Assembly (NCBI GenBank): GCA_947627695.1
Contig: CANQXF010000011.1
Location: 1-64,000 of the forward strand
Origin: an uncultured Ruminiclostridium sp.
Lineage (GTDB): Bacteria; Bacillota; Clostridia; Oscillospirales; Ruminococcaceae
Direction of reading: 5' to 3'
Length of the DNA: 64,000 nt
In this document: positions 1 to 64,000 of the stretch, piece by piece
Position numbering within the stretch: position 1 is the stretch's first letter
Layout: each line of letters begins with the position of its first letter
Translations under genes and position numbers: made by a program
The notes under the pieces: generated by a model
The model's database searches: none
The model's input: the letters and a program-made list of their open reading frames with translations, nothing else
Told to the model about the DNA's origin: nothing

Positions 1-614
1 GAAAATTCGACTGGCTCGCTCATGCGGACAAATTCCCCGGGCTCACCACCCCCGACGACAGCTACCACGGCGTGACTTATGCTGAAAAATTCGGGCTTGG
101 CGGAGCGTTCATCACAAAATGCACCGCCCAGCTTATGCGTGACTTCGGCTCCATTCAGTCCCCCCAGAACGCATTTATCCTGAATTTAGGACTGGAAAGC
201 CTTCACGTCCGTATGCCCAAGCACTGTGAAAACGGTCTTGCGGTAGCCACATTCTTGAAAAATCACCCCAAAGTATCCTTTGTAACGTACCCCGGGCTTG
301 AGGGGGATAAATATTACGACCTTGCGCAGAAGTATATGCCCAACGGCACCTGCGGCGTAGTTTCATTCGGCTTTAAGGGAGGAAGAACTGCGGCAGAAAC
401 GTTTATGAAACACCTTCGCCTTGCCGCTATCGAAACACATGTTGCCGACGCCCGCACCTGCTGTCTGCACCCCGCCTCCGCAACTCACCGCCAGATGAAT
501 GACGAGGAGCTTGTCGCCGCCGGGATAACCCCCGACCTTGTCCGTATGTCCTGCGGACTGGAAAATTCCGCCGATCTTATAGCGGACATTTCACAGGCGC
601 TTGATAAAGTCTGA
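1..614 (+). CDS. O-acetylhomoserine sulfhydrylase, C-terminal part
   Basis: This is the 3' end of a gene that begins before the window; the reading frame is open from base 3. The translation matches the C-terminal third of PLP-dependent O-acetylhomoserine aminocarboxypropyltransferases (Cys/Met metabolism family), which make homocysteine from O-acetylhomoserine and sulfide. Typical stretches are FDWLAHADKFPGL near the start, ETHVADART, a LHPASATHRQ segment and RMSCGLE near the end. The PLP lysine lies upstream of the window. The ATG at 72 is internal, not the start. The lipoprotein gene follows 18 nt later on the same strand. Family is clear; the exact substrate is inferred. Confidence 0.9.
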   Translation, partial: KFDWLAHADKFPGLTTPDDSYHGVTYAEKFGLGGAFITKCTAQLMRDFGSIQSPQNAFILNLGLESLHVRMPKHCENGLAVATFLKNHPKVSFVTYPGLEGDKYYDLAQKYMPNGTCGVVSFGFKGGRTAAETFMKHLRLAAIETHVADARTCCLHPASATHRQMNDEELVAAGITPDLVRMSCGLENSADLIADISQALDKV

Positions 615-632
615 TAAACGGGAGCATAACAG

Positions 633-1241
633 ATGAGATTTACAAAATATTTTGCCCTCCTGCTCACGACTCTACTGCTTTTCACTTCCTGCGGGAAATC
701 CCCTCAGCCCACCGAAAACATAACAACTCCCGTTTCCTCCGAAGAAATCTCTCAGTCTGAGGAAATTTCTCAGCCCGAGGAAACCGAAAACTCCGAAGAA
801 GCATCGCCGACCGAATCGTCGGAGCAGTCCGCTGAACCTGATACCGAAGCGCAGTCGGAAGCGCCCTACGACCTCCCCGAATACGGCAAGTATTACTACG
901 ACGTGGAGAACGTAGTGCTTTACCTTGACGCTTACAGCGAGCTCCCGCCCAACTACATCACCAAGAACGAGGCGAGAGATCTGGGCTGGGAGGGCGGCTC
1001 CGTTGAGGATTATCTCGAGGGCGCGGCAATAGGCGGCGACCGTTTCGGCAACTACGAGGGACTTCTCCCCGAAGCTGACGGGCGCGCCTACACCGAATGT
1101 GACATCGACACCGACGGCTACCCCTCACGGGGTTCAAGGCGGCTGGTCTTCTCCAATGACGGACTTTACTTCTACACCTCCGACCATTACGAGAGCTTTG
1201 ACGAAGTAACGATAACCGCCGACGGCAAAGTTATATGGTAA
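633..1241 (+). CDS. Secreted barnase-like ribonuclease, lipoprotein form
   Basis: A 202-residue protein in three parts: a lipoprotein signal ending in FTSC (Cys20), a Ser/Glu/Pro-rich linker (about 21-75) and a C-terminal domain (about 76-202) closely resembling barnase, a guanyl-preferring ribonuclease. Recognisable stretches are LPPNYITKNEARDLGW, IGGDRFGNYEGLLP and TSDHYESF. By analogy with barnase the general base is Glu155, His185 is the general acid, and Arg166 and Arg169/170 contact phosphate. The next gene encodes a barstar-like inhibitor 13 nt downstream, which supports the call. The lipobox has Phe at -3, so lipidation is likely but not certain. Whether it scavenges RNA or acts as a toxin on neighbours is open. 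Confidence 0.9.
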   Translation: MRFTKYFALLLTTLLLFTSCGKSPQPTENITTPVSSEEISQSEEISQPEETENSEEASPTESSEQSAEPDTEAQSEAPYDLPEYGKYYYDVENVVLYLDAYSELPPNYITKNEARDLGWEGGSVEDYLEGAAIGGDRFGNYEGLLPEADGRAYTECDIDTDGYPSRGSRRLVFSNDGLYFYTSDHYESFDEVTITADGKVIW

Positions 1242-1254
1242 GGAGGGAACTGAT

Positions 1255-1521
1255 ATGAAAGAGATAATTCTGGACGGAAAAAAGCTGCTCCAGCGGGAAA
1301 CAGCGCAGGAATACCTTATGGAGCAATTTTCCTTTCCCGATTATTACGGGAAGAACCTTGACGCTTTGTATGACTGCCTTGGCGAGCTGTACGACGTAAA
1401 GGTGACTGTAAAAAATTCACAGCTTTGTCAGGAAAAATACTGCTACGGCAAGCGAATAATCAACGTGCTTAAAGCCGCCGCAGAGGAAAACGCCGCATTG
1501 ACATTAGAGGTAAAAGAATAA
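1255..1521 (+). CDS. Barstar-like ribonuclease inhibitor
   Basis: An 88-residue cytoplasmic protein of the barstar family. It carries the family core FPDYYGKNLDALYDCL; the aspartates of this helix include the counterpart of barstar Asp39, which plugs the barnase active site. A ribosome site (AAGGAGGG) lies just before the ATG, and the gene follows the barnase-like gene by 13 nt, so the two are almost certainly co-transcribed. Its role is inferred to be protection of the producer against nuclease that folds before export. Confidence 0.92.
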   Translation: MKEIILDGKKLLQRETAQEYLMEQFSFPDYYGKNLDALYDCLGELYDVKVTVKNSQLCQEKYCYGKRIINVLKAAAEENAALTLEVKE

Positions 1522-1526
1522 AAATA

Positions 1527-1549
1527 AAGGACGGTCAGCCACCGTCCTT
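1527..1549. terminator. Bidirectional terminator hairpin
   Basis: A 9-bp stem AAGGACGGT / ACCGTCCTT with a 5-nt loop, followed by T-rich sequence on the plus strand and A-rich sequence before it. It ends the barnase/barstar operon and overlaps the stop codon of the convergent ribbon-helix-helix gene. Confidence 0.85.
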
Positions 1550-1712
1550 ATTTTCTGTCAACTTTTATCTCGCCGTGTTTAGCCTCATATTTTTCAATTG
1601 CGTTGCGTATAAGAATAAGTATCTGACTGTTAGCGCTTCGCCCCTCATAGTCTGCAATAGTATGCAGTTTATCAAGCATTTTTTCATCGATACGGATTGA
1701 CAAACTTTTCAT
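1548..1712 (-). CDS. Small ribbon-helix-helix (Arc/MetJ type) protein
   Basis: A 54-residue protein starting MKSLSIRIDEKMLDKLHTIA and continuing DYEGRSANSQILILIRNAIEK. This is the pattern of an Arc-type ribbon-helix-helix DNA-binding protein: a short basic beta strand (SLSIRI) and two helices separated by a GRSAN turn. The stop codon lies inside the terminator hairpin shared with the barstar gene. The gene is divergent from the SLOG-family gene; the region between them contains repeated TATATCTA-like words that could be its operator. No toxin partner is visible. Fold is fairly sure, target inferred. Confidence 0.75.
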   Translation of the reverse strand: MKSLSIRIDEKMLDKLHTIADYEGRSANSQILILIRNAIEKYEAKHGEIKVDRK

Positions 1713-1746
1713 ATATGTAAAAAACTCCGATATATTTTGTGTTCAT

Positions 1747-1809
1747 TATATATCTATTTTCCCCAAAAATGTAAAAAATAGATATAAAATATAGTTAAAA
1801 TATATCTAT
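1747..1809. promoter_or_regulatory. Candidate operator between divergent genes
   Basis: The AT-rich gap between the ribbon-helix-helix gene and the SLOG gene holds an inverted repeat TATCTATTTT (1751-1760) / AAAATAGATA (1775-1784) and a further ATATATCTAT copy at about 1800-1809. Such spaced short repeats fit cooperative binding by an Arc-type protein. This is inference from position and symmetry only. Confidence 0.4.
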
Positions 1810-1825
1810 GAACAAGGAGCAAAAA

Positions 1826-2176
1826 ATGAAAGTAGCAATAATCGGTTCCCGCACCCTGACGGTTTCAAATCTTCAAGACTATCTTCCGTCCGATACAGAT
1901 GAAATAGTTTCGGGCGGCGCTAAAGGAATAGACGCCTGCGCCCGTGAATACGCCCTTTCCCACCGCATAAAGCTCACCGAATTTCTCCCCGAATACGAAA
2001 AATACGGCAAAGCCGCCCCCTTAAAGCGCAACCGACAGATCGTAGAATACGCCGACGAGGTAATAGCTTTCTGGGACGGCGTTTCCAAAGGCACAGCGCA
2101 GGTGATATCCTCCTGCCGAAAGCTGAACAAAAAGGTCAGAATAGTCACTCTCTCGCCTGATAAAAATACGGTATAA
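1826..2176 (+). CDS. SLOG-family (DUF2493-like) nucleotide-binding protein
   Basis: A 116-residue protein starting MKVAIIGSRTL and containing the SLOG-type glycine signature VSGGAKGIDACAREYA, then PLKRNRQIVEYADEVIAFWDG, which resembles the DprA/YspA-type Rossmann fold. Such proteins are thought to bind nucleotide-derived ligands; the function here is unknown. The ATG at 1826 is preferred over the one at 1808 because AAGGAGC sits 7 nt before it. A hairpin AAATGCGC / GCGCATTT (2178-2206) follows and separates it from the convergent glycosidase gene. Confidence 0.75.
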   Translation: MKVAIIGSRTLTVSNLQDYLPSDTDEIVSGGAKGIDACAREYALSHRIKLTEFLPEYEKYGKAAPLKRNRQIVEYADEVIAFWDGVSKGTAQVISSCRKLNKKVRIVTLSPDKNTV

Positions 2177-2177
2177 A

Positions 2178-2206
2178 AAATGCGCCCACCCAAAGTGAGC
2201 GCATTT
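2178..2206. terminator. Hairpin between convergent genes
   Basis: Stem AAATGCGC (2178-2185) / GCGCATTT (2199-2206), A-rich before and T-rich after, so it could serve both the SLOG gene and the GH31 gene. Confidence 0.7.
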
Positions 2207-2216
2207 GATTTTTGTC

Positions 2217-4238
2217 TTATACTTTCTCAAACACAGGCATATACTCGATAGGTGCGGCAACCTTGACAGTCTGTCCGCCGCTGAACTTTTCGCCTGTTGA
2301 AGTCAGCGTCCATTCGCCCTCAGGGAGATATACCTCTCTCTCAAACTGATTGAGGTGGAAGATAGGCGCAGCCAGATACTTGTCGCCGAACATATACTGG
2401 TCGGTCAGCTCCCAGCACTTCCTGTCCTCGGGGAATTCGTAGAACATCGTGCGGATAAGGGGAGAGCCGTTTGTGTGAGCCTCCTCGTACAGCTTTTTGA
2501 TATAATCGTGCATACCGATACGAATATCGTAGTAATGCTTCATTATCTTGTAATTTTCCTCGCCGTAGCTCCACAGCTCGTTAGGCTGACCTGTTTTCAG
2601 ATATCCGCCGCCCCAGTCGCGGTCGTCAAGGGGAGGAATGTTGTAAGGACCTCTGTCCCCGTGCATACGCAGTACAGCGGAATAGACTGCAAACTGATAC
2701 CATCTTATGAGCAGCTGCCTGAAATTGGGGTCGTTCACGTCGTCCGTCATAAAGCCGCCGATATCGGTAGTCCACCAGGGAATGCCCGCAAGTCCCATAT
2801 TAAGTCCGCACTGGAGCTGATCGTAGAACGCCTCGAACGTGGAGGGAACGTCGCCTGACCAGACCACGTTTCCGTATTTCTGCGAGCCAGCCCATGCGCA
2901 TCTCAGCAGATTGACCACAGGCTTGCCCTCTTTTTTCATTTCGTCATAGAATACACGGCTGTACATCTGAGGGAACATATTGCTCACTTCAAGAGCAGGA
3001 CCTGCCGAGTATCTGTAATTCTCAAAATCGTAAACGCCGAAGTCAGGCTCGGAGTTATCCAGCCAGAAAGCGTCTATCCCCAGATCGTAATAATTTCTCT
3101 TGCAGACCTCCCACACATACTTGCGTGTTTCGGGGTTGAACGCGTCTATCTCCACGCAGTCCCCCTGATAGTCGTAAGTCTGGGCGGCGCCTCTTTCGGT
3201 CTTTATCAGCAGACCTCTTTCCATCATCGGCCAGAAGTTTTCGCTCTTTCTGTCAACAGACGGCCATACTGAAACGATGACCTTTATTCCCATACTGTGC
3301 AGCTCGTCCACCATAGCCTTGGGGTCGGGCCAGTATTTTTTGTCAAATTTCCAGTCGCCCTGCACGGTCCAGTGGAAGAAGTCGATAACTATCTGGTCTA
3401 TCTTTATTCCTTCCTTTTGGTACTGACGCGCCACGGTGAGGACCTCGTCCTGCGTTCTGTATCTCAGCTTACACTGCCACAGTCCCATAAGGTCTTCGGG
3501 GAACATATCTGCGTGACCGGTAGCCTTTGTGTAGTTTGCAATTATCTCCTTGGGAGTGTCAGCGACGGTTATGTAATAGTCCATTTCACGGGTGGAACGC
3601 GCTACCCATTCGGTATAGTTTTTGCCGAAAGCAACTCTGCCCACGGCGGGATTGTTCCACAAAAATCCGTAGCCGAGCGATGATACCGCAAAGGGAACGG
3701 ATATCTGAGAATTTCTCTGAGCAAGCTCCAGCGTGCAGCCCTTCAAATCAAGACAGCCGTCCTGATACTGCCCCATACCGAATATCTTTTCGTCCTTATT
3801 GGGGTCGAATTTCACGTTCAGCGTGTACTCAGTTCCGCCGAAAATGCCCTTCCATTCACGGTTAGCGATTTTAAGACAGCGGCTGCTCTGCGAGAGAGTC
3901 CCGTCGTACATACGGAAATATTCTCTCAGCACAAGCTGATCGTCCTTATAGAATGAAATAATTCCCACAAAGTTTACGACAGCCTTTACCCTGCCGTTTG
4001 TTATCACGGCAATTTCACGCTTGTCAATGTCGCCGTTGCCCGCCCAGTGGTCGATAAGCTCAGTCTTTACCTCCGCCTGCGTCTTTTCGGGAGCTTCGGT
4101 CAAAGCCCAGTCGTTGCCTGTGAATTGTCCCAGCATGGTGCTCCTGACTCTCAGCGAGTCCTTGCCCCACGCCTCTATCCTCAGCATTTCGCCGCTATTA
4201 TAGCATACCAACGCATTGTTATCGTTTACAAATCTCAT
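2217..4238 (-). CDS. GH31 alpha-glycosidase (alpha-glucosidase/xylosidase type)
   Basis: A 673-residue cytoplasmic glycoside hydrolase of family 31, which removes terminal alpha-linked glucose or xylose. The (beta/alpha)8 barrel starts near residue 245 (GLWQCKLRYRTQDEV). The likely nucleophile is Asp394 in WLDNSEPD, the likely acid/base Asp463 in VVWSGD, followed by PWWTTDIGGF. A beta-sandwich N-domain covers about 1-240. No signal peptide is seen. I start at 4238 rather than at the longest frame (4337) because GGAGG lies 6 nt before that ATG; the longer version would add 33 unconvincing residues. Alpha-glucosidase and alpha-xylosidase cannot be separated by eye. Confidence 0.9.
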   Translation of the reverse strand: MRFVNDNNALVCYNSGEMLRIEAWGKDSLRVRSTMLGQFTGNDWALTEAPEKTQAEVKTELIDHWAGNGDIDKREIAVITNGRVKAVVNFVGIISFYKDDQLVLREYFRMYDGTLSQSSRCLKIANREWKGIFGGTEYTLNVKFDPNKDEKIFGMGQYQDGCLDLKGCTLELAQRNSQISVPFAVSSLGYGFLWNNPAVGRVAFGKNYTEWVARSTREMDYYITVADTPKEIIANYTKATGHADMFPEDLMGLWQCKLRYRTQDEVLTVARQYQKEGIKIDQIVIDFFHWTVQGDWKFDKKYWPDPKAMVDELHSMGIKVIVSVWPSVDRKSENFWPMMERGLLIKTERGAAQTYDYQGDCVEIDAFNPETRKYVWEVCKRNYYDLGIDAFWLDNSEPDFGVYDFENYRYSAGPALEVSNMFPQMYSRVFYDEMKKEGKPVVNLLRCAWAGSQKYGNVVWSGDVPSTFEAFYDQLQCGLNMGLAGIPWWTTDIGGFMTDDVNDPNFRQLLIRWYQFAVYSAVLRMHGDRGPYNIPPLDDRDWGGGYLKTGQPNELWSYGEENYKIMKHYYDIRIGMHDYIKKLYEEAHTNGSPLIRTMFYEFPEDRKCWELTDQYMFGDKYLAAPIFHLNQFEREVYLPEGEWTLTSTGEKFSGGQTVKVAAPIEYMPVFEKV

Positions 4239-4343
4239 AAGTGACCTCCATATATTGACGGTTAATTTAACATAATTATACATTAGAATTACCGACTTGT
4301 CAATCAAAATCGCAAAATCCTGCGGCTTAATTTTCATTTCCTG

Positions 4344-4372
4344 TTGACAAGGGGCAGATTATCTGCTATAAT
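4344..4372 (+). promoter_or_regulatory. Consensus promoter of the efflux operon
   Basis: TTGACA (4344-4349), 17-nt spacer, TATAAT (4367-4372). It precedes a small leader ORF and a roughly 200-nt structured leader before the MFS gene. Confidence 0.85.
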
Positions 4373-4406
4373 CAGGTAACGCAAAATATCATACGAGGTA
4401 ATATTT

Positions 4407-4517
4407 ATGTTCTGGAAAACGACAAATTTACATCTTACAAAAGGATACGTTTTTCCCTCCTATGGGGATAGTGCGCCCTTTTTTAAGAAAGCTTGTCGCA
4501 GGCATAACAGAATATAA
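4407..4517 (+). CDS. Leader peptide of the efflux gene
   Basis: A 36-codon ORF starting MFWKTTNLHL and ending RRHNRI, just downstream of a consensus promoter and preceded by ACGAGGT. It has no resemblance to a functional protein. Its last third encodes one arm of a long RNA stem that competes with the stem hiding the MFS ribosome site. The arrangement matches leader peptides of drug-inducible resistance genes, where ribosome stalling switches RNA structure. The inducing drug is unknown. Confidence 0.65.
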   Translation: MFWKTTNLHLTKGYVFPSYGDSAPFFKKACRRHNRI

Positions 4518-4581
4518 ATGCTTTGTAAATAAAACAGGCGCACTATCTCCTTAACTGCTTTTAAATTGAAGTTAAGGAGAT
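4464..4581 (+). promoter_or_regulatory. Translational attenuator with alternative hairpins
   Basis: Segment 1 (4464-4477) and segment 2 (4537-4550) are perfect 14-nt complements (GGGGATAGTGCGCC / GGCGCACTATCTCC). The end of segment 2 (4545-4556, ATCTCCTTAACT) is also a perfect 12-nt complement of segment 3 (4570-4581, AGTTAAGGAGAT), which contains the ribosome site AAGGAG of the MFS gene. The 1:2 and 2:3 pairings exclude each other, so the ribosome site can be opened or closed. Segment 1 lies inside the leader ORF, linking the choice to leader translation. Confidence 0.75.
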
Positions 4582-4587
4582 ATTTTT

Positions 4588-5679
4588 ATGTTTAAAATCA
4601 AAAAACAGCTTTTAAAATTATATTCCTCCTCCGTCCTGGGCAATTTGTCCCTCACAGGAGCGTGGGTAGCAATTTTAGCCGCAAGAGGCTATACACTTGC
4701 AGAAATAGGCATAGCTGAGACTGTCTTTCATATCACGAGCCTTATATTTGAGATACCCTCAGGCGCGCTGGCAGACGTTTTCGGCAGGAAGAAAATGCTT
4801 ATCGTCAGCAGTATTATAAGAATGTTGGCAAATATCATAATGATATTTTCGGCTGACCTTTTTACAGTATGCCTTTCTATCGCATTTCAAGCTCTAAGCT
4901 ACAATTTCTCATCAGGAACGGGTGACGCTTTAGCTTACGATTCTCTGAAGCTGGCAGAAGCGGAGAGTAAATTCGAGAGATACGAGTCAAATCAAATGAT
5001 AATATACCGCATTTGCGGCGGGCTGTCCACCCTGTGTGCAGGCTTCGCCCTTTTCATCGGGTATCGGTTGGCATACGCAACAGACCTGATAGCGGGGATA
5101 ATCCAAATCATTGTTCTCTCATCTTTGCAGGAAGTGTATGCCGCCAAACCCCAAAACGCCGCAAAAGGAGCGCTTGAAAGACTTTTTTCCTGCTTTAAGG
5201 AAAGCCTTGTTTTCCTCAAAAGTATCAGAAAAGTTATCGCTCTTATGCTGTGCAATTCTCTTGTGGGCGCATTTGATACCCTGCTGTTGTTTTTCCTCCA
5301 GGCAAAGCTGATAGAAAAGGGAATACCCGAGTGGGGACTGGGCTTTGCCCTGCTGTTTATGGAAACAGGCGGAATAGTTGGCGCAAGGCTGATACTGAAA
5401 TTCCAAAAGCTCAGCTACAAATACGTTTTCGCAGTAACTCTCCTGCTTGTTTTGACAGGTATTTTTGCGGAGCATTCCTCGTTATATCTTATAGCGGCTT
5501 TGGGAGGATTTTTGTCCGCAATGGGAGACGATGTCATTCAGGTGCGGACAAATGCGATAATACAGGATATGTTCCCCTCCGAACAGCGGGCAACTCTCAC
5601 ATCTGTTGAATCATTCACGTTTTCAGTGATAATGATAGTGTTATCGCCTATTGCAGGCTTTGCCTTTATGTACTGGTGA
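4588..5679 (+). CDS. MFS-type drug efflux transporter
   Basis: A 363-residue, highly hydrophobic protein with about ten to twelve membrane segments and the MFS motif A-like loop GALADVFGRKKML between the second and third helices. It resembles the shorter MFS drug exporters of Firmicutes. Its translation seems controlled by the upstream leader ORF and SD-hiding hairpin, which is typical of antibiotic-inducible genes and suggests that the substrate is a ribosome-targeting drug; this is inferred. A strong terminator stem ACGTCGGCTG / CAGCCGACGT (5689-5714) follows. Confidence 0.8.
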   Translation: MFKIKKQLLKLYSSSVLGNLSLTGAWVAILAARGYTLAEIGIAETVFHITSLIFEIPSGALADVFGRKKMLIVSSIIRMLANIIMIFSADLFTVCLSIAFQALSYNFSSGTGDALAYDSLKLAEAESKFERYESNQMIIYRICGGLSTLCAGFALFIGYRLAYATDLIAGIIQIIVLSSLQEVYAAKPQNAAKGALERLFSCFKESLVFLKSIRKVIALMLCNSLVGAFDTLLLFFLQAKLIEKGIPEWGLGFALLFMETGGIVGARLILKFQKLSYKYVFAVTLLLVLTGIFAEHSSLYLIAALGGFLSAMGDDVIQVRTNAIIQDMFPSEQRATLTSVESFTFSVIMIVLSPIAGFAFMYW

Positions 5680-5688
5680 TATAAAACA

Positions 5689-5714
5689 ACGTCGGCTGAT
5701 AAAACAGCCGACGT
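5689..5714. terminator. Terminator between convergent genes
   Basis: A 10-bp GC-rich stem with a 6-nt loop and flanking A and T runs; it serves the MFS gene and possibly the convergent LURP-one-like gene. Confidence 0.85.
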
Positions 5715-5724
5715 TTTATTTTGT

Positions 5725-6192
5725 TTAATCCCTCGAGCATTTTTCCGCATCTATCGCCAGTACGAACATCAGAGCGCACAATGCGTCCTGCGGGTTAAAA
5801 ACATCAATAACATATGTATCCGTCCAGTGGAATAGCTCCTTTGAGACCGTTGCCACAGCTCCGCCGGGACCGATTATCGAGTAATCCCACTCCATAAAGT
5901 CGCCGTTTATCTGCCAGCCGTTGAAGTCTATGTTGTACTTCGGCTTGAAAAAGGTAAATTCCTTGCTTATGCACCCTGCATAGCTGTTCCCGATATATAT
6001 CTCGAATTTCGGCAGAAAAGTGAGTATCTTCTCCTGCACCGTTCCAAGCTCGTTCCCACTGCTGTCAAATATTTTCAGACAATGCCCCCAGGATAACTGC
6101 CCCTTGACCTCATACACAGTATTTCCCGCCTCGTCGTAAATATCATAGCTGTCGAACCATGAAAAAATACGCTGTTTGAATAATAGCTTCAA
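5725..6192 (-). CDS. LURP-one-related (YxjI-like) protein
   Basis: A 155-residue protein with the beta-rich tubby-like pattern of LURP-one-related proteins: FDSYDIYDEAGNTVYEVKGQ near the start, LKIFDSSGNELGTVQEK, and a hydrophobic C-terminal helix (DALCALMFVLAID). Function in bacteria is unknown; related folds bind lipids. The start is a TTG at 6192, chosen because AGGAGG lies 8 nt upstream and no in-frame ATG fits. It is convergent with the MFS gene. Confidence 0.7.
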   Translation of the reverse strand: MKLLFKQRIFSWFDSYDIYDEAGNTVYEVKGQLSWGHCLKIFDSSGNELGTVQEKILTFLPKFEIYIGNSYAGCISKEFTFFKPKYNIDFNGWQINGDFMEWDYSIIGPGGAVATVSKELFHWTDTYVIDVFNPQDALCALMFVLAIDAEKCSRD

Positions 6193-6278
6193 CCCATCCG
6201 CCTCCTGCCTGCATTTTACATAATTATATCATACCTTCCGCCATTTTTCAATATTTTATCAACGGCTTAAAAAGTCTG

Positions 6279-6306
6279 TTGCAGAAATTTTCTTTTGTGA
6301 TATAAT
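6279..6306 (+). promoter_or_regulatory. Promoter of the phosphoesterase gene
   Basis: TTGCAG (6279-6284), 16-nt spacer, TATAAT (6301-6306). The expected transcript start near 6313 lies after the ATG at 6312, which rules that codon out and supports the start at 6348. Confidence 0.7.
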
Positions 6307-6347
6307 GTAATATGAAATTTACACCAAATATAATCCAGGAGAAGCTT

Positions 6348-7043
6348 ATGTTTTACATCACAGGCGATACACACGGCGATTTCAGCCGTTACGACAGCTT
6401 TAACGAGCGAATAGTACCTACCGAAAAGGATACGATGATAGTGCTTGGCGACGCAGGACTTAACTATTACACCGGCAAAAAGGATAGAGCCCGCAAAGAG
6501 TTTGTGAACAGCTTTCCCTTTACCACCTTTTGTATCCACGGAAATCACGAAATGCGTCCCACCGACATCAACACCTACAAAACCGCTGAATACTGCGGCG
6601 GGACTGTCTGGTATGAGGAGGAATATCCCCGTATTCTTTTTGCAAAAGACGGTGAGATATATGATTTTGACGGATATTCCTGCATAGTTATAGGAGGAGC
6701 ATACAGCGTTGACAAACATTACCGCATAATGAACGGCTTTGCGTGGTTTGCCAACGAACAGCCCTCCGATGAGATAAAGGCGTATGTCGAAGAACAGCTT
6801 TCCCGCCGAAACAACAAGGTAGACGTCGTTTTATCTCACACCTGCCCGCTGAAATACGAGCCGAGGGAAACCTTCCTTCCCAACGTCAATCAACTTCTTG
6901 TAGATAAAAGCACCGAACAATGGCTGGGAAAAATCGAAAGCTCTCTCGATTACCGCCGCTGGTACTGCGGACATTACCACACCGAAAAGCAGATCGACAA
7001 AATGCGCTTTATGTATGAGAGCATAGACGTGCTGAGCGCATAG
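6348..7043 (+). CDS. Calcineurin-like metallophosphoesterase
   Basis: A 231-residue metal-dependent phosphoesterase. The metal-binding blocks are in order: GDTHGDF at residues 6-12, VLGDAGLNY, GNHE, then SHTCP and a late GHYH. This is the D-x-H, G-D, G-N-H-E, H, G-H-x-H pattern of the superfamily that includes Ser/Thr phosphatases and nucleotide phosphoesterases. The start at 6348 has AGGAGA 5 nt upstream. Substrate is unknown. It stands alone between convergent and repeat regions. Confidence 0.85.
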   Translation: MFYITGDTHGDFSRYDSFNERIVPTEKDTMIVLGDAGLNYYTGKKDRARKEFVNSFPFTTFCIHGNHEMRPTDINTYKTAEYCGGTVWYEEEYPRILFAKDGEIYDFDGYSCIVIGGAYSVDKHYRIMNGFAWFANEQPSDEIKAYVEEQLSRRNNKVDVVLSHTCPLKYEPRETFLPNVNQLLVDKSTEQWLGKIESSLDYRRWYCGHYHTEKQIDKMRFMYESIDVLSA

Positions 7044-7150
7044 CGCATTGGCGTATTTCAATTACGAATTTTGAACTCAGATATACCATTATCCGGGAGC
7101 GTATTTAAACCGCGTATCCGCTGTAATGCCGTTACCGAACAGATTTTTGT

Positions 7151-7509
7151 GTGATGAACAAAAAATGCTCCTTTCTCCTTGAAATCACATTGCGTTTTTT
7201 CGGTTTTGCAAAGAAAAACGAATATTCTCGCAGTCGCTATCTGACCGCACAAGGTGTCCAATCCCGTGTTTTTGCGTAAGCAAAATGGATTACCTTAAGG
7301 GCAATCCAAACGGGGTTGGACGTATTTAAGTGAAGAACAAAAAATGCTCCTTCCTCCTTGAAATCACATTGCGATTTTTCGGTTTTGCAAAGAAAAATGA
7401 ATATTCTCGCAGCCGCTATCTGACCGCACAAGGTGTCCAATCCCGTGGTTTTGCGCAAGCAAAATGGATTGCCTTAAGGGCAATCCAAACGGGGTTGGAC
7501 GTATTTAAG
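7151..7509. repeat. Two tandem copies of a 179-bp repeat
   Basis: Copy 1 runs about 7151-7329 and copy 2 about 7330-7509, with a handful of mismatches. Both contain the same words in the same order, for example ACAAAAAATGCTCCTT, TTCGGTTTTGCAAAG, CTATCTGACCGCACAAGG and AACGGGGTTGGACGTA. Short ORFs on both strands through the copies show no protein-like composition and I do not accept them. The repeat could be a non-coding mobile remnant or a duplicated RNA gene. It lies between the phosphoesterase gene and tRNA-Ser. Confidence 0.85.
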
Positions 7510-7546
7510 AGCCTGATAAACAAATGTTTATCAGGCTCTTAAATAC
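7501..7546. terminator. Long perfect hairpin after the tandem repeat
   Basis: A 21-bp perfect inverted repeat (7501-7521 / 7526-7546) with a 4-nt loop; the arm begins GTATTTAAGAGCCTG. The outer word GTATTTAA is also the end of each tandem repeat copy. It could terminate transcription of the tRNA genes on the minus strand or be the end of a small mobile element. There is no long T run. Confidence 0.55.
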
Positions 7547-7547
7547 T

Positions 7548-7638
7548 TGGCGCAGACGGTGGGATTCGAACCCACGGTACTTTTCACAGTACAAACGATT
7601 TCGAGTCGTTCTCGTTATGACCACTTCGATACGTCTGC
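7548..7638 (-). tRNA. tRNA-Ser(CGA)
   Basis: Read on the minus strand, GCAGACG starts the acceptor stem and CGTCTGC closes it, with an encoded CCA end. The anticodon loop is CTCGAAA (anticodon CGA, reads UCG), a long variable arm is present as in serine tRNAs, and the T loop is GGTTCGAATCC. Confidence 0.95.
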
Positions 7639-7683
7639 AAATTATATAAAAACAACGCCGGACTGTCAATAATCCGGCGCTTG

Positions 7684-7770
7684 TGGTGCGGAGAATGGGA
7701 CTTGAACCCACACGGGAAAAACTCCCACTACCCCCTCAAAGTAGCGCGTCTGCCGTTCCGCCACCTCCGC
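7684..7770 (-). tRNA. tRNA-Leu(GAG)
   Basis: On the minus strand it starts GCGGAGGTGGCGGAACGG, with anticodon loop TTGAGGG (anticodon GAG, reads CUC/CUU), a long variable arm, T loop GGTTCAAGTCC and an encoded CCA end. It lies 45 nt upstream of tRNA-Ser on the same strand, so the two are probably co-transcribed. Confidence 0.95.
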
Positions 7771-7967
7771 AGGTCTACAAAATACAGCTTTATTATTATA
7801 TCAGCAACTTTCCGAAAAGTCAATACCCTTTTGCAAAAATTTGAAAAATATTTTTATTCTTTTGTAATTCCTTGTTGATAAATGGAAAGAAGTGTGATAT
7901 AATTACCCATATGAAAATACAATATCATCAGCACAGACAGAAAGGTAATCCAAGCAGGTAAATTTTT

Positions 7968-8588
7968 ATGAATATTCTTATAGTGGGGTGCAGCCGAATG
8001 GGCGCGTCCCTTGCGTCTGAAATGAGCGAACGGGGCTACGACGTTTCGGTCATGGACAGAAAAAGCGATTCCTTTGAGCGCCTTGACGACAGGTTTTCGG
8101 GCTTGACCTTCAAGGGCTTTCCCATTGATAACGACGATCTGATAACGGCGGGTATCGAGTCATGCGATGCGGTTTGTGCAGTCACCGACGACGACAACGT
8201 GAACCTTATGGTAGCGCAGATAGCCAAAAACGTACACCATGTAAAGCTCGTCCTTACCCAGACGCTGGACCCCGAAAAATCGGTGGCATACGAGCAGGAC
8301 GGCTTGAACCCCATCTGCTCCACCACGCTGACACTTGACGCTTTTATTTCCGCTTTGGAAGGGTATAACGAGGAACAAATGCTGGAATTCGGCAGCCACA
8401 GGGTAAAATTCTACTCAATGCCCATTCCCAAAGAGTTTATAGGAATGAAAGCTATGGAAATACAGTATGAAACAGACGAGGTGCTTTACGCCATAATAAA
8501 CGAAGGCGGCAAGTTCAACCTTATCGAGCATTATAACGTATTATTGAAGGAAGGGGACACGCTGATATTCTCCAAGCTGGTGGACTGA
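7968..8588 (+). CDS. TrkA-type potassium uptake regulator, first copy
   Basis: A 206-residue protein with an N-terminal RCK/TrkA-N Rossmann domain (about 1-120; NAD-binding loop IVGCSRMGASLASEM, acidic end VMDRKSD) and a TrkA-C domain (about 135-206). Such proteins sit on the cytoplasmic face of Trk/Ktr potassium channels and gate them through NAD(H) or ATP binding. The second TrkA-like gene follows 14 nt later, so the two may form one complex. No channel subunit is in the window. Confidence 0.85.
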   Translation: MNILIVGCSRMGASLASEMSERGYDVSVMDRKSDSFERLDDRFSGLTFKGFPIDNDDLITAGIESCDAVCAVTDDDNVNLMVAQIAKNVHHVKLVLTQTLDPEKSVAYEQDGLNPICSTTLTLDAFISALEGYNEEQMLEFGSHRVKFYSMPIPKEFIGMKAMEIQYETDEVLYAIINEGGKFNLIEHYNVLLKEGDTLIFSKLVD

Positions 8589-8602
8589 GGCGTTAAAAGC
8601 AT

Positions 8603-9262
8603 ATGAGAGCTATCATAGTAGGCGGAGGCAAGGTAGGCTATTACCTTGCGAAAACTTTGATCGAGCGAAATTACGACGTTTCTGTTATAGAGATAAACAA
8701 AAGCGTGTGTCAGTATTTCGCCAACACCCTTGACGTAACGGTGGTAAGGGGCGACGGCTCCACTGCAAGAGCGCTTAAAAAGGCGGGAGCAGAGCGCTGC
8801 GACAACATAATCGCCGTAACGGGGGAGGACGAGGTAAATCTTATCATCTGCCAGATGGCAAAGCGTCTTTATCAGGTGAAAAAGACGATAGCCAAGGTAA
8901 ACAACCCCAAAAACGTGGACACGATAAAAAATCTGGGCGTTGACATCGCCATTTCAGGCACCGACAACATTATCCGTCAAATGGAAAGGGAAGTGGACAA
9001 CAGCCGCATAAAGGAGCTTATGCCTATCAGCGAAAAAGCCTCCGTGTTTGAGGTCACCCTCCCCGAAAACTTTGATTACAGCGGCAGAATGATCGCCGAG
9101 ATAAAGCTCCCCGAAAACTGCAACATCATCAGCATAACCCGCAACGGCGAGCTGCTGATACCCCGAGGCGGCACAAAGCTGGTGAGCAACGACGTTTTGC
9201 TGATAGTATCCACCGCAGGGGCGGCAAACGAAGTCCGCCGAATGTTAAAGCTGAAAAAGTAA
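8603..9262 (+). CDS. TrkA-type potassium uptake regulator, second copy
   Basis: A 219-residue protein with TrkA-N (IVGGGKVGYYLAKTLIERN, a full GxGxxG loop, ending in VIEIN) and TrkA-C (about 140-219). It is the more canonical member of the pair; the preceding gene has Cys-Ser in the glycine loop. The shared operon and spacing suggest a paired regulatory ring. A terminator with the stem AAAAGGACAG / CTGTCCTTTT lies at 9265-9296. Confidence 0.88.
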   Translation: MRAIIVGGGKVGYYLAKTLIERNYDVSVIEINKSVCQYFANTLDVTVVRGDGSTARALKKAGAERCDNIIAVTGEDEVNLIICQMAKRLYQVKKTIAKVNNPKNVDTIKNLGVDIAISGTDNIIRQMEREVDNSRIKELMPISEKASVFEVTLPENFDYSGRMIAEIKLPENCNIISITRNGELLIPRGGTKLVSNDVLLIVSTAGAANEVRRMLKLKK

Positions 9263-9264
9263 AT

Positions 9265-9296
9265 AAAAGGACAGACGAACGCTCGCCTGTCCTTTT
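9265..9296. terminator. Terminator after the TrkA pair
   Basis: A 10-bp stem AAAAGGACAG / CTGTCCTTTT followed by a T run; it also lies at the end of the convergent phosphatase gene. Confidence 0.85.
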
Positions 9297-9298
9297 TA

Positions 9299-9868
9299 TT
9301 ATGTATTTTGAAACAAATCATACTTTTTTATATCTATCAGCTTTTCCCCCTCAAACCTGAACCTCACTATCCACGGCATAAGCCCCTTTATCTCCTGAAA
9401 CTGCTCATAGCCGAAAGAGGGGTCGTAATAGTTTATAACAGTGCTGAGCGCCGTTCCGTGGCTTCCCACGACAACATTTTTCCCCTCATATTTTTTCAGC
9501 ACTTTTTTCAGCGCGCTTATATTTCTCTCCTGCACCTCGCCCAGGCTTTCCCCGTCGGTCAGCTTATAGCTGAAATCACCCCACTGCCTTCTGCAAAATC
9601 CGTCGAAATCCTCTATCCATTTGTCTATCTTTCTCTCTCTGAATTCTTCGATCATCTCTATTTCAAGCCCATTTTTCTCCGCAAACTCCCCGACTGTATC
9701 TATCGCCCTTTTGTAAGGACTTGACAGCACGGCGGAAATGTCTTTGCCTTCAAGAAATCCCGTCACCAGCCGCCTGTCCGCAAGCCCTTTTTCCGTAAGC
9801 TCACGGCTTACGTCGTCGTGATTATCGTAATTCGTCTGAGCGTGACGGACAAAATAAACAATAGTCAT
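9299..9868 (-). CDS. Histidine phosphatase superfamily protein
   Basis: A 189-residue protein with the phosphohistidine signature VYFVRHAQTN (His at residue 9), SSPYKRAIDT, and the second catalytic histidine in VVVGSHGTALS. This is the broad-specificity phosphatase / phosphoglycerate mutase branch. No signal peptide is present, so it is cytoplasmic. The substrate cannot be told from the sequence. It is convergent with the TrkA genes. Confidence 0.85.
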   Translation of the reverse strand: MTIVYFVRHAQTNYDNHDDVSRELTEKGLADRRLVTGFLEGKDISAVLSSPYKRAIDTVGEFAEKNGLEIEMIEEFRERKIDKWIEDFDGFCRRQWGDFSYKLTDGESLGEVQERNISALKKVLKKYEGKNVVVGSHGTALSTVINYYDPSFGYEQFQEIKGLMPWIVRFRFEGEKLIDIKKYDLFQNT

Positions 9869-10040
9869 TACGTCATTACCTCGCTTTTTGGCTGTAATAA
9901 AGGCTTTTTGCCGTTTTTATTATATACTCAAAGCATAGTAAAGTCAAGGGTTTTCCTGTCAAAACGCCCTAAAAAAAAGTCAAAAAAAAGAAAGTTTTAG
10001 TAACTCCTGACTAAATTTGCGCTTTATGCTGTTTCGCTTC

Positions 10041-10069
10041 TTGATATTTGGTAAAAATTGAGGTATAAT
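10041..10069 (+). promoter_or_regulatory. Promoter of glycogen phosphorylase
   Basis: TTGATA (10041-10046), 17-nt spacer, TATAAT (10064-10069); transcription would start near 10077, leaving an approximately 85-nt leader. The rest of the gap from 9869 holds only AT-rich sequence. Confidence 0.75.
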
Positions 10070-10162
10070 GAATAGGAATATGGAATATGAAACGGCAAAA
10101 CCTAATTATTTTATCGCATTAACTTATCGGAAGTCATCACTTTACGAAAGGAAAGAACAAAT

Positions 10163-12562
10163 ATGAAGTCACCCTACACTGCGAAAGAAATAAGAGAGCA
10201 AATGGAGCATATACTGGAATTTGATTTCCGTACATCTCCCAAGGAGGCCACCGACAAACAGATATACAAGGCTTTATCCAAGATAGTTTCACAGCATCTG
10301 AAGGAAAAGCGCCACAAATTTATGACCAAGTGCAATTCCCAAGGCAAAAAGCAGGTCTACTACATCTCAATGGAATTTCTGATGGGACGTTCCTTAAAGA
10401 CCAACCTTTACAATCTGGGAATGAACGAAGAGGCTGAAAAGGCGATAAAAGAGGCGTTCGACACAAAGATAGACAAAATTTACGAGGAAGAACCCGACGC
10501 AGGACTTGGAAACGGCGGTCTGGGGCGTCTTGCCGCCTGCTATATGGACGGGCTTGCTACCTGCGCCCTCCCCGCAACGGGCTATTCCATTCTTTACGAA
10601 TACGGCATTTTCAAGCAGAAGATACTTGACGGCTGGCAGACCGAGCTTCCCGACAACTGGCTCCCGGGCGGTGAGATATGGCTGGCGGAGGTTCCCGACC
10701 AGGCTATCCCCGTACACTTTGACGGCGAGATACAGGAAAGCTGGGCGGACAACTATCATTCGGTAAATCACGTCAATTACCGCACGGTAAACGCCGTTCC
10801 TTACGATATGTACGTCAGCGGCTACGACAGCGAGGGCGTTTCCAAGCTGAGGCTCTGGAGCGCCGCAGGTATGAGCTTTGATATGAGCGCATTCAACCAG
10901 GGCAACTACGCCACTGCTTTGGGCGCAAACGACATTGCTCATTCTCTCACAAAGGTGCTTTACCCCAACGACAACCATCTTGAGGGCAAGGCTCTGCGTT
11001 TAAGACAGCAGTATTTTATGTGCGCCGCATCCATAGGCGATATAGTAATGCGTCACATGAACATTTACGGCACGCTTGACAATCTCCACGAGAAAGTTGC
11101 AATTCACATAAACGACACCCACCCCACTCTCGCTATCCCCGAGCTTATGAGGATAATGCTGGACGACTGCGGTTACAGCTGGTCAAAGGCATGGCATATC
11201 GTTACCAACACGTTCGCTTACACCAACCACACCGTTATGGCTGAAGCGCTTGAAAAGTGGGACGAAACGATGCTTCGCAACATTCTCCCCAGAATTTACA
11301 CCATTATCTGTGAGATAAACCGCCGCTACTGCGAGGGGCTCAGCGCCCGTCTTAACGACGAGAACAGAGTTGCCAGAATGTCCATTGTCAGCAACAATCA
11401 GATAAAAATGGCTAATCTATGCGTTGACGCCTGTCACTCTGTAAACGGCGTTTCCAAGCTGCACAGCGAGATAATCAAGGAAAGCGTGTTCAAGGACGAG
11501 TACGACGACAAGCCCGTCAAGTTCAAGAACGTCACCAACGGCATAGCTTACAGAAGATGGCTGCTCCAGTCAAACCAGGGGCTTACCGACCTGCTGTCAA
11601 GCTGCATAGGCGAAGGCTTCAAGAAGAACGCCGCCGAGCTTGAGCGCTTCAGAATGTTCAAAAACGACAAGAGCGTGCTTGAAAGCCTTGCAAAGATAAA
11701 GAGAGAGAACAAGGAGCGCTTTGCAAAATACGTTGAAAAGACCACAGGCAGAGCGCTGAACCTTGACAGCATATTTGACGTACAGGTAAAGCGCCTGCAC
11801 GAATACAAGCGCCAGCAGCTGAACGTAATGAACATTCTTGCGGATTACAACTATCTGCTGGAAAATCCCAACGCCGACTTTGTGCCCAAGACCTACATCT
11901 TTGCTTCCAAAGCCGCCCCCGGCTACTATATGGCAAAGCAGATAATCAAGATGATCTGGTGCCTCGGCGAGGAGATAAGACAAAATCCTCAGATAAGCGA
12001 AAAGCTCAGCGTAGTTTTCCTTGAGGATTACCGCGTTACCCTTTCCGAAATACTTATGCCCGCCAGCGAGATTTCTGAGCAGATCTCCCTTGCAGGGACC
12101 GAAGCCAGCGGTACGGGCAATATGAAACTGATGCTCAACGGCGCGATAACTATGGGAACGTACGACGGCGCAAACGTTGAGATATGCCAGCAGGTAGGCA
12201 GGGACAACATCTTCATCTTCGGTATGAACGCCGATGAGGTGAACGTTATGAAAGCCAACGGCTATTCTCCCGAGGGCTATTATCTCAGCGACGGCCGCAT
12301 AGCGGGCGCTATCAACAGAATGTACCACGGCATAAACGGCGCTCAGTTCGACGAGGTAGCGAACGCCCTGAAATTTGTTGACCAGTATATGGCACTTGCG
12401 GACTTTGACAGCTACCGCAAAGCGCAGGCAGAGGCGTCCGAGGCTTACCGTGACGTTACCCGCTGGAACAAGATGTCCCTTGAAAATATTGCGGGAGCAG
12501 GCGTATTCTCCGCCGACAGAGCTGTTATGGACTATGCCCGCGAGATATGGAACCTTATATAA
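10163..12562 (+). CDS. glgP: Glycogen/starch phosphorylase
   Basis: A 799-residue GT35 phosphorylase, the usual family length. It releases glucose-1-phosphate from alpha-1,4-glucan ends. Visible landmarks are VYYISMEFLMGRSLKTNL near residue 60, the EEPDAGLGNGGLGRLAACYMDG block, RVKRLHEYKRQ-like QVKRLHEYKRQQLNV, and the PLP-lysine motif EASGTGNMKLMLNGA. AAAGGAAAG precedes the ATG. The GH13 gene follows 88 nt later on the same strand, which forms an alpha-glucan degradation pair. Confidence 0.97.
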   Translation: MKSPYTAKEIREQMEHILEFDFRTSPKEATDKQIYKALSKIVSQHLKEKRHKFMTKCNSQGKKQVYYISMEFLMGRSLKTNLYNLGMNEEAEKAIKEAFDTKIDKIYEEEPDAGLGNGGLGRLAACYMDGLATCALPATGYSILYEYGIFKQKILDGWQTELPDNWLPGGEIWLAEVPDQAIPVHFDGEIQESWADNYHSVNHVNYRTVNAVPYDMYVSGYDSEGVSKLRLWSAAGMSFDMSAFNQGNYATALGANDIAHSLTKVLYPNDNHLEGKALRLRQQYFMCAASIGDIVMRHMNIYGTLDNLHEKVAIHINDTHPTLAIPELMRIMLDDCGYSWSKAWHIVTNTFAYTNHTVMAEALEKWDETMLRNILPRIYTIICEINRRYCEGLSARLNDENRVARMSIVSNNQIKMANLCVDACHSVNGVSKLHSEIIKESVFKDEYDDKPVKFKNVTNGIAYRRWLLQSNQGLTDLLSSCIGEGFKKNAAELERFRMFKNDKSVLESLAKIKRENKERFAKYVEKTTGRALNLDSIFDVQVKRLHEYKRQQLNVMNILADYNYLLENPNADFVPKTYIFASKAAPGYYMAKQIIKMIWCLGEEIRQNPQISEKLSVVFLEDYRVTLSEILMPASEISEQISLAGTEASGTGNMKLMLNGAITMGTYDGANVEICQQVGRDNIFIFGMNADEVNVMKANGYSPEGYYLSDGRIAGAINRMYHGINGAQFDEVANALKFVDQYMALADFDSYRKAQAEASEAYRDVTRWNKMSLENIAGAGVFSADRAVMDYAREIWNLI

Positions 12563-12650
12563 AACTACACAAATAACGTCACAAACAAGCATTTATGCGG
12601 AGGGCGCACCCTTGCGCTCTCCGTTTTGATTTTCACTTAGGAGAGGTACT

Positions 12651-14537
12651 ATGAAACGAAGTGTTTTCAACTGCTTTGATACTTATTATAAATCCCCATT
12701 CGGAGCAGTGGAAAGGGAAAGCAGCGTTACGTTCCGCCTGAACATTCCCGATTACGTCCACGTTATCGAATGTTATCTGATAATGTTCCGCCCGGGGTTT
12801 AAGGAAAAGTTCGTACAGCTTGAGCATAAGGGCGAGGGCGAGGAAAACGGCGAGCATTTCCACATTTTCGACTGCGTTTATACCCCTCACGACGCGGGAC
12901 TTCACCATTATTATTTTCAGGTAGTGACCGACGGCGGACACAGGTATTTAAAGCGCAAGAACGCTTCAGAAGCGGGCATTGACGGGACCGAGCTGTTCCA
13001 GCTGACAGTATACGAGCAGGGAATGACCACTCCCGACTGGATAAAGGGCGGCGTTATGTATCAGATATTCCCCGACCGCTTTGCCAGAAAGACCGACCTT
13101 GCCGATGACGAGCCCGTTCCTCCCGTTGACAGGCATATCCATACCGATTGGAGCGATATACCCGACTGGCAGCCCAACGACAAGGGAATGATAACCAACA
13201 GCGACTATTTCGGCGGCAACTTAAAGGGGATCGAAAGCAAGCTGCCTTATTTAAAGGAGCTTGGCGTCACCTGTATTTACCTCAACCCTATCTTTGAGGC
13301 TCACGAGAACCACCGCTACAACACCGCCTGCTACGAGCGGATAGATATTCTTTTGGGAAATGAGGAGGACTTTCGCCATCTCTGCAAAACCGCTGATGAA
13401 ATGGGTATAAAGATAATTCTTGACGGCGTTTTCAGCCACACGGGAGCAGATTCCGTCTACTTCAACAAATTCGGGCGCTACGGCGACCATACTGGCGCAT
13501 ACCGTGACCCCGAAAGCCCTTACAGAAGCTGGTACAGCTTCATCAATTACCCCCAGGAATACGAAAGCTGGTGGGGCATAACCACACTTCCCAACGTAAA
13601 CGAAAACAATCCCGAATATACGAATTACATCTGCGGCGAGGGCGGTATATTGCAGAAATGGATAGACGCAGGGGCGGCAGGCTGGCGCCTTGACGTTGCC
13701 GACGAGCTTCCCGACGAATTTCTCGACAATCTCCGCAAATCGGTAAAAAGCAAGGGCGAGGACAAGATAATTTACGGCGAGGTATGGGAGGACGCCTCAA
13801 ACAAGGAGAGTTACGGCATACGCCGCCGCTATCTGATAGGCGGACAGCTTGACAGCGTGATGAACTATCCCTTCAAGGAATGTATATTGAACTATGTGAA
13901 GTACGGCGACCCCAATTCCTTCCGCGACGGGATAATGACTATCGTTGAGCATTACCCAAAGCCCTGCACCGACATACTGATGAACTTTCTCTCCACTCAC
14001 GACACCGAGCGTGCTATAACCCGCCTTGCAGGGCAGGACGTGGGCTGGAACGACCGCAGGTGGCAGTCCGAAAACAGCCTTTCCCCGCAGGAATACGCTT
14101 ACGGCGTATCTCTTATGAAATGCGCTATGGTATTGCAGTTCTTCCTCCCGGGCGTTCCCTGCATTTATTACGCAGACGAGGCGGGGCAGGAGGGCTACAA
14201 GGACCCCTTCAACCGCCGCACCTACCCCTGGGGCGCAGAGGACAGGAACCTTATCGACTTCACCGCCGAGCTTAGCCGCATACGCAAGGGAAGCAAAGCC
14301 TTTGCCGAGGGAACGGTGGAATTTATAGAAGTGACCGAGGATATCTGTGTTTTCCGCAGAGAGGACAAGAATAAAAAAGCGGCGGCAGTTATCTGCCTTA
14401 ATCGTTCCTCAAAGTCAAAGAGCATTTCTCTTGACTTTCTCCCCGCGGATTTCAGGACGAACCGCCGTCCCCTTGCGGAAAGCCGCAAGCTGAGCCTCTC
14501 CCCCTTTGATTATGAAGTAATAACGTATGAGCTTTAA
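12651..14537 (+). CDS. GH13 alpha-amylase / neopullulanase-type enzyme
   Basis: A 628-residue cytoplasmic GH13 enzyme with an N-terminal CBM34-like domain (about 1-120), as in neopullulanases and cyclomaltodextrinases. Catalytic residues by family alignment are Asp348 (AGWRLDVAD), Glu377 (IIYGEVWED) and Asp451 (LSTHDTERA). VMYQIFPDRFA at about 135-145 marks the barrel start. No signal peptide is found, so it likely acts on imported malto-oligosaccharides or on stored glycogen together with the phosphorylase upstream. Confidence 0.92.
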   Translation: MKRSVFNCFDTYYKSPFGAVERESSVTFRLNIPDYVHVIECYLIMFRPGFKEKFVQLEHKGEGEENGEHFHIFDCVYTPHDAGLHHYYFQVVTDGGHRYLKRKNASEAGIDGTELFQLTVYEQGMTTPDWIKGGVMYQIFPDRFARKTDLADDEPVPPVDRHIHTDWSDIPDWQPNDKGMITNSDYFGGNLKGIESKLPYLKELGVTCIYLNPIFEAHENHRYNTACYERIDILLGNEEDFRHLCKTADEMGIKIILDGVFSHTGADSVYFNKFGRYGDHTGAYRDPESPYRSWYSFINYPQEYESWWGITTLPNVNENNPEYTNYICGEGGILQKWIDAGAAGWRLDVADELPDEFLDNLRKSVKSKGEDKIIYGEVWEDASNKESYGIRRRYLIGGQLDSVMNYPFKECILNYVKYGDPNSFRDGIMTIVEHYPKPCTDILMNFLSTHDTERAITRLAGQDVGWNDRRWQSENSLSPQEYAYGVSLMKCAMVLQFFLPGVPCIYYADEAGQEGYKDPFNRRTYPWGAEDRNLIDFTAELSRIRKGSKAFAEGTVEFIEVTEDICVFRREDKNKKAAAVICLNRSSKSKSISLDFLPADFRTNRRPLAESRKLSLSPFDYEVITYEL

Positions 14538-14544
14538 ACCCGTG

Positions 14545-14566
14545 AGGGGACTCATCAGAGTCCCCT
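14545..14566 (+). terminator. Terminator of the glucan operon
   Basis: An 8-bp stem AGGGGACT / AGTCCCCT with a 6-nt loop followed by TATTTTTTT. Confidence 0.85.
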
Positions 14567-14598
14567 TATTTTTTTGTATTCTTTTTTGTTTTTACCTA

Positions 14599-14658
14599 TT
14601 GACAACTTGAAAAAAAGTGCTATAATTACAGTTAGCACTCAAAGGGTGAGAGTGCTAA
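14599..14658 (+). promoter_or_regulatory. Promoter with CIRCE operator (HrcA site)
   Basis: TTGACA (14599-14604), 16-nt spacer, TATAAT (14621-14626), then a perfect CIRCE element TTAGCACTC (14632-14640), 9-nt spacer, GAGTGCTAA (14650-14658) at the transcription start. CIRCE is the binding site of the heat-shock repressor HrcA, so the htpG gene downstream should be derepressed by heat and misfolding stress. Confidence 0.95.
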
Positions 14659-14692
14659 AATTTGAGGACGAAAGAAAGAAGGACGATATAAA

Positions 14693-16612
14693 ATGTCAAG
14701 AAAAAAAGCCTTTAAAGCCGAATCCAAGCGTCTTCTGGAGATGATGATAAATTCCATCTACACTCACAAGGAAATATTTATCCGCGAGCTCATCTCCAAT
14801 GCCAGCGACGCTATGGACAAGCTGTATTTTAAATCACTGAACGAAAATCTGGGACTTGACAGGGGAGATTTTCAGATAAGACTTACTCCCGACAAGGACG
14901 CAAGGACCCTCACCATAACCGACAACGGCATAGGAATGACCGCCGAGGAGCTGGAAAACAATCTGGGCGTTATCGCTCAGTCAGGCTCTCTTAAATTCAA
15001 GGAGGAAGTAAAGGGCGACGAAAAAGCCGAAAACAACGACGATATCTCCGTTATCGGACAGTTTGGCGTAGGCTTTTATTCCGCGTTTATGGTAGCCTCC
15101 AAGGTGACCGTAAGATCAAAAGCCTACGGCGCAGATACCGCTTACCTCTGGACCAGCGAGGGCGTTGACGGCTATACAATAGAGGAATGTGAAAAGGATT
15201 CTCACGGCACTGAAATAACCCTTTATATGAAAGAAAACACCGACGACGAGGATTACGACGAGTTCCTCACCGATTATAAGCTGAGAAATCTTGTCAAGAA
15301 ATATTCCGATTATATCCGCTACCCCATTAAAATGGAGGTAACTCACCGCCACCCCAAGGAGGACGCCCCAGAAGACGCTCCTGAGGAGGAAAAATACGAA
15401 GTCCACACCGAGGACGAGACCCTCAACAGTATGATACCTCTCTGGAAGAAGAACAAGAGCGAGCTCAAGGACGAGGACTACAACAACTTCTATCAGGAGA
15501 AATTCTACGACTACACCGAGCCGCTTGCTCATATCCACAGCAAGACCGAGGGAACGGCGACCTATTCCGCCCTTATGTTTATCCCCAAGAAAGCGCCCTA
15601 CGATTATTACTCCAAGGAGTATGAAAAGGGCTTGCAGCTTTATTCCAACGGCGTTCTTATTATGGACAAATGCTCCGACCTGCTCCCCGACCATTTCAGC
15701 TTTGTAAAGGGACTTGTGGACAGCGAGGATCTGTCGCTCAACATCAGCCGTGAAATGCTCCAGCACGACCGTCAGCTTAAAATAATCGCCCGTTCTCTTG
15801 AAAGGACTATCAAGAACGAGCTGAAGAAAATGCTCACCAACGAGCGTGAAAAGTACGAGGAATTCTGGAAAGCTTTCGGCTTGCAGATAAAATTCGGCAT
15901 TTACAACGGCTATGGAATGAACAAGGAGCTTTTGCAGGATCTGCTCCTGTTCACTTCCAGCAAGGACAAAAAGCAAGTTACCCTTGAAGAATACGTTGCG
16001 GGAATGAAAGAGGGACAGGACTGCATCTACTACGCCTCAGGCGACAGCATTGAGCGCATAGACGCGCTCCCCGTCGTTGAAAGCGTAAAGGACAAGGGCT
16101 ACGAGATACTTTACCTCACCGACAACGTTGACGAATTCTGCGTGCAGATGATGACGGATTACAACGAGAAAAAGTTCAAGTCCGTTCAGGCAGGCGACCT
16201 TGACCTTCAGACCGAGGAGGAAAAGAAGGAGATAAAGGAAAAGAACGAGGACAGCAAGGAGCTTTGCGACGCTATCAAGGAGGCTCTCGGCGACAAGGTT
16301 GCGGCAGTCCGCCTTACCAACACGCTGAAAACTCACCCCGTCTGCATAACCAGCGACGGCGCTCTCTCCGCCCAGATGGAAAAGGTGCTGAACTCAATGC
16401 CCACCGATCATAAAGCAAAGGCGGACAAGGCTCTGGAGATAAATCCCAACCACCCCATTTTCGACAAGCTGCAATATCTCTTTGACAACGACAAGGAAAT
16501 GCTTGCAACTTACGCCGACCTGCTGTTCACTCAGGCAATGCTGATAGAGGGAATGGCGATAGACGACCCCGTAAAGTTCAGCGAGGAACTTAGCAAGGTA
16601 ATGGCAAAATAA
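14693..16612 (+). CDS. htpG: HSP90-family chaperone HtpG
   Basis: A 639-residue HSP90 homologue. The GHKL ATPase domain shows ELISNASDAMDKL, DNGIGMTAEEL and QFGVGFYSAFMV; the middle and C-terminal dimerisation domains follow at normal length. It is an ATP-dependent cytoplasmic chaperone. The ribosome site GAAGGACG lies upstream of the ATG. It is a single-gene unit between a CIRCE promoter and a terminator (stem within 16,624-16,647). Confidence 0.97.
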   Translation: MSRKKAFKAESKRLLEMMINSIYTHKEIFIRELISNASDAMDKLYFKSLNENLGLDRGDFQIRLTPDKDARTLTITDNGIGMTAEELENNLGVIAQSGSLKFKEEVKGDEKAENNDDISVIGQFGVGFYSAFMVASKVTVRSKAYGADTAYLWTSEGVDGYTIEECEKDSHGTEITLYMKENTDDEDYDEFLTDYKLRNLVKKYSDYIRYPIKMEVTHRHPKEDAPEDAPEEEKYEVHTEDETLNSMIPLWKKNKSELKDEDYNNFYQEKFYDYTEPLAHIHSKTEGTATYSALMFIPKKAPYDYYSKEYEKGLQLYSNGVLIMDKCSDLLPDHFSFVKGLVDSEDLSLNISREMLQHDRQLKIIARSLERTIKNELKKMLTNEREKYEEFWKAFGLQIKFGIYNGYGMNKELLQDLLLFTSSKDKKQVTLEEYVAGMKEGQDCIYYASGDSIERIDALPVVESVKDKGYEILYLTDNVDEFCVQMMTDYNEKKFKSVQAGDLDLQTEEEKKEIKEKNEDSKELCDAIKEALGDKVAAVRLTNTLKTHPVCITSDGALSAQMEKVLNSMPTDHKAKADKALEINPNHPIFDKLQYLFDNDKEMLATYADLLFTQAMLIEGMAIDDPVKFSEELSKVMAK

Positions 16613-16623
16613 AAACGTAAAAT

Positions 16624-16647
16624 AAAAAGACCGTTTTACGGTCTTTT
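16624..16647. terminator. Terminator between convergent genes
   Basis: Stem AAAAAGACCG / CGGTCTTTTT with T runs on both strands, placed between htpG and the convergent membrane-protein gene. Confidence 0.8.
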
Positions 16648-16648
16648 T

Positions 16649-17956
16649 TTATTTATTTTTCCTTTTCTCCTCAATGCTCCTCAGTATCTCGTCGATATCG
16701 TAATCGCTGTCGCTGTCGTCCTCTTCGGTAAACAAACTGTCAAGCCTTTCCTCACCCGTCTTGGCGTCTTTTTCCTCTTTTTTCGGCTCGTACGTCCTTA
16801 CTTCTTCTTTTACCTCAGGCACTTCAGCCTTTTTTCCCTCGGAAACAAGCACGGGAACAGCCTTTTCCTCATTGTCTTTTTTTATCACAGCAGTTTCACT
16901 GCTGCGCTTTTTCATCATCGGATTGAACAGCCCCGCCGCCTCATACAGCTTTTGCTTCTCCACAGCGGAGGTCTTTTCTCTTTCTCTGCGCTCCGCCTCA
17001 GCCCTTTCAGCGGCAAGCCTTTCAGCCTTGGCTTTTTCCGCCGCAATTCTCTCAGCCCTCTCCGCCGCACGCCTTTCAGCCTCAAGCCTTGCTTCTTCAG
17101 CGGCTTTTGCAGCGGCAGCCTTCTCCTCGGCTTTTTCTTCTGCGGTACCTGCCGCCTTGAACTCAGCGGTCTTTATCTTGTAGTCGGTTATTTTCTCGCC
17201 GCCGTTATCCTCCTCTTTGGGAGCTTTTTTGCTTTTCTTTGCAGGAGCATTGTCACCCTTTTCAGCGGATTTTTTAAGTTCGGAGCCGCGGTGATCTTCC
17301 TTTTCCTCCTCCGCCTTTTTCACCCCTGTGGAAGCGTGCTTCTGCGAAATTTCATCTTTTTTGCTTTTCTTTACAGGAACATTGTCGTCCTTCTCAGCGG
17401 ATTTTTTCCTCTCAGAGCCGAACCCACGGTAATCCTCCTTGTCTTCCTCCGCCATTTTCGCCCTTGACGCCGCCGCAAGCTGGAACAAAACGAACGCCAG
17501 ACAGGGAAGAATAGCGATAGTGCATACCCCTGCGGGAGATACCGCAAACGAGATGATCCCTCCCAGAATTTCCGAGTAATACACCGCCTTGCCTATTATC
17601 CTGTCTGCGCTCAGCGTTATCGTTTCTCCTCTTGAAAGAGCAGTGATCTCCTCCTGCGCTGATAAAATTTCTCCTATGGCAGGAGCGCCGTTTTCATTTT
17701 TGAAAATGACGATATTTTTTTCTTTCAGTTCACCAGCGGATATTTCTTCGGTGATAACTGCGCTGCCTTTTTTGAACAGCGGAAATTCGTCCGTATCCAC
17801 CAGAATGATATTATGCCCGAAAACGGAAGTATCAGAGCCGCCCCCGCCGAACACCAGCGTGGTTATAAGTATAACTGCCGCAGCCACGAGCAGTATAACG
17901 TCTATGGTTATGAAAACAGCATAAAAAAATTTAGATATCCCTTTTATTTTTTTCAC
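16649..17956 (-). CDS. Membrane protein with degenerate signal-peptidase-like fold
   Basis: A 435-residue protein: TM1 at about 12-36, an outer domain (about 37-130), TM2 at about 133-163, then a roughly 270-residue cytoplasmic tail of charged, Ala/Glu/Lys-rich low-complexity sequence, probably coiled coil (REREK- and AAERAER-type heptads at about 285-330). The outer domain resembles type I signal peptidases of the SipW kind, but the catalytic Ser box is replaced by VDTDEFPLFKKG, so it is unlikely to cleave. The tail holds two related segments (KKSAEKDDNVP and KKSAEKGDNAP). Function is unknown. Confidence 0.55.
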   Translation of the reverse strand: MKKIKGISKFFYAVFITIDVILLVAAAVILITTLVFGGGGSDTSVFGHNIILVDTDEFPLFKKGSAVITEEISAGELKEKNIVIFKNENGAPAIGEILSAQEEITALSRGETITLSADRIIGKAVYYSEILGGIISFAVSPAGVCTIAILPCLAFVLFQLAAASRAKMAEEDKEDYRGFGSERKKSAEKDDNVPVKKSKKDEISQKHASTGVKKAEEEKEDHRGSELKKSAEKGDNAPAKKSKKAPKEEDNGGEKITDYKIKTAEFKAAGTAEEKAEEKAAAAKAAEEARLEAERRAAERAERIAAEKAKAERLAAERAEAERREREKTSAVEKQKLYEAAGLFNPMMKKRSSETAVIKKDNEEKAVPVLVSEGKKAEVPEVKEEVRTYEPKKEEKDAKTGEERLDSLFTEEDDSDSDYDIDEILRSIEEKRKNK

Positions 17957-18099
17957 CCCATTACAAACAAACGAAAAAGAATTATGCGTATAAAATCATT
18001 GTAGCATAAAACCCCAGTTATTGCAAGCGATAATTTTACGCTAAAAAACAAAGCCGACGCTGAGTCGGCTTTTGAGTTATTTTTGCTTGGAGCTTCGGG

Positions 18100-19347
18100 T
18101 CAGTTGCCGTTTATTGCGGCGTAAAGGTCGTTTATATTGTCGTAACTGTAAGTCTTGCCCTTGTAGTTAACGCTTGTAAGGCTCGTGCAGCCGTCAAAAG
18201 CAAATTCGCCGATCTTGGTCACGCTGTCGGGAATGGTTATGCTTGTAAGGCTTGTGCAGCCAGAGAAAGCACTCTCGCCGATTAAGGTCACGCTGTCGGG
18301 AATGGTTATGCTTGTAAGGCTTGTGCAATCCCAGAAAGCCCAACTGCCGATTTTGGTCACGCTGTCGGGAATGGTTATGCTTGTAAGGCTTGTGCAGCCG
18401 TCGAAAGCACTCTCGCCGATTAAGGTCACGCTGTCGGGAATGGTTACACTTGTAAGGCTAGTGCAGTCCTGAAAAGCATAAGCGCCGATTTTGGTCACGC
18501 TGTCGGGTATCACAACTTCTGTTGCCTTTTCTGAGCAGTCCGTCAGTACTCCATCAATAACTTGAACCATGTCATCTCCATAGTTTATAGCGTCATACAA
18601 CTCATCTATATTGTTATAGCTGTATGTTTTGCCCTTGTAGGTGGCGCTTGTAAGACTTGTGCAGGCCCAGAAAGCACCATCGCCGATTATTGATGTCACA
18701 CTGTCGGGAATGGTTACGCTTGTAAGGCTTCTACAGACAGAAAAAGCATATTCGCCGATTTCGGTCACGCTGTCGGGAATGGTTACGCTTGTAAGACTGC
18801 AGCCAGCGAAAGCATATTCGCCGATTTCGGTCACGCTGTCGGGAATGGTTATGCTTGTAAGGCTTGTGCAGTCAGAGAAAGCACCATAGCCGATTTCGGT
18901 CACGCTCTTAGGAATATTTATAAATGTAATCGCGTGTTTTGTTGCGCTGCTGAAATCAAATTCTTTAACTGTATCCGGCATTACAATTTCAGTCAGTTCT
19001 TTTTCACAATTGGACAAATTTAATCCTACAACAGGCTCACCTTCAATGGTGTCGGGTATACGCACCTTTGGCGATTCCCTAAGATAGTTGGTAATCACCA
19101 TACCGCCTAACTCGCTGTCGTACTTGTACTCAAACGCACTTGCGTCCGTCACGGGGATTTCGGGTATCACGTCCCACATTGTGACCTCTTTAGACGGTTC
19201 AGAAACGGAAGTTTCGTTGTTATCGAAAATATCCCCGCCTGAATTTGACGGCGTGGTGGTGCTTGGTTCGCCGTTTTCCGCACACGCTGTCATTGATAAC
19301 GCCATAGCTGCGGTTATCAGAGCCGCTGTTATTTTCTTGATATTCAT
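18100..19347 (-). CDS. BspA-type leucine-rich repeat lipoprotein
   Basis: A 415-residue secreted protein with a lipoprotein signal (MNIKKITAALITAAMALSM then TAC) and about nine LRR_5 / BspA-type repeats of the form DSVTEIGEYAFAGCSLTSVT. Two repeats are followed by YKGKTYSYNNID-type strands, which occur in internal and terminal positions. Such proteins bind host or polysaccharide ligands on the cell surface. The start at 19347 has AAAGGAAG upstream; the longer frame to 19428 runs through a terminator hairpin and is rejected. A terminator (AAAGCCGAC / GTCGGCTTT) follows at about 18,048-18,073. Confidence 0.85.
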   Translation of the reverse strand: MNIKKITAALITAAMALSMTACAENGEPSTTTPSNSGGDIFDNNETSVSEPSKEVTMWDVIPEIPVTDASAFEYKYDSELGGMVITNYLRESPKVRIPDTIEGEPVVGLNLSNCEKELTEIVMPDTVKEFDFSSATKHAITFINIPKSVTEIGYGAFSDCTSLTSITIPDSVTEIGEYAFAGCSLTSVTIPDSVTEIGEYAFSVCRSLTSVTIPDSVTSIIGDGAFWACTSLTSATYKGKTYSYNNIDELYDAINYGDDMVQVIDGVLTDCSEKATEVVIPDSVTKIGAYAFQDCTSLTSVTIPDSVTLIGESAFDGCTSLTSITIPDSVTKIGSWAFWDCTSLTSITIPDSVTLIGESAFSGCTSLTSITIPDSVTKIGEFAFDGCTSLTSVNYKGKTYSYDNINDLYAAINGN

Positions 19348-19368
19348 TTTTTTCTTCCTTTCATAAAC

Positions 19369-19524
19369 AAAAAAGTGCGCAGCCGAAGCTGCGCACCGAA
19401 AAATGCAAAGCTCCGATTGCTGCGACACAATTCTATCCTCTAAAAAATTACATGGGAAAAAGAGCCTGCACTTTTACCAATGGCAAAAGTGTAACTTTTA
19501 GAGGATTGTTAAATTGTGTCGCAG
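19369..19524 (-). ncRNA. Structured RNA leader or small RNA ending in a terminator
   Basis: On the minus strand a promoter is followed at once by a nested structure: outer stem CTGCGACACAATT (19512-19524) with AATTGTGTCGCAG (19420-19432), an inner 11-bp stem ATCCTCTAAAA / TTTTAGAGGAT, and an apical hairpin CACTTTT / AAAAGTG. Then comes a terminator, GTGCGCAGC-TTCG-GCTGCGCAC (19375-19396) with six Ts. The LRR gene starts 22 nt further on. This is either a separate small RNA or a riboswitch-like attenuator for the LRR lipoprotein. It matches no RNA class that I recognise. Confidence 0.6.
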
Positions 19525-19528
19525 GTTC

Positions 19529-19557
19529 ATTTTACCATATCATCGGTAAAAAGTCAA
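19529..19557 (-). promoter_or_regulatory. Promoter of the structured RNA
   Basis: On the minus strand TTGACT (19557-19552), 17-nt spacer, TAAAAT (19534-19529). The predicted start is at the first base pairs of the long stem. Confidence 0.75.
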
Positions 19558-19648
19558 TATTTATTTTCGAGTGGGATATGTTTTTCCTCCGCCCCTCTTG
19601 ACAATCTCCGCAAATAGTGGTAAAATATAAAAACTGTGAACAGAATAT

Positions 19649-19724
19649 GCTGGTGTAGCTCAGTCGGTAGAGCAGCGCATTCGTAATGCGCAGGTCGGGG
19701 GTTCGAGTCCGTTCACCAGCTCCA
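19649..19724 (+). tRNA. tRNA-Thr(CGT)
   Basis: A 76-nt tRNA including the encoded CCA: acceptor GCTGGTG / CACCAGC, D arm TAGCTCAGTCGGTAGAGCA, anticodon stem GCGCA / TGCGC with loop TTCGTAA (anticodon CGT, reads ACG), T loop GGTTCGAGTCC. The 103-bp repeat that also occurs at 35,162 starts 4 nt after its end. Confidence 0.96.
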
Positions 19725-19727
19725 CAC

Positions 19728-19830
19728 AAAAACCCGCTTAAACAGTGAATTCAAGCGGGTTTGCTGTTTTCATATAACTTTTTTTCAAGGCTGAATTTTA
19801 ATGAATTTTAATGAAAATTTATGAAATATG
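19728..19830 (+). repeat. Direct repeat, left copy (flanks the sulfur island)
   Basis: It begins with a terminator-like stem AACCCGCTT / AAGCGGGTT and ends GGCTGAATTTTAATGA then AAATTTATGAAATATG. The same order of words occurs at 35,162-35,254. The middle 19 nt differ, and this left copy has an extra 10-bp duplication (ATTTTAATGA). It starts 4 nt after tRNA-Thr. Confidence 0.85.
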
Positions 19831-19928
19831 GGGGCAGTAACAGGAACATAAATTTAGGTTGTTTTGTCATTTATAGTCAGCAGGAAAAAGAAAAACGGAC
19901 AATAAAGATGTCAGGCAAAAACAAAGTA

Positions 19929-19957
19929 TTGACAAATAAGGACAAGCTGTGTATAAT
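19929..19957 (+). promoter_or_regulatory. Promoter of an antisense RNA to the small toxin
   Basis: A perfect consensus promoter, TTGACA (19929-19934), 17-nt spacer, TATAAT (19952-19957), pointing toward the small membrane peptide gene on the opposite strand. No protein gene lies downstream on this strand. The RNA would start near 19,965. Confidence 0.8.
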
Positions 19958-19964
19958 ATAAATA

Positions 19965-20045
19965 GCAAGGGAAGCCGGTAAACGGTCGCCCCCTATAAGT
20001 TGGTTAAGAAATAACCGCCCTATTGGAGTGCAGGGCGGTTATTTC
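19965..20045 (+). ncRNA. Putative antisense RNA (type I antitoxin)
   Basis: Inferred from the consensus promoter at 19929-19957 and the hairpin ATAACCGCCC / GGGCGGTTAT (about 20,011-20,041) followed by TTTCCTTTTATT. It would be an RNA of about 80 nt convergent with, and overlapping, the 3' end of the toxin mRNA. Its 5' part (GGGAAGCC followed by GGTAAACGGTC) is partly complementary to a segment near the toxin mRNA 5' end (20,169-20,191), giving a second contact. This resembles Fst/RNAI-RNAII systems. Confidence 0.55.
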
Positions 20046-20140
20046 CTTTTATTATGTACAGATATGATTTTAATCACTACTGAAATTATGCCGCAAATCA
20101 AAATGCCGCATTGTATCAGTTCAGACCAAGATACATACAT
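20039..20140 (-). CDS. Small hydrophobic toxin-like peptide (holin-like/Fst type)
   Basis: A 33-residue peptide starting MYVSWSELIQCGILICGI with one membrane helix and a basic tail ending HNKRK. This is the look of the short holin-like type I toxins of Firmicutes. A perfect promoter drives it. An SD-hiding hairpin (CCCCC / GGGGG, 20,148-20,161) lies right before the start, as in Fst mRNAs. I choose the second ATG (20140) because it is 7 nt from AAAGGGGG; the first ATG would add Met-Cys only. A convergent antisense promoter completes the type I layout. The gene is too short for usual gene callers. Confidence 0.7.
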   Translation of the reverse strand: MYVSWSELIQCGILICGIISVVIKIISVHNKRK

Positions 20141-20201
20141 ACACATACCCCCTTTCGGGGGCAGGATTGACCGCCTACCGTTTGGCTTCCCTCAATAGTT
20201 T

Positions 20202-20230
20202 ATTATAGCAATATTTTGTCAAGTTGTCAA
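20202..20230 (-). promoter_or_regulatory. Promoter of the small toxin mRNA
   Basis: On the minus strand TTGACA (20230-20225), 17-nt spacer, TATAAT (20207-20202), a perfect consensus. The transcript would start near 20,195 and carry a 5' stem that covers the ribosome site. Confidence 0.8.
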
Positions 20231-20280
20231 ATAAGAGAAAAAGAGCTTTGAGAAAACAAGGCTCTTTTGTTTGTTCGGCA

Positions 20281-20320
20281 GAAATAAGAGGTAAGAGCAT
20301 AAACCCTTACCTCTTATTTC
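20281..20320. terminator. Hairpin upstream of the toxin and downstream of the HD gene
   Basis: A 15-bp stem GAAATAAGAGGTAAG (20281-20295) / CTTACCTCTTATTTC (20306-20320). It probably ends the HD-domain gene transcript on the minus strand. A second hairpin, AAAAGAGC / GCTCTTTT, lies at about 20,239-20,267. Confidence 0.7.
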
Positions 20321-20387
20321 TTTTTATAGCAAAAATTGTTTCAATGCGGGAAACAACTTTCAGTCCGAATTTTAACCTGTGAAAGCG

Positions 20388-20972
20388 TTATTCTCCATCA
20401 ACAGAAAAATTATTATAAGCGTCTTCACAGCTTCGCATTGCAAGGATAGTCCTTTCTATAAGCGTATCCAGATCCCAGCCGAGCATTTCCGCACCGCGCT
20501 CAATTACCTCTCTTGAACAGCCTGCGGCAAAATTAGCAGTCTTATATTTTTTCTTTACAGATTTAAGTTCAAGGTCTGATACGCTCTTAGACGGGCGCAT
20601 TAACGCGACCGCACCGATAAGTCCTGTGAGCTCGTCTACGGCGTACAGGACCTTTTCCATTTCATGTTCGGGCTTGATGTCGACTGTAAGCGCATAGCCG
20701 TGACTTGCCGCTGCGTGGATTATACGTTCGTCGATCCCTCGCTCACGCATGATCTCCTGTTCTTTAATGCAGTGCTGTTCGGGGAATTGTTCAAAATCCA
20801 GATCGTGCAGCAGTCCTACAATGCCCCAAAAATCCTGCTCATCGGCGTATCCCAATTCATTTGCGAACCAACGCATAACTCCTTCGACAGTGAGCGCATG
20901 CTTTAAGTGAAAATGCTCTTTATTGAACTCTGTCAGAAGACCCCATGCCTTGTCTCTTGTAAGTGTTTCCAT
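20388..20972 (-). CDS. HD-domain phosphohydrolase
   Basis: A 194-residue protein of the HD superfamily. Candidate metal ligands are His25 (FHLKHAL), His56-Asp57 (GLLHDLD), then AAASHGYAL and DELTGLIGA. Such single-domain HD proteins hydrolyse nucleotides or related phosphate esters. AAGGAGA precedes the ATG. Substrate is unknown. It is the first gene of the region between the two direct repeats apart from the toxin, and transcribed away from the LysR gene. Confidence 0.8.
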   Translation of the reverse strand: METLTRDKAWGLLTEFNKEHFHLKHALTVEGVMRWFANELGYADEQDFWGIVGLLHDLDFEQFPEQHCIKEQEIMRERGIDERIIHAAASHGYALTVDIKPEHEMEKVLYAVDELTGLIGAVALMRPSKSVSDLELKSVKKKYKTANFAAGCSREVIERGAEMLGWDLDTLIERTILAMRSCEDAYNNFSVDGE

Positions 20973-21135
20973 AAAATCTCCTTTCTGTTAAAGCAAAATA
21001 ACTTGTAGTAAATTATAACAACAGGGGATTTTTTTGTCAAGCTGTCAGCATTAGATCTATAATACATAAAATTTATAACGGGATATTACAACGAAATTTT
21101 CAAAAATAAATTTAACAAAAAAATTACAAAACCTA

Positions 21136-21164
21136 TTGACATAATAGGTGAATAGTATTATAAA
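21136..21164 (+). promoter_or_regulatory. Promoter and likely autoregulatory site of the LysR gene
   Basis: TTGACA (21136-21141), 17-nt spacer, TATAAA (21159-21164). The -35 lies inside an inverted repeat ACCTATT-GACAT-AATAGGT (21131-21149). Its complement contains ACCTATTATGT, the same word found in the element upstream of the sulfur operon at 22,188-22,198, consistent with binding of one LysR protein to both. Confidence 0.6.
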
Positions 21165-21207
21165 TAGTATTATAATAATAAACAGCCGTTTGAAAAGGAG
21201 GGATGTT

Positions 21208-22146
21208 ATGACTTTACAACAGCTGCACTATATTATTACGATCTCCGAAACAGGGTCTCTCAATAAGGCTTCGGAAATTTTGTATGTGTCGCAGCCGTCG
21301 CTTACAAGCACTGTAAAGGAGCTTGAAAAGGAGCTTGGGATAACGATATTTTACCGCAGCGGCAGAGGCGTTACGCCTACAAACGAGGGTATGGAGTTTT
21401 TGCTGTACGCAAGGCAGTTATATCAGCAGTATGAAGAGATCCTTCAGAAGTACGGAAAGCTCGGAAATCTCAAGAAGAAATTCGGCATTTCAACGCAGCA
21501 TTATTCTTTTGCCGTAAAGAGCTTTGTTGAGATAGCAAAGAAATTCAATACCGCAGAATACGATTTTGCCATCAGAGAAACCAAGACCAAAGAGGTAATA
21601 GACGACGTAAATACCGGCAAAAGCGAGATCGGGATAATTTACCTCAGCGACTTCAACCGCGCGGTGATAACGAAGCTTCTGCATACAAAGGATCTGGAAT
21701 TTCACGAGCTTGCTGTCTGCGACGCGTATGTATATCTATGGCGGGAGCACCCTCTTGCAAAGCGCAGTTCAATACGGTTTGAGGAGCTTAACGAATATCC
21801 TTGCCTGTCATTTGAACAGGGCGACAACGGGTCGTTCTACTTTGCGGAGGAGATACTCGGCACAAAGGATTATGCACGGACGATAAAAGCCAACGACCGA
21901 GCCACCATGCTCAACCTTATGATAGGATTGAACGGATATACGCTGTGTTCGGGGATAATCTGCGAGGAATTAAACGGCACGGATTTTGTCGCTGTTCCGT
22001 TTGAATACGAAACGCCAGATGACGCCGACAGAATGGTCATAGGCTATATCACAAGGAAAAATATGCCTGTAAGCGCAATGGGAAGGCTTTATATTGAGGA
22101 AATACGGGGTTATCTTGATAAATATAAGGCTATCGGCAAGGCTTAA
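21208..22146 (+). CDS. LysR-family regulator of the sulfur locus
   Basis: A 312-residue LysR-type transcription factor. The winged helix-turn-helix is at about 1-62 (LQQLHYIITISETGSLNKAS, then VSQPSLTSTVKELEKELG), and the effector-binding domain at about 90-312. Relatives such as CysB/CysL/YtlI respond to sulfur metabolites. The start at 21208 follows AAGGAGG; the longer frame from 21148 starts inside the promoter. It sits directly upstream of, and co-oriented with, the sulfur operon, so it is the likely activator. The ligand (for example O-acetylserine) is an inference. Confidence 0.85.
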   Translation: MTLQQLHYIITISETGSLNKASEILYVSQPSLTSTVKELEKELGITIFYRSGRGVTPTNEGMEFLLYARQLYQQYEEILQKYGKLGNLKKKFGISTQHYSFAVKSFVEIAKKFNTAEYDFAIRETKTKEVIDDVNTGKSEIGIIYLSDFNRAVITKLLHTKDLEFHELAVCDAYVYLWREHPLAKRSSIRFEELNEYPCLSFEQGDNGSFYFAEEILGTKDYARTIKANDRATMLNLMIGLNGYTLCSGIICEELNGTDFVAVPFEYETPDDADRMVIGYITRKNMPVSAMGRLYIEEIRGYLDKYKAIGKA

Positions 22147-22173
22147 AAATATGCTCGGAGTTATAAATTAAAC

Positions 22174-22229
22174 CTATAACTCGGAATACCTATTATGTAT
22201 TAGACAATCACTCCCGACGATGGTATAAT
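22174..22229 (+). promoter_or_regulatory. Promoter A of the encapsulin operon with shared upstream element
   Basis: A -35-like TAGACA (22201-22206), 17-nt spacer, TATAAT (22224-22229). The 34 nt ending at this -35 (22174-22207) match 26 of 34 positions of the element at 31,317-31,350, including CTATAACTC at one end and TATTAGACAA at the other, with identical spacing to the -10. Just upstream, GAGTTATA / TATAACTC forms an inverted repeat (about 22,159-22,182). Confidence 0.75.
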
Positions 22230-22264
22230 TTAAATATAATGAAAGCCAACGGGCTTCAGGGGGT

Positions 22265-22423
22265 GTGGATATTTTGCCAAGGTCCGATGAAGTGAAAAAA
22301 GATAACTACCTTGAAATTATAGACAGGCTGATAAGGGAAACGAAATACGGGACCGTGACTGCTATAATTCAAGACGGTAAGGTAATTCAAGTAGAGAAAA
22401 CAGATAAAATAAGATTAAACTGA
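22265..22423 (+). CDS. YezD-like small protein (DUF2292)
   Basis: A protein of about 50 residues with the YezD-type core YGTVTAIIQDGKVIQVEKT followed by DKIRLN. This family is small, conserved in Firmicutes and of unknown function; here it is the first gene of a sulfur operon. The start is uncertain: GTG at 22265 overlaps the ribosome site, while TTG at 22274 sits 8 nt after AGGGGGTG and may be the real one. An intrinsic-terminator-like hairpin follows it. Confidence 0.75.
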   Translation: MDILPRSDEVKKDNYLEIIDRLIRETKYGTVTAIIQDGKVIQVEKTDKIRLN

Positions 22424-22431
22424 CCGGAAAA

Positions 22432-22478
22432 CCGGAGGTTTTTACAGAACGTGTTCTGTGGAAAACTCGGGCTTTTTT
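22432..22478 (+). terminator. Attenuator-like hairpin inside the sulfur operon
   Basis: A long imperfect stem (22432-22450 with 22453-22471; core CAGAAC-GT-GTTCTG) followed by six Ts (22473-22478). It lies between yezD and the first JAMM gene and probably reduces read-through into the rest of the operon. It also shows that the ORF start at 22451 is not real. Confidence 0.6.
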
Positions 22479-22498
22479 ATTTGTTGCAGGTAATTTTT

Positions 22499-22990
22499 AT
22501 GCTCGTACTTAATGATGAAGTAACAAGAGAGCTTTTATCTCATGCAAAGAGCGAATACCCGAACGAATGCTGCGGCGTTTTGCTTGGCGAGCAGTCAAAC
22601 GAAAAACGTTTTGCAAAGCGAGCATTGCGTTTGGAAAATAAAAGCGCATGGGATAAGACAGCGCATTTTGCGATCGATCCGCTTGATATTCATAAGATTG
22701 AACTATCGGCAAATGCTCAGAATCTTATGATAATAGGATTTTATCATTCGCACCCAAACTGCGTCGCAGTTCTCTCAAAAACAGACGAGCGTTATATGCT
22801 TTATGATTGCTCCTATCTGATAGTTTCGGCAAACGAGGGAGCAGACGGGTTGTATTTTAAAATTGCGAGCTTTGAAAAAATTATCGGTACAAATATCTGT
22901 AGGGAAGAACAACTCTTAACAGAAAGCAGGAAACAGCATGAAGAACACGTTGTATATTTCGGCGACTCTGCGCATTTTCGCAGAACATAA
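22499..22990 (+). CDS. JAMM (Mov34/MPN) metalloprotease, first copy
   Basis: A 163-residue protein with the JAMM zinc site: the Glu in PNECCGVLLGE and the block GFYHSHPNCVAVLSKTDE (H-x-H-P, then S and D). Bacterial relatives such as Mec+ and QbsD cut residues after the Gly-Gly of ubiquitin-like sulfur carriers. The stop lies 53 nt inside the next gene, which begins with such a carrier domain, so the two are translationally coupled. The start at 22499 avoids the hairpin. Carrier processing is the likely role; the substrate is inferred. Confidence 0.85.
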   Translation: MLVLNDEVTRELLSHAKSEYPNECCGVLLGEQSNEKRFAKRALRLENKSAWDKTAHFAIDPLDIHKIELSANAQNLMIIGFYHSHPNCVAVLSKTDERYMLYDCSYLIVSANEGADGLYFKIASFEKIIGTNICREEQLLTESRKQHEEHVVYFGDSAHFRRT

Positions 22991-24374
22991 AGCCGAAGTC
23001 GAGGTTGAGGGAAATACCGTCCGCGAGGCGCTTTGCGACTTGCGCGAACAATATCCCGAATGTGAGAAAATATTCGAGGAAAACGGCAGCACTAAGCCGT
23101 TTGTCAGCATTTTTGTAAACGACAGGCGAGTACATAACGATGCGGACTTAAAAGAGGGCGACCGCATTTTGTTGCTGCCTGTAATCGCGGGAGGCGCACC
23201 CGGCGTTATTTCCGACGAACGGCGCAAGGCGGTGACACTTGACGACAAGGAAATTGAACGCTATAATAAACACCTTATGCTGCGGGATATCGGAGTAAAG
23301 GGGCAAAAACGCATTAAAGCGGCGAAGGTTCTCGTCATAGGCTTGGGGTCGCTCGGCACTCCCGTCGTTCAGTATCTGGCGGCGGGAGTGGGAACGCTCG
23401 GCATAGCCGACTTTGACGAGGTTTCCTTGGGCAATCTGCAAAGTCAGGTAATCCACATGACGAAGGACGTGAACAGACCAAAGACCGCGTCTGCAAGGGA
23501 TAAGATAAAAGCCATAAACCCTAATGTCAGAATCGAAGCGATAAACGAGCGTATAACCGCCCATAACATAGCGGGGATAATAGACGGCTATGATGTAATA
23601 GTTGACTGTACGGACAATTATCAGTCCCGCTATCTTATCAACGACGCATGCGTGCTTTGCAAAAAGCCGCTGGTTTTCGGTGCAATGTATCAATTTGAGG
23701 GACAGGTAAGCGTTTTCGACGTGCAAAACGGAAGTCCGTGTTTTCGGTGTCAGTTTCCTGCTCCGCCGCCCGCAGGCTTAGTTCCCACTTGCTCGGCGGG
23801 CGGAACTATAAGTCCTCTTTCGGGAATTATCGGCAGTATACAGGCAAACGAGGTCCTGAAACTCCTTATAGGCGGCGGGGAAACTCTGACGGGCAGGCTG
23901 TTGTTTATGGATACTTGGAATTTTCGCACGTCGGTCTTGAATATATGCAAGGACGAAAATTGTCCTGTCTGCGGAAAATCGCCGTCTATCACAGAAATAA
24001 CCGAATTTGACTACGAGGATTTCTGCGGACTAAAACCGTGTGAGGAAGAAAATTCCGTTGAAACTATTGAGCCTGCCGAGCTTAAAGCGAGAATGGACAG
24101 CGGCGAGCCGCTAACTATAATTGACATCAGAGAACCGCATGAGCGAGCAATTCGCCGTTTCCCCAACGCCGTTGTTATTCCGATAGGGCAGCTTGTAAGG
24201 CGGCAGAAGGAGCTTGACCCCGATATAGATACCGTTTTCATCTGTACTGAGGGTAAGCGCAGTATTCTGGCTATAAATACGCTCAGAGACGGAGGATATA
24301 CAGGGCGTATGTTAAGCCTCAGCGGCGGCGTGAACGCCGCAAAGGAATTATTTTTTGCAAATGAGAAAGCATAG
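22938..24374 (+). CDS. ThiS/MoaD-MoeB(ThiF)-rhodanese fusion
   Basis: A 478-residue fusion. Residues 1-86 form a MoaD/ThiS-like ubiquitin fold ending IAGG (Gly85-Gly86). Residues about 105-345 form an E1-like adenylyltransferase (VLVIGLGSLGTPVVQYLAAGVG, the ATP loop, and zinc pairs CFRC and CPVC). Residues about 370-478 form a rhodanese domain with the catalytic loop CTEGKRS. E1 enzymes adenylate the carrier C-terminus, and the rhodanese supplies sulfur for the thiocarboxylate. Here the carrier is not free: a linker follows its Gly-Gly, so the preceding JAMM protease may release it. AGGAAACAGC precedes the ATG. Confidence 0.92.
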   Translation: MKNTLYISATLRIFAEHKAEVEVEGNTVREALCDLREQYPECEKIFEENGSTKPFVSIFVNDRRVHNDADLKEGDRILLLPVIAGGAPGVISDERRKAVTLDDKEIERYNKHLMLRDIGVKGQKRIKAAKVLVIGLGSLGTPVVQYLAAGVGTLGIADFDEVSLGNLQSQVIHMTKDVNRPKTASARDKIKAINPNVRIEAINERITAHNIAGIIDGYDVIVDCTDNYQSRYLINDACVLCKKPLVFGAMYQFEGQVSVFDVQNGSPCFRCQFPAPPPAGLVPTCSAGGTISPLSGIIGSIQANEVLKLLIGGGETLTGRLLFMDTWNFRTSVLNICKDENCPVCGKSPSITEITEFDYEDFCGLKPCEEENSVETIEPAELKARMDSGEPLTIIDIREPHERAIRRFPNAVVIPIGQLVRRQKELDPDIDTVFICTEGKRSILAINTLRDGGYTGRMLSLSGGVNAAKELFFANEKA

Positions 24375-24413
24375 CTTTCAAATAAAAAATTATAATTTAA
24401 GGAGAATAAACCA

Positions 24414-25367
24414 ATGGCAAATGAAGAACAGACGATCAAGGCATTAGGCGCACGCGCGGCCTACAATCTGGCGGACGTAAACAAAACAAAGCCCCAGTAC
24501 GGCGCAATTACCCCGAAATGGCTGACAAAGCTGTTGGAATTTAAAGGCTTGCCGACGGGTATTTACCGTGTGAACAAGGTCGTTGAGGGCGATACTCCGC
24601 TTGACGTTTTGTGCAGTCAGACAAAAAAGTCCGACATTATCCCCGACGGTTACATAAAATACGAGGAAGAACCTCGTGAGTATCGTTTAAATTCCATTTC
24701 CACCATCATCAACGTTAATACTGCGATAGAGGACGTTTACAGCGCGCCCTACGATCAGGTAAAGGAACAGCTTGCGCTCGGTATTGAGAGCCTGCGCGAA
24801 CGTCAGGAAAGCCAGCTTATCAATAACGATGATTACGGCTTGCTCAAAAATGTTGCAGATTCGCAGAGGATACAGCCTGTTCAGAGCAACGGAGCGCCCA
24901 CTCCCGACGACCTTGACGAGCTTATCACAAAGGTATGGAAAGAACCGTCTTTCTTCCTCGCTCACCCGAGAGCCATCGCAGCATTTGAAAGAGAATGCAC
25001 GAAACGCGGCGTTCCTCCCGTAACAACAAATATTGCGGGCGGCACGTTCGTAGTCTGGAGAGGAATACCGATAATCCCTACCGATAAGCTCCTTGTAGAC
25101 GGGCTGAAAAATCCCAAGAGCCAAAGCGGCAAGACCAACATTCTTCTGCTGCGCACGGGAGAGGCTAAGCGCGGCGTTATAGGACTTTATCAGGCGGGTA
25201 TGAAAAACGAACAGTCAAGAGGGCTGTCGGTGCGCTTCAGGGGCATTGACGACAAAGGCGTGGCGTCCTATCTGCTGAGCCTTTACTGCTCTGCGGCTAT
25301 CTTAGCGGACGACGCAATTGCAGTATTGGAAGATGTTGAGGTGGGCGAGTATTATGACTACGAATAA
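24414..25367 (+). CDS. Family 2A encapsulin shell protein (SrpI-like)
   Basis: A 317-residue HK97-fold shell protein. The start closely resembles SrpI-type family 2A encapsulins: ARAAYNLADVNKTKPQYG, then ITPKWLTKLLEFKGLPTG and IYRVNKV. The C-terminal half has FVVWRGIPIIPTDK and RFRGIDDKGVASYLLSLYC. Family 2A shells self-assemble into compartments that load a cysteine desulfurase and can store elemental sulfur. The cargo gene is immediately downstream, overlapping by 14 nt. AAGGAGAAT precedes the ATG. The family assignment is strong; sulfur storage here is inferred from relatives. Confidence 0.95.
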   Translation: MANEEQTIKALGARAAYNLADVNKTKPQYGAITPKWLTKLLEFKGLPTGIYRVNKVVEGDTPLDVLCSQTKKSDIIPDGYIKYEEEPREYRLNSISTIINVNTAIEDVYSAPYDQVKEQLALGIESLRERQESQLINNDDYGLLKNVADSQRIQPVQSNGAPTPDDLDELITKVWKEPSFFLAHPRAIAAFERECTKRGVPPVTTNIAGGTFVVWRGIPIIPTDKLLVDGLKNPKSQSGKTNILLLRTGEAKRGVIGLYQAGMKNEQSRGLSVRFRGIDDKGVASYLLSLYCSAAILADDAIAVLEDVEVGEYYDYE

Positions 25368-27093
25368 TTTTGAAGCTTTAGATTATTCGGGATTGCCTTC
25401 GGAATATGAGCTGCAAACACTTGTCAACGGCCTTTTCGGTGATCTGGGCGGGAGCATTTTTGAACCCGACGTATGCGCCGACGGCATTCAAAAACTCGTT
25501 ACAACGGGCGATACGGGAATTATCAATACCGCCGCGAGCAAAGCCGTCTCCGTGCTCGGAATAAGCGATTATGAAAATATTCTTGGAGAACTCGGCAGGG
25601 AACTGAATTTCGACAGCCTTTCGGGTGTGAGCAGCGAGTTTCCCGTTTTCAACGACATAGGCGGAGCTTTTCGCGAGCTTGAAGACCTGACCGCAGATTA
25701 TACGAGCAAGGACGCGGATAACGCAGGATTTTCCCCAAAAGTAGTATCGCAGGCGCAGGCTGATGAAAATAACAGCATAAACGTCAGAACAACGGCGAAT
25801 GATAACAACGTTATCCCGCAAAAGGACAGCAAGGGCGTGAGTTTTGAAACCGTCGGCGGTCAGAAAAACAACACGAGGATAGTTGTCGGCACGAAAACTC
25901 TCGAACAGATCCGTGAGGATTTCCCTATACTTCGCGAAAAGGTAAACGGCAATCCGCTTATATGGCTGGACAACGGCGCTACTACCCAGCGCCCGAAAGC
26001 CGTTATAGACAGGCTTAGCTATTATTACGAGCATGAAAACTCAAACGTCCACAGAGGCGCGCATACGCTGGCAGCGCGTTCTACGGACGCATATGAAAAG
26101 GCTCGTCAGACTGTCGCGGATTTCATCGGTGCGCCGTCTAAAGACAATATTGTTTTTGTAAGAGGCACTACCGAGGGAATAAATCTTGTAGCACAGGCTT
26201 ATGTAAAGCCGCTTTTGGAGCCGGGCGATGAAATAATCGTTTCTCTTTTGGAGCATCATGCCAATATCGTTCCGTGGCAGCTTGTAGCACAGGAAACAGG
26301 CGCAGTAATAAAGGTAATTCCCGTTGACGATTCGGGACAGCTTATACTTTCCGAATACGAGAAGCTGTTTACGAAACGCACAAAGTTTGTGTCCGTAACG
26401 CACGTTTCAAACGTATTAGGCACGATAACGCCCGCAGCCGAGCTTATTGCAATTGCGCACAGGCACGGCGTTCGGATAATGATAGACGGAGCGCAGTCTG
26501 TGGCGCATATTCCCGTGAACGTTTCCGCGCTTGACGCTGACTTTTTCGTTTTCTCAGGACATAAAATTTACGCTCCCACAGGAATAGGCGCGCTCTACGG
26601 CAAAAAGGACGTTCTCGAAGCCGCTAAGCCCTATCACGGCGGCGGCAATATGATAAAGGATGTTACTTTTGAAAGAACGATATACAATCCCGCGCCGAAT
26701 AAGTTTGAGGCGGGAACGGGCAGTATCGGAGACGCGGTAGGTTTAGGCGCGGCGCTTGAATACCTGAACTCAATCGGTATGCCCGCTGTCAGCGCATATG
26801 AACACGAGCTTGTAAGCTACGGAATGAAAGAACTTGCCAAGATAAACGGACTTCATCTTGTCGGAACTGCTCCCTCTAAATCAAGCGCGCTTTCTTTCGT
26901 AATAGACGGCGTATCGAATGATACCGTAGGGCAAATCCTTGATCAGAACGGGATCGCCGTGCGCGTAGGTCATCACTGCGCACAGCCTGTTCTTCGGCAC
27001 TACGGGCTTGAAGGAGTTGTGCGCCCTACTTTGGCACTGTATAACACCTTTGAAGACATTGACACTTTGGTAAAAGTGTTAAGATCAATATAA
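25354..27093 (+). CDS. Encapsulin cargo cysteine desulfurase (SufS-like)
   Basis: A 579-residue protein. Residues 1 to about 182 are a low-complexity, probably disordered extension, the usual cargo-loading region of family 2A encapsulin desulfurases. Residues about 183-579 are a class V aminotransferase-fold desulfurase: the PLP lysine is in FSGHKIYAPTG and the catalytic cysteine in RVGHHCAQP. It takes sulfur from cysteine, giving alanine and a persulfide. The ATG at 25354 overlaps the shell gene and has GAGGTGGG upstream; the frame from 25318 is too early. Encapsulation is predicted from the extension and the overlap. Confidence 0.95.
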   Translation: MTTNNFEALDYSGLPSEYELQTLVNGLFGDLGGSIFEPDVCADGIQKLVTTGDTGIINTAASKAVSVLGISDYENILGELGRELNFDSLSGVSSEFPVFNDIGGAFRELEDLTADYTSKDADNAGFSPKVVSQAQADENNSINVRTTANDNNVIPQKDSKGVSFETVGGQKNNTRIVVGTKTLEQIREDFPILREKVNGNPLIWLDNGATTQRPKAVIDRLSYYYEHENSNVHRGAHTLAARSTDAYEKARQTVADFIGAPSKDNIVFVRGTTEGINLVAQAYVKPLLEPGDEIIVSLLEHHANIVPWQLVAQETGAVIKVIPVDDSGQLILSEYEKLFTKRTKFVSVTHVSNVLGTITPAAELIAIAHRHGVRIMIDGAQSVAHIPVNVSALDADFFVFSGHKIYAPTGIGALYGKKDVLEAAKPYHGGGNMIKDVTFERTIYNPAPNKFEAGTGSIGDAVGLGAALEYLNSIGMPAVSAYEHELVSYGMKELAKINGLHLVGTAPSKSSALSFVIDGVSNDTVGQILDQNGIAVRVGHHCAQPVLRHYGLEGVVRPTLALYNTFEDIDTLVKVLRSI

Positions 27094-27107
27094 AGACGGG
27101 ACTTGAT

Positions 27108-28346
27108 ATGGAATTTTGTACAAAATTATTGCACGGCAAATCGGCAGGCAGATTTCAAAACGGCGCAACTCTCCCGCCGATAAGCCAGGTCTGCGCGTTC
27201 TCATATGAAAGCGCAGAGGAACTCGAAAAGGTATTTGCGGGGAAAGCGGCGGGCTTTGCCTACACAAGGATATCAAATCCGACGGTAGACGCTTTTGAAA
27301 GGCGCATTTGTGAGCTTGAGGGCGGACGCGCCGCGACTGCCTGTTCATCGGGAATGGCGGCTATATCGTCGGCGCTTTTGAATATCTTAGGCACGGGCGA
27401 TGAGATAATTGCAGGCGCGGGGCTGTTCGGCGGAACGGTAGATCTGTTCCGCGACCTTAAAGAATATGGCATTACAACTAAGTTTGTAACGCATATGACT
27501 ACCCACGAGATAAAAAAGCACATCACCGACAAAACAAAGGTGATCTTCGGCGAGATAATCGGAAATCCGGGGCTTGACGTTATGGATATCCGCAGTGTAT
27601 CGGAGCTTGCACACGAAAGTAATATCCCGCTTTTTGTTGACGCTACTACCGCCACGCCGTATCTTATACGCTCCATTGAATACGGTGCGGATATTGTTAT
27701 ACATTCCTCGTCAAAATACATCAACGGAAACGGGAACTCAATAAGCGGAATAATCACAGACAGTGGGAATTTCAAGTGGGATTTGGATAAATATCCCGTG
27801 CTTGCGCCGTATAAAAAATACGGTCGCCTTGCGTTTACCGCACGGCTTAAAAACGACACATGGCGAAACATCGGCGGCTGTCTTTCTCCGATGAACGCAT
27901 ATCTGAATTTATTAGGCATTGAAACGCTTGCGTTAAGAATGGAACGTATCTGCGAAAACGCTCTGGCGCTGGCGAAGGCGCTGGAGAAAATAAACGGCGT
28001 AAAGGTAAACTACCCTGCTCTTCCAAGCAATCCGTATTATCCCTTAGTCCAAAAGCAATTCGGCGGCAAGGGCGGCGGGATAGTGACCCTCAGGGCGGGT
28101 TCAAGGGAAAAAGCCTATGCGCTTATGAACGCCCTGAAATACGCGCTGAATGCAACAAATGTCGGAGACACGAAAACTCTCGTCATTCACCCCGCTTCAA
28201 CCATTTATCTTAACAGCACCGAAGAACAGAGAATAAACGCGGGCGTGTATGACGATACTATCCGCATAAGCGTAGGAATTGAGGACGCTTGCGACCTTAT
28301 CGAGGATTTTACCCAAGCGATCGAGAGCATAAACGGAAAGGAATGA
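27108..28346 (+). CDS. Trans-sulfuration PLP enzyme (O-acetylhomoserine sulfhydrylase / Cys-Met family)
   Basis: A 412-residue PLP enzyme of the Cys/Met metabolism family. The PLP-binding lysine is in IHSSSKYINGNG; FAYTRISNPTVDAFERR, TACSSGMAAISSAL and FVDATTATPYL are family blocks. Members add sulfide to O-acetylhomoserine or O-acetylserine, or cleave cystathionine or methionine. It is 14 nt after the desulfurase gene. It is distinct in sequence from the partial sulfhydrylase at the start of the window. Likely a step linking stored sulfide to amino acids. Confidence 0.88.
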   Translation: MEFCTKLLHGKSAGRFQNGATLPPISQVCAFSYESAEELEKVFAGKAAGFAYTRISNPTVDAFERRICELEGGRAATACSSGMAAISSALLNILGTGDEIIAGAGLFGGTVDLFRDLKEYGITTKFVTHMTTHEIKKHITDKTKVIFGEIIGNPGLDVMDIRSVSELAHESNIPLFVDATTATPYLIRSIEYGADIVIHSSSKYINGNGNSISGIITDSGNFKWDLDKYPVLAPYKKYGRLAFTARLKNDTWRNIGGCLSPMNAYLNLLGIETLALRMERICENALALAKALEKINGVKVNYPALPSNPYYPLVQKQFGGKGGGIVTLRAGSREKAYALMNALKYALNATNVGDTKTLVIHPASTIYLNSTEEQRINAGVYDDTIRISVGIEDACDLIEDFTQAIESINGKE

Positions 28347-28351
28347 TAAAA

Positions 28352-28597
28352 ATGCCCGAATACGAAATAACCGACACGATAGATATAACCGATGTAAACT
28401 GTCCTATCACGTTTGTAAAGACAAAGGTGGCTCTGGACGAGCTGGACGATGGGGATATCCTTAAAGTCCACATGAACAGCGGCGAGCCTGCGCAAAACGT
28501 ACCGAGAAGCCTTAAAGAGGAAGGTCACGAGATCCTGGAGTTTACCCAGAACGATGACGGAACATATGATCTTTTAGTCAGAAAGGTCGGTGATTAG
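28352..28597 (+). CDS. TusA-like sulfurtransferase
   Basis: An 81-residue protein with the TusA pattern: ITDVNCPITFVKTKVALDEL holds the persulfide-carrying cysteine in a CP motif, followed by GDILKVHMNSGEPAQNVPRSL and EEGHEIL. TusA proteins receive sulfur from desulfurases and hand it on. The second proline of the usual CPxP is replaced (CPIT). The start at 28352 is 9 nt after AAAGGA; an ATG at 28343 is too close. It overlaps the thioredoxin gene. Confidence 0.8.
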   Translation: MPEYEITDTIDITDVNCPITFVKTKVALDELDDGDILKVHMNSGEPAQNVPRSLKEEGHEILEFTQNDDGTYDLLVRKVGD

Positions 28598-28916
28598 CTT
28601 GGCGGAAAGAATAGGAAGCAACGATTTTGCCGAAAAGGTCCTGAGCTTTTCGGGGCTTTCCGTTGTGGAATTTTACACGGATACCTGCGTTCCCTGCAAG
28701 CGAATGTCGCCGATACTGTCCGAACTCAGCGAGCAATACTCCGACGAAGTTTTCATAGCGAAAGTAAATGCGGCGTATGAGCCTGAACTTTGCGAGAAAT
28801 ACGACATCGGCGCTACACCGACGTTTTTGCTGTTTAAAAACGGCGGGGAGGTAGGACGGTTTATAGGTACGCGAAAAAGGGAAGAACTTGAGCGCATTAT
28901 TGACGAAAACAAATAG
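28590..28916 (+). CDS. Thioredoxin
   Basis: A 108-residue thioredoxin with active site CVPCKRMSP (CVPC in place of the common CGPC), VNAAYEPELCEKYDI and the cis-proline block GATPTFLLFKNG. It starts with GTG at 28590 inside the end of the TusA-like gene (a TTG nine bases on is possible). A thioredoxin reductase is encoded further down the same operon, so this is probably the reductant for persulfides or stored sulfur in the locus. Confidence 0.9.
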   Translation: MISLAERIGSNDFAEKVLSFSGLSVVEFYTDTCVPCKRMSPILSELSEQYSDEVFIAKVNAAYEPELCEKYDIGATPTFLLFKNGGEVGRFIGTRKREELERIIDENK

Positions 28917-28926
28917 GAGGTATGAG

Positions 28927-29145
28927 ATGAAAATAACAGTAGCGGGCGAAACAAAGGAATTTAACGAGGGCTTGACGATCGCCGAACTCATCAAACAGGA
29001 AAACATTGAAAATCCCGATTATATCACGGTATCGGTAAATGACGAGTTTGCGGATAACGAAAACTTTTCATCAATTGAATTGCACGACGGCGATGTCGTG
29101 GAATTTTTGTATTTTATGGGAGGAGGAAGCTATGGCATTCTCTAA
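28927..29145 (+). CDS. ThiS/CysO-like sulfur carrier with C-terminal tail
   Basis: A 72-residue ubiquitin-fold sulfur carrier: MKITVAGETKEFNEGLTIAE, ITVSVNDEFA, VEFLYFMGGG. Free carriers end in Gly-Gly, but here five residues (SYGIL) follow, so a protease must remove them before adenylation. The operon supplies a JAMM protease, which suits the CysO/Mec+ and QbsE/QbsD model. The tail codons overlap the start of the ThiF gene, whose ribosome site GGAGGA is made by the glycine codons. AGGAGG lies before the ATG at 28927. Confidence 0.85.
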   Translation: MKITVAGETKEFNEGLTIAELIKQENIENPDYITVSVNDEFADNENFSSIELHDGDVVEFLYFMGGGSYGIL

Positions 29146-29938
29146 CGAACAGTTGGAACGGTATTCGCGGCACATCATCTTAAAGGAAGTAGGCGTAAAA
29201 GGGCAGAAAAAGCTCCTTAACGCAAAAGTGCTGATAATCGGGGCGGGCGGCTTGGGCGCGCCCTGCGCTATGTATCTTGCCGCCGCAGGCGTTGGAACGA
29301 TCGGCATTGCAGACGCAGACGAGGTAGATCTGTCCAATTTACAGCGGCAGATCATTCACGCGACAGAGGACGTGGGAAAGCCCAAGGTGCAGTCCGCAAA
29401 GGAAACGATAAACAAAATGAACCCCGATGTCACGGTCAATACCTATCACGAATTTGTTTCCTCCGAAAACATAATGGAAATAATCAAAGACTATGATTTC
29501 ATTATAGACGGCACTGATAATTTCCCCGCGAAATTTCTGATAAACGACGCTTGCGTTATGGCAAAGAAACCGTTTTGCCATGCGGGAATAATCCGCTTTC
29601 AGGGGCAGCTTATGACCTACGTTCCCGGAGAGGGACCCTGCTATCGCTGTGTGTTCAAAAATCCTCCGCCAAAGGACGCCGTGCCTACCTGCAAGCAGGC
29701 GGGAGTCATCGGCGCTATGGGCGGCATTATCGGCAGCCTTCAGGCAATGGAGGCAATAAAGTACATAACTGGTACAGGCGAGTTGCTTACGGGATATTTG
29801 CTGACGTTTAACGCGCTGAAAATGGAGTTTCGTAAAATCAAACTCCCCAAGCCGAACGGAAAATGTGCGGTGTGCGGCGACGAACCTACAATAACCGAGC
29901 TTGTGGATTACGAGCAAGCGGAATGTAACGGCGTGTGA
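29132..29938 (+). CDS. ThiF/MoeB-like adenylyltransferase
   Basis: A 268-residue E1-like enzyme: YSRHIILKEVGVKGQ, the ATP loop LIIGAGGLGAPCAMYLAAAG, DADEVDLSNLQRQI, and zinc-binding pairs CYRC and CAVCGD. It activates the C-terminus of a ThiS-type carrier with ATP. The start at 29132 lies inside the carrier gene and has GGAGGA 5 nt upstream, giving tight coupling. It is a second E1 of the locus, without the fused carrier and rhodanese domains of the one at 22,938. Confidence 0.93.
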   Translation: MAFSNEQLERYSRHIILKEVGVKGQKKLLNAKVLIIGAGGLGAPCAMYLAAAGVGTIGIADADEVDLSNLQRQIIHATEDVGKPKVQSAKETINKMNPDVTVNTYHEFVSSENIMEIIKDYDFIIDGTDNFPAKFLINDACVMAKKPFCHAGIIRFQGQLMTYVPGEGPCYRCVFKNPPPKDAVPTCKQAGVIGAMGGIIGSLQAMEAIKYITGTGELLTGYLLTFNALKMEFRKIKLPKPNGKCAVCGDEPTITELVDYEQAECNGV

Positions 29939-29947
29939 GGAAGGCTT

Positions 29948-30370
29948 ATGATAATAATATCAAATGACGATTTTCAGAAGATAGTCGATCACGCTTTGTC
30001 CGAACTCCCGAACGAGGCGTGCGGGCTTATCGCAGGCAGAACAGAGGGAAATAACAAGATCATCGAAAAGGTTTACTTGCTCAACAATATTGATAAGTCT
30101 AACGAGCATTTTTCGCTCGACCCGAAAGAGCAATTAGCCGCCGTTCGTGATATGCGCGAGCGCGGGCTTTCTCCCCTCGGCAATTGGCATTCCCACCCCG
30201 AATCGCCGTCAAGACCGTCCGAAGAGGACAAGCGCCTTGCCTATGACAAAACGGCGAGTTATCTTATCTTGTCGCTTATGGACAAGGATAATCCCGTGCT
30301 TAATTCGTTTCATATTGACGGTGATAAAGCAGAGTGCGAGGAATTAGTCATAAAGGAAAGAGAGCCATGA
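29948..30370 (+). CDS. JAMM (Mov34/MPN) metalloprotease, second copy
   Basis: A 140-residue protein with Glu in LPNEACGLIAG and the canonical JAMM block NWHSHPESPSRPSEED. This is the Mec+/QbsD group. It follows the carrier and E1 genes and its stop overlaps the start of the reductase gene (ATGA). It is the best candidate for trimming the SYGIL tail of the carrier at 28,927. Substrate is inferred. Confidence 0.9.
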   Translation: MIIISNDDFQKIVDHALSELPNEACGLIAGRTEGNNKIIEKVYLLNNIDKSNEHFSLDPKEQLAAVRDMRERGLSPLGNWHSHPESPSRPSEEDKRLAYDKTASYLILSLMDKDNPVLNSFHIDGDKAECEELVIKEREP

Positions 30371-31260
30371 AAGATCTTGCGATAATAGGCAGCGGACCTG
30401 CGGGATTATCTGCGGCTTTGTACGCGAAAAGAGCAAACCTTGACGTTATCGTTATAGAAAAGGAATTTCAGGGTACGGGTCAGGTCGCCGAAAGCGCACA
30501 GGTGGATAATTACTTGGGACTTTGCGGAATAAGCGGATTTGATCTCGGCGAGAAATTCAGAGAACACGCGGAAAGCTTCGGCACAGAATTCCTTGAGGGC
30601 GAGGCAGTGCGCCTTGAACAAAAAAACAACGTCTGGATCATCACGCTCCAAAGCGGAGATATCATAGAGGCAAAAGCTGTTATCTATGCCGCAGGGGCGG
30701 CTCATAAAAGGCTGAATGTAAGCGGCGAAGAAAAGCTTATCGGCAAAGGCGTATCGTATTGCGCTATATGCGACGGCGCATTGTATCACGGCAAAACCGC
30801 AGCCGTTATCGGCGGCGGCGACACGGCTCTTGACGACGCATTGTATTTATCCGACATTGCCAAAAAGGTGTATCTTATTCACAGGCGAAACGAATTCAGA
30901 GGCTCAAAGAAAAGCGTTCTCAAAATAAGGTCGCATGAAAACATTGAGGTAATAACCCCCGCTAACGTCACCGAGATCGCGGGTGAAAACCGCGTAAGCT
31001 CAATAACGCTCGACAACGGGCGCAGTCTTTTCGTCGACGGAGTTTTTATAGCGATAGGTATGTCGCCTGCGTCCGATTTAGTGAGGAATATCGTTGATTT
31101 AGATGATAACGGCTATATCAAAGCTGACGAAACGGGAGTGACGCGAGCGCGGGGATTGTTTTGCGCAGGAGATGTCAGAACAAAGAAGCTGCGGCAAGTA
31201 ATAACAGCGGCGTCCGACGGTGCAAATGCAGCAATGGCGGCGGCGGAATATTTAAAATAA
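30367..31260 (+). CDS. Thioredoxin reductase-like flavoprotein
   Basis: A 297-residue FAD/NADPH oxidoreductase: FAD loop IIGSGPAGLSAALYA, redox pair in SYCAICDGALY (CAIC), NADPH loop VIGGGDTALDDALYL, the basic HRR after it, and the C-terminal GLFCAGDV. Length is typical. With the thioredoxin of the same operon it would form the electron supply for reducing persulfide or sulfur. It overlaps the JAMM gene by 4 nt and ends the operon before a terminator. Confidence 0.93.
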   Translation: MKDLAIIGSGPAGLSAALYAKRANLDVIVIEKEFQGTGQVAESAQVDNYLGLCGISGFDLGEKFREHAESFGTEFLEGEAVRLEQKNNVWIITLQSGDIIEAKAVIYAAGAAHKRLNVSGEEKLIGKGVSYCAICDGALYHGKTAAVIGGGDTALDDALYLSDIAKKVYLIHRRNEFRGSKKSVLKIRSHENIEVITPANVTEIAGENRVSSITLDNGRSLFVDGVFIAIGMSPASDLVRNIVDLDDNGYIKADETGVTRARGLFCAGDVRTKKLRQVITAASDGANAAMAAAEYLK

Positions 31261-31267
31261 AATGCAT

Positions 31268-31298
31268 AGCGGCATTGCGGCAAACAAGCAATGCCGCT
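31268..31298 (+). terminator. Terminator of the encapsulin operon
   Basis: An 11-bp stem AGCGGCATTGC / GCAATGCCGCT followed by TTTATTTAT. Confidence 0.9.
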
Positions 31299-31316
31299 TT
31301 TATTTATACAAAAAAT

Positions 31317-31372
31317 CTATAACTCAATATATAAGTTTTGTATTAGACAAAAAACACAAAGGGCGGTATAAT
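31317..31372 (+). promoter_or_regulatory. Promoter B of the symporter operon with shared upstream element
   Basis: TAGACA (31344-31349), 17-nt spacer, TATAAT (31367-31372). The 34-nt element 31317-31350 aligns without gaps to that of promoter A (26 of 34 identical). The same upstream regulator, most simply the LysR protein, should control both operons. Confidence 0.75.
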
Positions 31373-31400
31373 CATTTTGCAAGAAAGGAAGATGACAAAT

Positions 31401-31487
31401 TGAGAAATTACTTTGAAATGCTCATAAGGTCTAATTTCAGATTTGGGCGATGTTGAATTTCAGGACTATAAGATAACTTTTCTGTAA
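31401..31487 (+). pseudogene. Possible yezD remnant
   Basis: Between promoter B and the symporter gene, the frame reads RNYFEMLIRSNFRFG, then stops. After a one-base shift it continues GDVEFQDYKITFL and stops. This follows the order of the YezD-like protein of the other operon (NYLEIIDRLI, YGTV, IQDGKVI). A decayed yezD copy in the same leading position would explain it. The similarity is weak. Confidence 0.35.
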
Positions 31488-31497
31488 GGAGTGCAAT

Positions 31498-32895
31498 ATG
31501 GATTTTTTATTAAGCATTAACTGGATAGCGCTGTTTGCGCTTTCAATAGTAGGTCTGTTGTTTGTGCTGCTGCATCTTCTTTCAAAGAAAACGAACCGCA
31601 CGGTCGTAACGCTTGTTGCTCTTGTGTTCGGCGCAGTTGTCGGAATAATTTTCGCTTCCGAAAACAATTCGTACCTTGTCTGGGTAGAGCTTATAGGCAA
31701 TATTTATGTAAACGTGATAACCGCGCTTGCCGCGCCGATAATCATAGTTTCTATAATTTCGAGCTTTGTGTCGCTCAAAAGCAAACAAGCCGTCAGATCA
31801 ATAGGAGTTCGCTCCGTGTTCTGGCTGTTAGCGTCAGCGGCAGGAGCAATTGTTCTGAGCCTTGCGGCAGGATCGGTCTTCGGACTTTGGGAAAAATCGA
31901 CGGTGTTTGACGGCATAGCAGCTGTAAGCGATTCGATCGTTGAGGCATACGGCGACTTGAAGCAATCGTTTGACCAGACGCTTTTGGGACTTTTCCCGTC
32001 AAATATCATAAGCGATATAGCAAACAACAATATCGTTGCAATAATCATTATCGCCGCAGCAATTGCCTTGGCTTATATCGGGGTAGCTTCAAGCGAGGGA
32101 GAAGAAAAGGTCGTTTCGTTCAAGGATTTTGTAGAAGCAGCGAAGAAGATCATTTTCAAAATACTCAGGTTCGTTATCGACCTTACGCCATATGCAGTGC
32201 TTTGCCTGATAGCGTCCAGCGCCGCTGCGATCTTCTCGGATATTGACACTATTCTGCAATTGTTGCTCTTAGTGGGTATCATCTACGCAGTTGCGTTTTT
32301 CCACGCATATATATTTAACGGCGTACTTGTTAAATTTGTCGCAAAGCTTGATCCTATCAAATTCTTCAAGAAGATATTCAGCGCGCAGGCGACAGCGTTT
32401 ACAACTCAAAGCAGTATAGGAACGCTCCCCGTGACAATTGACGCGCTGGAAAACAGAGTCGGCGTAAGCGAGGAGGTAGCAAACTTTACTGCCCCACTTG
32501 GCACCACGATAGGAATGCCCGGCTGCACCTGCGTGTGGCCCGTGCTGCTGGTTATGTTCTTTGTAAACGCAACGGGGCTTGACTGGGGAGTAAGCAATTA
32601 CATTTTGCTCGCTGTTGTAACGCTTGTGCTGTCGCTCGGAAGTGCGGGCGTTCCGGGAATTGCAATAGTATCATCAGTAGCCGTGTTCAGCGCGCTGGAT
32701 CTGCCGATTGCGGCAGTCGTTCTGCTTATCCCGATAAACACTATCTCGGATATGGCAAGAACGCTGAACAATGCGACCTGCGCGGCAGTATCGGCGGCGA
32801 TCGTAGCCCGCAAGGAGGGGCAGCTTGACGACAGTGTATTTGATCAGGAGGAGAAAAAGATATGGCAGGCAAAACCAAAACAAGTCCAGCAGTAA
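31498..32895 (+). CDS. DAACS-family sodium symporter, probably for cystine
   Basis: A 465-residue membrane protein of the dicarboxylate/amino acid:cation symporter family, with about eight membrane segments. The re-entrant loop motif is TTQSSIGTLPVTIDALENRVG, in two parts: the serine-rich hairpin and TLP. A late block SAGVPGIAIVSS forms the second hairpin, and NNATCAAVSAAIVARKEG the C-terminal helix. TcyP-type members import cystine. Its promoter matches that of the sulfur storage operon, which favours cystine as substrate. AAGGAG precedes the ATG. Confidence 0.85.
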   Translation: MDFLLSINWIALFALSIVGLLFVLLHLLSKKTNRTVVTLVALVFGAVVGIIFASENNSYLVWVELIGNIYVNVITALAAPIIIVSIISSFVSLKSKQAVRSIGVRSVFWLLASAAGAIVLSLAAGSVFGLWEKSTVFDGIAAVSDSIVEAYGDLKQSFDQTLLGLFPSNIISDIANNNIVAIIIIAAAIALAYIGVASSEGEEKVVSFKDFVEAAKKIIFKILRFVIDLTPYAVLCLIASSAAAIFSDIDTILQLLLLVGIIYAVAFFHAYIFNGVLVKFVAKLDPIKFFKKIFSAQATAFTTQSSIGTLPVTIDALENRVGVSEEVANFTAPLGTTIGMPGCTCVWPVLLVMFFVNATGLDWGVSNYILLAVVTLVLSLGSAGVPGIAIVSSVAVFSALDLPIAAVVLLIPINTISDMARTLNNATCAAVSAAIVARKEGQLDDSVFDQEEKKIWQAKPKQVQQ

Positions 32896-33380
32896 AATTC
32901 ACGATAGTATTGATAATTCTGGCGGCTGTATTTTTAGTGTTGAGCATCGTTTCCGCAAACCTTTCCGTAAGCAGAACAATAAATGCTATCGACACGATAG
33001 GCACGGTTGAATTTTCTGACGACAGCAAGGGAAAGATAGACCTTGCGCTGAAATACTACGGTGAGCTTGACCCTGATCTTTCTTTACAAAGCAAGGTCAC
33101 AAACGCCGATGAGCTTACCGCTGCAAAATTCGAGTACGTTCGGCTTGCCATCAAAAACGCTTATCTTGCCGACAAAAACGGAGAGGACGAGGCGACAGTA
33201 AAAGAATATATTGGGCTTGCCCGCGAGAGCTTTGATGAATACTGCTCAACGGGCGAATGTAAAAATGTCAGCAATTACGATGACCTGACAGCTCTTGAAA
33301 GTAAATATTCAGAGGGCGGTGCGGACGCTTCGCAGAGTGCAGGCAGCCCCGAACCCGCAGAAGAAATAGAGCTTTGTTGA
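32862..33380 (+). CDS. Membrane-anchored protein ending in Cys
   Basis: A 172-residue protein with one N-terminal membrane helix (about 13-33, IVLIILAAVFLVLSIVSA) and an outer helical domain, then an acidic Ser/Pro-rich tail ending in a lone cysteine (EIELC). An internal CSTGEC pair is present. I do not recognise the family. It overlaps the symporter by 34 nt and the next gene's ribosome site follows closely, so the three genes form one unit. It may be an accessory or binding subunit of the uptake system. Confidence 0.7.
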   Translation: MAGKTKTSPAVKFTIVLIILAAVFLVLSIVSANLSVSRTINAIDTIGTVEFSDDSKGKIDLALKYYGELDPDLSLQSKVTNADELTAAKFEYVRLAIKNAYLADKNGEDEATVKEYIGLARESFDEYCSTGECKNVSNYDDLTALESKYSEGGADASQSAGSPEPAEEIELC

Positions 33381-33409
33381 CTTATCAACATCATTCAGGA
33401 GGAATTAAA

Positions 33410-35119
33410 ATGTCAAAAATAAAATCACTGAAGCAGTCCGCTGCACGGCTTGCGGTACTGTTTTGGGCAATAGCGGCGCTGGTGCTTGCCGCCGAGCTCC
33501 CGCACGTTTATGCGGCGGTTGACGGCTCGTCAAGCGCAGAATACAATGCGGGAAAAGCCTATTACAACGCCGATTATGCTAATCTCGGCGATGAAAATTC
33601 GGTTTTTCAAAGCATTACATGGGAAGAAGCCGTTTACCTTTTCCAGCAGGAGGGCAACTATCTTATACTGTTCGGCGGCTCATGGTGCCCCAACACAACA
33701 GCGGTAATTGATTACATAAACGACGCGGCAAAAGCGGCAGGCGTTGATACGATATACAATCTCGATTTTCGCCTTGACGGTACGAACAGCGACACCCATA
33801 TCCGTGAAACAAACGGTTCGGACAAAAGCGGCGCGGCTTACAATTACCTTTACGGCGAATTAGTAACGCGCTATCTTACGAATTTAAATGACTGGGTAGA
33901 GTATAAAGTCGACAGCGAAAGTGCGCTTACCTATACAAATTCCGAGGGCAAGGACGTTACTGTTCCAAAGGTTCAGGTTCCGTTCCTTTTCCTCTATAAC
34001 AAGGACAACACCGTCAATAATGCGGGAGAATCCGTAGAGGGCGAAAAATATCCGATAGTATACGGCTTTGAAAAAATGCTTTATCGTGACGCAAACGGCG
34101 GCAAGGATCTCTTTACCGACAGCAAAACACAGGACGACACTACCCGTGTGACAGATTACGCAGAGCAGCTCAACAATGCGATTTTCAGCCACATCGGAAC
34201 AGGGAACGACAAGGCTCAGCTTTCCTCGTTTACCGACGCCGATTATATCCGCCTTGCGTACAATGAAAAATCAGGCAGCACGCTGTTTGAAGAAGGTGAC
34301 CAAATCAACATTCAAACGCTTACTTATAAACAGCTCCAATGGCTGTTAAATCAAAGCGGGAATTATCTCATCTTGTTCGGCGGTTCGTGGTGCGGAAATA
34401 CGCAGGCTGTTATTGACCTTATCAATGATTACGCTGTCGAAAACAACGTGACCGTTTATAATTTTGATACCAAGCTTGACGGCGGATATGCAAAGAAATT
34501 CTGGAATTATGCGGGCGACGTTCATATCCGTGACAGCGAAAATGTATTTGCGAATTTATACGTCGACCTTGTAAACGAGTATCTTGACAATATTGAAACC
34601 GAATACACGATTGAAAGCGGAAACTATATTTACTACCTTTCCGACCCCGCCGATGAAAATACAAAGGTCATAGCAAACAAGCTCCAAGTTCCGTATTTCT
34701 TTGCCTATAACAAAGACACCGTTGACGAAAACGGGCATGACGCTCCCATTCTCGGCTATGTGGAGAAAATGTATGTGCTTGATGAAACAAGCGAAGATTA
34801 CATAGGAAACGACAAAAATCACGAGGATTATACTACGGCGGCTGAAAGCGTTATAAACAGCTATAAAACAGCGGGCGTTTCTTCGGGAGAAACCATCGAC
34901 GGAAGTGACAGCACCGATTCCGATAACACGACCTCCTCAACGAACGATCGATCCGACAGCAACGCACAGAATGAACCCGAAGCTCAGGATCAAAACGACG
35001 TCCTGCCGAAGATAATAGTTGCGGTAGTAGGCGTAGTTATAGTTGCAGGCGTTGTGATATTCGTTGCGGTAAAGAAGAAAAAATCAGATCACGGCGGCGA
35101 TGACAGCGGCTGCTGCTAA
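33410..35119 (+). CDS. Surface protein with two thioredoxin-like domains
   Basis: A 569-residue exported protein: signal peptide (about 1-36), two homologous thioredoxin-like domains (about 65-270 and 300-505), an acidic Ser/Thr linker, a C-terminal membrane helix (about 528-552) and a short basic tail ending SGCC. Each domain has the same block, YLILFGGSWCPNTTAVI (Cys93) and YLILFGGSWCGNTQAVI (Cys328). The usual second cysteine is replaced, leaving WC-x-N, so a mixed-disulfide role is more likely than classical oxidoreductase turnover. The start at 33410 has AGGAGGA upstream. Co-transcribed with a cystine-type symporter. Confidence 0.8.
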   Translation: MSKIKSLKQSAARLAVLFWAIAALVLAAELPHVYAAVDGSSSAEYNAGKAYYNADYANLGDENSVFQSITWEEAVYLFQQEGNYLILFGGSWCPNTTAVIDYINDAAKAAGVDTIYNLDFRLDGTNSDTHIRETNGSDKSGAAYNYLYGELVTRYLTNLNDWVEYKVDSESALTYTNSEGKDVTVPKVQVPFLFLYNKDNTVNNAGESVEGEKYPIVYGFEKMLYRDANGGKDLFTDSKTQDDTTRVTDYAEQLNNAIFSHIGTGNDKAQLSSFTDADYIRLAYNEKSGSTLFEEGDQINIQTLTYKQLQWLLNQSGNYLILFGGSWCGNTQAVIDLINDYAVENNVTVYNFDTKLDGGYAKKFWNYAGDVHIRDSENVFANLYVDLVNEYLDNIETEYTIESGNYIYYLSDPADENTKVIANKLQVPYFFAYNKDTVDENGHDAPILGYVEKMYVLDETSEDYIGNDKNHEDYTTAAESVINSYKTAGVSSGETIDGSDSTDSDNTTSSTNDRSDSNAQNEPEAQDQNDVLPKIIVAVVGVVIVAGVVIFVAVKKKKSDHGGDDSGCC

Positions 35120-35161
35120 GCTGCAAATTTAAATTCTGTTTGATTTAACGACATCACAAAT

Positions 35162-35254
35162 AAAAACCCGCTTGAACGGTGAATTCAAGCGGGTTTGCTG
35201 TTTGTGTACGCCTTTTTTGTACGGCTGAATTTTAATGAAAATTTATGGAATATG
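35162..35254 (+). repeat. Direct repeat, right copy (flanks the sulfur island)
   Basis: Same order as 19,728-19,830: terminator stem AACCCGCTT / AAGCGGGTT, GCTGTTT, a divergent 19-nt middle, then GGCTGAATTTTAATGA and AAATTTATGGAATATG. It lacks the 10-bp internal duplication of the left copy. The hairpin also serves as terminator for the surface protein gene. Confidence 0.85.
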
Positions 35255-35257
35255 TAA

Positions 35258-35488
35258 TCAGATAAGAGTACACATACAAGTGCCGCTGCTGGCGTTGAAG
35301 TATACGCAGTAGCCGCAGGTGAAGGGCTGAGGCGGGGGATCTGGCATAGCATCTGCCGCAAACGCCTTGGGGCTGTATCCGCCGCACGAAGGAGTGTCAG
35401 GCTCCACATGCGCATTATACATGCTCGAGTCGCTGTATCGACCGCCTCCGGCGACCTTTTCCATATCCTTTTCGTTTAATTCAGACAT
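35258..35488 (-). CDS. Cys-rich RiPP precursor peptide 1
   Basis: A 76-residue precursor. The leader MSELNEKDMEKVAGG ends in a double-glycine site suited to C39 peptidase cleavage, and the core has five cysteines with the C-terminal pattern CGYCVYF and CMC. It starts with a leader almost identical to those of the next two peptides. It is the last gene of a minus-strand peptide cluster driven from about 37,160. Modification and activity are unknown. Confidence 0.8.
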   Translation of the reverse strand: MSELNEKDMEKVAGGGRYSDSSMYNAHVEPDTPSCGGYSPKAFAADAMPDPPPQPFTCGYCVYFNASSGTCMCTLI

Positions 35489-35504
35489 ATTCTCTCTCCG
35501 TTTC

Positions 35505-35783
35505 TTACATAAGCTCCTTGCAGTAATAAGCCATCGGGTTGTCGGTTGCCTGCAAGCTGCTTGAGCAATTGTCGCAGGACTGGACCTGCGCCGAATTCAA
35601 AGATGCAGATGCGTTTAAAGATGAATTTTTTGCGTGAAAGCATTTGCAGTTCATTCCGTCTTTTGCGGAATGTTTTGTCAAGCCGCTTTGCTCATACTCG
35701 GCACAGGTCTTTTTACCGAAGCTCATAGTGGACATAGTACCACCTGTGGCCTGCTCCAGTTCCTTTTCGTTTAATTCAGACAT
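35505..35783 (-). CDS. Cys-rich RiPP precursor peptide 2
   Basis: A 92-residue precursor with leader MSELNEKELEQATGG and a Ser/Asn/Cys-rich core containing CAEYEQSG, NCKCFHAK and SCDNCSSS, ending YYCKELM. It is nearly identical to the peptide encoded 296 bp upstream, differing mainly in its last residues. AAGGAGA precedes the ATG. Confidence 0.82.
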   Translation of the reverse strand: MSELNEKELEQATGGTMSTMSFGKKTCAEYEQSGLTKHSAKDGMNCKCFHAKNSSLNASASLNSAQVQSCDNCSSSLQATDNPMAYYCKELM

Positions 35784-35800
35784 AATTATTTCTCCTTTTC

Positions 35801-36079
35801 TTAAATAAGTTCTTGACAGTAATAAGCCATTGGGTTGTCAGCAGCCTGCAAGCTGCTTGAGCAATTGTCGCAGGACTGGACCTGCGCTGAGTTCAAAGAT
35901 GCAGATGCGTTTAAAGATGAATTTTTTGCGTGGAAGCATTTGCAGTTCATTCCGTCTTTTGCGGAATGTTTGGTCAAGCCGCTTTGCTCATACTCGGCAC
36001 AGGTCTTTTTACCGAAGCTCATAGTGGACATAGTCCCTCCTGTGGCCTGTTCCAGCTCCTTTTCGTTCAGTTCAGACAT
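35801..36079 (-). CDS. Cys-rich RiPP precursor peptide 3 (duplicate of 2)
   Basis: A 92-residue tandem duplicate of the previous precursor; the repeat unit is 296 bp. Visible changes are Ala for Thr in the LQATDNP segment, Gln for Lys and Ile for Met at the end. The real start is at 36079, after AAGGAGGGAT; the longer frame to 36151 runs into the remnant of a third copy. The high DNA identity, including silent sites, points to recent duplication. Confidence 0.82.
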   Translation of the reverse strand: MSELNEKELEQATGGTMSTMSFGKKTCAEYEQSGLTKHSAKDGMNCKCFHAKNSSLNASASLNSAQVQSCDNCSSSLQAADNPMAYYCQELI

Positions 36080-36096
36080 AATTATCCCTCCTTTTC

Positions 36097-36180
36097 TTAG
36101 ATTATTTCTTTGCAGTAATAAGTCATCGGTCGTCAGCAGCCTGCTGAACAATTGTCGCAGGACTGAACTCGCTCCGAACT
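36097..36180 (-). pseudogene. Remnant of a third copy of the duplicated precursor
   Basis: The minus strand reads VQSCDNCSAGC, a stop codon, then RPMTYYCKEII. This aligns with the C-terminus of the two intact copies (VQSCDNCSSSLQ, NPMAYYCKEL) but has a small deletion causing a stop and no leader. It is a truncated, decayed copy. Confidence 0.7.
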
Positions 36181-36241
36181 TAAAGCAGTGTTTTGGTGAT
36201 TTGTTCTAATTTCATTTATCTCTGTTATGGGAATCTCTCAT

Positions 36242-36682
36242 TTATTCGTTGTAATGCGGCTTGTTGTTGCACCACCATGCGCCCCGTTCGTAGCTGCAAT
36301 AGTAGCAGTCGCCGCAGCGCCCTGTGTGACCGTATTCATTATTCGGATCGAACACTTTCTGGTCGCAGGCGTTAAGCGTTTCCTCATCACGATATGCAGC
36401 TTTTTTCCCAAGGGAGTAGCTTGAGTTGCAGGCCCCGCACCTGTAATGGCCGCAAGAGTTGAATATACTGACCATTATCTGACCGTGAGCGCGAAGTGTG
36501 CCGCAGCCTCCTGCCGAGACGTCCATCTCCTCGTCTGCAAGCTCGCCCGACTTATGCATAGCCTCAAAATACGCCTTTGCATTTTCCTCGGTGAAGTCGG
36601 TCATGCCGTTATCATGCGCTATCTTCAAAAGCTCCTCGGGGGACTTGGCCGTGCGGGCTTTTGCCAAAATTTCTTCGTTCAT
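36242..36682 (-). CDS. Nif11-type RiPP precursor with Cys-rich core (A)
   Basis: A 146-residue precursor. The first ~65 residues are a Nif11-like leader (ARTAKSPEELLKIAHDNG, then FTEENAKAYFEAMHKSGEL) ending DVSAGG, a double-glycine cleavage site. The core has CGHYRCGAC and CGDCYYCSYERGAWWC. Nif11-type leaders are known to guide RiPP maturation and export by C39-type transporters. AAGGAGG lies before the ATG at 36682; the longer frame overlaps the next peptide gene and is not real. It is 13 nt from precursor B. Confidence 0.88.
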   Translation of the reverse strand: MNEEILAKARTAKSPEELLKIAHDNGMTDFTEENAKAYFEAMHKSGELADEEMDVSAGGCGTLRAHGQIMVSIFNSCGHYRCGACNSSYSLGKKAAYRDEETLNACDQKVFDPNNEYGHTGRCGDCYYCSYERGAWWCNNKPHYNE

Positions 36683-36695
36683 AGTTTTGGCCTCC

Positions 36696-37115
36696 TTAAT
36701 CATTTGGCGAGTTATGTTTGGGGTTATCGCAAAGCCACAGCCCGCCTTCGTAGATAAAGTATTTGCAGTTGCAACAGAATAGACCTTTGTTGCAATCCAA
36801 AGGCCCCCATATGTAAGCGCCGTGGACCGCGAACCCTCCGTCATAGGTCCCCACCATGTATCTGCCGCAGGACTTACATACAAATTCATCGCAGGAATTA
36901 AGGTGAGTAACGACCGTTCTGCCGCCCTTTTTGCACCCGCCGGCCGAAACGTCAAGCTCCTCGTCCGAGAGCTCGCCGGAACGGTGCATAGCCTCAAAAT
37001 ACGCCTTTGCATTTTCCTCAGTAAAATCCTCAATACCGTTTTCCTTCGCGAGCTTCAGAAGCTCCTCGGGTGAACCCGCACCCACTGCCTTTTTGTACAT
37101 TTCGTCGTTTGTCAT
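36696..37115 (-). CDS. Nif11-type RiPP precursor with Cys-rich core (B)
   Basis: A 139-residue precursor with a Nif11-like leader (AGSPEELLKLAKENG, FTEENAKAYFEAMHRSGEL) ending DVSAGG, then a core with CKSCGRYM, CCNCKYFIYEGGLWLC and a final PKHNSPND. It shares leader and the C-terminal CxxCxxF...C pattern with precursor A. It is the first gene of the minus-strand peptide operon, 42 nt after the likely transcription start of promoter P2. Confidence 0.88.
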   Translation of the reverse strand: MTNDEMYKKAVGAGSPEELLKLAKENGIEDFTEENAKAYFEAMHRSGELSDEELDVSAGGCKKGGRTVVTHLNSCDEFVCKSCGRYMVGTYDGGFAVHGAYIWGPLDCNKGLFCCNCKYFIYEGGLWLCDNPKHNSPND

Positions 37116-37163
37116 AATATCTTCCTCCGTGAAATTATTTGTCGGGCTTTTTCTTATGCTTCA

Positions 37164-37226
37164 ATTATACCATTTTTTTACCCACTGTGCGTTGTAATCT
37201 GCGCTGTATTTGTGTCGTTTACGGCG
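37164..37226 (-). promoter_or_regulatory. Regulated promoter P2 (minus-strand peptide operon)
   Basis: TATAAT at 37169-37164 on the minus strand. ACAGCGCAGATTACA starts at 37207, exactly 38 nt upstream of the -10. The hexamer at the -35 position (ACGCAC) is non-consensus, so an activator is expected. A weaker second box (AACGCCGTA) lies about 12 nt further up. Confidence 0.75.
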
Positions 37227-37274
37227 TTTCAGCGGGTGAAAACCAAAAATCAGAGTTCAGAAGGCAAATTTATG

Positions 37275-37339
37275 ATTGTTGCAAACTACGTTTAAACAGC
37301 GCAGATTACACAGCGCTGAGGGCATTTATATGCTATAAT
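37275..37339 (+). promoter_or_regulatory. Regulated promoter P1 (Nif11 peptide / radical SAM)
   Basis: TATAAT at 37334-37339, with ACAGCGCAGATTACA starting at 37296, exactly 38 nt upstream. Another box, ATTGTTGCA, lies 12 nt further up (37275-37283). The -35 position (CAGCGC) is not consensus. It is divergent from P2, with the two boxes inverted about 90 nt apart. Confidence 0.75.
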
Positions 37340-37389
37340 TATTACAGACGATCACGTTTCCGCAAAATTTTTTAAGGAGGAACTTTACC

Positions 37390-37746
37390 ATGAAACGTGA
37401 AGAAATGATCCGAAAAGCAAAAACCGCCAAAGACCCCGAAGAGCTCGCCGGGATATTAAAAGACTCAGGTATGGGAGAAATTACCACAGAAACCGCCGAA
37501 AAGCTCTTTAACGTGCTGCACTCTTCAAAAGAGCTTACCGACGAAGAACTGGACGTTTCCGCAGGCGCAGAGATCGATGCCTCCGCAGGCGGCTGCTTCC
37601 TGTTCAATAAGACAGTCTGCCCGAACTGCCATGGCGTAGGCAATTTCTCCACCGTGACTGCGAAGAACCCCGACGGAGTTACCAGCACCGTCCACTGCAA
37701 TAATTGCGATAGCGACGTGGTCGTGCCGATGCCCGGTGTGCAATGA
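37390..37746 (+). CDS. Nif11-type RiPP precursor (C), next to the radical SAM gene
   Basis: A 118-residue precursor: Nif11-like leader (AKTAKDPEELAGILKDSG, EKLFNVLHSSKELTDEEL) with DVSAGA then DASAGG before a core with CPNCHGVG and CNNCDSD, two CxxC pairs. There are two candidate Ser-Ala-Gly processing sites. AAGGAGGA precedes the ATG. It is the first gene behind P1 and the probable substrate of the radical SAM enzyme 126 nt downstream, a pairing inferred from position. Confidence 0.88.
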   Translation: MKREEMIRKAKTAKDPEELAGILKDSGMGEITTETAEKLFNVLHSSKELTDEELDVSAGAEIDASAGGCFLFNKTVCPNCHGVGNFSTVTAKNPDGVTSTVHCNNCDSDVVVPMPGVQ

Positions 37747-37872
37747 CGGCAAACAAATTATACCACCAATGCGATAATTAAAAAGGCAAATTCTGTTACA
37801 GCTGCAACGTCGTTTATTGCTGATAATAAAGCGACACCTGTTATAAAAGGTCTATCTCTTTAAGGAAACATT

Positions 37873-39306
37873 ATGAAATACATACTTAATGAAAACATCG
37901 CTTTAAGAAGCTGGCGGCTCGTGCCGTTTGCCTATTACATCAAAGGCGTAAGACGCGCCCAAAAGCTCTCGGCGGAGGACTTTCTGTTTCTTCTTTCCTG
38001 CGACGGCAAAACCGAGCATGACCCTGAGCAGGACTGTATAAAGCGCTTTTCGGAGCTTGGACTTATCCGCCCCGCAAAGGCGGGAGAAGCTCTCAGCGAC
38101 TGGCAAAAAGCCCGCTTTTGCGACAACCGCTATATGCCCGGGGTGAACTGGTCCATAACAGGGAAGTGCAACTACAACTGCAAGCACTGCTTTATGGCAA
38201 GGGACAACGCCAAGATGATGAAGGAGTTTTCCTGGGAAGAAATGCTTGCGGCGCTGGACGAGTTTGACAAGTGCGGCATACAGACGATCGAGCTGACAGG
38301 CGGAGAGCCTATGCTCCACCCGCATTTTATGGACCTTGTCAGAGAGATCAGCCGCAGGGGAATGGACATCGACGTTATACTCACTAACGGCGCTTTTCTG
38401 ACCCCCGAGATACTTCGGGAAATAAAAGCCCTCGGTTTCAACCCACTCTTCAAAATATCCTTCGACGGTCTTACTCACCATGACTGGATGAGAGGCGTTG
38501 AAGGCGCAGAGCAAAAGACCCTTGAGGCAATAGATATGTGCGTTGCCGAGGGAGTTAGGACAGGCGTTCAGATATGCATACACAAATACAATCTGGACAC
38601 GCTTTTCGACACAGTCAAGCTGATAGCGGAAAAGGGCGTGAAGTGGATACGCGTCATACGCACCTCAGAGTCGCCGAGATGGGCGGAAAACGCCCCCGAC
38701 GCAAGCCTTGGAATTGAGGAATACTACGACGTCTCAATAGATATCCTCACAAGATACGCTAAAACAGGGCTCAAGGCAGAGCTTATACTCTGGCAGTTCG
38801 CCGACTATTACCCCAACTGCTCAGGATACCGCTTCGTGCCTGTGGACTGCTCGAAAGACCGTGAACGGGATATGCGGCGACCTACCTGCGTTGGCGCACG
38901 GGGCTCAATGGCTATATCCTCTGAGGGGCAGGTCTCGCCCTGCAACCAGATGTCAGGCTATTTCTCCAAAAACGGGTTTGACATCGGAAATATCAAAAAC
39001 GGCGTTCAGCCCCTTTTGCAGGAGAGCAGATATATGGATACCATAACCCTCTCCTGCGGTAAGGTGGGGGAGAACAAGCTCTGCTCGGTATGTAAATACT
39101 TCGGTTACTGCCTGGGCGGGTGCAGGGCTATCGCGCTTGCTTTTACCAACGATTTTCTTGCGGCAGACCCCTCAAAATGCGTGTTTTACAGAAAGGGCTA
39201 TTATCAGAAGGCAAGAAAAGCATTCGACAAGGCGGGGGAGGAATGCGGCAGAAAATTTGTCTGCGTGACCCCGATAGAAGAATTTGAAAAGGAGATGTTA
39301 TTATGA
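37873..39306 (+). CDS. Radical SAM/SPASM peptide maturase
   Basis: A 477-residue enzyme. An N-terminal PqqD/RRE-like segment (about 1-90) precedes the radical SAM core with the cluster motif CNYNCKHC (Cys99, 103, 106), TGGEPMLHP and ILTNG. The C-terminal SPASM region has CVGARG, SPCNQM, and CSVCKYFGYCLGGCRA for auxiliary iron-sulfur clusters. Such enzymes install thioether, C-C or epimerised residues in RiPPs. The next small peptide gene overlaps its stop codon (ATGA), and all neighbours are Cys-rich precursors, so these are the likely substrates. Confidence 0.92.
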   Translation: MKYILNENIALRSWRLVPFAYYIKGVRRAQKLSAEDFLFLLSCDGKTEHDPEQDCIKRFSELGLIRPAKAGEALSDWQKARFCDNRYMPGVNWSITGKCNYNCKHCFMARDNAKMMKEFSWEEMLAALDEFDKCGIQTIELTGGEPMLHPHFMDLVREISRRGMDIDVILTNGAFLTPEILREIKALGFNPLFKISFDGLTHHDWMRGVEGAEQKTLEAIDMCVAEGVRTGVQICIHKYNLDTLFDTVKLIAEKGVKWIRVIRTSESPRWAENAPDASLGIEEYYDVSIDILTRYAKTGLKAELILWQFADYYPNCSGYRFVPVDCSKDRERDMRRPTCVGARGSMAISSEGQVSPCNQMSGYFSKNGFDIGNIKNGVQPLLQESRYMDTITLSCGKVGENKLCSVCKYFGYCLGGCRAIALAFTNDFLAADPSKCVFYRKGYYQKARKAFDKAGEECGRKFVCVTPIEEFEKEMLL

Positions 39307-39527
39307 CAGAGATCAACGAAAAGGACATGGAAAATGCAGTGGGCGGTCTGTTTTCATCAGGAACCGACAGAGAACTGGTTTATGTTTTCAGCACCTGCGA
39401 AAAATATGAGCCGTCGAGCGAGGAGTATAGAAACCTTTCAAGTAATCAGCATATGTGCGCAAACTGTGCGCATTTCCACAGAGGCGGCGGGTCTTCACCG
39501 AACCTCGGCAAATGCGATCTGAAATAA
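39303..39527 (+). CDS. Cys-rich RiPP precursor peptide 4
   Basis: A 74-residue precursor: leader MTEINEKDMENAVGG, then a core with FSTCEKYEPSSEEY and the C-terminal pattern CANCAHFHRGGG with a last Cys in GKCDLK. Its ATG overlaps the stop of the radical SAM gene, so translation is coupled and this is a strong substrate candidate. Confidence 0.85.
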   Translation: MTEINEKDMENAVGGLFSSGTDRELVYVFSTCEKYEPSSEEYRNLSSNQHMCANCAHFHRGGGSSPNLGKCDLK

Positions 39528-39544
39528 AGAAAGGAGCAAACATC

Positions 39545-39652
39545 ATGAAAGAGATCGACGAAAAGGACTTGGAGCATACCGCAGTCGGCTTTTACAGCTA
39601 CACAATAAACGAAAAAATCCCCGAGAAATCTCTCGGGGATATTTATTTATAA
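39545..39652 (+). CDS. Truncated RiPP leader-like peptide
   Basis: A 35-residue ORF starting MKEIDEKDLEHTAVG, clearly a leader of the same type, after AAAGGAGC. It lacks the second glycine and has no Cys; its last ten codons overlap a terminator hairpin (39617-39640). It is probably a decayed precursor, though translation is plausible. Confidence 0.6.
   Translation: MKEIDEKDLEHTAVGFYSYTINEKIPEKSLGDIYL
39617..39640. terminator. Terminator between convergent operons
   Basis: A 10-bp stem ATCCCCGAGA / TCTCGGGGAT with A and T runs on both sides, between the peptide genes and the convergent SpoIIE gene. Confidence 0.85.
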
Positions 39653-39655
39653 AAA

Positions 39656-41266
39656 TCATTCTTCGTCCATTTTTTCCTTAAATTCCAGCGCAAGCATAGT
39701 CAGATCGTCGAACTGCTCTGCCTCGCCCACAAACTCGTCAACGTTTGTCTTGACCGCTTCAAGTATTTTCTGCGGGGACTTATCCGAATTTTCAGTAAGC
39801 ACCTTTTCCAAACGCTCCATACCGTACAGCTCCTTGTCAGCGTTTGTAGCCTCAGTAACACCGTCGGTGTATTGGAATACCTTGTCGCCGGGCTCAAGTA
39901 CCATACTGCCCGATTTATAACGCATATCCTCCATTCCCGCCAGAACGAACCCGGGCTTTATCTTATACGGCTTGAATTCTCCGCCCGCGTGGGAGATAAA
40001 GGGCATTTCGTGTCCTGCGTTGACGTACCTGAATTCGCCTGTAACAAGGTCCAGAACTCCCTCAAACGCCGTGATGAACAGCCCCTCCGAGTTTGACGAG
40101 CAGAGCATATTGTTGACCTCGCTGAACACTGCTCCAAGGTCCTCTCCAGGTTCGGTGTGATCCTTGATAAGCGTCTTTCCGATTACCATAAAGAGCGCCG
40201 CAGGAACGCCCTTGCCCGAAACATCGGCCATAACGATGGCAAGGTGGTTCTTATCGACCATAAAGAAGTCGTAGAAGTCCCCTCCCACCTCCTTTGCGGG
40301 ATTCATCGAGGCGTAAATATCGAACTCGTGTCGCTCAGGGAAAGCGGGGAAAATGCAGGGCAGCATTGATGCCTGAATGTGCCTTGCAACATCCAGCTCA
40401 GCGCCAATGCGCTCCTTCTCCGCCGTAACACGGCTCAGGTTCTTGATGTACTCGTCAAGCTCGCTCACCATATAATTCAGCGAACCTGACAGATCCTCAA
40501 GCTCGTCTCCCGTTTTAACGTCGAGCTTGAATTCGTCAAGGTGTTCTATGTTGTCCTCAACAAGCCCCGTTGCCGCTTCGTGCAGGGTCTTGATCGGGCG
40601 GATAAGTATTCTTCTGACGTAGTAGTAATACGCAAACACCGACACGATAAGAACGCCCAGTGTTATGCAGATAGTCAGAAGCATGATCTGTCTTATCTGC
40701 GCGTTTATCATATCCATCGAGATATCAACGCTTGCAAGGGCGGCAGGCTGTCCCGCGCTGTCAAGTATCGCAACGTATGCCGAGGCAAGATAGCCGTACT
40801 CCTCGTTTTCTGTGACGAGAATAGTCTGCGGGGCGTTGACCGCAAAAGCCTCGTGCATAAGCCTGTCGCCGTCGCCGTAGTAGGCGTCCTCGTCGCCCAG
40901 CTCGCACACGCCGTCCTCACCCGGAACTCCTGCGTCCCAAATGTAGACCATAACGTCGTCCTCAGGCACCACGACGTAGAAGTATTTCGGCTCGATGTTT
41001 TTCTTAAGGGAAAGCAGGTAGTCCGCCACATCAAAGTAGTAGTCGTCCTTCTCTCCCGTCTCGTAATATTTTGCAATGCTGTCGCCGTCTATGTACTCCG
41101 ACGCAGCAGAGGCAAGGCCGAACGCTAAGTTCTTGTAATATTCCTCCATTCTCATACGGTACAGCCCCGTTATCGACGGGATAAGCGCCAGAGCAAGCGC
41201 CGCCGCCATCGTTACAAGACCAAGTATCAGCTTTGGCTGAAGAGTGATTTTTCGGGTCTTTTTCAT
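39656..41266 (-). CDS. Membrane SpoIIE-type (PP2C) phosphatase with HAMP
   Basis: A 536-residue sensor phosphatase: TM1 (about 12-33), an outer sensory domain (about 34-190, Cache-like), TM2 (about 193-214), HAMP (about 215-270), a coiled linker with RIGAELDVARHIQASMLP, and a PP2C SpoIIE domain (about 310-530) with EVGGDFYDFF, VMADVSGKG and QYTDGVTEA. RsbU-type phosphatases dephosphorylate STAS anti-anti-sigma proteins; one is encoded at 63,225. Its start overlaps the formyltransferase gene by 4 nt, and GGAGGAAA lies upstream. Confidence 0.92.
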   Translation of the reverse strand: MKKTRKITLQPKLILGLVTMAAALALALIPSITGLYRMRMEEYYKNLAFGLASAASEYIDGDSIAKYYETGEKDDYYFDVADYLLSLKKNIEPKYFYVVVPEDDVMVYIWDAGVPGEDGVCELGDEDAYYGDGDRLMHEAFAVNAPQTILVTENEEYGYLASAYVAILDSAGQPAALASVDISMDMINAQIRQIMLLTICITLGVLIVSVFAYYYYVRRILIRPIKTLHEAATGLVEDNIEHLDEFKLDVKTGDELEDLSGSLNYMVSELDEYIKNLSRVTAEKERIGAELDVARHIQASMLPCIFPAFPERHEFDIYASMNPAKEVGGDFYDFFMVDKNHLAIVMADVSGKGVPAALFMVIGKTLIKDHTEPGEDLGAVFSEVNNMLCSSNSEGLFITAFEGVLDLVTGEFRYVNAGHEMPFISHAGGEFKPYKIKPGFVLAGMEDMRYKSGSMVLEPGDKVFQYTDGVTEATNADKELYGMERLEKVLTENSDKSPQKILEAVKTNVDEFVGEAEQFDDLTMLALEFKEKMDEE

Positions 41267-42090
41267 TTCGTTTCCTCCATGGAAAGTATGTGGAGCCGAA
41301 GGTGTCCGTCGGCTACTCGGTATAAAACCCTGTCGGGTGAAAGGTATATTTCCTCGCGATAAACAGGCGACATACCCGCTGTAAGTTCGGTGACGTAATA
41401 CCTCCTGCCGCCCAGCTCGACCTCCGTCATTGCGTTGTATTTTCTGAACCTGTCAAGCGCCTCGCCCCGCGTCATAGTGTGATTTATGCTCATCAGCTCT
41501 CTTTCAGGCCTGCTCCAGTAGGGAAGCGCCTCGGTCTGCGGCTTTGCTTCGTTCCAGTATCTTTCAAAATCGCCGAAAATTAGCCTTACCATTTCAGCGG
41601 CATTTTTTGCGCACTCAAGATATATATCCACGCTGTCAACGTCGGGGGTTATCGGAAAGCTCCGCTGTAATATAACGTCCCCCTTATCCAGCTTCGGGGC
41701 GAGCTTGTGCATTGTAACTCCCGTTTTAGACAGCTCGCGCTCCATCGCCGCCTCAATGGGGTAATAGCTCCTCCCCTGCGGCAAAAGCGAGCTGTGAGTA
41801 TTTATGCCTTTGAACTCGGGAACGCCCTCGGGAATGGGTATAATGCGGTTATACTCCGCCACAAAGAACATCTCGCAGCCGTCCTCACGAAAATATTTCC
41901 TCACCGCCTCAGGTGTTATTGCCTCGTAATAAACGGGTATCCCGCGCTCTTTTGCAAGCCTTGTTATTGAGTATTCGGTGAAGTAGTCCTCATCATTGTG
42001 ATATGTATAAAGCGCCAATATCTCGTGTTCCCGCAGAAAATATTCAAAGCAGGACAAAAACACGTCGCTGCCGAAATATACGACTTTCAT
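41263..42090 (-). CDS. Formyltransferase-like enzyme
   Basis: A 275-residue protein of the formyltransferase fold (Fmt, PurN, ArnA relatives). Landmarks are VVYFGSDVFLSCF at the start, GINTHSSLLPQGRSYYPIEAA (the N/H region), and TGVTMHKL with DKGDVILQ (the conserved aspartate). These enzymes move a formyl group from 10-formyl-tetrahydrofolate to an amine. In this operon the target could be a peptide, sugar or amino-acid intermediate; no evidence decides. It overlaps the SpoIIE gene and lies 9 nt after the MATE-ATPase gene. Confidence 0.8.
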   Translation of the reverse strand: MKVVYFGSDVFLSCFEYFLREHEILALYTYHNDEDYFTEYSITRLAKERGIPVYYEAITPEAVRKYFREDGCEMFFVAEYNRIIPIPEGVPEFKGINTHSSLLPQGRSYYPIEAAMERELSKTGVTMHKLAPKLDKGDVILQRSFPITPDVDSVDIYLECAKNAAEMVRLIFGDFERYWNEAKPQTEALPYWSRPERELMSINHTMTRGEALDRFRKYNAMTEVELGGRRYYVTELTAGMSPVYREEIYLSPDRVLYRVADGHLRLHILSMEETK

Positions 42091-42099
42091 ATTATCCCT

Positions 42100-43854
42100 C
42101 TAAATCCTTATTATAAGTGTGTTAAAGCCCTGATAGCGCCGATAGAAAAACTCCTTCGCGCGCTTTTTTATGACCAGCACGCCCATGCTGTCCATATCGA
42201 AATCGCCGTCGACGCTCGCCTTTTCGGTCTCAAGTCCGAACGGGTTGAACGAGGTGGCGTCGTCGCGCATATGAAGCTCCAGAATGCCGCTTTCGTACAT
42301 AATTGCGGTTATCTGTATATATCCGTCGGTCCTGCCGCTGAAGCCTTTGTTTAAGATAGCCATACCTATCTCCTCAACGGTCATCGTCACCAGCATACTC
42401 TGCTTCATATCGGCGCCCCATTTTTCGCAGAACTCCTCAAGCTCATGGCTGACGTCCATAACGTCGCTGGAATTGCTTAATATCGTCTTTTGGTATATCC
42501 TGTCCTCCGACACTCCTTCGCCCTTGTATCTCCCGCCCAGCGAGGTCAGAAGGAACACGCCGAGTGACCCCGCCTCTGTGAGAAGAAACAGCAGCCAGAA
42601 GTATTGAAGTCCGAACATATTGCACAAAAACGTCAGCGGTATCAAAAGCACAGCACCCCTGAGCGTCTCTAAAATAAAGGAGGGCTTTTCGTTGCCGCAG
42701 GCCTGATAGTATCCGCATATCAGTATATTCAGTCCCGCAAACAGCGCCGCTATTCCGTAAATTCTGAGCGCAACATAAGCAAGCGCCTCCGAGCTTGAGC
42801 CCGCTATGCCGAAAAGGGAACACATCAGCCCGGGGAACACCTCCACCAGAATTATCAATGCCCCGCCGACCGCAAGCCCGCTTTTTAAGCCGAGGGAAAC
42901 GACGCTCTTTTTGCCCTTTGAGTTATGCTCGCCCTGATACGTTGAGAGTATCGGCTGCATTGCCCGTGAAGTCCCCTCAAACAGATAAAGTATAAGGTAT
43001 GACGTGTTCTGGATAACGTCGAATACCGCTACTGCTTCCTCACCGCCGAGGCGAATAAGCATATTGTTGCATATCAGGAAGAATATCATCTGATATAAAT
43101 ACTGCACCGAGGTCGCAAGCCCCGCCTTCATTGATGCGAAAGAGCCGAATATCTCATACCCGCTTGGCAAGGTGAAGCGAAGTGAGCTGCCCTTTCGGAA
43201 GAACCCCGGGAGATATATGCCTATTGCGATTATCTGCCCCAAAGCGGTAGAAAGAGCCGCACCCTGCGCGCCCATATCGAGAAAGATGACCAGTATAACG
43301 TTTAAAGCTATGTCGCATACGTTTCCCACCACCGAGCCGAGCCCCGCGAGCTTCTGACTCTCGTTGTTGCGAAGAAAATAGTTGAATATGTTGGACATAT
43401 AAAAGAGAGGCGTGGCGGAAACGAGTATCCTCAGATACCCCTTTGTAGCAAGGTAGAGCTCACCGTCAGCAGTCTTTGTGCCCAAAAGGTTCAGCAGCTG
43501 CTCAATAAAGATATTTCCAAATATCGCAGTAGATATGCTGAAGATAAGAGCGAGCCAGAAAACGCCGTTAAAACCCTTTTTAGCGGCGTCTCTCTTTCCC
43601 TCGCTCATCAGTCTTGAATATTTCACCGAGCCGCCCAGTCCAAGAGCGTGGGCGAACATACAGTTTATCATATATACGGGAAGTATCAGCCCGATAGCCG
43701 CAAGCCCCACTCCGCCCAGCTTTTGCCCGACTACTACCGCGTCAGCCATATCGCTCAGCGCCCAGCCCAGCGACGACAGCATTGCGGGGATCCACAGGCG
43801 GCGGAACATCTTCCCGGTAAAACCGTCCTTAACGTGCAGAAAGATCATCTCCAC
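42100..43854 (-). CDS. MATE transporter fused to RsbW-like ATPase domain
   Basis: A 584-residue fusion. Residues about 1-445 are a MATE-family antiporter with twelve membrane helices (LSSLGWALSDMADAVVVGQ, SQKLAGLGSVVGNVCDIALN). Residues about 455-584 are a GHKL ATPase of the RsbW/SpoIIAB type: VTMTVEEIGMAIL (N box), HMRDDATSFNPFG and MDSMGVLVIKKRA. RsbW proteins phosphorylate STAS partners or hold sigma factors. A transporter carrying such a domain is unusual. The GTG start at 43854 is uncertain; an ATG two codons on or one at about residue 16 is possible. Confidence 0.88.
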   Translation of the reverse strand: MEMIFLHVKDGFTGKMFRRLWIPAMLSSLGWALSDMADAVVVGQKLGGVGLAAIGLILPVYMINCMFAHALGLGGSVKYSRLMSEGKRDAAKKGFNGVFWLALIFSISTAIFGNIFIEQLLNLLGTKTADGELYLATKGYLRILVSATPLFYMSNIFNYFLRNNESQKLAGLGSVVGNVCDIALNVILVIFLDMGAQGAALSTALGQIIAIGIYLPGFFRKGSSLRFTLPSGYEIFGSFASMKAGLATSVQYLYQMIFFLICNNMLIRLGGEEAVAVFDVIQNTSYLILYLFEGTSRAMQPILSTYQGEHNSKGKKSVVSLGLKSGLAVGGALIILVEVFPGLMCSLFGIAGSSSEALAYVALRIYGIAALFAGLNILICGYYQACGNEKPSFILETLRGAVLLIPLTFLCNMFGLQYFWLLFLLTEAGSLGVFLLTSLGGRYKGEGVSEDRIYQKTILSNSSDVMDVSHELEEFCEKWGADMKQSMLVTMTVEEIGMAILNKGFSGRTDGYIQITAIMYESGILELHMRDDATSFNPFGLETEKASVDGDFDMDSMGVLVIKKRAKEFFYRRYQGFNTLIIRI

Positions 43855-43991
43855 AAATATCAGAGTATATTTTATTATATCATATTATATCATAAAATGA
43901 AAGTTTTGTATATGATCAGCCGTCTTTTTTTCTGTTCCACACGCAGTCAGGGAGCAAAATGCGGCTTAAAATATAATAACAGCCTTCGATT

Positions 43992-44035
43992 ATTATACCA
44001 TATTTTTCGACCTGCCGACGTGTTGTCTGCGGAAA
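43992..44035 (-). promoter_or_regulatory. Regulated promoter P6 (MATE-ATPase operon)
   Basis: TATAAT at 43997-43992 on the minus strand; TTTCCGCAGACAACA starts at 44035, exactly 38 nt upstream, and keeps the core CGCA-GA-C-A-ACA. The -35 position (CGTCGG) is not consensus. The leader to the MATE gene is about 130 nt. The rest of the gap 43,855-44,171 holds this promoter, P3 and AT-rich sequence with another TATAAT near 43,885. Confidence 0.65.
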
Positions 44036-44079
44036 TTACAAGCCGCAAACAATGGGTCTTTTTTCAGGCTTTATGCCGA

Positions 44080-44144
44080 TATGTCGCAATCGGCATAAAA
44101 ACAGCGCAGATAACACGTCACGGCGGTTTCAAATGTGCTATAAT
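44080..44144 (+). promoter_or_regulatory. Regulated promoter P3 (plus-strand peptide cluster)
   Basis: TATAAT at 44139-44144; ACAGCGCAGATAACA starts at 44101, exactly 38 nt upstream; a second box TATGTCGCA lies 12 nt further up (44080-44088). The -35 position (CGTCAC) is non-consensus. It is divergent from P6. Confidence 0.75.
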
Positions 44145-44171
44145 ATATGTAAAGGGAAAAGGAGGTGCGAC

Positions 44172-44420
44172 GTGGCAAACGGTATTTTATCAGATGACCA
44201 GCTGTTTAATGTTTCGGGAGGAACTGACAGTGCTGATACAGAGGACATATCCTCCAATTACAGCTCCTGCGGTGACTGGATCTGTGCGTCCTGCCGCTGC
44301 CCCTGCACCGATAAGATACACTTATGCAATAACGGCGGCATTTCACGGACAGTCTGCCGCTATTGCCTGAATTATGATTTGGCAGGAGAAGTATGCAGAT
44401 TAGGTCACTCTTTTATCTGA
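44172..44420 (+). CDS. Cys-rich RiPP precursor peptide 5
   Basis: An 82-residue precursor starting at a GTG with AGGAGGT upstream. The leader ANGILSDDQLFNVSGG ends in a double-glycine site; the core has eight cysteines, including CASCRCPC and CRYCLNYD. The start is supported by the P3 promoter, with transcription from about 44,151. The frames beginning at 43,648 and 44,052 are upstream artefacts. Confidence 0.82.
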   Translation: MANGILSDDQLFNVSGGTDSADTEDISSNYSSCGDWICASCRCPCTDKIHLCNNGGISRTVCRYCLNYDLAGEVCRLGHSFI

Positions 44421-44463
44421 CACAGACAAAGCGTTGACGGAAAAAATAACAGGAGGAACCGCT

Positions 44464-44668
44464 ATGGAAAAGGAAAAGCATCTGATGAGCGATGAGGATA
44501 TGGAAAAAATCGGGGGGGGGGTACACTATAAGAAATAACCACGAAATATGTGACCAATTTGAGCCGATACCGTATTCTACAACGTCCAAATATTACTGTC
44601 GGCACTGTGTACATTACGTTAGTATACCTGGCATAGGCATAGACTTAGGAAAATGCGACGTCAGATAA
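44464..44668 (+). CDS. Cys-rich RiPP precursor peptide 6, frameshifted at a 10-G run
   Basis: The ATG (after GGAGGAACC) begins a leader MEKEKHLMSDEDMEKIGGG, where the glycine codons form a run of ten G (44512-44521). In the present sequence the frame ends soon after (VHYKK, stop). With nine G it would continue YTIRNNHEICDQFEPIPYS, then KYYCRHCVHYV and GKCDVR, matching the next two paralogs. The gene is therefore out of frame by one base at a homopolymer right at the cleavage site, either phase-variable or a sequencing artefact. Confidence 0.75.
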
Positions 44669-44690
44669 GTATTGACTTCGGAGGAATATT

Positions 44691-44894
44691 ATGGATAACG
44701 AAAAAAACACTCTTAATGACAGCGAGCTTGAAAACGTCGGGGAAGGGCATACTGTAAAAGGAGACGATGAAATATGCGATCGGTTTGAGCCGATCTCGTA
44801 TTGTATCGGAATGGACAATTTTCATTGCAGACACTGCATACATTTCGTTTTGCGTTCAATAACAGATTTATCAGGAAAATGCAGCGTCAAATAA
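44691..44894 (+). CDS. Cys-rich RiPP precursor peptide 7
   Basis: A 67-residue paralog of the neighbours: leader MDNEKNTLNDSELENVGEG (Gly-Glu-Gly rather than double glycine), then EICDRFEPISYC and CRHCIHFV with a last Cys in GKCSVK. CGGAGGAAT precedes the ATG. The altered cleavage site may reduce export. Confidence 0.8.
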   Translation: MDNEKNTLNDSELENVGEGHTVKGDDEICDRFEPISYCIGMDNFHCRHCIHFVLRSITDLSGKCSVK

Positions 44895-44916
44895 GTATCG
44901 ATTTCGGAGGAATATT

Positions 44917-45117
44917 ATGGATAACGAAAAAAACGCTCTTGATGACAGCGAGCTGGAAAACGTCGGCGGAGGCTATACCGTCGGCAACGATGAAGAAATA
45001 TGCGACCAATTTGAACCGATACCGTATTATCATTTGCAAAAGTATTATTGCAGACACTGTGTTCATTACGTAAAAATGCCGGGGGTCACTGCCGTAGGAA
45101 CGTGCGACGCAAAATAA
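44917..45117 (+). CDS. Cys-rich RiPP precursor peptide 8
   Basis: A 66-residue paralog with an intact leader end (SELENVGGG), then EICDQFEPIPYYH and CRHCVHYVKMPG with a last Cys in GTCDAK. It has the same spacing and ribosome site as precursor 7, which shows tandem duplication. It is followed by a small membrane protein gene. Confidence 0.82.
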   Translation: MDNEKNALDDSELENVGGGYTVGNDEEICDQFEPIPYYHLQKYYCRHCVHYVKMPGVTAVGTCDAK

Positions 45118-45204
45118 TACAGCCCCCGCTTCGGCAGAAAACAATTTTTGGATAATTCCCGCAAGGGTTTATCATATATCACATAAGTCAGGAGTAATGA
45201 AAAA

Positions 45205-45633
45205 ATGGAAAACAAACCTATCACAAAGTTTCTCAGGTTCACGGCGTGCCTTTACGTCATAATCGGAGTATGGTCTGCCATCGTCGGAGTGCTTGCAATC
45301 GTATCGCTTATCGCTCTTCCCGGTCTTACCGACCTTATGGCGGAAGCAGGCGAAGCTGCGCTCGAGGTAACCCCGCTTACCTACATAAGCATTGCGGTAT
45401 CTCTTATCTGCGCAATAATAGACGTCGTTCTGGGAATTATGGCATTAAAGCACAAGAACCTCAACATCGTCTATAAAATAGGCATAATCACGATGATAGC
45501 AAGCGAAGTTTTCACCGCCACTGAGCTTTCCTCTGTCGCCGACTGGGTAACTCTGGCGCTGGGACTTGTCGTTCCCGTCCTCTTCCTTATCGCGGTGTTA
45601 AAGCAGATAAAGCTTGACGGCGAAACGAAATAA
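45205..45633 (+). CDS. Four-helix membrane protein, possible immunity protein
   Basis: A 142-residue protein with about four membrane helices (for example YVIIGVWSAIVGVLAIVSLI and LALGLVVPVLFLIAVL) and a basic N-terminus. I do not recognise a family. Its place directly after three precursor peptide genes, on the same strand and 87 nt downstream, suggests a role in self-protection or export; this is positional inference only. Hairpins at 45,687-45,705 and 45,740-45,761 follow. Confidence 0.65.
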   Translation: MENKPITKFLRFTACLYVIIGVWSAIVGVLAIVSLIALPGLTDLMAEAGEAALEVTPLTYISIAVSLICAIIDVVLGIMALKHKNLNIVYKIGIITMIASEVFTATELSSVADWVTLALGLVVPVLFLIAVLKQIKLDGETK

Positions 45634-45739
45634 ATACAGCTTACGGCAGGATATTATCCTTTCGCAATTGCACGAAACAAGAAAAAGCCCGACTCATTAT
45701 CGGGCGCTCCTTAAAGAAGTTTATCTTATGTACAAAAGA

Positions 45740-45761
45740 CTGCATAGCTGGCTCTATGCAG
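45740..45761 (+). terminator. Terminator after the peptide cluster
   Basis: Stem CTGCATAG / CTATGCAG with a 6-nt loop, followed by a CTTTCTCTTTTT tract. Another stem, GCCCGA / TCGGGC (45687-45705), lies just upstream without a T run. Confidence 0.7.
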
Positions 45762-45818
45762 CCTTTCTCTTTTTGTCATAAGGCAGCACGTTCAACCGTA
45801 ACAGTTGCTGTCAAAACG

Positions 45819-46013
45819 TTAATGGGAGTTAACTTTTGGAATATCCGAATATTTGCGGACTATTCCGATAAAATGTGCCGATTTCTTTGTTTCCGCAGAA
45901 ACTGCACATACCATTGAAGATGGTATATAAGTGTGCCCTTGCCTCAAGGGAAGAAACATTGATGGGATTAAAGAATGGCTTTGTCCTGTATCTGTTAGGT
46001 TTTGATTATCCAT
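45819..46013 (-). CDS. Small hypothetical protein
   Basis: A 64-residue ORF starting MDNQNLTDTGQSH with a good ribosome site (AAGGTGG, 5 nt before the ATG). It contains FLPLRQGHTYIPSS and ends KVNSH. No domain is recognised and no membrane helix is seen. Support is only the ribosome site and open frame in a region without other genes, so it may be a remnant. Confidence 0.35.
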   Translation of the reverse strand: MDNQNLTDTGQSHSLIPSMFLPLRQGHTYIPSSMVCAVSAETKKSAHFIGIVRKYSDIPKVNSH

Positions 46014-46208
46014 ATTTCCACCTTTTTATTTCGAAATTTCTGCCGACACGGTAATGATAACACTATACATTTTAAAAATCGGACCAAAAGCGCTCCAGTT
46101 TTTTCAAAAAGTCTTGTTTTGTTTCATATGGTCAGTCATTATTGTGTTTGATTATTGGTGAAGGCAAAAATTGCTTTTGTTAATGATCACCTTTTTGCTT
46201 GCTGCTGT

Positions 46209-46231
46209 ATACGCCCGGAATTTGGGTGTAT
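46209..46231 (+). terminator. Terminator-like hairpin upstream of the CRISPR array
   Basis: Stem ATACGCCC / GGGTGTAT followed by seven Ts on the plus strand. The surrounding stretch 46,020-46,280 is AT-rich and shows no convincing gene. Confidence 0.55.
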
Positions 46232-46281
46232 TTTTTTAAAATTCAACATTCGTTGTGCAAGCAATACAACTATTTTTTATA

Positions 46282-46375
46282 TATAAAAATAAGAGCAGTA
46301 CTGCAATTAAGCAATACTGCTCTGTTTGTTTTTACATCAGCAACCGATTAACTTTAATCTTTAGGGTGAAAACTT
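46282..46375 (+). repeat. Direct repeat, left copy (flanks CRISPR-Cas)
   Basis: A 94-bp segment containing the hairpin AGAGCAGTACTGC / GCAATACTGCTCT and ending GGGTGAAAACTT. The segment at 54,912-55,005 has the same length and order of words without net gaps. The array begins 47 nt later. Confidence 0.8.
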
Positions 46376-46421
46376 ATTTATGACTGCCTCTCTATGTGTT
46401 GTCATTGATTATGTTATGCTA

Positions 46422-48299
46422 ATTTTTCCACCCTATAAATTTACACTACTCTCAAACAGCCTATGATCTGCCATATGTACAGTGGAGTTTTACTACCCTA
46501 TAAATTTACACTACTCTCAAACAATGTATGAGCTTTGACAAATTTATGATGAGTTTTACTACCCTATAAATTTACACTACTCTCAAACAAATCGTGAGCA
46601 TATATCATCGGCGGCAGAGTTTTACTACCCTATAAATTTACACTACTCTCAAACAGGAGCGTCAAAGTCTGCATAAGCGGGGCGGTTTTACTACCCTATA
46701 AATTTACACTACTCTCAAACGCAGAATGCGGCGCGGGACATAGCTGTCAGTTTTACTACCCTATAAATTTACACTACTCTCAAACGTTGTTTGACAACCG
46801 CACTGTGCAAACGTGGTTTTACTACCCTATAAATTTACACTACTCTCAAACTGTCCTGCAAGCCGGGGGAATGATAAGCCCGTTTTACTACCCTATAAAT
46901 TTACACTACTCTCAAACCATTAAACGGACATTTTATGATGTGTGATTGTTTTACTACCCTATAAATTTACACTACTCTCAAACGTGACAGCGGCGACGGA
47001 GCCGCCGATGAAAGTTTTACTACCCTATAAATTTACACTACTCTCAAACGTTAGTGAGGGTTATAGCGGTTTTTTCTTTGTTTTACTACCCTATAAATTT
47101 ACACTACTCTCAAACGTTAGTGAGGGTTATAGCGGTTTTTTCTTTGTTTTACTACCCTATAAATTTACACTACTCTCAAACCTGTGGCAGTGTCTATTTC
47201 TTTCTGTATCGGTTTTACTACCCTATAAATTTACACTACTCTCAAACAAGGAGGCTAAAGCATGAGCACAAAGAAAAGTTTTACTACCCTATAAATTTAC
47301 ACTACTCTCAAACCATAGTTCCGATAGCCTTTGCCCACCAGCGGTTTTACTACCCTATAAATTTACACTACTCTCAAACAAGAATAACGTGATTTATTTC
47401 GTTTGTAAGTTTTACTACCCTATAAATTTACACTACTCTCAAACTACCAGCACAAAGTCTTTAAGGATCTTCCTGTTTTACTACCCTATAAATTTACACT
47501 ACTCTCAAACTACCAGCACAAAGTCTTTAAGGATCTTCCTGTTTTACTACCCTATAAATTTACACTACTCTCAAACCTTGGGACGGCACTATATATGCTG
47601 CGGAGAGTTTTACTACCCTATAAATTTACACTACTCTCAAACGGTTAAACCTGATACAATGGACATTATACTGTTTTACTACCCTATAAATTTACACTAC
47701 TCTCAAACATTTGCGTGGGTAGATGATACGGACAATAGTTTTACTACCCTATAAATTTACACTACTCTCAAACAGTGTGGTCAGTCGGTCGTCGTCCATG
47801 ACGGTTTTACTACCCTATAAATTTACACTACTCTCAAACATGGAGGAAGCTATTATTATTGCGTTTCTGTTTTACTACCCTATAAATTTACACTACTCTC
47901 AAACACACGGTAGTGTGGACAAGCCCCGTATTTGTTTTACTACCCTATAAATTTACACTACTCTCAAACTTTCCAATCAATGTTATTCATTTGATTTTCG
48001 TTTTACTACCCTATAAATTTACACTACTCTCAAACCGAAGGAATTGTGCAGCCAAACTACTTATGGTTTTACTACCCTATAAATTTACACTACTCTCAAA
48101 CCTTGCGCTGTTATATGCCGCCTGTACTTTTGTTTTACTACCCTATAAATTTACACTACTCTCAAACTGCAATATTCAGCTTTCGGGTAGCACTGGAGTT
48201 TTACTACCCTATAAATTTACACTACTCTCAAACTTGCCCTTCGAGCTTGCCGAGGAATTGCGGGTTTTACTACCCTATAAATTTACACTACTCTCAAAC
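46422..48299 (-). CRISPR. Type II-A CRISPR array, 29 repeats and 28 spacers
   Basis: The repeat is 36 bp; in the transcribed (minus) orientation it starts GTTTGAGAGTAGTG and ends GGGTAGTAAAAC. Spacers are 29-30 bp. The first repeat at 46422-46457 has three mismatches at its plus-strand start and is the old, leader-distal end; the leader-proximal repeat is 48264-48299. The spacer at 47,050-47,079 is repeated exactly in the next position, and so is the one at about 47,445-47,474. The minus orientation is supported by the degenerate end, by the leader next to csn2 and by the plus-strand tracrRNA. Confidence 0.97.
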
Positions 48300-48390
48300 C
48301 TCAAATTTTGAGATAATGACACTACTCATCAGTGAAAATCTACAGGATATAATCAGTATAGCATATTTTGCAATAAAGTCAATAACCTTT
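48300..48390 (-). promoter_or_regulatory. CRISPR leader with promoter and integration motif
   Basis: On the minus strand TTGACT (48382-48377), 16-nt spacer, TATACT (48360-48355) drives the array. The leader ends ATTTGAG directly before the first repeat, the kind of leader-end motif used for spacer integration in type II-A systems. It occupies the gap between csn2 and the array. Confidence 0.8.
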
Positions 48391-49057
48391 ATATTATGCA
48401 CAAATCTTTATCAATAATAATGCGAGTCTCATGTTTCAGCAATGCTGTCGCTTTACTTTCTATACATATAAGTGTTATGCCGTTAAGCAAAACGCTTTGA
48501 AACAAATCTTCAGCCTCACGGTCCGTTATATAATCCCTTAGACCTACCGTTATAAACACCTTTCGTTTTTTATACTTCATCGAAGCCATGATAAATTCAA
48601 ACAGTTTTTCGGTGAGCTTTTTATCTGTTTCCACGATGTGAAGATCAAAGGCTTTTAAAATGCCTGTTATATCATTTGGCTGACAAATATCCGTTTCAAT
48701 ATCTATATCTTCCAGAAGATCAAACAAATATTTTTCAATATATGTATATAGTTCCTGCGTGGCATTATAAAGTGCGCCATTTACAGCCTTTTCTTTAAGT
48801 TCAGAACAAATTGCGGAAAGAATGTCCTTCCTGTTAGATGTAAACGGTATAAACTGTGTGATAATATCTGCAAATTTGCTTAGATCCAACGGAACATAAT
48901 TTTCAGATATCACCGTATCGCCATTGATTCCGTTTATCTGACGATAAATATCATCAGCAATTTCATAAAACATTTTCTGATTCTCTATAACGATAGTTTG
49001 AACCTTATCATTTTGTATATTGATCTCCAAGCCTATCGGCGGGTATACTAACATCAT
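48389..49057 (-). CDS. csn2: Csn2, type II-A adaptation protein
   Basis: A 222-residue protein in the position and of the size of Csn2, the ring-forming DNA-end-binding protein of type II-A systems. Sequence similarity to well-known Csn2 is moderate: an N-terminal beta-rich part ([22 protein letters not shown]) and a C-terminal [22 protein letters not shown]. It overlaps cas2 by 4 nt. Its presence makes the system subtype II-A. Confidence 0.88.
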
Positions 49058-49374
49058 ATGATGATCAACCTTTCGTCGCTGTCTACTATATCGTTTATAT
49101 AATTTCCCGTCAGAAATTCCATTTTGGAAAACTGCTTTTCTGTAACACTAAGTATCTGAACAAGACCTTCCGGCGGTTTATTTGCTCTTACATTACTGAT
49201 GATACTGTTTGCCATATTCTGATTAAGAGACAATCTGCAATAAACAGATTCCTGCATCATCATAAATCCGTTCTTTATAAGAAACTTTCGGAATCTGCTG
49301 TAATTTCTTCTGTTTTCAGCAGTCAATACGGGAAGATCAAAAAATATAATTATCCTCACGAATCTATAACTCAC
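49054..49374 (-). CDS. cas2: CRISPR-associated endonuclease Cas2
   Basis: A 106-residue Cas2: [22 protein letters not shown] is the beta-1 strand with its conserved Asp and following helix, then [19 protein letters not shown]. It forms the spacer-integration complex with Cas1. It overlaps cas1 by 11 nt and csn2 by 4 nt. Confidence 0.95.
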
Positions 49375-50254
49375 CTTTCCCTCCGACTGAATAAAAATTT
49401 ATCTTTGAAATATCATTATCTTCTATAGCGTCAAAAACGCTCTGACAATAGATTTTTATAGCATTGCTCACATACTGTTGCTTATTATTTATTCTGACGG
49501 TATTGTTGAGTACATTTACAAGCAGGCGTTTTTCATCGCTTGTAAACTTAGTAAACCTTTCAGAATACACAATCCTGTCAACAAGCACGCGGAACGGTTC
49601 CATAAGGTCGCACGACAAATTGAAATGATTAAACATATTATTATGGAACAAGCCTATCTGTGTTATGTATCCATGCGAGACAATTTCTCGGTTAAATGCC
49701 GAAAGCAGAATACTGTAACCGTAATTCAAAGCGGCATTGGTAACGCAATCCGTGCTTCTGGTAAAATCCATTCCGAAAAGAGCATTAAAATATACTTTTG
49801 CGGCATGACCCTCTCTGTTTGTTATATCGCCAATCTCTATTTGTGTCAAATAGCTGTTAAGCAGCTGTGACTCATCATACTTTTCTTTTTCCGCTAAGAA
49901 CGCCGATTGCTGCCTTATTTTTTCAGCAACTATCTCTGTCCATATATACATTTTGACTTCGTCGTTCCATTTTATCTGCTTTCTGATCCTGTCTGCCGTG
50001 TCATGACTGCCATAATAAGATACAAGCTCACATGAGGGGCTTCGTTTTTCATCACAAAAAATTACTTTAATTTTTTTCTCATTAAGGGCAGCAATCAGAC
50101 ATCCTGTAATTGAAACAGCAGGATCCTCAATGATAAGAACAGACAGCTCATCAAGATAAATTTTTTTGACGGATTCCTCTGTTCTTATCACAAGATACCC
50201 TGTTTTAAGGTCAAGCTTTGCCCTTTGGGTAACGATTACTGTTCTCCAGCTCAT
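49364..50254 (-). CDS. cas1: CRISPR-associated integrase Cas1
   Basis: A 296-residue type II Cas1. [21 protein letters not shown] is the N-terminal beta domain; the catalytic helical domain has [16 protein letters not shown] (the metal-binding Glu), [11 protein letters not shown], and [22 protein letters not shown] (the His and Glu/Asp). It inserts new spacers with Cas2. It overlaps cas9 by 4 nt. Confidence 0.96.
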
Positions 50255-53200
50255 AACGTCAAAAGGTTAGGAGATCTTTTTTCATAAAGACCTGTCGGCG
50301 ACTGATCTATAATGTATATGGAATTTATGCCTTTTATTTTTGAAATGGTAGAGTTGATAGTCAGGGCCCCTGCGTTATCCTTTCCTCCGATAGATTTAAG
50401 ATCGCAGCCCGTGGATCTGCCTGTTTTGAGCAAAGATAATATGTTGGCGAGCGTTACGGTCTGTTCAGTAAGAGAAAGCTTTTCAAAATTTTCTCTGCAG
50501 GAATTTACTTTATTGCCCGTATCGCCAAGTTTTACTTTAAACGGCACTGACAGCATTTTATTTACAAGAACATCAAATAATTCAATATTATTTTCGCAGC
50601 TTATTCCGATACTGTTTTCAGCGCTGTTTCTTTTATCTGTCTTGTACTTTTCCGTAAATGAACTTATCCTTTTTGCATAGTCGTAATGCTTTTTATCGAG
50701 TATAAGTGAAACGGCAGAAGAAATACCTAAATTTTTGCCGCCTGAAGATTTACAGGTAATATTTGCCCTGAATCCGTCAATTTCAATCAGAGTATTGATT
50801 TTTACAGCACGGTCGCCCAACGGAAATATTATTTCGTTTGCATTGATTTCCTGATTTAAAATGATTGAAAGTTGTTTTGCAGCATAATTTTCAGCATACT
50901 CTTTGCTTGAAGAATATTTTTCCGCATACATAAGCTCCACAGGAATAAAAGTAATAGCTCCGCCATACTTCACCAAAGAAAAATATGATGCAGTTGTGTT
51001 GTTATAACCTCCGTATTTTGCGGTATCAAGTCCTTGCTTTCTTTCAACAAGTCCCTCGCTTTTTCGTTCAGGCAGTTGGTTAAACAATCCGCCTTTTCGC
51101 CTGTAACAGTATCTTACGTATCTTATACTGTTTTTGCTCATCATCTTTTTTACAATGTCAAAAGAAACGGACGGATCCCACGCAATATTTTCTCCGCGTG
51201 CAACTCTGCGGGTAAGCAGCCCGCTTTCCTTGCCGCCTTGAGAGCGCTTGAATATCTTTAGTGAATATTGCTCTCCGCTTTTTATAAAATTAAGCGGATT
51301 TTCGGTAAATTGTGTGTTATATACGTTCCCCATGACTATATTGAGGTATGCATCTTTTGCATGGTGAAGATCATTCACTTCCCGACATTTGAGCATATCC
51401 ATTTCCTGACGGAATTCAGATGTAAGACCTGCTTTTACATATATGATCCTTGAGTTGGGGCATATCTCCTTGATGAGCTCTGCAACAGCTTTTGTCGATT
51501 GCCTTGTTTCTACCAGCTGCCTTGAAATAAATCCTGCAAGCTCTTCTTCAGTAAAATTCGTGCTTCTTGTCAGACGCTGATATTTCTTTTCGCCTATCAA
51601 TCCTTTATCTCTCAGAGCGTTCCAGAAAATGCGCATTTTTTGCTTTATATCAGCAGAGATAGGGTATTTGTCGCCCTTTGCGCCATTTGCCTCGGATTCC
51701 ACAAGAACTTTATTTTCAAGGCTGTCATCCTTGACCTTTGCCTGAGGATATATATGATCGATATTGTAGTATGTATCGTTTCCCAGCCTTTCAAAATCAA
51801 TAGCGTGTCCTGTATACATACATCTTCCCAGCTGAATAAAGTACAAATAATATTTTTCGCTCCGCAGCCTGCCGTCGTCGGTGCGGTCAAGCTGCGAATA
51901 CAATTCGTTCAGACGCTCTTTATCCGCCATATCTTTTGCTAAATTATATAATTCTTTTATCTGCTCTCGCCGTGATTTCGTGCGTTTTCCTTTGTTGTTC
52001 TGATTACTTTCCCTCGCCATTTCTATAAAGATCTTGTCGGGGTCTTTTCCGATAATGCTTTTTACTTCTTTTACAATATCCAGTGTTCTTGTTACTGAAC
52101 GTCTTACGGCTGTGGGAATATACATTTCCTTCATTCTTTCTTCGATCGTTTTATGATTAGTGGGGTCGGAATAGAAATCAGCGTTGTATTTCTCAATGAC
52201 GTTCCCGTATCTGTATTTTGAGCCGAGTATCTGCATCAAATTATCATTGGTTTCCCAAAGTGCATTTATAATATTCCTGTCGCTTTTTGCCTCACCGTTT
52301 GTGTCGATCTCCCATATTTCTTCAAGAAGCTTTCGGGACAGCCTGCCGTAATCTTTATAATTAAGGCTTGACAAATACTTCAGATCTGCATCGCTTAAAC
52401 CGATATAATTGTTTTTCAGCCATTTCTTAAGTCTGGCGGTATCTGTGGTCGCAGTTATTCTTTCAATGATCCTTTCAGCGTCAGTTTCCTTGAGAGCGCC
52501 TGATTCAAGCAATCTTTTAAAATCGTGATAGGACTTTAAAGAAGATTTGATACTTACATCTATTCCGCCTATGGATTGTCCGTCTTTAAATTCACCGCAC
52601 GCTTTCAGACAATTTTCAATTGCTTTTATAGTGACCCGCTGCTTTTTCATAAACAGCTCGTTGAAGATCCTCTGCTTGGCACTTACGGAAATTTTGCTGC
52701 CGTCAACGGTAATATTGTTTATTTCGTTAAGAACGCTGAATTTGCAATACAGCAGAGAATTTTTAGGTAAAACATCCTCTCCTGCAAGATATGTGCATTT
52801 GCAGGTCATTCTTCTGATGAAGGCGTTTTCCGTCTTGTCTAGGTCGATTTTCTCGTGATAGTTCCACGGATAGATTTTGCCTTCGGCTTTTCTTTCCATC
52901 CAGGCAAAGTTGCTTTTCTCACTGCTTACGAGAGGCCCGACATAATACGGTATTCTAAACTCCATTATGCTCAGTATTTTGTCGGCAACAGTACCGTATT
53001 CGTCCTTGTCATTGAGAAAAGGAAGATAAGCTGACGCGTTTTCAAGTATTTGTTTCAATTCCGCATAATAAAGCTGATAAGGTATGACTCTGTTGTCCGT
53101 GGTTTTTTGTTTCGGGCAGAGCTTGAAATTTTTGCATTTATCTATCAGTTCATCTAATAAAGGTTTGTCTGAACTTTCAGATTTGACGCTTTCAAGGAAT

Positions 53201-54357
53201 TTGAGAACAAATTTGCAAAAGTCCTCCTGACTGCACTTTTTATTTTTAACAGCGCCATTATAAACATATGTGGAATAATTGCTTTTTTCTTGTGTATCCT
53301 TAAAAATTTCGCAATACTGCTTTTGGGTAAGGTATTTTTTGCATATGTATTTCAGATTATGCAGATCTTTTTGGTGCTTTTTATAAACATCAGCCTTGGC
53401 AGCCGAAATGCTGCTGCATTCTCCAAGCGACCGCACGAGCAGCGATTGATCGCACAGTTTTTTTACCGCATCAAGAAGTTCCCACTGATCATCTTCCAAT
53501 ATGCCGTACATCGAATCCAGCGTATCTGTAAAATCGGCAGACAATACCGATATGGAGTTTTTGTCAAGGTCTTTGTAACTCTCGTTCAAAAAAAGGTCTG
53601 ACAATTTGACTGTACCGCCGCTCAACAGCTTTATCAGGCAGTCAAAGCGCAGGCCGCTGCACAAATCATTTTTAGGCTTATTTTTTGTGAACCATAATTC
53701 TGTCAGGCATTTTGATTTCTCTGTAACAGAACGGTCTGATCTTAAAATTTCCGACATTTTATCGGGATCGCTGTCAAACGGAATTGTTTCGCAAATATTT
53801 GTCAGAGCGTTTATAAAACCATCATGCAATGGAGTAAAATCGGTTATTTTCTCTGCGCTGTCTTTATCGACGGAATACAAAAAATGTCCTCTGTGCGACA
53901 GAATATATGCACATGCAAGGTAAACCTGCCTTACATCGTGTTCACTCTTATCCTGCATAAGCTCGCATATAAGGTGATGTATGGTAGGGTAATTTTCAAA
54001 ATATTCCTTATCTGTAAAATCTTCGTCATCAAAAAATATATTATTGGTGCGATGCTCACTGTCCTCAGGGAGCAAAGAGCTTTCCTTTAACCTCATGAAA
54101 AAAGTTTTGTCCACTTTCAAAATTTCTTTTGCGAAAAATTCCTGAAGCAAGGAAATTCTTTGCTTGCGCCGTTCAAGACGTCGGCGCGCAGTACGAAATG
54201 TTCTCCTTTCCGCAGATTGCTCCGCTTCATCAAAAAGATGCACTCCCCACATAAGATTGTTATGGAATTTTCTTAAATTATATTGTTCGTTAGTAACAGC
54301 CCAACCGATAGAATTTGTACCGATATCAAGACCCAAAAAATTTTTTTCGTCCACCAC
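50251..54357 (-). CDS. cas9: CRISPR-associated nuclease Cas9 (type II-A)
   Basis: A 1368-residue RNA-guided double-strand nuclease. RuvC-I is LGLDIGTNSIGWAV (Asp11), the bridge helix RTARRRLERRKQRISLLQ, RuvC-II FIEMARESNQ, the HNH site NIDHIYPQAKV and RuvC-III LHHAKDAYLNIVMG. Length is typical of II-A. It starts at a GTG with GGAGG 9 nt upstream; this start region overlaps the -35 of the divergent tracrRNA promoter. All nuclease motifs are intact, so it should be active. The PAM cannot be read from the window. Confidence 0.98.
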   Translation of the reverse strand: MVDEKNFLGLDIGTNSIGWAVTNEQYNLRKFHNNLMWGVHLFDEAEQSAERRTFRTARRRLERRKQRISLLQEFFAKEILKVDKTFFMRLKESSLLPEDSEHRTNNIFFDDEDFTDKEYFENYPTIHHLICELMQDKSEHDVRQVYLACAYILSHRGHFLYSVDKDSAEKITDFTPLHDGFINALTNICETIPFDSDPDKMSEILRSDRSVTEKSKCLTELWFTKNKPKNDLCSGLRFDCLIKLLSGGTVKLSDLFLNESYKDLDKNSISVLSADFTDTLDSMYGILEDDQWELLDAVKKLCDQSLLVRSLGECSSISAAKADVYKKHQKDLHNLKYICKKYLTQKQYCEIFKDTQEKSNYSTYVYNGAVKNKKCSQEDFCKFVLKFLESVKSESSDKPLLDELIDKCKNFKLCPKQKTTDNRVIPYQLYYAELKQILENASAYLPFLNDKDEYGTVADKILSIMEFRIPYYVGPLVSSEKSNFAWMERKAEGKIYPWNYHEKIDLDKTENAFIRRMTCKCTYLAGEDVLPKNSLLYCKFSVLNEINNITVDGSKISVSAKQRIFNELFMKKQRVTIKAIENCLKACGEFKDGQSIGGIDVSIKSSLKSYHDFKRLLESGALKETDAERIIERITATTDTARLKKWLKNNYIGLSDADLKYLSSLNYKDYGRLSRKLLEEIWEIDTNGEAKSDRNIINALWETNDNLMQILGSKYRYGNVIEKYNADFYSDPTNHKTIEERMKEMYIPTAVRRSVTRTLDIVKEVKSIIGKDPDKIFIEMARESNQNNKGKRTKSRREQIKELYNLAKDMADKERLNELYSQLDRTDDGRLRSEKYYLYFIQLGRCMYTGHAIDFERLGNDTYYNIDHIYPQAKVKDDSLENKVLVESEANGAKGDKYPISADIKQKMRIFWNALRDKGLIGEKKYQRLTRSTNFTEEELAGFISRQLVETRQSTKAVAELIKEICPNSRIIYVKAGLTSEFRQEMDMLKCREVNDLHHAKDAYLNIVMGNVYNTQFTENPLNFIKSGEQYSLKIFKRSQGGKESGLLTRRVARGENIAWDPSVSFDIVKKMMSKNSIRYVRYCYRRKGGLFNQLPERKSEGLVERKQGLDTAKYGGYNNTTASYFSLVKYGGAITFIPVELMYAEKYSSSKEYAENYAAKQLSIILNQEINANEIIFPLGDRAVKINTLIEIDGFRANITCKSSGGKNLGISSAVSLILDKKHYDYAKRISSFTEKYKTDKRNSAENSIGISCENNIELFDVLVNKMLSVPFKVKLGDTGNKVNSCRENFEKLSLTEQTVTLANILSLLKTGRSTGCDLKSIGGKDNAGALTINSTISKIKGINSIYIIDQSPTGLYEKRSPNLLTL

Positions 54358-54387
54358 TTGACAATTCCTCCATAAATGTGATATAAT
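54358..54387 (+). promoter_or_regulatory. Promoter of the tracrRNA
   Basis: TTGACA (54358-54363), 18-nt spacer, TATAAT (54382-54387), pointing away from cas9. Transcription would start near 54,395-54,400, at the anti-repeat. Confidence 0.8.
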
Positions 54388-54399
54388 ATATTCATAGGA

Positions 54400-54518
54400 T
54401 ATACTACCCTATAAATTTACACTACGAGTTCAAATAAAAATTTTTTCAAATCGTTCGGTAAAACCGTTCGCACAAGTGTTGTGCGTTGACCTTGCTTTTT
54501 AAGCAAGGTTTTTATTTT
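54400..54518 (+). ncRNA. tracrRNA
   Basis: The segment from 54,403 is complementary to the transcribed repeat over 24 nt (TACTACCC to ACACTAC), then GAGT forms the bulge opposite GA of the crRNA, and TCAAAT makes the lower stem with GTTTGA. This is the standard Cas9 guide architecture. Downstream are hairpins CGGT-AAAA-ACCG-like and CGCACAA-GTG-TTGTGCG, and a terminator CCTTGCTT / AAGCAAGG (54490-54508) with a T run. It is divergent from cas9. Confidence 0.92.
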
Positions 54519-54911
54519 ATCTCATAAGTGATATTAAAATTATAATACCTTACTGTATCTCTGTCAACCGAAGTTTTTATAGGTGTCCAATTTTTGGGAC
54601 TGTAAATCAAAAAATCGTTATTTTGAATAAATATAAAAGAAAAAAATCAGCAAAAATGACAACATAAATAATATGTTTTGTCAAAGCATATAAATATTTC
54701 AAAATGAACCTCGTTCTTTCATCACTTGTTTCCTCTGTCAAACAGTCGAAGATCGGATTTTTCGATACCGTTTTTTATAGCTGAAAGCTTGTATCTTGTC
54801 GCCACAATGCCCTTACAAAGACACTTAAATAATATTGACATAGTCAGTCAGGAATTATACTGAAAGCATTTTTTTAGATATAATATCTTGAATAAACAAC
54901 AATATTATTTA
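54519..54911. other. AT-rich intergenic stretch
   Basis: About 390 bp between the tracrRNA terminator and the right direct repeat. I see no acceptable ORF. A weak promoter-like TTGACA lies near 54,835, with a poorly placed -10. No repeat copies beyond the tracrRNA anti-repeat are present. Confidence 0.5.
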
Positions 54912-55005
54912 TACATAAATAAGAGCAGTACCGCAATTAAGCGATACTGCTCTTTTCTTTTTACATTATCAGACGATTGCCCAAAACATTTTGGGGTGAA
55001 AACTT
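54912..55005 (+). repeat. Direct repeat, right copy (flanks CRISPR-Cas)
   Basis: A 94-bp counterpart of 46,282-46,375: hairpin AGAGCAGTACCGC / GCGATACTGCTCT, then TTTTTACAT and GGGGTGAAAACTT. The hairpin may also terminate the LytTR regulator gene that ends at 55,042 on the minus strand. Confidence 0.8.
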
Positions 55006-55041
55006 CTTTGAGAATATCTCACTTTACGAGTCGGTTTTTGT

Positions 55042-55764
55042 TCAGAACGTATTCATATACTCAATAAAGCTTTTTCTCAAGCTGTCGTAATATTTTCTTC
55101 CTATTGGAAGCGTCACGCGGCAGTCAAGCGCCACTCCTCCAAGACGTGAGATATGCGTCACCCTCGCCAGATTTACCGCAAACGAGTTATGGCATCTTGC
55201 AAAGCAGGACTGTGGCAGCTCGTTTATCAGTTCGGTAAAGGTCGTTCGTGAAACGTAGTCTGCCTTTCTGGTATGTACCGTCGTCAGGTGGTCTATCACC
55301 TCGAGATAAAGTATGCTCTCCACAGGCACGGGTATCTGCTTTCTGTCGCACTTGATAAAGACGTTTTTCGTCCATATCCTCCGCTTAAGGTCCGATTTGA
55401 TCGCTTTTTCAAGCTCAGCGGGATCTATCGGCTTCATCAGGAAATATACAGGCTGGACGGAATATCCCGCCAGCAAAAAGCTGTCGTCCACCGTCATAAG
55501 AACGAATGATATTTCCTCGCCTCGCTCCTTGAGTATCCGAGCCAGGTCTATCCCGCTTTTGTTTCCGAGCCGTATGTCCAGAAACATCAGGTCCAGCTTT
55601 ACGCCCTGCGCGACGTACCGAAGGACCTCCTGCTCGCTGTAATATTCCTTCAGGACATATTGGATCTTAAGCTTTTCCATTGCGTTCATACAAAGCCTTC
55701 CCATCTGTCGGACAAATTCCTTGTCGTCGTCGCAGATGGCGATGGTATATTTATATGACGGCAT
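55042..55764 (-). CDS. LytTR-family response regulator (AgrA-like)
   Basis: A 240-residue regulator: receiver domain (about 5-125) with the acidic pocket ICDDDKEF, the phospho-acceptor in MFLDIRLGNKSG and the lysine in FLMKPID, then a LytTR DNA-binding domain (about 135-238; PVESILYLEVIDHLTTVHT, FARCHNSFAVNLARV). LytTR proteins bind paired 9-bp direct repeats such as ACAGTTAAG with 12-nt spacing, often near the -35. The boxes at P1-P6 have that form. AAGGAGGA precedes the ATG. It follows the kinase gene by 13 nt. Confidence 0.92.
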   Translation of the reverse strand: MPSYKYTIAICDDDKEFVRQMGRLCMNAMEKLKIQYVLKEYYSEQEVLRYVAQGVKLDLMFLDIRLGNKSGIDLARILKERGEEISFVLMTVDDSFLLAGYSVQPVYFLMKPIDPAELEKAIKSDLKRRIWTKNVFIKCDRKQIPVPVESILYLEVIDHLTTVHTRKADYVSRTTFTELINELPQSCFARCHNSFAVNLARVTHISRLGGVALDCRVTLPIGRKYYDSLRKSFIEYMNTF

Positions 55765-55777
55765 ACCGCTTCCTCCT

Positions 55778-57419
55778 TTACTGACCGTTAGTTTCGAGAG
55801 CAGTCATGGCGATAAACTCGTCGTTTTCTCTTTTTATCACAAGCTCCGAGCCGTAGCGTGAGCATATTTTCTTCATTGTAAGAATGCCGAAACCGTGGCT
55901 GGTGATGTCCTTTTTCGGCTCGTCCTTCGGCAAAATATAGCTGTTTGCACAGCGAATGTTGAGATACCCGTTTTTGAGCGAAACGGAGAAGTCGATATAT
56001 CTTTTCTCCTCGCTTACTGCCATACAGGCGTTAAAGGCGTTGTCAAACATATTCATAATGAGCTGACAAAGGTCCTCGTCCCGTATGCCCAGCTCCGCAG
56101 GTGCGCTCACCTGCACAGTGAGCTTAACTCCCTCCTCGGCAGCTCTTGCCGAAGCGGAGTTAAGAATAACGTCCAGTACCGCCGATTTGGCGTAGCTCAG
56201 CCTTTCGCCGCTGTTAATGAAGCTGCTCTTTTCGTCTAAGTATTTTCCTATCTCCTCTGTACGTCCCTGCTCGTATAAAAGCGAAAGGGTCATCAGATCG
56301 TGCTTCCATTCGTGCCGCACCTCGGCAGTTCGCCGCACCCCAGCGACGATATTCTTATACGCCGAGAGTATCGCCCTGTTCTGACTTTCAAGTGCTATCT
56401 TATCCGCCTGTATCTTCACCGATTCACGGACGTGGTATACCGTCACCGCAAGTGCACAGGCAAGTATCAGATAGTTTGAGACGACGATTATTGCGTTTGA
56501 GAACGACTGGGAGTAAATGAGCGAACCGAGCAGCTGCAGCTCCAGAAATACCGAAGGCACATTGTCAAATATGATGGTTATGACGTTCGCAGCGATTATC
56601 AGCGCCGCAATGACCCCTAAGAATATAAGTATATACCGAAGCACAGGCTTTTTAAGGTTTAATATGATAAACAAAAGCATCATCGGCGCTATGGCGTAGC
56701 GAAGTACCTAAAACATCTGCTCGGAATAGCTCCAGTCAAGCTCAAAGGTGCCTGTCTCCTTTAATCGGCATAGGCAGAAGGAAATACTTGCGGCAGCAAG
56801 GAAGATAAGGCTGAAATCGGGTGATGAAAAATATATGCTCATCAGAAACAGACCGATAGCCAGCAGAAAGCATATCCCTGAGATCCCCGCGAATATCGCC
56901 GACGGTGTCGCTATCCTTGCGACCTGAAGATCGTGCGACGCGGAGTTGCTCACATATATCATCACAGGGAAAATATAGTTCTGCGGGTCGGTATATCTCG
57001 CCGTCACCGTCACTGTCTTTTCCTTTTCAAGCGGCGACACCGAGAAGCTTATCCCCGAGGGACTGGAAATGTTTTGCCCGCCTGGGACCGTGCCGCAAAA
57101 CACCGTCTCGCCGTCCACCATTATCTCCGCCTCTCCTGCGCCCATGCTTATACTCAGGGCCTTGAAATCGCCGTCGACGACGTACACAGTTTTGTAAACT
57201 CCATCGAAGCGTATCTCCTGCTCATATATTTTGTCGCCGGGAATAACGGTTCCCCCCGCTGCCGTCGTCTAGAATAAAGCTGACAGCGGTCTCGTAAAGT
57301 ATCTCGTCAGAAATATCGGTAGTATTGGAAAAAAACGAAAACAGTCCGCCTATCGCAATGCACGCAGCGATAAAGACTGTTATCAGTATAAAAAATTTGA
57401 TTTTTTTCACAGTGATCAC
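55778..57419 (-). pseudogene. AgrC-like sensor kinase gene with frameshift and in-frame stop
   Basis: Three fragments form one kinase. The N-part (57419-57222) has a membrane helix and an outer segment; near 57,255 a six-G run shifts the frame, and the right frame continues TVIPGDKIYEQEIRFDGVY into the next part. The middle part (to 56,708) has an outer beta domain and membrane helices, ending EQMF and an in-frame TAG. The same frame then runs VLRYAIAPMMLLFIILN into the kinase part, which has further helices, RHEWKHDLMTLSLLYEQG (phospho-acceptor His), NMFDNAFNACM (N box) and GFGILTMKKI. Either a broken gene or errors; the kinase part alone could still be made from 56,683. Confidence 0.75.
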
Positions 57420-57505
57420 CAGGACTGTGTCGGAATGTCAGGCAGCCGCCGAACATAATAACCAACAGTATTTATGTGTCCGTTTAACACAAAAAACACA
57501 CATTA

Positions 57506-57534
57506 ATTATAACATACAGACGAAAAAAATTCAA
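57506..57534 (-). promoter_or_regulatory. Promoter of the kinase-regulator genes
   Basis: TTGAAT, 17-nt spacer, TATAAT (57511-57506) on the minus strand, upstream of the kinase gene. It has no box at the 38-nt position, so the regulator genes seem not to be part of their own regulon by this route. Confidence 0.6.
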
Positions 57535-57606
57535 CTGCCCGAAAATGGGATAAATGTAATTCGCGGCAAAAATACGCCGTAGATAACACTCCTGGACGGC
57601 TTTTCC

Positions 57607-58581
57607 CTATATTTTCGGCTGATCCGACCTTTTTATCCGCTTTCCGATCGCGTTCAGACCGTTTATTATAAGCGGCGCCCCGGCGGTTATGTAAAGTATC
57701 AGCACGAATTGCTCGCAGGCCTTTCCTATCCCGCCCGCTATCAGCTCTGATACAAGCGGTGCGGCGTATTCCTTCATCAAAAAGTATATCCCCACACAAA
57801 CAGCGTAGCGTATTATTCTGGCGATAATTCCGCCCCCGCAGTCAAATTTGATGAATCTCCTTTCCAAAAACCACCCCAGTATGAACCCCAGCCCCATACC
57901 TGCATTTTTAAATGCGTCGGCAGACATTTTTGCAGGATCGACTATAAGCTCTCCCGCGGCGTCGTAGTCCATAGGGTAGGATTTCACAGAGGCATAAACG
58001 ACGAGTATAACGCAGAGCACCGCCCCGCAAATAAGAACTATCCAGTCCTTTTTGGGATTTTTGTCCACCCAGCCGAGCAATGCCCGAAACGCAAACAAAA
58101 GCACAGCGGCAAGAATTATCGACACGATGACGTCCTGCGGAGTGTGAACGCCCAGATAGTTGCGTGAAAAGCCTATCAGCAGGACGAGGACTATTAAGAT
58201 CACCCTGAAAATTTTGTTCCGCCCCTTTTTCATCGCAAGCCCGCCGAAGAAGCTGGAAGCATTTGCGGCATGTCCGCTTGGGAAAGAATATCCTGTGGCG
58301 TCTGCCATTGCTCCCTGAACGGGAACCACCCTTGCGTCCCGTATCCACGGGCGGTAAACGCAGGCGGTTATCTTAAAAAACGCATTTACGACCCTGTTAT
58401 AGTAAAAGGTGAGCATAAGGTATATCCCCTCTTGCTTGTCTATACACCAATACACCGCCGCCACAAGAAGAGTAACGATAGAAGCCTCACCCAGCTTTGT
58501 AACGACCTCCATAAAGACGTCCAATATCCCGCCCGTCGCCTCACGCAAACTTTGCAGTAGCAAAAGATAATCTATGTCCAT
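57607..58581 (-). CDS. PAP2-family membrane phosphatase
   Basis: A 324-residue integral membrane protein with the PAP2 motifs KITACVYRPW (motif 1 region), SFPSGHAANASS (motif 2) and FSRNYLGVHTPQDVIVS (motif 3). Relatives dephosphorylate undecaprenyl pyrophosphate or phosphatidic acid. AAAGGAGAA precedes the ATG. It is driven by promoter P4 of the peptide regulon, so a link to export, envelope protection or immunity is possible; this is inference. Confidence 0.9.
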   Translation of the reverse strand: MDIDYLLLLQSLREATGGILDVFMEVVTKLGEASIVTLLVAAVYWCIDKQEGIYLMLTFYYNRVVNAFFKITACVYRPWIRDARVVPVQGAMADATGYSFPSGHAANASSFFGGLAMKKGRNKIFRVILIVLVLLIGFSRNYLGVHTPQDVIVSIILAAVLLFAFRALLGWVDKNPKKDWIVLICGAVLCVILVVYASVKSYPMDYDAAGELIVDPAKMSADAFKNAGMGLGFILGWFLERRFIKFDCGGGIIARIIRYAVCVGIYFLMKEYAAPLVSELIAGGIGKACEQFVLILYITAGAPLIINGLNAIGKRIKRSDQPKI

Positions 58582-58616
58582 ACTTTTCTCCTTTAGTTCA
58601 ACAGAAATTATCTATA

Positions 58617-58681
58617 ATTATATCACATAATATCCGACCGTGCTGTGTAATCTGCGCTGTTAAAACGCGACCTGCGACATA
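58617..58681 (-). promoter_or_regulatory. Regulated promoter P4 (PAP2 gene)
   Basis: TATAAT at 58622-58617 on the minus strand; ACAGCGCAGATTACA starts at 58660, exactly 38 nt upstream; a second box TATGTCGCA, identical to that of P3, lies 12 nt further up. The -35 position (CAGCAC) is non-consensus. Confidence 0.75.
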
Positions 58682-58697
58682 AGCCGTTACCCCGCCG

Positions 58698-58762
58698 CCT
58701 GTTTTATGCGGTCTGAATTTAGCGCAAACAACATTGCGCAGGTGCGGCAAGTGTGGTATAAT
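58698..58762 (+). promoter_or_regulatory. Regulated promoter P5 (ABC exporter genes)
   Basis: TATAAT at 58757-58762; TTAGCGCAAACAACA starts at 58719, exactly 38 nt upstream, keeping AGCGCA and ACA. Box 1 is weaker (CCTGTTTTA). The -35 position is TTGCGC. Divergent from P4. Confidence 0.65.
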
Positions 58763-58787
58763 TAAAGTGTTATTCAAAAGATAAAGG

Positions 58788-60986
58788 GTGTGTTACAGCA
58801 CAGTGAGAACCGAAAAGAAAGTTAAAAGCACCGTACAGAAGGGCGTTGCAAAGGTGCCTGTAGTCATGCAGCTTGAGGCTCTTGAATGTGGAGCAGCGTC
58901 GCTGACTATGATACTTGCATACTTCGGCAAATGGATACCTCTTGAACAGGTAAGAGCCGACTGCGGCGTTTCCCGCGACGGCTCAAACGCAAGAAACATA
59001 CTAAAGGCGGCACGAGGCTACGGTCTTATTGCAAAGGGCTACCGCTATGAGCCCGAGGAGCTTCGCACAGAGGGCAGGTTCCCGTGTATTATCCACTGGA
59101 ATTTCAACCACTTTGTCGTTCTTGACGGCTTCAAGGGCGGCAAGGCGTACCTTAACGACCCCGCAAAGGGCAGCTACTCTGTGTCTATGGAAACGTTTGA
59201 CAACTCCTTCACCGGTATCTGTATGATATTCGAGCCCGGTGAAGATTTTCAGCCGGGCGGCAAGCAAAAGAGCGTAATAGACTTTGCAAAAAGCAGACTT
59301 AAAGGCGCAGGCGCGGCTATCGCATTTACAGTATTCGCAACACTCATATCCTCCCTTATCGGTATAATAAACCCCGCGTTCTCGAGGATATTCCTCGACC
59401 GACTTTTAACGCATGAAAACCCTGATTGGTTCATGCCGTTTATCGTTACGCTCTCGCTGATAACAGCGGTGCAAATATTGGTCTCACTGATACAAGCGTC
59501 GATGTCCTTTAAAATAAACGGCAAAATGGAGGTATACGGCTCAAGCTCCTATATGTGGAAGGTGCTGAGAATGCCGATGGAGTTTTTCTCCCAGAGAATG
59601 GCGGGAGATATCCAGCAGCGGCAGTTCACAAACGCCTCAATTGCAAACAGCCTTGTGAACACCTTTGCGCCGCTTGTTCTGCAGGCGGTAATGATGGTGT
59701 TCTACCTCGTGGTCATGATCCGTTACAGCTGGATACTTACGCTGGTCGGCGTCGCTTCTATATTTGTCAACCTCTTTATGTCCAGGATAATCTCGAAAAA
59801 GCGTGTGAACCTGACAAGGGTACAGATGCGTGATTCAGGAATGCTCGCCGCCGCAACGGTAGCTGGTATCGAGATGATCGAGACTATCAAAGCCTCAGGC
59901 GCAGAGAACGGCTACTTTGAGCGCTGGGCTGGATATCAGGCGGGAGTAAACTCGCAAAGCGTCAAGTTTGCAAAGCTAAATCAGTATCTTGGCACGATCC
60001 CGGGGCTTGTCTCCCAGATAACAGGCATTCTGGTAATGATACTCGGAGTCTGGCTCACGATAGAGGGCGAATTTACCGTGGGTATGGTAATGGCGTTCCA
60101 GGGATTTCTCGGCTCCTTCACAGGTCCTGCTATGACCCTTATCTCCGCAGGGCAGACCCTCCAGGAAATGCGCACTCAGATGGAGCGCGTGGAGGACGTT
60201 ATGCAGTACCCCACCGACGTGAACTATGAAAACGAAACGATAGACGAAGATAAAGAGTATGACAAGCTCTCAGGCGCGCTTGAAATGAAGCACGTTACGT
60301 TCGGATATTCAAAGCTCGCCGACCCGCTTATCGAGGACTTCAACCTGAGCTTAAAGCCGGGTTCGCGTGTAGCGTTCGTCGGCACCTCGGGCTGCGGAAA
60401 ATCCACGCTCTCAAAGCTTATTTCAGGGCTTTATCACCCGTGGAGTGGCGAGATACTCTTTGACGGCAAGCAGATGAGCGAAATAGACCGCGCGGTATTC
60501 ACAGGGTCGCTTGCTGTGGTAGATCAAGACATAATCCTCTTTGAGGACACCATTGCCAACAACATCAGAATGTGGGACAACTCCATCGAGGACTTTGAGG
60601 TGATACTCGCCGCCAAGGACGCACAGCTCCACGAGGACATAATGATGCGTGAGGGCGGATATAATTACAAGCTCACCGAGGGCGGCAAGGACTTCTCAGG
60701 CGGTCAGCGCCAGAGAATGGAGATCGCCCGCGTCCTGGCGCAGGATCCCACGATAATAATTCTTGACGAAGCTACCTCTGCGCTGGACGCAAAGACCGAA
60801 TATGAAGTCGTCAAGTCGATAAAGGACAGGGGAATAACCTGCATAGTCGTGGCGCACAGGCTTTCCACCATACGCGACTGCGATGAAATAATCGTTTTAA
60901 ACAACGGCAAGGTCGTTGAACGCGGTACTCATGACGAGCTCTACGCCAAGGGCGGCTACTATACCGAGCTCGTCACCAATGAATAG
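58788..60986 (+). CDS. NHLM-type ABC transporter with C39 peptidase (PCAT)
   Basis: A 732-residue peptidase-containing exporter. The C39 domain (about 20-150) has Cys34 (QLEALECGAAS), His108 (FNHFVVLDG) and Asp124 (YLNDPAKG) and cuts after double glycines. Six membrane helices (about 165-460) and an ATPase domain (about 495-732) follow, with FVGTSGCGKSTLSK, DFSGGQRQRMEIARV and IIILDEATSALD. It would remove the GG leaders of the local precursors and export the products. The start codon is uncertain: GTG at 58788 is close to AAAGGG, and GTG at 58803 is possible. Confidence 0.95.
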   Translation: MCYSTVRTEKKVKSTVQKGVAKVPVVMQLEALECGAASLTMILAYFGKWIPLEQVRADCGVSRDGSNARNILKAARGYGLIAKGYRYEPEELRTEGRFPCIIHWNFNHFVVLDGFKGGKAYLNDPAKGSYSVSMETFDNSFTGICMIFEPGEDFQPGGKQKSVIDFAKSRLKGAGAAIAFTVFATLISSLIGIINPAFSRIFLDRLLTHENPDWFMPFIVTLSLITAVQILVSLIQASMSFKINGKMEVYGSSSYMWKVLRMPMEFFSQRMAGDIQQRQFTNASIANSLVNTFAPLVLQAVMMVFYLVVMIRYSWILTLVGVASIFVNLFMSRIISKKRVNLTRVQMRDSGMLAAATVAGIEMIETIKASGAENGYFERWAGYQAGVNSQSVKFAKLNQYLGTIPGLVSQITGILVMILGVWLTIEGEFTVGMVMAFQGFLGSFTGPAMTLISAGQTLQEMRTQMERVEDVMQYPTDVNYENETIDEDKEYDKLSGALEMKHVTFGYSKLADPLIEDFNLSLKPGSRVAFVGTSGCGKSTLSKLISGLYHPWSGEILFDGKQMSEIDRAVFTGSLAVVDQDIILFEDTIANNIRMWDNSIEDFEVILAAKDAQLHEDIMMREGGYNYKLTEGGKDFSGGQRQRMEIARVLAQDPTIIILDEATSALDAKTEYEVVKSIKDRGITCIVVAHRLSTIRDCDEIIVLNNGKVVERGTHDELYAKGGYYTELVTNE

Positions 60987-60998
60987 GGAGGTGATCTG

Positions 60999-63182
60999 AT
61001 GGGCTGGTTTGACGAACAGATAAGAGAGCGCAAGCAAAGCGATCAGCAAACCTTTGAGGAAGCGTTTTTAGAGCTTTCCGACGCGGTCACAGGCAAAAAC
61101 GAGGCGGCAGTGTTTTCGGGCAATTTCAAGCTTTCACAAAACGCCGTCGCCGAAGTGCTAAGGTTTTATCATATAAAGCCCCGTGAAGTCCCCGAGACCA
61201 TTAAGGACTTTAACGAGCAGCTTGAATATCTTTTAAGACCAAACGGCATTATGCGCAGACCCGTAAAGCTCGACAAGGGCTGGTACAAGGAAGCAGTAGG
61301 ACCCTATCTTGTCACGAGAAGATCCAACGGCGCAACCGTCGCAATGATACCCGCCAAGCTCACAGGCTACTGCTTTACCGAAAGCGCAACGGGCAAAAAG
61401 GTAAAGGTCACGTCAAAAAACGAGGGCGATTTCAACCCCGACGCAATAGCCTTCTACCGTCCGTTTCCCCTCAAGAAGCTCTCGATAGCGGACCTTCTGA
61501 AATACATTCTTTCAACGATGTCGGTATCCGACTTTGCGCTTTACGGCATAGCGACGATCGCCGTCACCGCTGTGGGACTTATAACCCCTAAGCTCCAGAA
61601 CTTCATTTTCTCCACCGTTATCGAGGCTGAGAGCATACGTCTTTTGTGGTCGGTAGCGATATTTTTGATCTGCGTCAGCATTTCGCAGATGATGATATCC
61701 GCCGCAAAGGAGCTTTTGCTCGCACGAATGAACACAAAAATGTCCATCTATGTTCAGTCAGCCACGATGATGAGGGTGATGAGCCTTCCGCACAGCTTCT
61801 TTAAGGAGTACAGCTCGGGCGAGCTTTCCAGCCGTGCGCAGTACGTAAGCTCGCTGTGCAATATGCTTGTGTCAACTCTCCTCTCCACGGGACTTACCTC
61901 CGTTTTCTCGCTCATTTACATAGGGCAGATCTTCGAGTATGCGCCCGCCCTCGTCGTCCCTGCGCTGGTAATTATCATAGTGACCGTCGTGTTCTCGGTG
62001 GTATCTTCTATGGTGCAGATGAAATATTCGAAGATGTCAATGGAGCTCGGCGCAAAGGAAAGCGGTCTCAGCTACTCGATGATATCAGGCATACAGAAGA
62101 TAAAGCTCGCGGGGGCGGAAAAAAGGGTATTTGCAAAGTGGGCAAGCGAGCACGCCCGCGAGGCTAAGATCGAATACAATCCCCCCGCATATATAAAATA
62201 CAACAGCGTTCTTTCCATGCTGATATCTTCTATCGGTATGATAGTGATGTATTATGTTTCGGTAGAAAGCGGCATTTCGGTAGCCGACTACTACGCCTTC
62301 AACACCGCCTACGGTATGGTGTCAGGCGCATTCAGCGCGCTTGCGGGTATTGCCCTTACCGTTGCGAACATAAAGCCGATACTCGATATGGCAAAGCCGA
62401 TACTTGGCGCCGTCCCCGAGGTCTCTGAGGGCAAGCAGGTCATAACAAGGCTTGCAGGCGGCATTGAGATCAACAACGTGACGTTCAGGTATAATGAGAA
62501 TATGCCCAACGTACTCGACAACCTTTCCCTTAAGATAACCCCAGGTCAGTACGTTGCGATAGTCGGCTCCACAGGCTGCGGAAAATCCACGCTGATGAGA
62601 CTGCTTTTAGGCTTTGAGACCCCGCAGCGAGGCGCTGTGTATTACGACGGCAGGGACATCTCAACTGTCGACCTTAAATCCCTCCGCCGCAAGATAGGCG
62701 TCGTAATGCAAAACGGCAAGCTCTTTACAGGCGACGTTTTCTCCAACATAACCATCTCCGCCCCGCAGCTTACTATGGACTCCGCATGGGAAGCCGCCGA
62801 GCTTGCGGGCATCGCCGACGACATAAGAGCAATGCCGATGGGAATGCACACCCTCATCTCGGAGGGCTCGGGAGGAATTTCAGGCGGTCAGCGCCAGAGA
62901 TTGATGATAGCGAGAGCAATAGCGCCTAAACCGAAGATACTTATGCTGGACGAAGCCACCTCCGCCCTTAACAATCTGACCCAGAAAAAGGTGTCCGAGT
63001 CGCTTGACAAGCTCAAATGCACAAGAATAGTCATCGCCCACCGCCTTTCGACGATAAAGCAGTGCGACAGGATAATCTTCCTCGAAAAGGGACATATCGT
63101 TGAGGACGGCACCTACGACGAGCTGATAGCCTTGGGCGGAAAATTTGCCGAGCTGGTAGAACGCCAGCGGCTTGACGTTTAA
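60999..63182 (+). CDS. NHLM-type ABC transporter without peptidase domain
   Basis: A 727-residue ABC exporter. An N-terminal domain (about 1-160) is of the kind found in the second NHLM transporter and lacks C39 residues; six membrane helices (about 170-460) and an ATPase domain (about 490-727) follow, with IVGSTGCGKSTLMR, ISGGQRQRLMIARA and ILMLDEATSAL. The two genes are 12 nt apart and probably form a heterodimeric exporter. AGGGAGGTGA precedes the ATG. Confidence 0.95.
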   Translation: MGWFDEQIRERKQSDQQTFEEAFLELSDAVTGKNEAAVFSGNFKLSQNAVAEVLRFYHIKPREVPETIKDFNEQLEYLLRPNGIMRRPVKLDKGWYKEAVGPYLVTRRSNGATVAMIPAKLTGYCFTESATGKKVKVTSKNEGDFNPDAIAFYRPFPLKKLSIADLLKYILSTMSVSDFALYGIATIAVTAVGLITPKLQNFIFSTVIEAESIRLLWSVAIFLICVSISQMMISAAKELLLARMNTKMSIYVQSATMMRVMSLPHSFFKEYSSGELSSRAQYVSSLCNMLVSTLLSTGLTSVFSLIYIGQIFEYAPALVVPALVIIIVTVVFSVVSSMVQMKYSKMSMELGAKESGLSYSMISGIQKIKLAGAEKRVFAKWASEHAREAKIEYNPPAYIKYNSVLSMLISSIGMIVMYYVSVESGISVADYYAFNTAYGMVSGAFSALAGIALTVANIKPILDMAKPILGAVPEVSEGKQVITRLAGGIEINNVTFRYNENMPNVLDNLSLKITPGQYVAIVGSTGCGKSTLMRLLLGFETPQRGAVYYDGRDISTVDLKSLRRKIGVVMQNGKLFTGDVFSNITISAPQLTMDSAWEAAELAGIADDIRAMPMGMHTLISEGSGGISGGQRQRLMIARAIAPKPKILMLDEATSALNNLTQKKVSESLDKLKCTRIVIAHRLSTIKQCDRIIFLEKGHIVEDGTYDELIALGGKFAELVERQRLDV

Positions 63183-63224
63183 ATCAGCAAATAATATCTC
63201 ATAATAAAGAAAGGGCATAATGAA

Positions 63225-63521
63225 ATGACAATCACAAAAAATCTTGAAGACAAAAAACTTACTGTCGCCCTTGAGGGCAGACTTGACACAGGAACCGCCC
63301 CGCAGCTTGAGGCGGAACTCAAGACCTCTGTCAACGGCATTGAGGAGCTTGTCCTGGACCTTGCGAACCTTGAATATATGTCCTCGGCGGGACTTCGTGT
63401 TCTTCTTTCCGCACAGAAGGTCATGAACCGTCAGGGCTCAATGAAGGTCATACACGTCAATGAAACCATCTCCGAAATTTTCGAGATAACAGGTTTCAGC
63501 GAAATACTTACGATAGAATGA
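63225..63521 (+). CDS. STAS-domain anti-anti-sigma factor
   Basis: A 98-residue STAS protein of the SpoIIAA/RsbV type: MTITKNLEDKKLTVALEGRL, LDLANLEYMSSAGLRVLL with the phospho-serine in the MSSAG motif. Its state would be set by the SpoIIE phosphatase at 39,656 and a GHKL kinase, either the MATE-fused one or the next gene. AAGGGCATA lies upstream. It follows the exporter genes by 42 nt, so it is probably in their operon. Confidence 0.93.
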   Translation: MTITKNLEDKKLTVALEGRLDTGTAPQLEAELKTSVNGIEELVLDLANLEYMSSAGLRVLLSAQKVMNRQGSMKVIHVNETISEIFEITGFSEILTIE

Positions 63522-63531
63522 TGGTGGTGCT

Positions 63532-64000
63532 ATGGTAACAGATATTATTTCAGTAAAAAACGACGGCACAGGCGTTATCGAGGCCGTAAACGAAACAGAG
63601 CGCTTTGCGGAATACCAGAAGCTCAGCCATAAGGAAGCCCTTCGCCTGAGGCTTCTGGCGGAGGAAATGACAGGGCTTGTTAAAAACCTTGTGGGCAATT
63701 TCGACGGCAGGTTCTGGGTCGAGGGCGACAAAAACGCAGTATCCCTTTGCCTTGAAGCCGACTGCAACGTTGACAGCGAACGGTACGACGCGCTCTTAAA
63801 GGTATCCACAAGCGGCAGGAACGAGGCGCACAAGGGCTTTATGGGCAAGCTCGCAGGCATATTTGAATACTGCCTGATGTCCTATGAGACCTCCGCAAAG
63901 TACAGCGGCGGCTATTTCGATTATATGTACGACGACGTTACGAACTTCGGCTACGAAAAGATGTGGTCGCTTGCGGCCATGAGAAACGAGCTGGAAAATA
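63532..64000 (+). CDS. GHKL-type ATP-binding regulator, N-terminal part
   Basis: A gene running off the end of the window, 156 residues visible. The segment LRLRLLAEEMTGLVKNLVG looks like the N box of an RsbW/SpoIIAB-like ATPase, and GDKNAVSLCLEADCNVD a following strand. It lies 10 nt after the STAS gene, the usual partner arrangement. The nucleotide-binding glycines are beyond the window or diverged, so the assignment is moderate. Confidence 0.7.
   Translation, partial: MVTDIISVKNDGTGVIEAVNETERFAEYQKLSHKEALRLRLLAEEMTGLVKNLVGNFDGRFWVEGDKNAVSLCLEADCNVDSERYDALLKVSTSGRNEAHKGFMGKLAGIFEYCLMSYETSAKYSGGYFDYMYDDVTNFGYEKMWSLAAMRNELEN

Follow-up and report, generated by a model that had tools for sequence, protein, structure and literature searches.

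The 64,000-nt window, the whole stretch of DNA analysed here, comes from an uncultured Ruminiclostridium sp., probably a gut bacterium, and carries a bacteriocin-like peptide gene cluster. Are the two halves of this locus controlled as one regulon, and by which protein? The original prediction held that six promoters share a box read by an AgrA/LytTR-type activator. We found that a LytTR regulon joining both halves is well supported by the co-occurrence of the box with a LytTR subgroup, by an operator in front of the regulator's own operon and by a geometry like that of LytTR, ComE and BlpR sites, whereas the assignment to the AgrA type is not.

Six promoters share an element at a fixed distance from the −10

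The six promoters are arranged as follows.
P1, 37280–37339, plus strand: upstream copy 37280–37290 (TGCAAACTACG), downstream copy 37300–37310 (CGCAGATTACA), TATAAT 37334–37339.
P2, 37164–37223, minus strand: upstream copy 37223–37213 (CGTAAACGACA), downstream copy 37203–37193 (CGCAGATTACA), −10 37169–37164.
P3, 44085–44144, plus strand: upstream copy 44085–44095, downstream copy 44105–44115, −10 44139–44144.
P4, 58617–58676, minus strand: upstream copy 58676–58666, downstream copy 58656–58646, −10 58622–58617.
P5, 58703–58762, plus strand: weak upstream copy 58703–58713, downstream copy 58723–58733, −10 58757–58762.
P6, 43992–44051, minus strand: weak upstream copy 44051–44041, downstream copy 44031–44021, −10 43997–43992.

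The boxes, strands and coordinates claimed for these promoters proved correct, with 38 nt between the start of the box and the first T of TATAAT at all six. When the 2.70-Mb genome was searched with CGCARAYWACA-N20-TGNTATAAT, a pattern fitted to P1–P6 themselves, the six exact matches were P1–P6. The next-best match to CGCARAYWACA-N20-TGnTATAAT had two mismatches, and up to three mismatches gave 20 matches vs. 9 for the reversed-pattern control. The 15-mer box alone is not specific (327 genome matches at up to three mismatches vs. 64 for the control). We also applied a looser pattern with free spacing, CGYRRAYDACA-N{16,46}-TATAAT, to 10 genomes. It returned 66 rows, corresponding to 56 distinct −10s that take in P1–P6 and their orthologues, and the reversed control gave 8 matches. 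The distance was exactly 23 nt at 36 of the 56 and 22–24 nt at 41; four lay at 43–44 nt and 11 elsewhere.

As predicted, P1–P6 lack a consensus −35 (best match 1–3 of 6 at 16–18 nt), and over 30 aligned promoters the distribution of −35 matches is close to that of random sequence. TG precedes TATAAT in all six and in 30/30 aligned promoters, forming an extended −10. A fixed distance to the −10 might also be expected if the element were part of the promoter class of an alternative sigma factor, and the regulon includes SpoIIE, STAS and HATPase genes, a type of gene that controls sigma factors. We nevertheless consider this explanation, together with that of an RNA or DNA structure instead of an operator, highly improbable. 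The −10 is the ordinary extended TGnTATAAT, and the element also occurs at 43–44 nt with a −35, a position that direct sigma contact would not allow. For a structure, Rfam gave no match at gathering score in positions 35,000–64,000. A search for tandem repeats in positions 36,000–46,400 found none.

The element is a direct repeat with a 20-bp period

The shared element is a direct repeat of the 11-mer CGYARAYDACA with a period of 20 bp; copy-to-copy identity over the 30 promoters averages 5.83/11 at this period vs. 1.1/11 at 21 bp. The pairing first proposed, 9-mers of the form ACAGnnnAG at a 21-nt period, is not in the sequence: such 9-mers agree at only 1.7 of 9 positions, and ACAG is confined to the downstream copies. 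Of the second boxes described as weaker, that of P5 is indeed weak (2/11), but that of P2 is among the strong ones (7/11). The upstream copy of P6 is also weak (3/11), and the near-chance values at P5 and P6 count against the LytTR reading. The downstream copy, in 30 promoters every one of which was chosen for having the box, is invariant at 6 of 11 positions, conserved in 28/30 and 29/30 at two more, and always R and Y at another two. Its end falls at the point where a −35 would be expected to begin.

The promoters thus carry, on their upstream side, direct repeats paired at a spacing of about two helical turns, as expected of a LytTR two-component regulon. LytTR sites are described in PMC4847170 as 9–11-nt repeats with 11–13-nt spacers and no common consensus. 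The 11-mer units leave a spacer of 9, below the published range, and a fit to published sites requires 9-mers or 20-bp units.

Several upstream copies contain a palindrome-like TGTCG-N4-CGACA, on which a different regulator from another part of the genome, e.g. a helix-turn-helix dimer, could act. The upstream copies are self-complementary beyond shuffles (2.63 of 7 pairs vs. a null mean of 1.73 and maximum of 2.30, n = 500), but the downstream copy, the more conserved one, is not palindromic (1.30/7 vs. null 1.50). Moreover, among the 32 window ORFs tested with Pfam, no LysR or other transcription-factor domain was found besides LytTR. We consider such a regulator unlikely, and the related genomes described below bear on it further.

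Genes behind the promoters

The genes behind the six promoters are those originally named as targets.
36696–37115, minus strand: Cys-rich precursor with a Nif11-like leader (TIGR03798, 26.5 bits, below the cut-off of 32.3), behind P2, with further precursors behind it.
37390–37746, plus strand: Cys-rich precursor behind P1.
37873–39306, plus strand: radical SAM/SPASM protein, also behind P1.
39656–43854, minus strand: operon behind P6, with MATE-HATPase (42100–43854), formyltransferase-like (41263–42090) and SpoIIE phosphatase (39656–41266) genes.
From 44172, plus strand: precursor-type ORFs behind P3.
57607–58581, minus strand: PAP2-superfamily membrane protein behind P4, followed by the kinase and LytTR genes.
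58788–63521, plus strand: operon behind P5, with two NHLM-type exporters (C39-ABC, 58788–60986; ABC, 60999–63182) and STAS (63225–63521).

TIGR03798 did not match 37390–37746 or 35505–35783, and the radical SAM protein was over no NCBIfam cut-off among the matches listed (25 of 74 families). The exporters passed both NHLM models, ABC1 at 939.4 bits (cut-off 853.3) and ABC2 at 738.5 bits (cut-off 709.4), as expected of NHLP export.

A seventh operator precedes the LytTR regulator

The regulator's own operon comprises three features.
P7, 57506–57585, minus strand: upstream copy 57585–57575, downstream copy 57565–57555 (CGCGAATTACA), −35 TTGAAT 57534–57529, −10 57511–57506.
55778–57419, minus strand: GHKL sensor kinase gene in three pieces (57222–57419, 56708–57187 and 55778–56683).
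55042–55764, minus strand: LytTR response regulator of 240 aa, the candidate activator (Pfam LytTR 2.8e-16, receiver 4.4e-13).

The operator of P7 (57,555–57,585, minus strand), absent from the original prediction, precedes the kinase-LytTR genes. It lies 43 nt from the −10 vs. 23 at P1–P6, i.e. 20 bp more distant, with a recognisable −35 in between, and this arrangement is present in five genomes. The LytTR gene stands at 55,042 as claimed; the receiver and LytTR domains of its product are both over cut-off, and D63, the likely phospho-acceptor, is invariant in 9/9 sequences. The shared element probably serves a LytTR two-component activator as its operator, with binding predicted for the 55042 regulator, and P1–P7 are most likely bound by this, the cluster's own LytTR protein. 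Since P1–P7 share the operator, peptide, export and sensor genes would form one switchable regulon.

A LytTR regulator could instead act from this operator as a repressor, blocking the −35 region until its release, and the downstream copy does end at the −35 position. There is little chance of this. The target promoters lack a −35 and would therefore be expected to be weak unless an activator is present, P7 has a −35 from which its operator is shifted away, and the LytTR regulators described in PMC6560143 and PMC6193735 activate from comparable places.

A frameshift and an in-frame stop break the kinase gene in the window's genome, leaving no intact cognate kinase. In G068, whose LytTR protein is 98% identical to that of the window, the kinase gene is a single 562-aa ORF, and it is likewise uninterrupted in G075, G073, G064, G072, G166 and G076-C22. 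It is broken in G433 as well, and the LytTR gene of G072 has an in-frame stop; the circuit may therefore be decaying. Because of the broken kinase, it may be uninducible in the window's genome or driven by another phosphate source.

The operator tracks the LytTR/kinase pair in related genomes

A LytTR protein at least 54% identical occurs in 3 of 71 genus genomes, and the exact operator occurs in those same three, one of which lacks the radical SAM gene. In G064 (99% complete), LytTR, kinase, PAP2, STAS and operators are all present, but there is no radical SAM match at 1e-30. In G166, from another genus (LytTR 34%), CGTAAACGACG-N10-CGTAAACGACA adjoins the kinase and scores 27.3 bits; when these 40 kb were resampled at random 30 times (first-order), no score exceeded 16.4. 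These observations indicate that the operator tracks the LytTR/kinase pair, not the peptide genes. It does so in three genera of the family, with the radical SAM gene absent from G064 and G166, which argues against a regulator encoded elsewhere. In favour of such a regulator, G064 has a LysR gene ~4 kb from its operators, and in G071 two operators and the radical SAM gene occur with no close LytTR (best 26%). This genome, the exception to the co-occurrence, has its locus at a contig end and is probably identical to G230 (99% complete).

Among 396 family genomes, the exact double box was found in 8 vs. 3 for the control: three of the four LytTR-bearing genomes, G230, and G252, G163, G036 and G326, these last four without a complete promoter. 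In G166 the site differs from this pattern by one letter. We rejected the loose double-box pattern (up to two mismatches) as a marker, as it turned up near LytTR genes about as often as in background loci. Distant LytTRs (29–34%; G668, G724, G650 and G702) have no such operator in the surrounding 7–9 kb; G724 has a different 20-bp repeat. The radical SAM relatives L105 and L109–L115 have no promoter-box at up to two mismatches, and their genomes have no LytTR match above 39%, the 39% one covering part of the protein.

The L103 contig also has no box, and operators lie on other contigs of its genome, G073. Five of them (22–23 nt) precede three leader-type precursors, one MATE gene and one lipoprotein-like protein; the MATE gene has an ATPase-like tail at 22.7 bits, under the Pfam cut-off of 27.4. 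G073 is a draft genome, and the contigs with operators may be chromosomal neighbours. The operator, its spacing, its conservation, its co-occurrence with the LytTR/kinase pair and the genes behind the promoters can be read directly from the DNA.

A model of the regulon

Binding, activation rather than repression, control by phosphorylation and feedback are predicted from sequence. Two monomers of the 55042 regulator would bind the two copies, which lie on the same helix face at a distance of two turns, and would bring in RNA polymerase at promoters with the extended −10 (TGnTATAAT) alone, without a −35. Nif11-like precursors, radical SAM enzyme, exporters, MATE-ATPase/SpoIIE genes and PAP2 would be switched on jointly. 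Because P7 has its own −35, we propose that a basal level of regulator is made, and its operator, 20 bp further up, would provide positive feedback. Transcription that continues past PAP2 from P4 may also contribute to kinase-LytTR expression.

The regulon would be of a known type, LytTR with a ComE/BlpR-like geometry, with a new DNA code. More tentatively, a LytTR/GHKL subgroup of Clostridia may use an operator code of its own (CGTAAACGACA-like pairs) together with two-tier promoters, in which the operator would replace the −35 at targets and the regulator's promoter would combine a −35 with an operator two turns further up. This subgroup may have been recruited for modified peptides, a partner-switch module and a surface protein (G166), while the sensor side would have decayed repeatedly in genomes with peptide genes, in the manner of strains that cheat or listen.

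The operator with its fixed spacing can locate further genes of the system without recourse to protein similarity, as in draft G073, with its three precursor-type genes and MATE gene. It brings peptide production, export and the SpoIIE/STAS partner-switch module together under a single switch that can be tested. It also offers the LytTR protein at 55042 as a candidate to delete or express for waking the cluster, and it suggests a binding code for one LytTR subgroup from Clostridia that have been little studied.

Comparison with known systems

Agr quorum sensing was rejected, as the AgrA equivalog model reached 20.9 bits vs. a cut-off of 400 and AgrB (PF04647) had 0 matches in the whole genome, a weak control since the model matched in 1 of 14 genomes and was over cut-off in none. 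The regulator shares the LytTR DNA-binding domain with AgrA (3bs1, E 1.4e-4), but the operator is another one. A lanthipeptide-synthetase-like gene of Clostridium acetobutylicum is under Agr control, which provides a precedent for genes of this kind being regulated by a LytTR protein (PMC10301443). This was the nearest paper among the matches listed, which held none on LytTR control of Nif11/radical-SAM clusters.

HdrRM/BrsRM of Streptococcus mutans is described in PMC6193735 with direct repeats upstream, an extended −10 at hdrRM, positive autoregulation and bacteriocin targets, as at this locus. It pairs a LytTR protein with a membrane inhibitor, whereas a receiver-LytTR regulator and a GHKL kinase are encoded here, and its 9-bp repeats lie 4–11 bp above a −35, which the targets here lack (PMC6193735).

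NHLP/Nif11 bacteriocin clusters are similar in their NHLM-passing exporters, Nif11-resembling leaders and radical SAM/SPASM enzyme, but the leader here stays under the Nif11 cut-off (26.5 of 32.3).

The ComE and BlpR regulators of Streptococcus pneumoniae control bacteriocin genes and the regulator itself. As proposed here, a LytTR activator acts there on repeats spaced by about two turns, whose distance to the start is fixed; BlpR sites are 19–21-bp tandem repeats that end 33 nt from it (PMC6560143). ComE (4cbv, E 3.8e-11) is also the best solved-structure relative covering most of the regulator. Unlike in those systems, no pheromone gene was identified at this locus. The operator letters are ACADTTGAGR there and CGYARAYDACA here, the kinase here has a large N-terminal region, and the targets at this locus, which lies in Clostridia, are genes of the Nif11-like, radical SAM and partner-switch kinds.

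Conserved probable operators at six promoters

The original prediction placed a box 38 nt before TATAAT at six window promoters (P1-P6), and we found all six at the claimed positions with exactly this offset. TG precedes TATAAT in 6/6, and the claimed absence of a consensus -35 was borne out (best match ≤3/6). In a full-genome search with fixed spacing, exact matches to CGCARAYWACA-N20-TGNTATAAT in the 2.70-Mb genome were confined to P1-P6. One genomic site appeared at 2 mismatches, and with ≤3 mismatches there were 20 matches versus 9 for the reversed pattern. The genes behind P1-P6 are of the kinds proposed as targets (precursors, radical SAM, MATE-ATPase/formyltransferase/SpoIIE, PAP2 and exporters).

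Genes behind the operators
P1: Cys-rich precursor and radical SAM
P2, P3: further precursors
P4: PAP2, followed by the kinase-LytTR genes
P5: two exporters over the NHLM model cut-offs, then STAS (63225-63521, + strand); past the window end, a HATPase_c_2 gene (locus L193, 533-2055, + strand)
P6: 39656-43854, - strand, MATE-HATPase, formyltransferase-like and SpoIIE
P7: 57,506-57,585, - strand, kinase-LytTR promoter, 43-44-nt spacing class

Operators of the type found at the peptide genes also precede partner-switch parts (SpoIIE, STAS, HATPase_c_2 and a MATE-HATPase fusion; see also L146 165-3780, - strand); none of the ORFs tested was recognised as a sigma factor. The window also holds a type II CRISPR-Cas system (Cas9, Cas1, Cas2, Csn2 and array; 46420-54357) between LytTR and P3, which is absent from the related genome G068, as its P3-P4 distance is merely 4.2 kb. 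At 24414-27093 (+ strand), a class-V aminotransferase family gene comes after the gene for a SrpI-like type 2A encapsulin shell. Records of relatives suggest a gut habitat.

The repeat unit

Our alignment covered 30 promoters, of which 6 are in the window and the other 24 in nine loci of seven related genomes, leaving out other spacings or -10s (the P7 class, the TAAAAT site of G064, and G166) and later-found sites (G433, further G073 and G072 sites). The repeat unit was the 11-mer CGYARAYDACA, recurring every 20 bp; on average the copies agreed at 5.83/11 positions at 20 bp versus 1.13/11 at 21 bp. Rows were picked for having the box, close orthologues included, and the first scan pattern also contained TG, which in part forces the box and TG columns to be invariant; in two of the scans the upstream copy played no role in picking rows. 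The clearest copy pairs come from relatives, for example:

L107: CGCAGATTACA-N9-CGCAGACTACA
G073: CGTAAACGACA-N9-CGTAAACGACA

This unit replaces the paired 9-mers at a 21-nt period proposed originally, which agree at just 1.7/9. Second upstream boxes do occur at P1, P3 and P4 (P1-P4, 6-7/11) and weakly at P5 (2/11), but that of P2 is not weaker, as had been claimed, and the P6 copy is weak (3/11). The suggested ACAG form starts the downstream copies in the window's close kin but is not a paired-repeat feature. In 4/7 G073 sites, TGT directly precedes the downstream 11-mer.

Spacing and the regulator promoter

When the box was loosened and its distance to the -10 left free between 16 and 46 nt, 10 genomes yielded 56 distinct -10s, 36 of them at exactly 23 nt; 41 fell at 22-24 nt, 4 at 43-44 nt and 11 elsewhere, and the reversed control gave 8 matches. 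G166, among the ten, gave 0 matches to the TATAAT-based pattern because its -10 is TAAAAT. The nine matches in the window's genome were P1-P6, P7 and two more at spacings 19 and 20 without TG.

The 43-44-nt class is the kinase-LytTR promoter in the window, G068, G075, G073 (44 nt) and the C22 locus of G076, the last spotted by eye, its -10 (TAAATC) being poor and its box departing from the consensus. All five carry a -35 with 4-5 matches at 17 nt, unlike the target promoters: the regulator promoter retains a -35, with the operator shifted up about two helical turns. In G064 the promoter between PAP2 and kinase is present, with no box seen there.

Co-occurrence of operator and regulator

Among 71 genus genomes, an orthologue of the window LytTR (54-100% identity) was found in the window's genome, G068 and G064; the next LytTR by E-value was 28% identical, with none >32% among the matches listed. 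The motif search proposed for related genomes placed the exact operator in the same 3/71. In G064 (99% complete), PAP2, kinase, LytTR and STAS are retained and two operators occur, one exact and the other with TAAAAT; a radical SAM search at 1e-30 gave no match there.

Across 396 family genomes, LytTR was detected at 1e-40 in four, three of which have the exact double box. The fourth, G166, has a double box one letter off the pattern, between kinase and a divergent gene, scoring 27.3 bits, versus ≤16.4 when that 40 kb was resampled 30 times, with a matrix built without G166. Instead of peptide genes, this operator faces two others (L156 8083-14174, - strand): one product has 191 aa and a membrane segment at its N-terminus, the other is a surface-type protein of 1863 aa.

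An exception is G071, whose locus sits at a contig end: operators and the radical SAM gene are present, and a search of this genome found no close LytTR. Identical coordinates suggest that G230 is G071 and G127 is G072. Four exact double boxes in other genomes lacked a complete promoter, a count near the control's three. One of these four, in G252 (L197 1501-1532, + strand), has period 21 and TATAAT 23 nt on, without TG; G252 had no LytTR match at 1e-40. In G724 (L190 4690, + strand), a different 20-bp repeat, TTCCCACTTGC / ATCCCAGTTGC, lies near a 34%-identical LytTR gene.

Operators also occur on other contigs. Of five in G073, a count omitting three further matches at spacings 16, 16 and 19, three lie before precursor-type genes, one before a lipoprotein-like gene and one before a MATE gene that has an ATPase-like tail; its contigs are short draft pieces, so operator-linked genes may be true neighbours. 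Of two in G433, one precedes a leader-type peptide and the other has no clear gene, and that in G072 is at a contig end.

Damage to the sensor side

The window kinase gene (55778-57419, - strand) carries a frameshift and an in-frame stop relative to the 562-aa G068 gene. Such damage recurs: the G433 kinase gene (L154) is largely deleted, the C14 locus of G076 (L108) has no kinase (a copy is present at C22), and the G072 LytTR (L102 7972-8700, - strand) has an in-frame stop. Pairs in G068, G075, G073, G064, G166 and G076-C22 are free of it. Because the named relatives are metagenome assemblies, apparent damage may include errors. In pneumococcus, blpA and blpB frameshifts are likewise mentioned (PMC6560143).

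Comparison with known LytTR systems

In the features checked, operator and regulator gene fit the predicted LytTR-type regulon; the kinase is not intact. Known LytTR sites consist of repeats of 9-11 nt, separated by 11-13 nt, and share no consensus (PMC4847170). ComE sites have 11-13-nt spacers and lie 42-44 nt from the start, and BlpR sites are tandem repeats of 19-21 bp ending 33 nt from the start (both PMC6560143). If transcription began 7 nt past the -10, our downstream 11-mer would end ~35 nt before that start, making BlpR the closest likeness by distance. S. mutans LytTR systems autoregulate, hdrRM with an extended -10 (PMC6193735). Given the similar geometry, the predicted autoregulation and the extended -10, the window system, with LytTR as the candidate binding protein, probably works like ComE/BlpR and the S. 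mutans systems.
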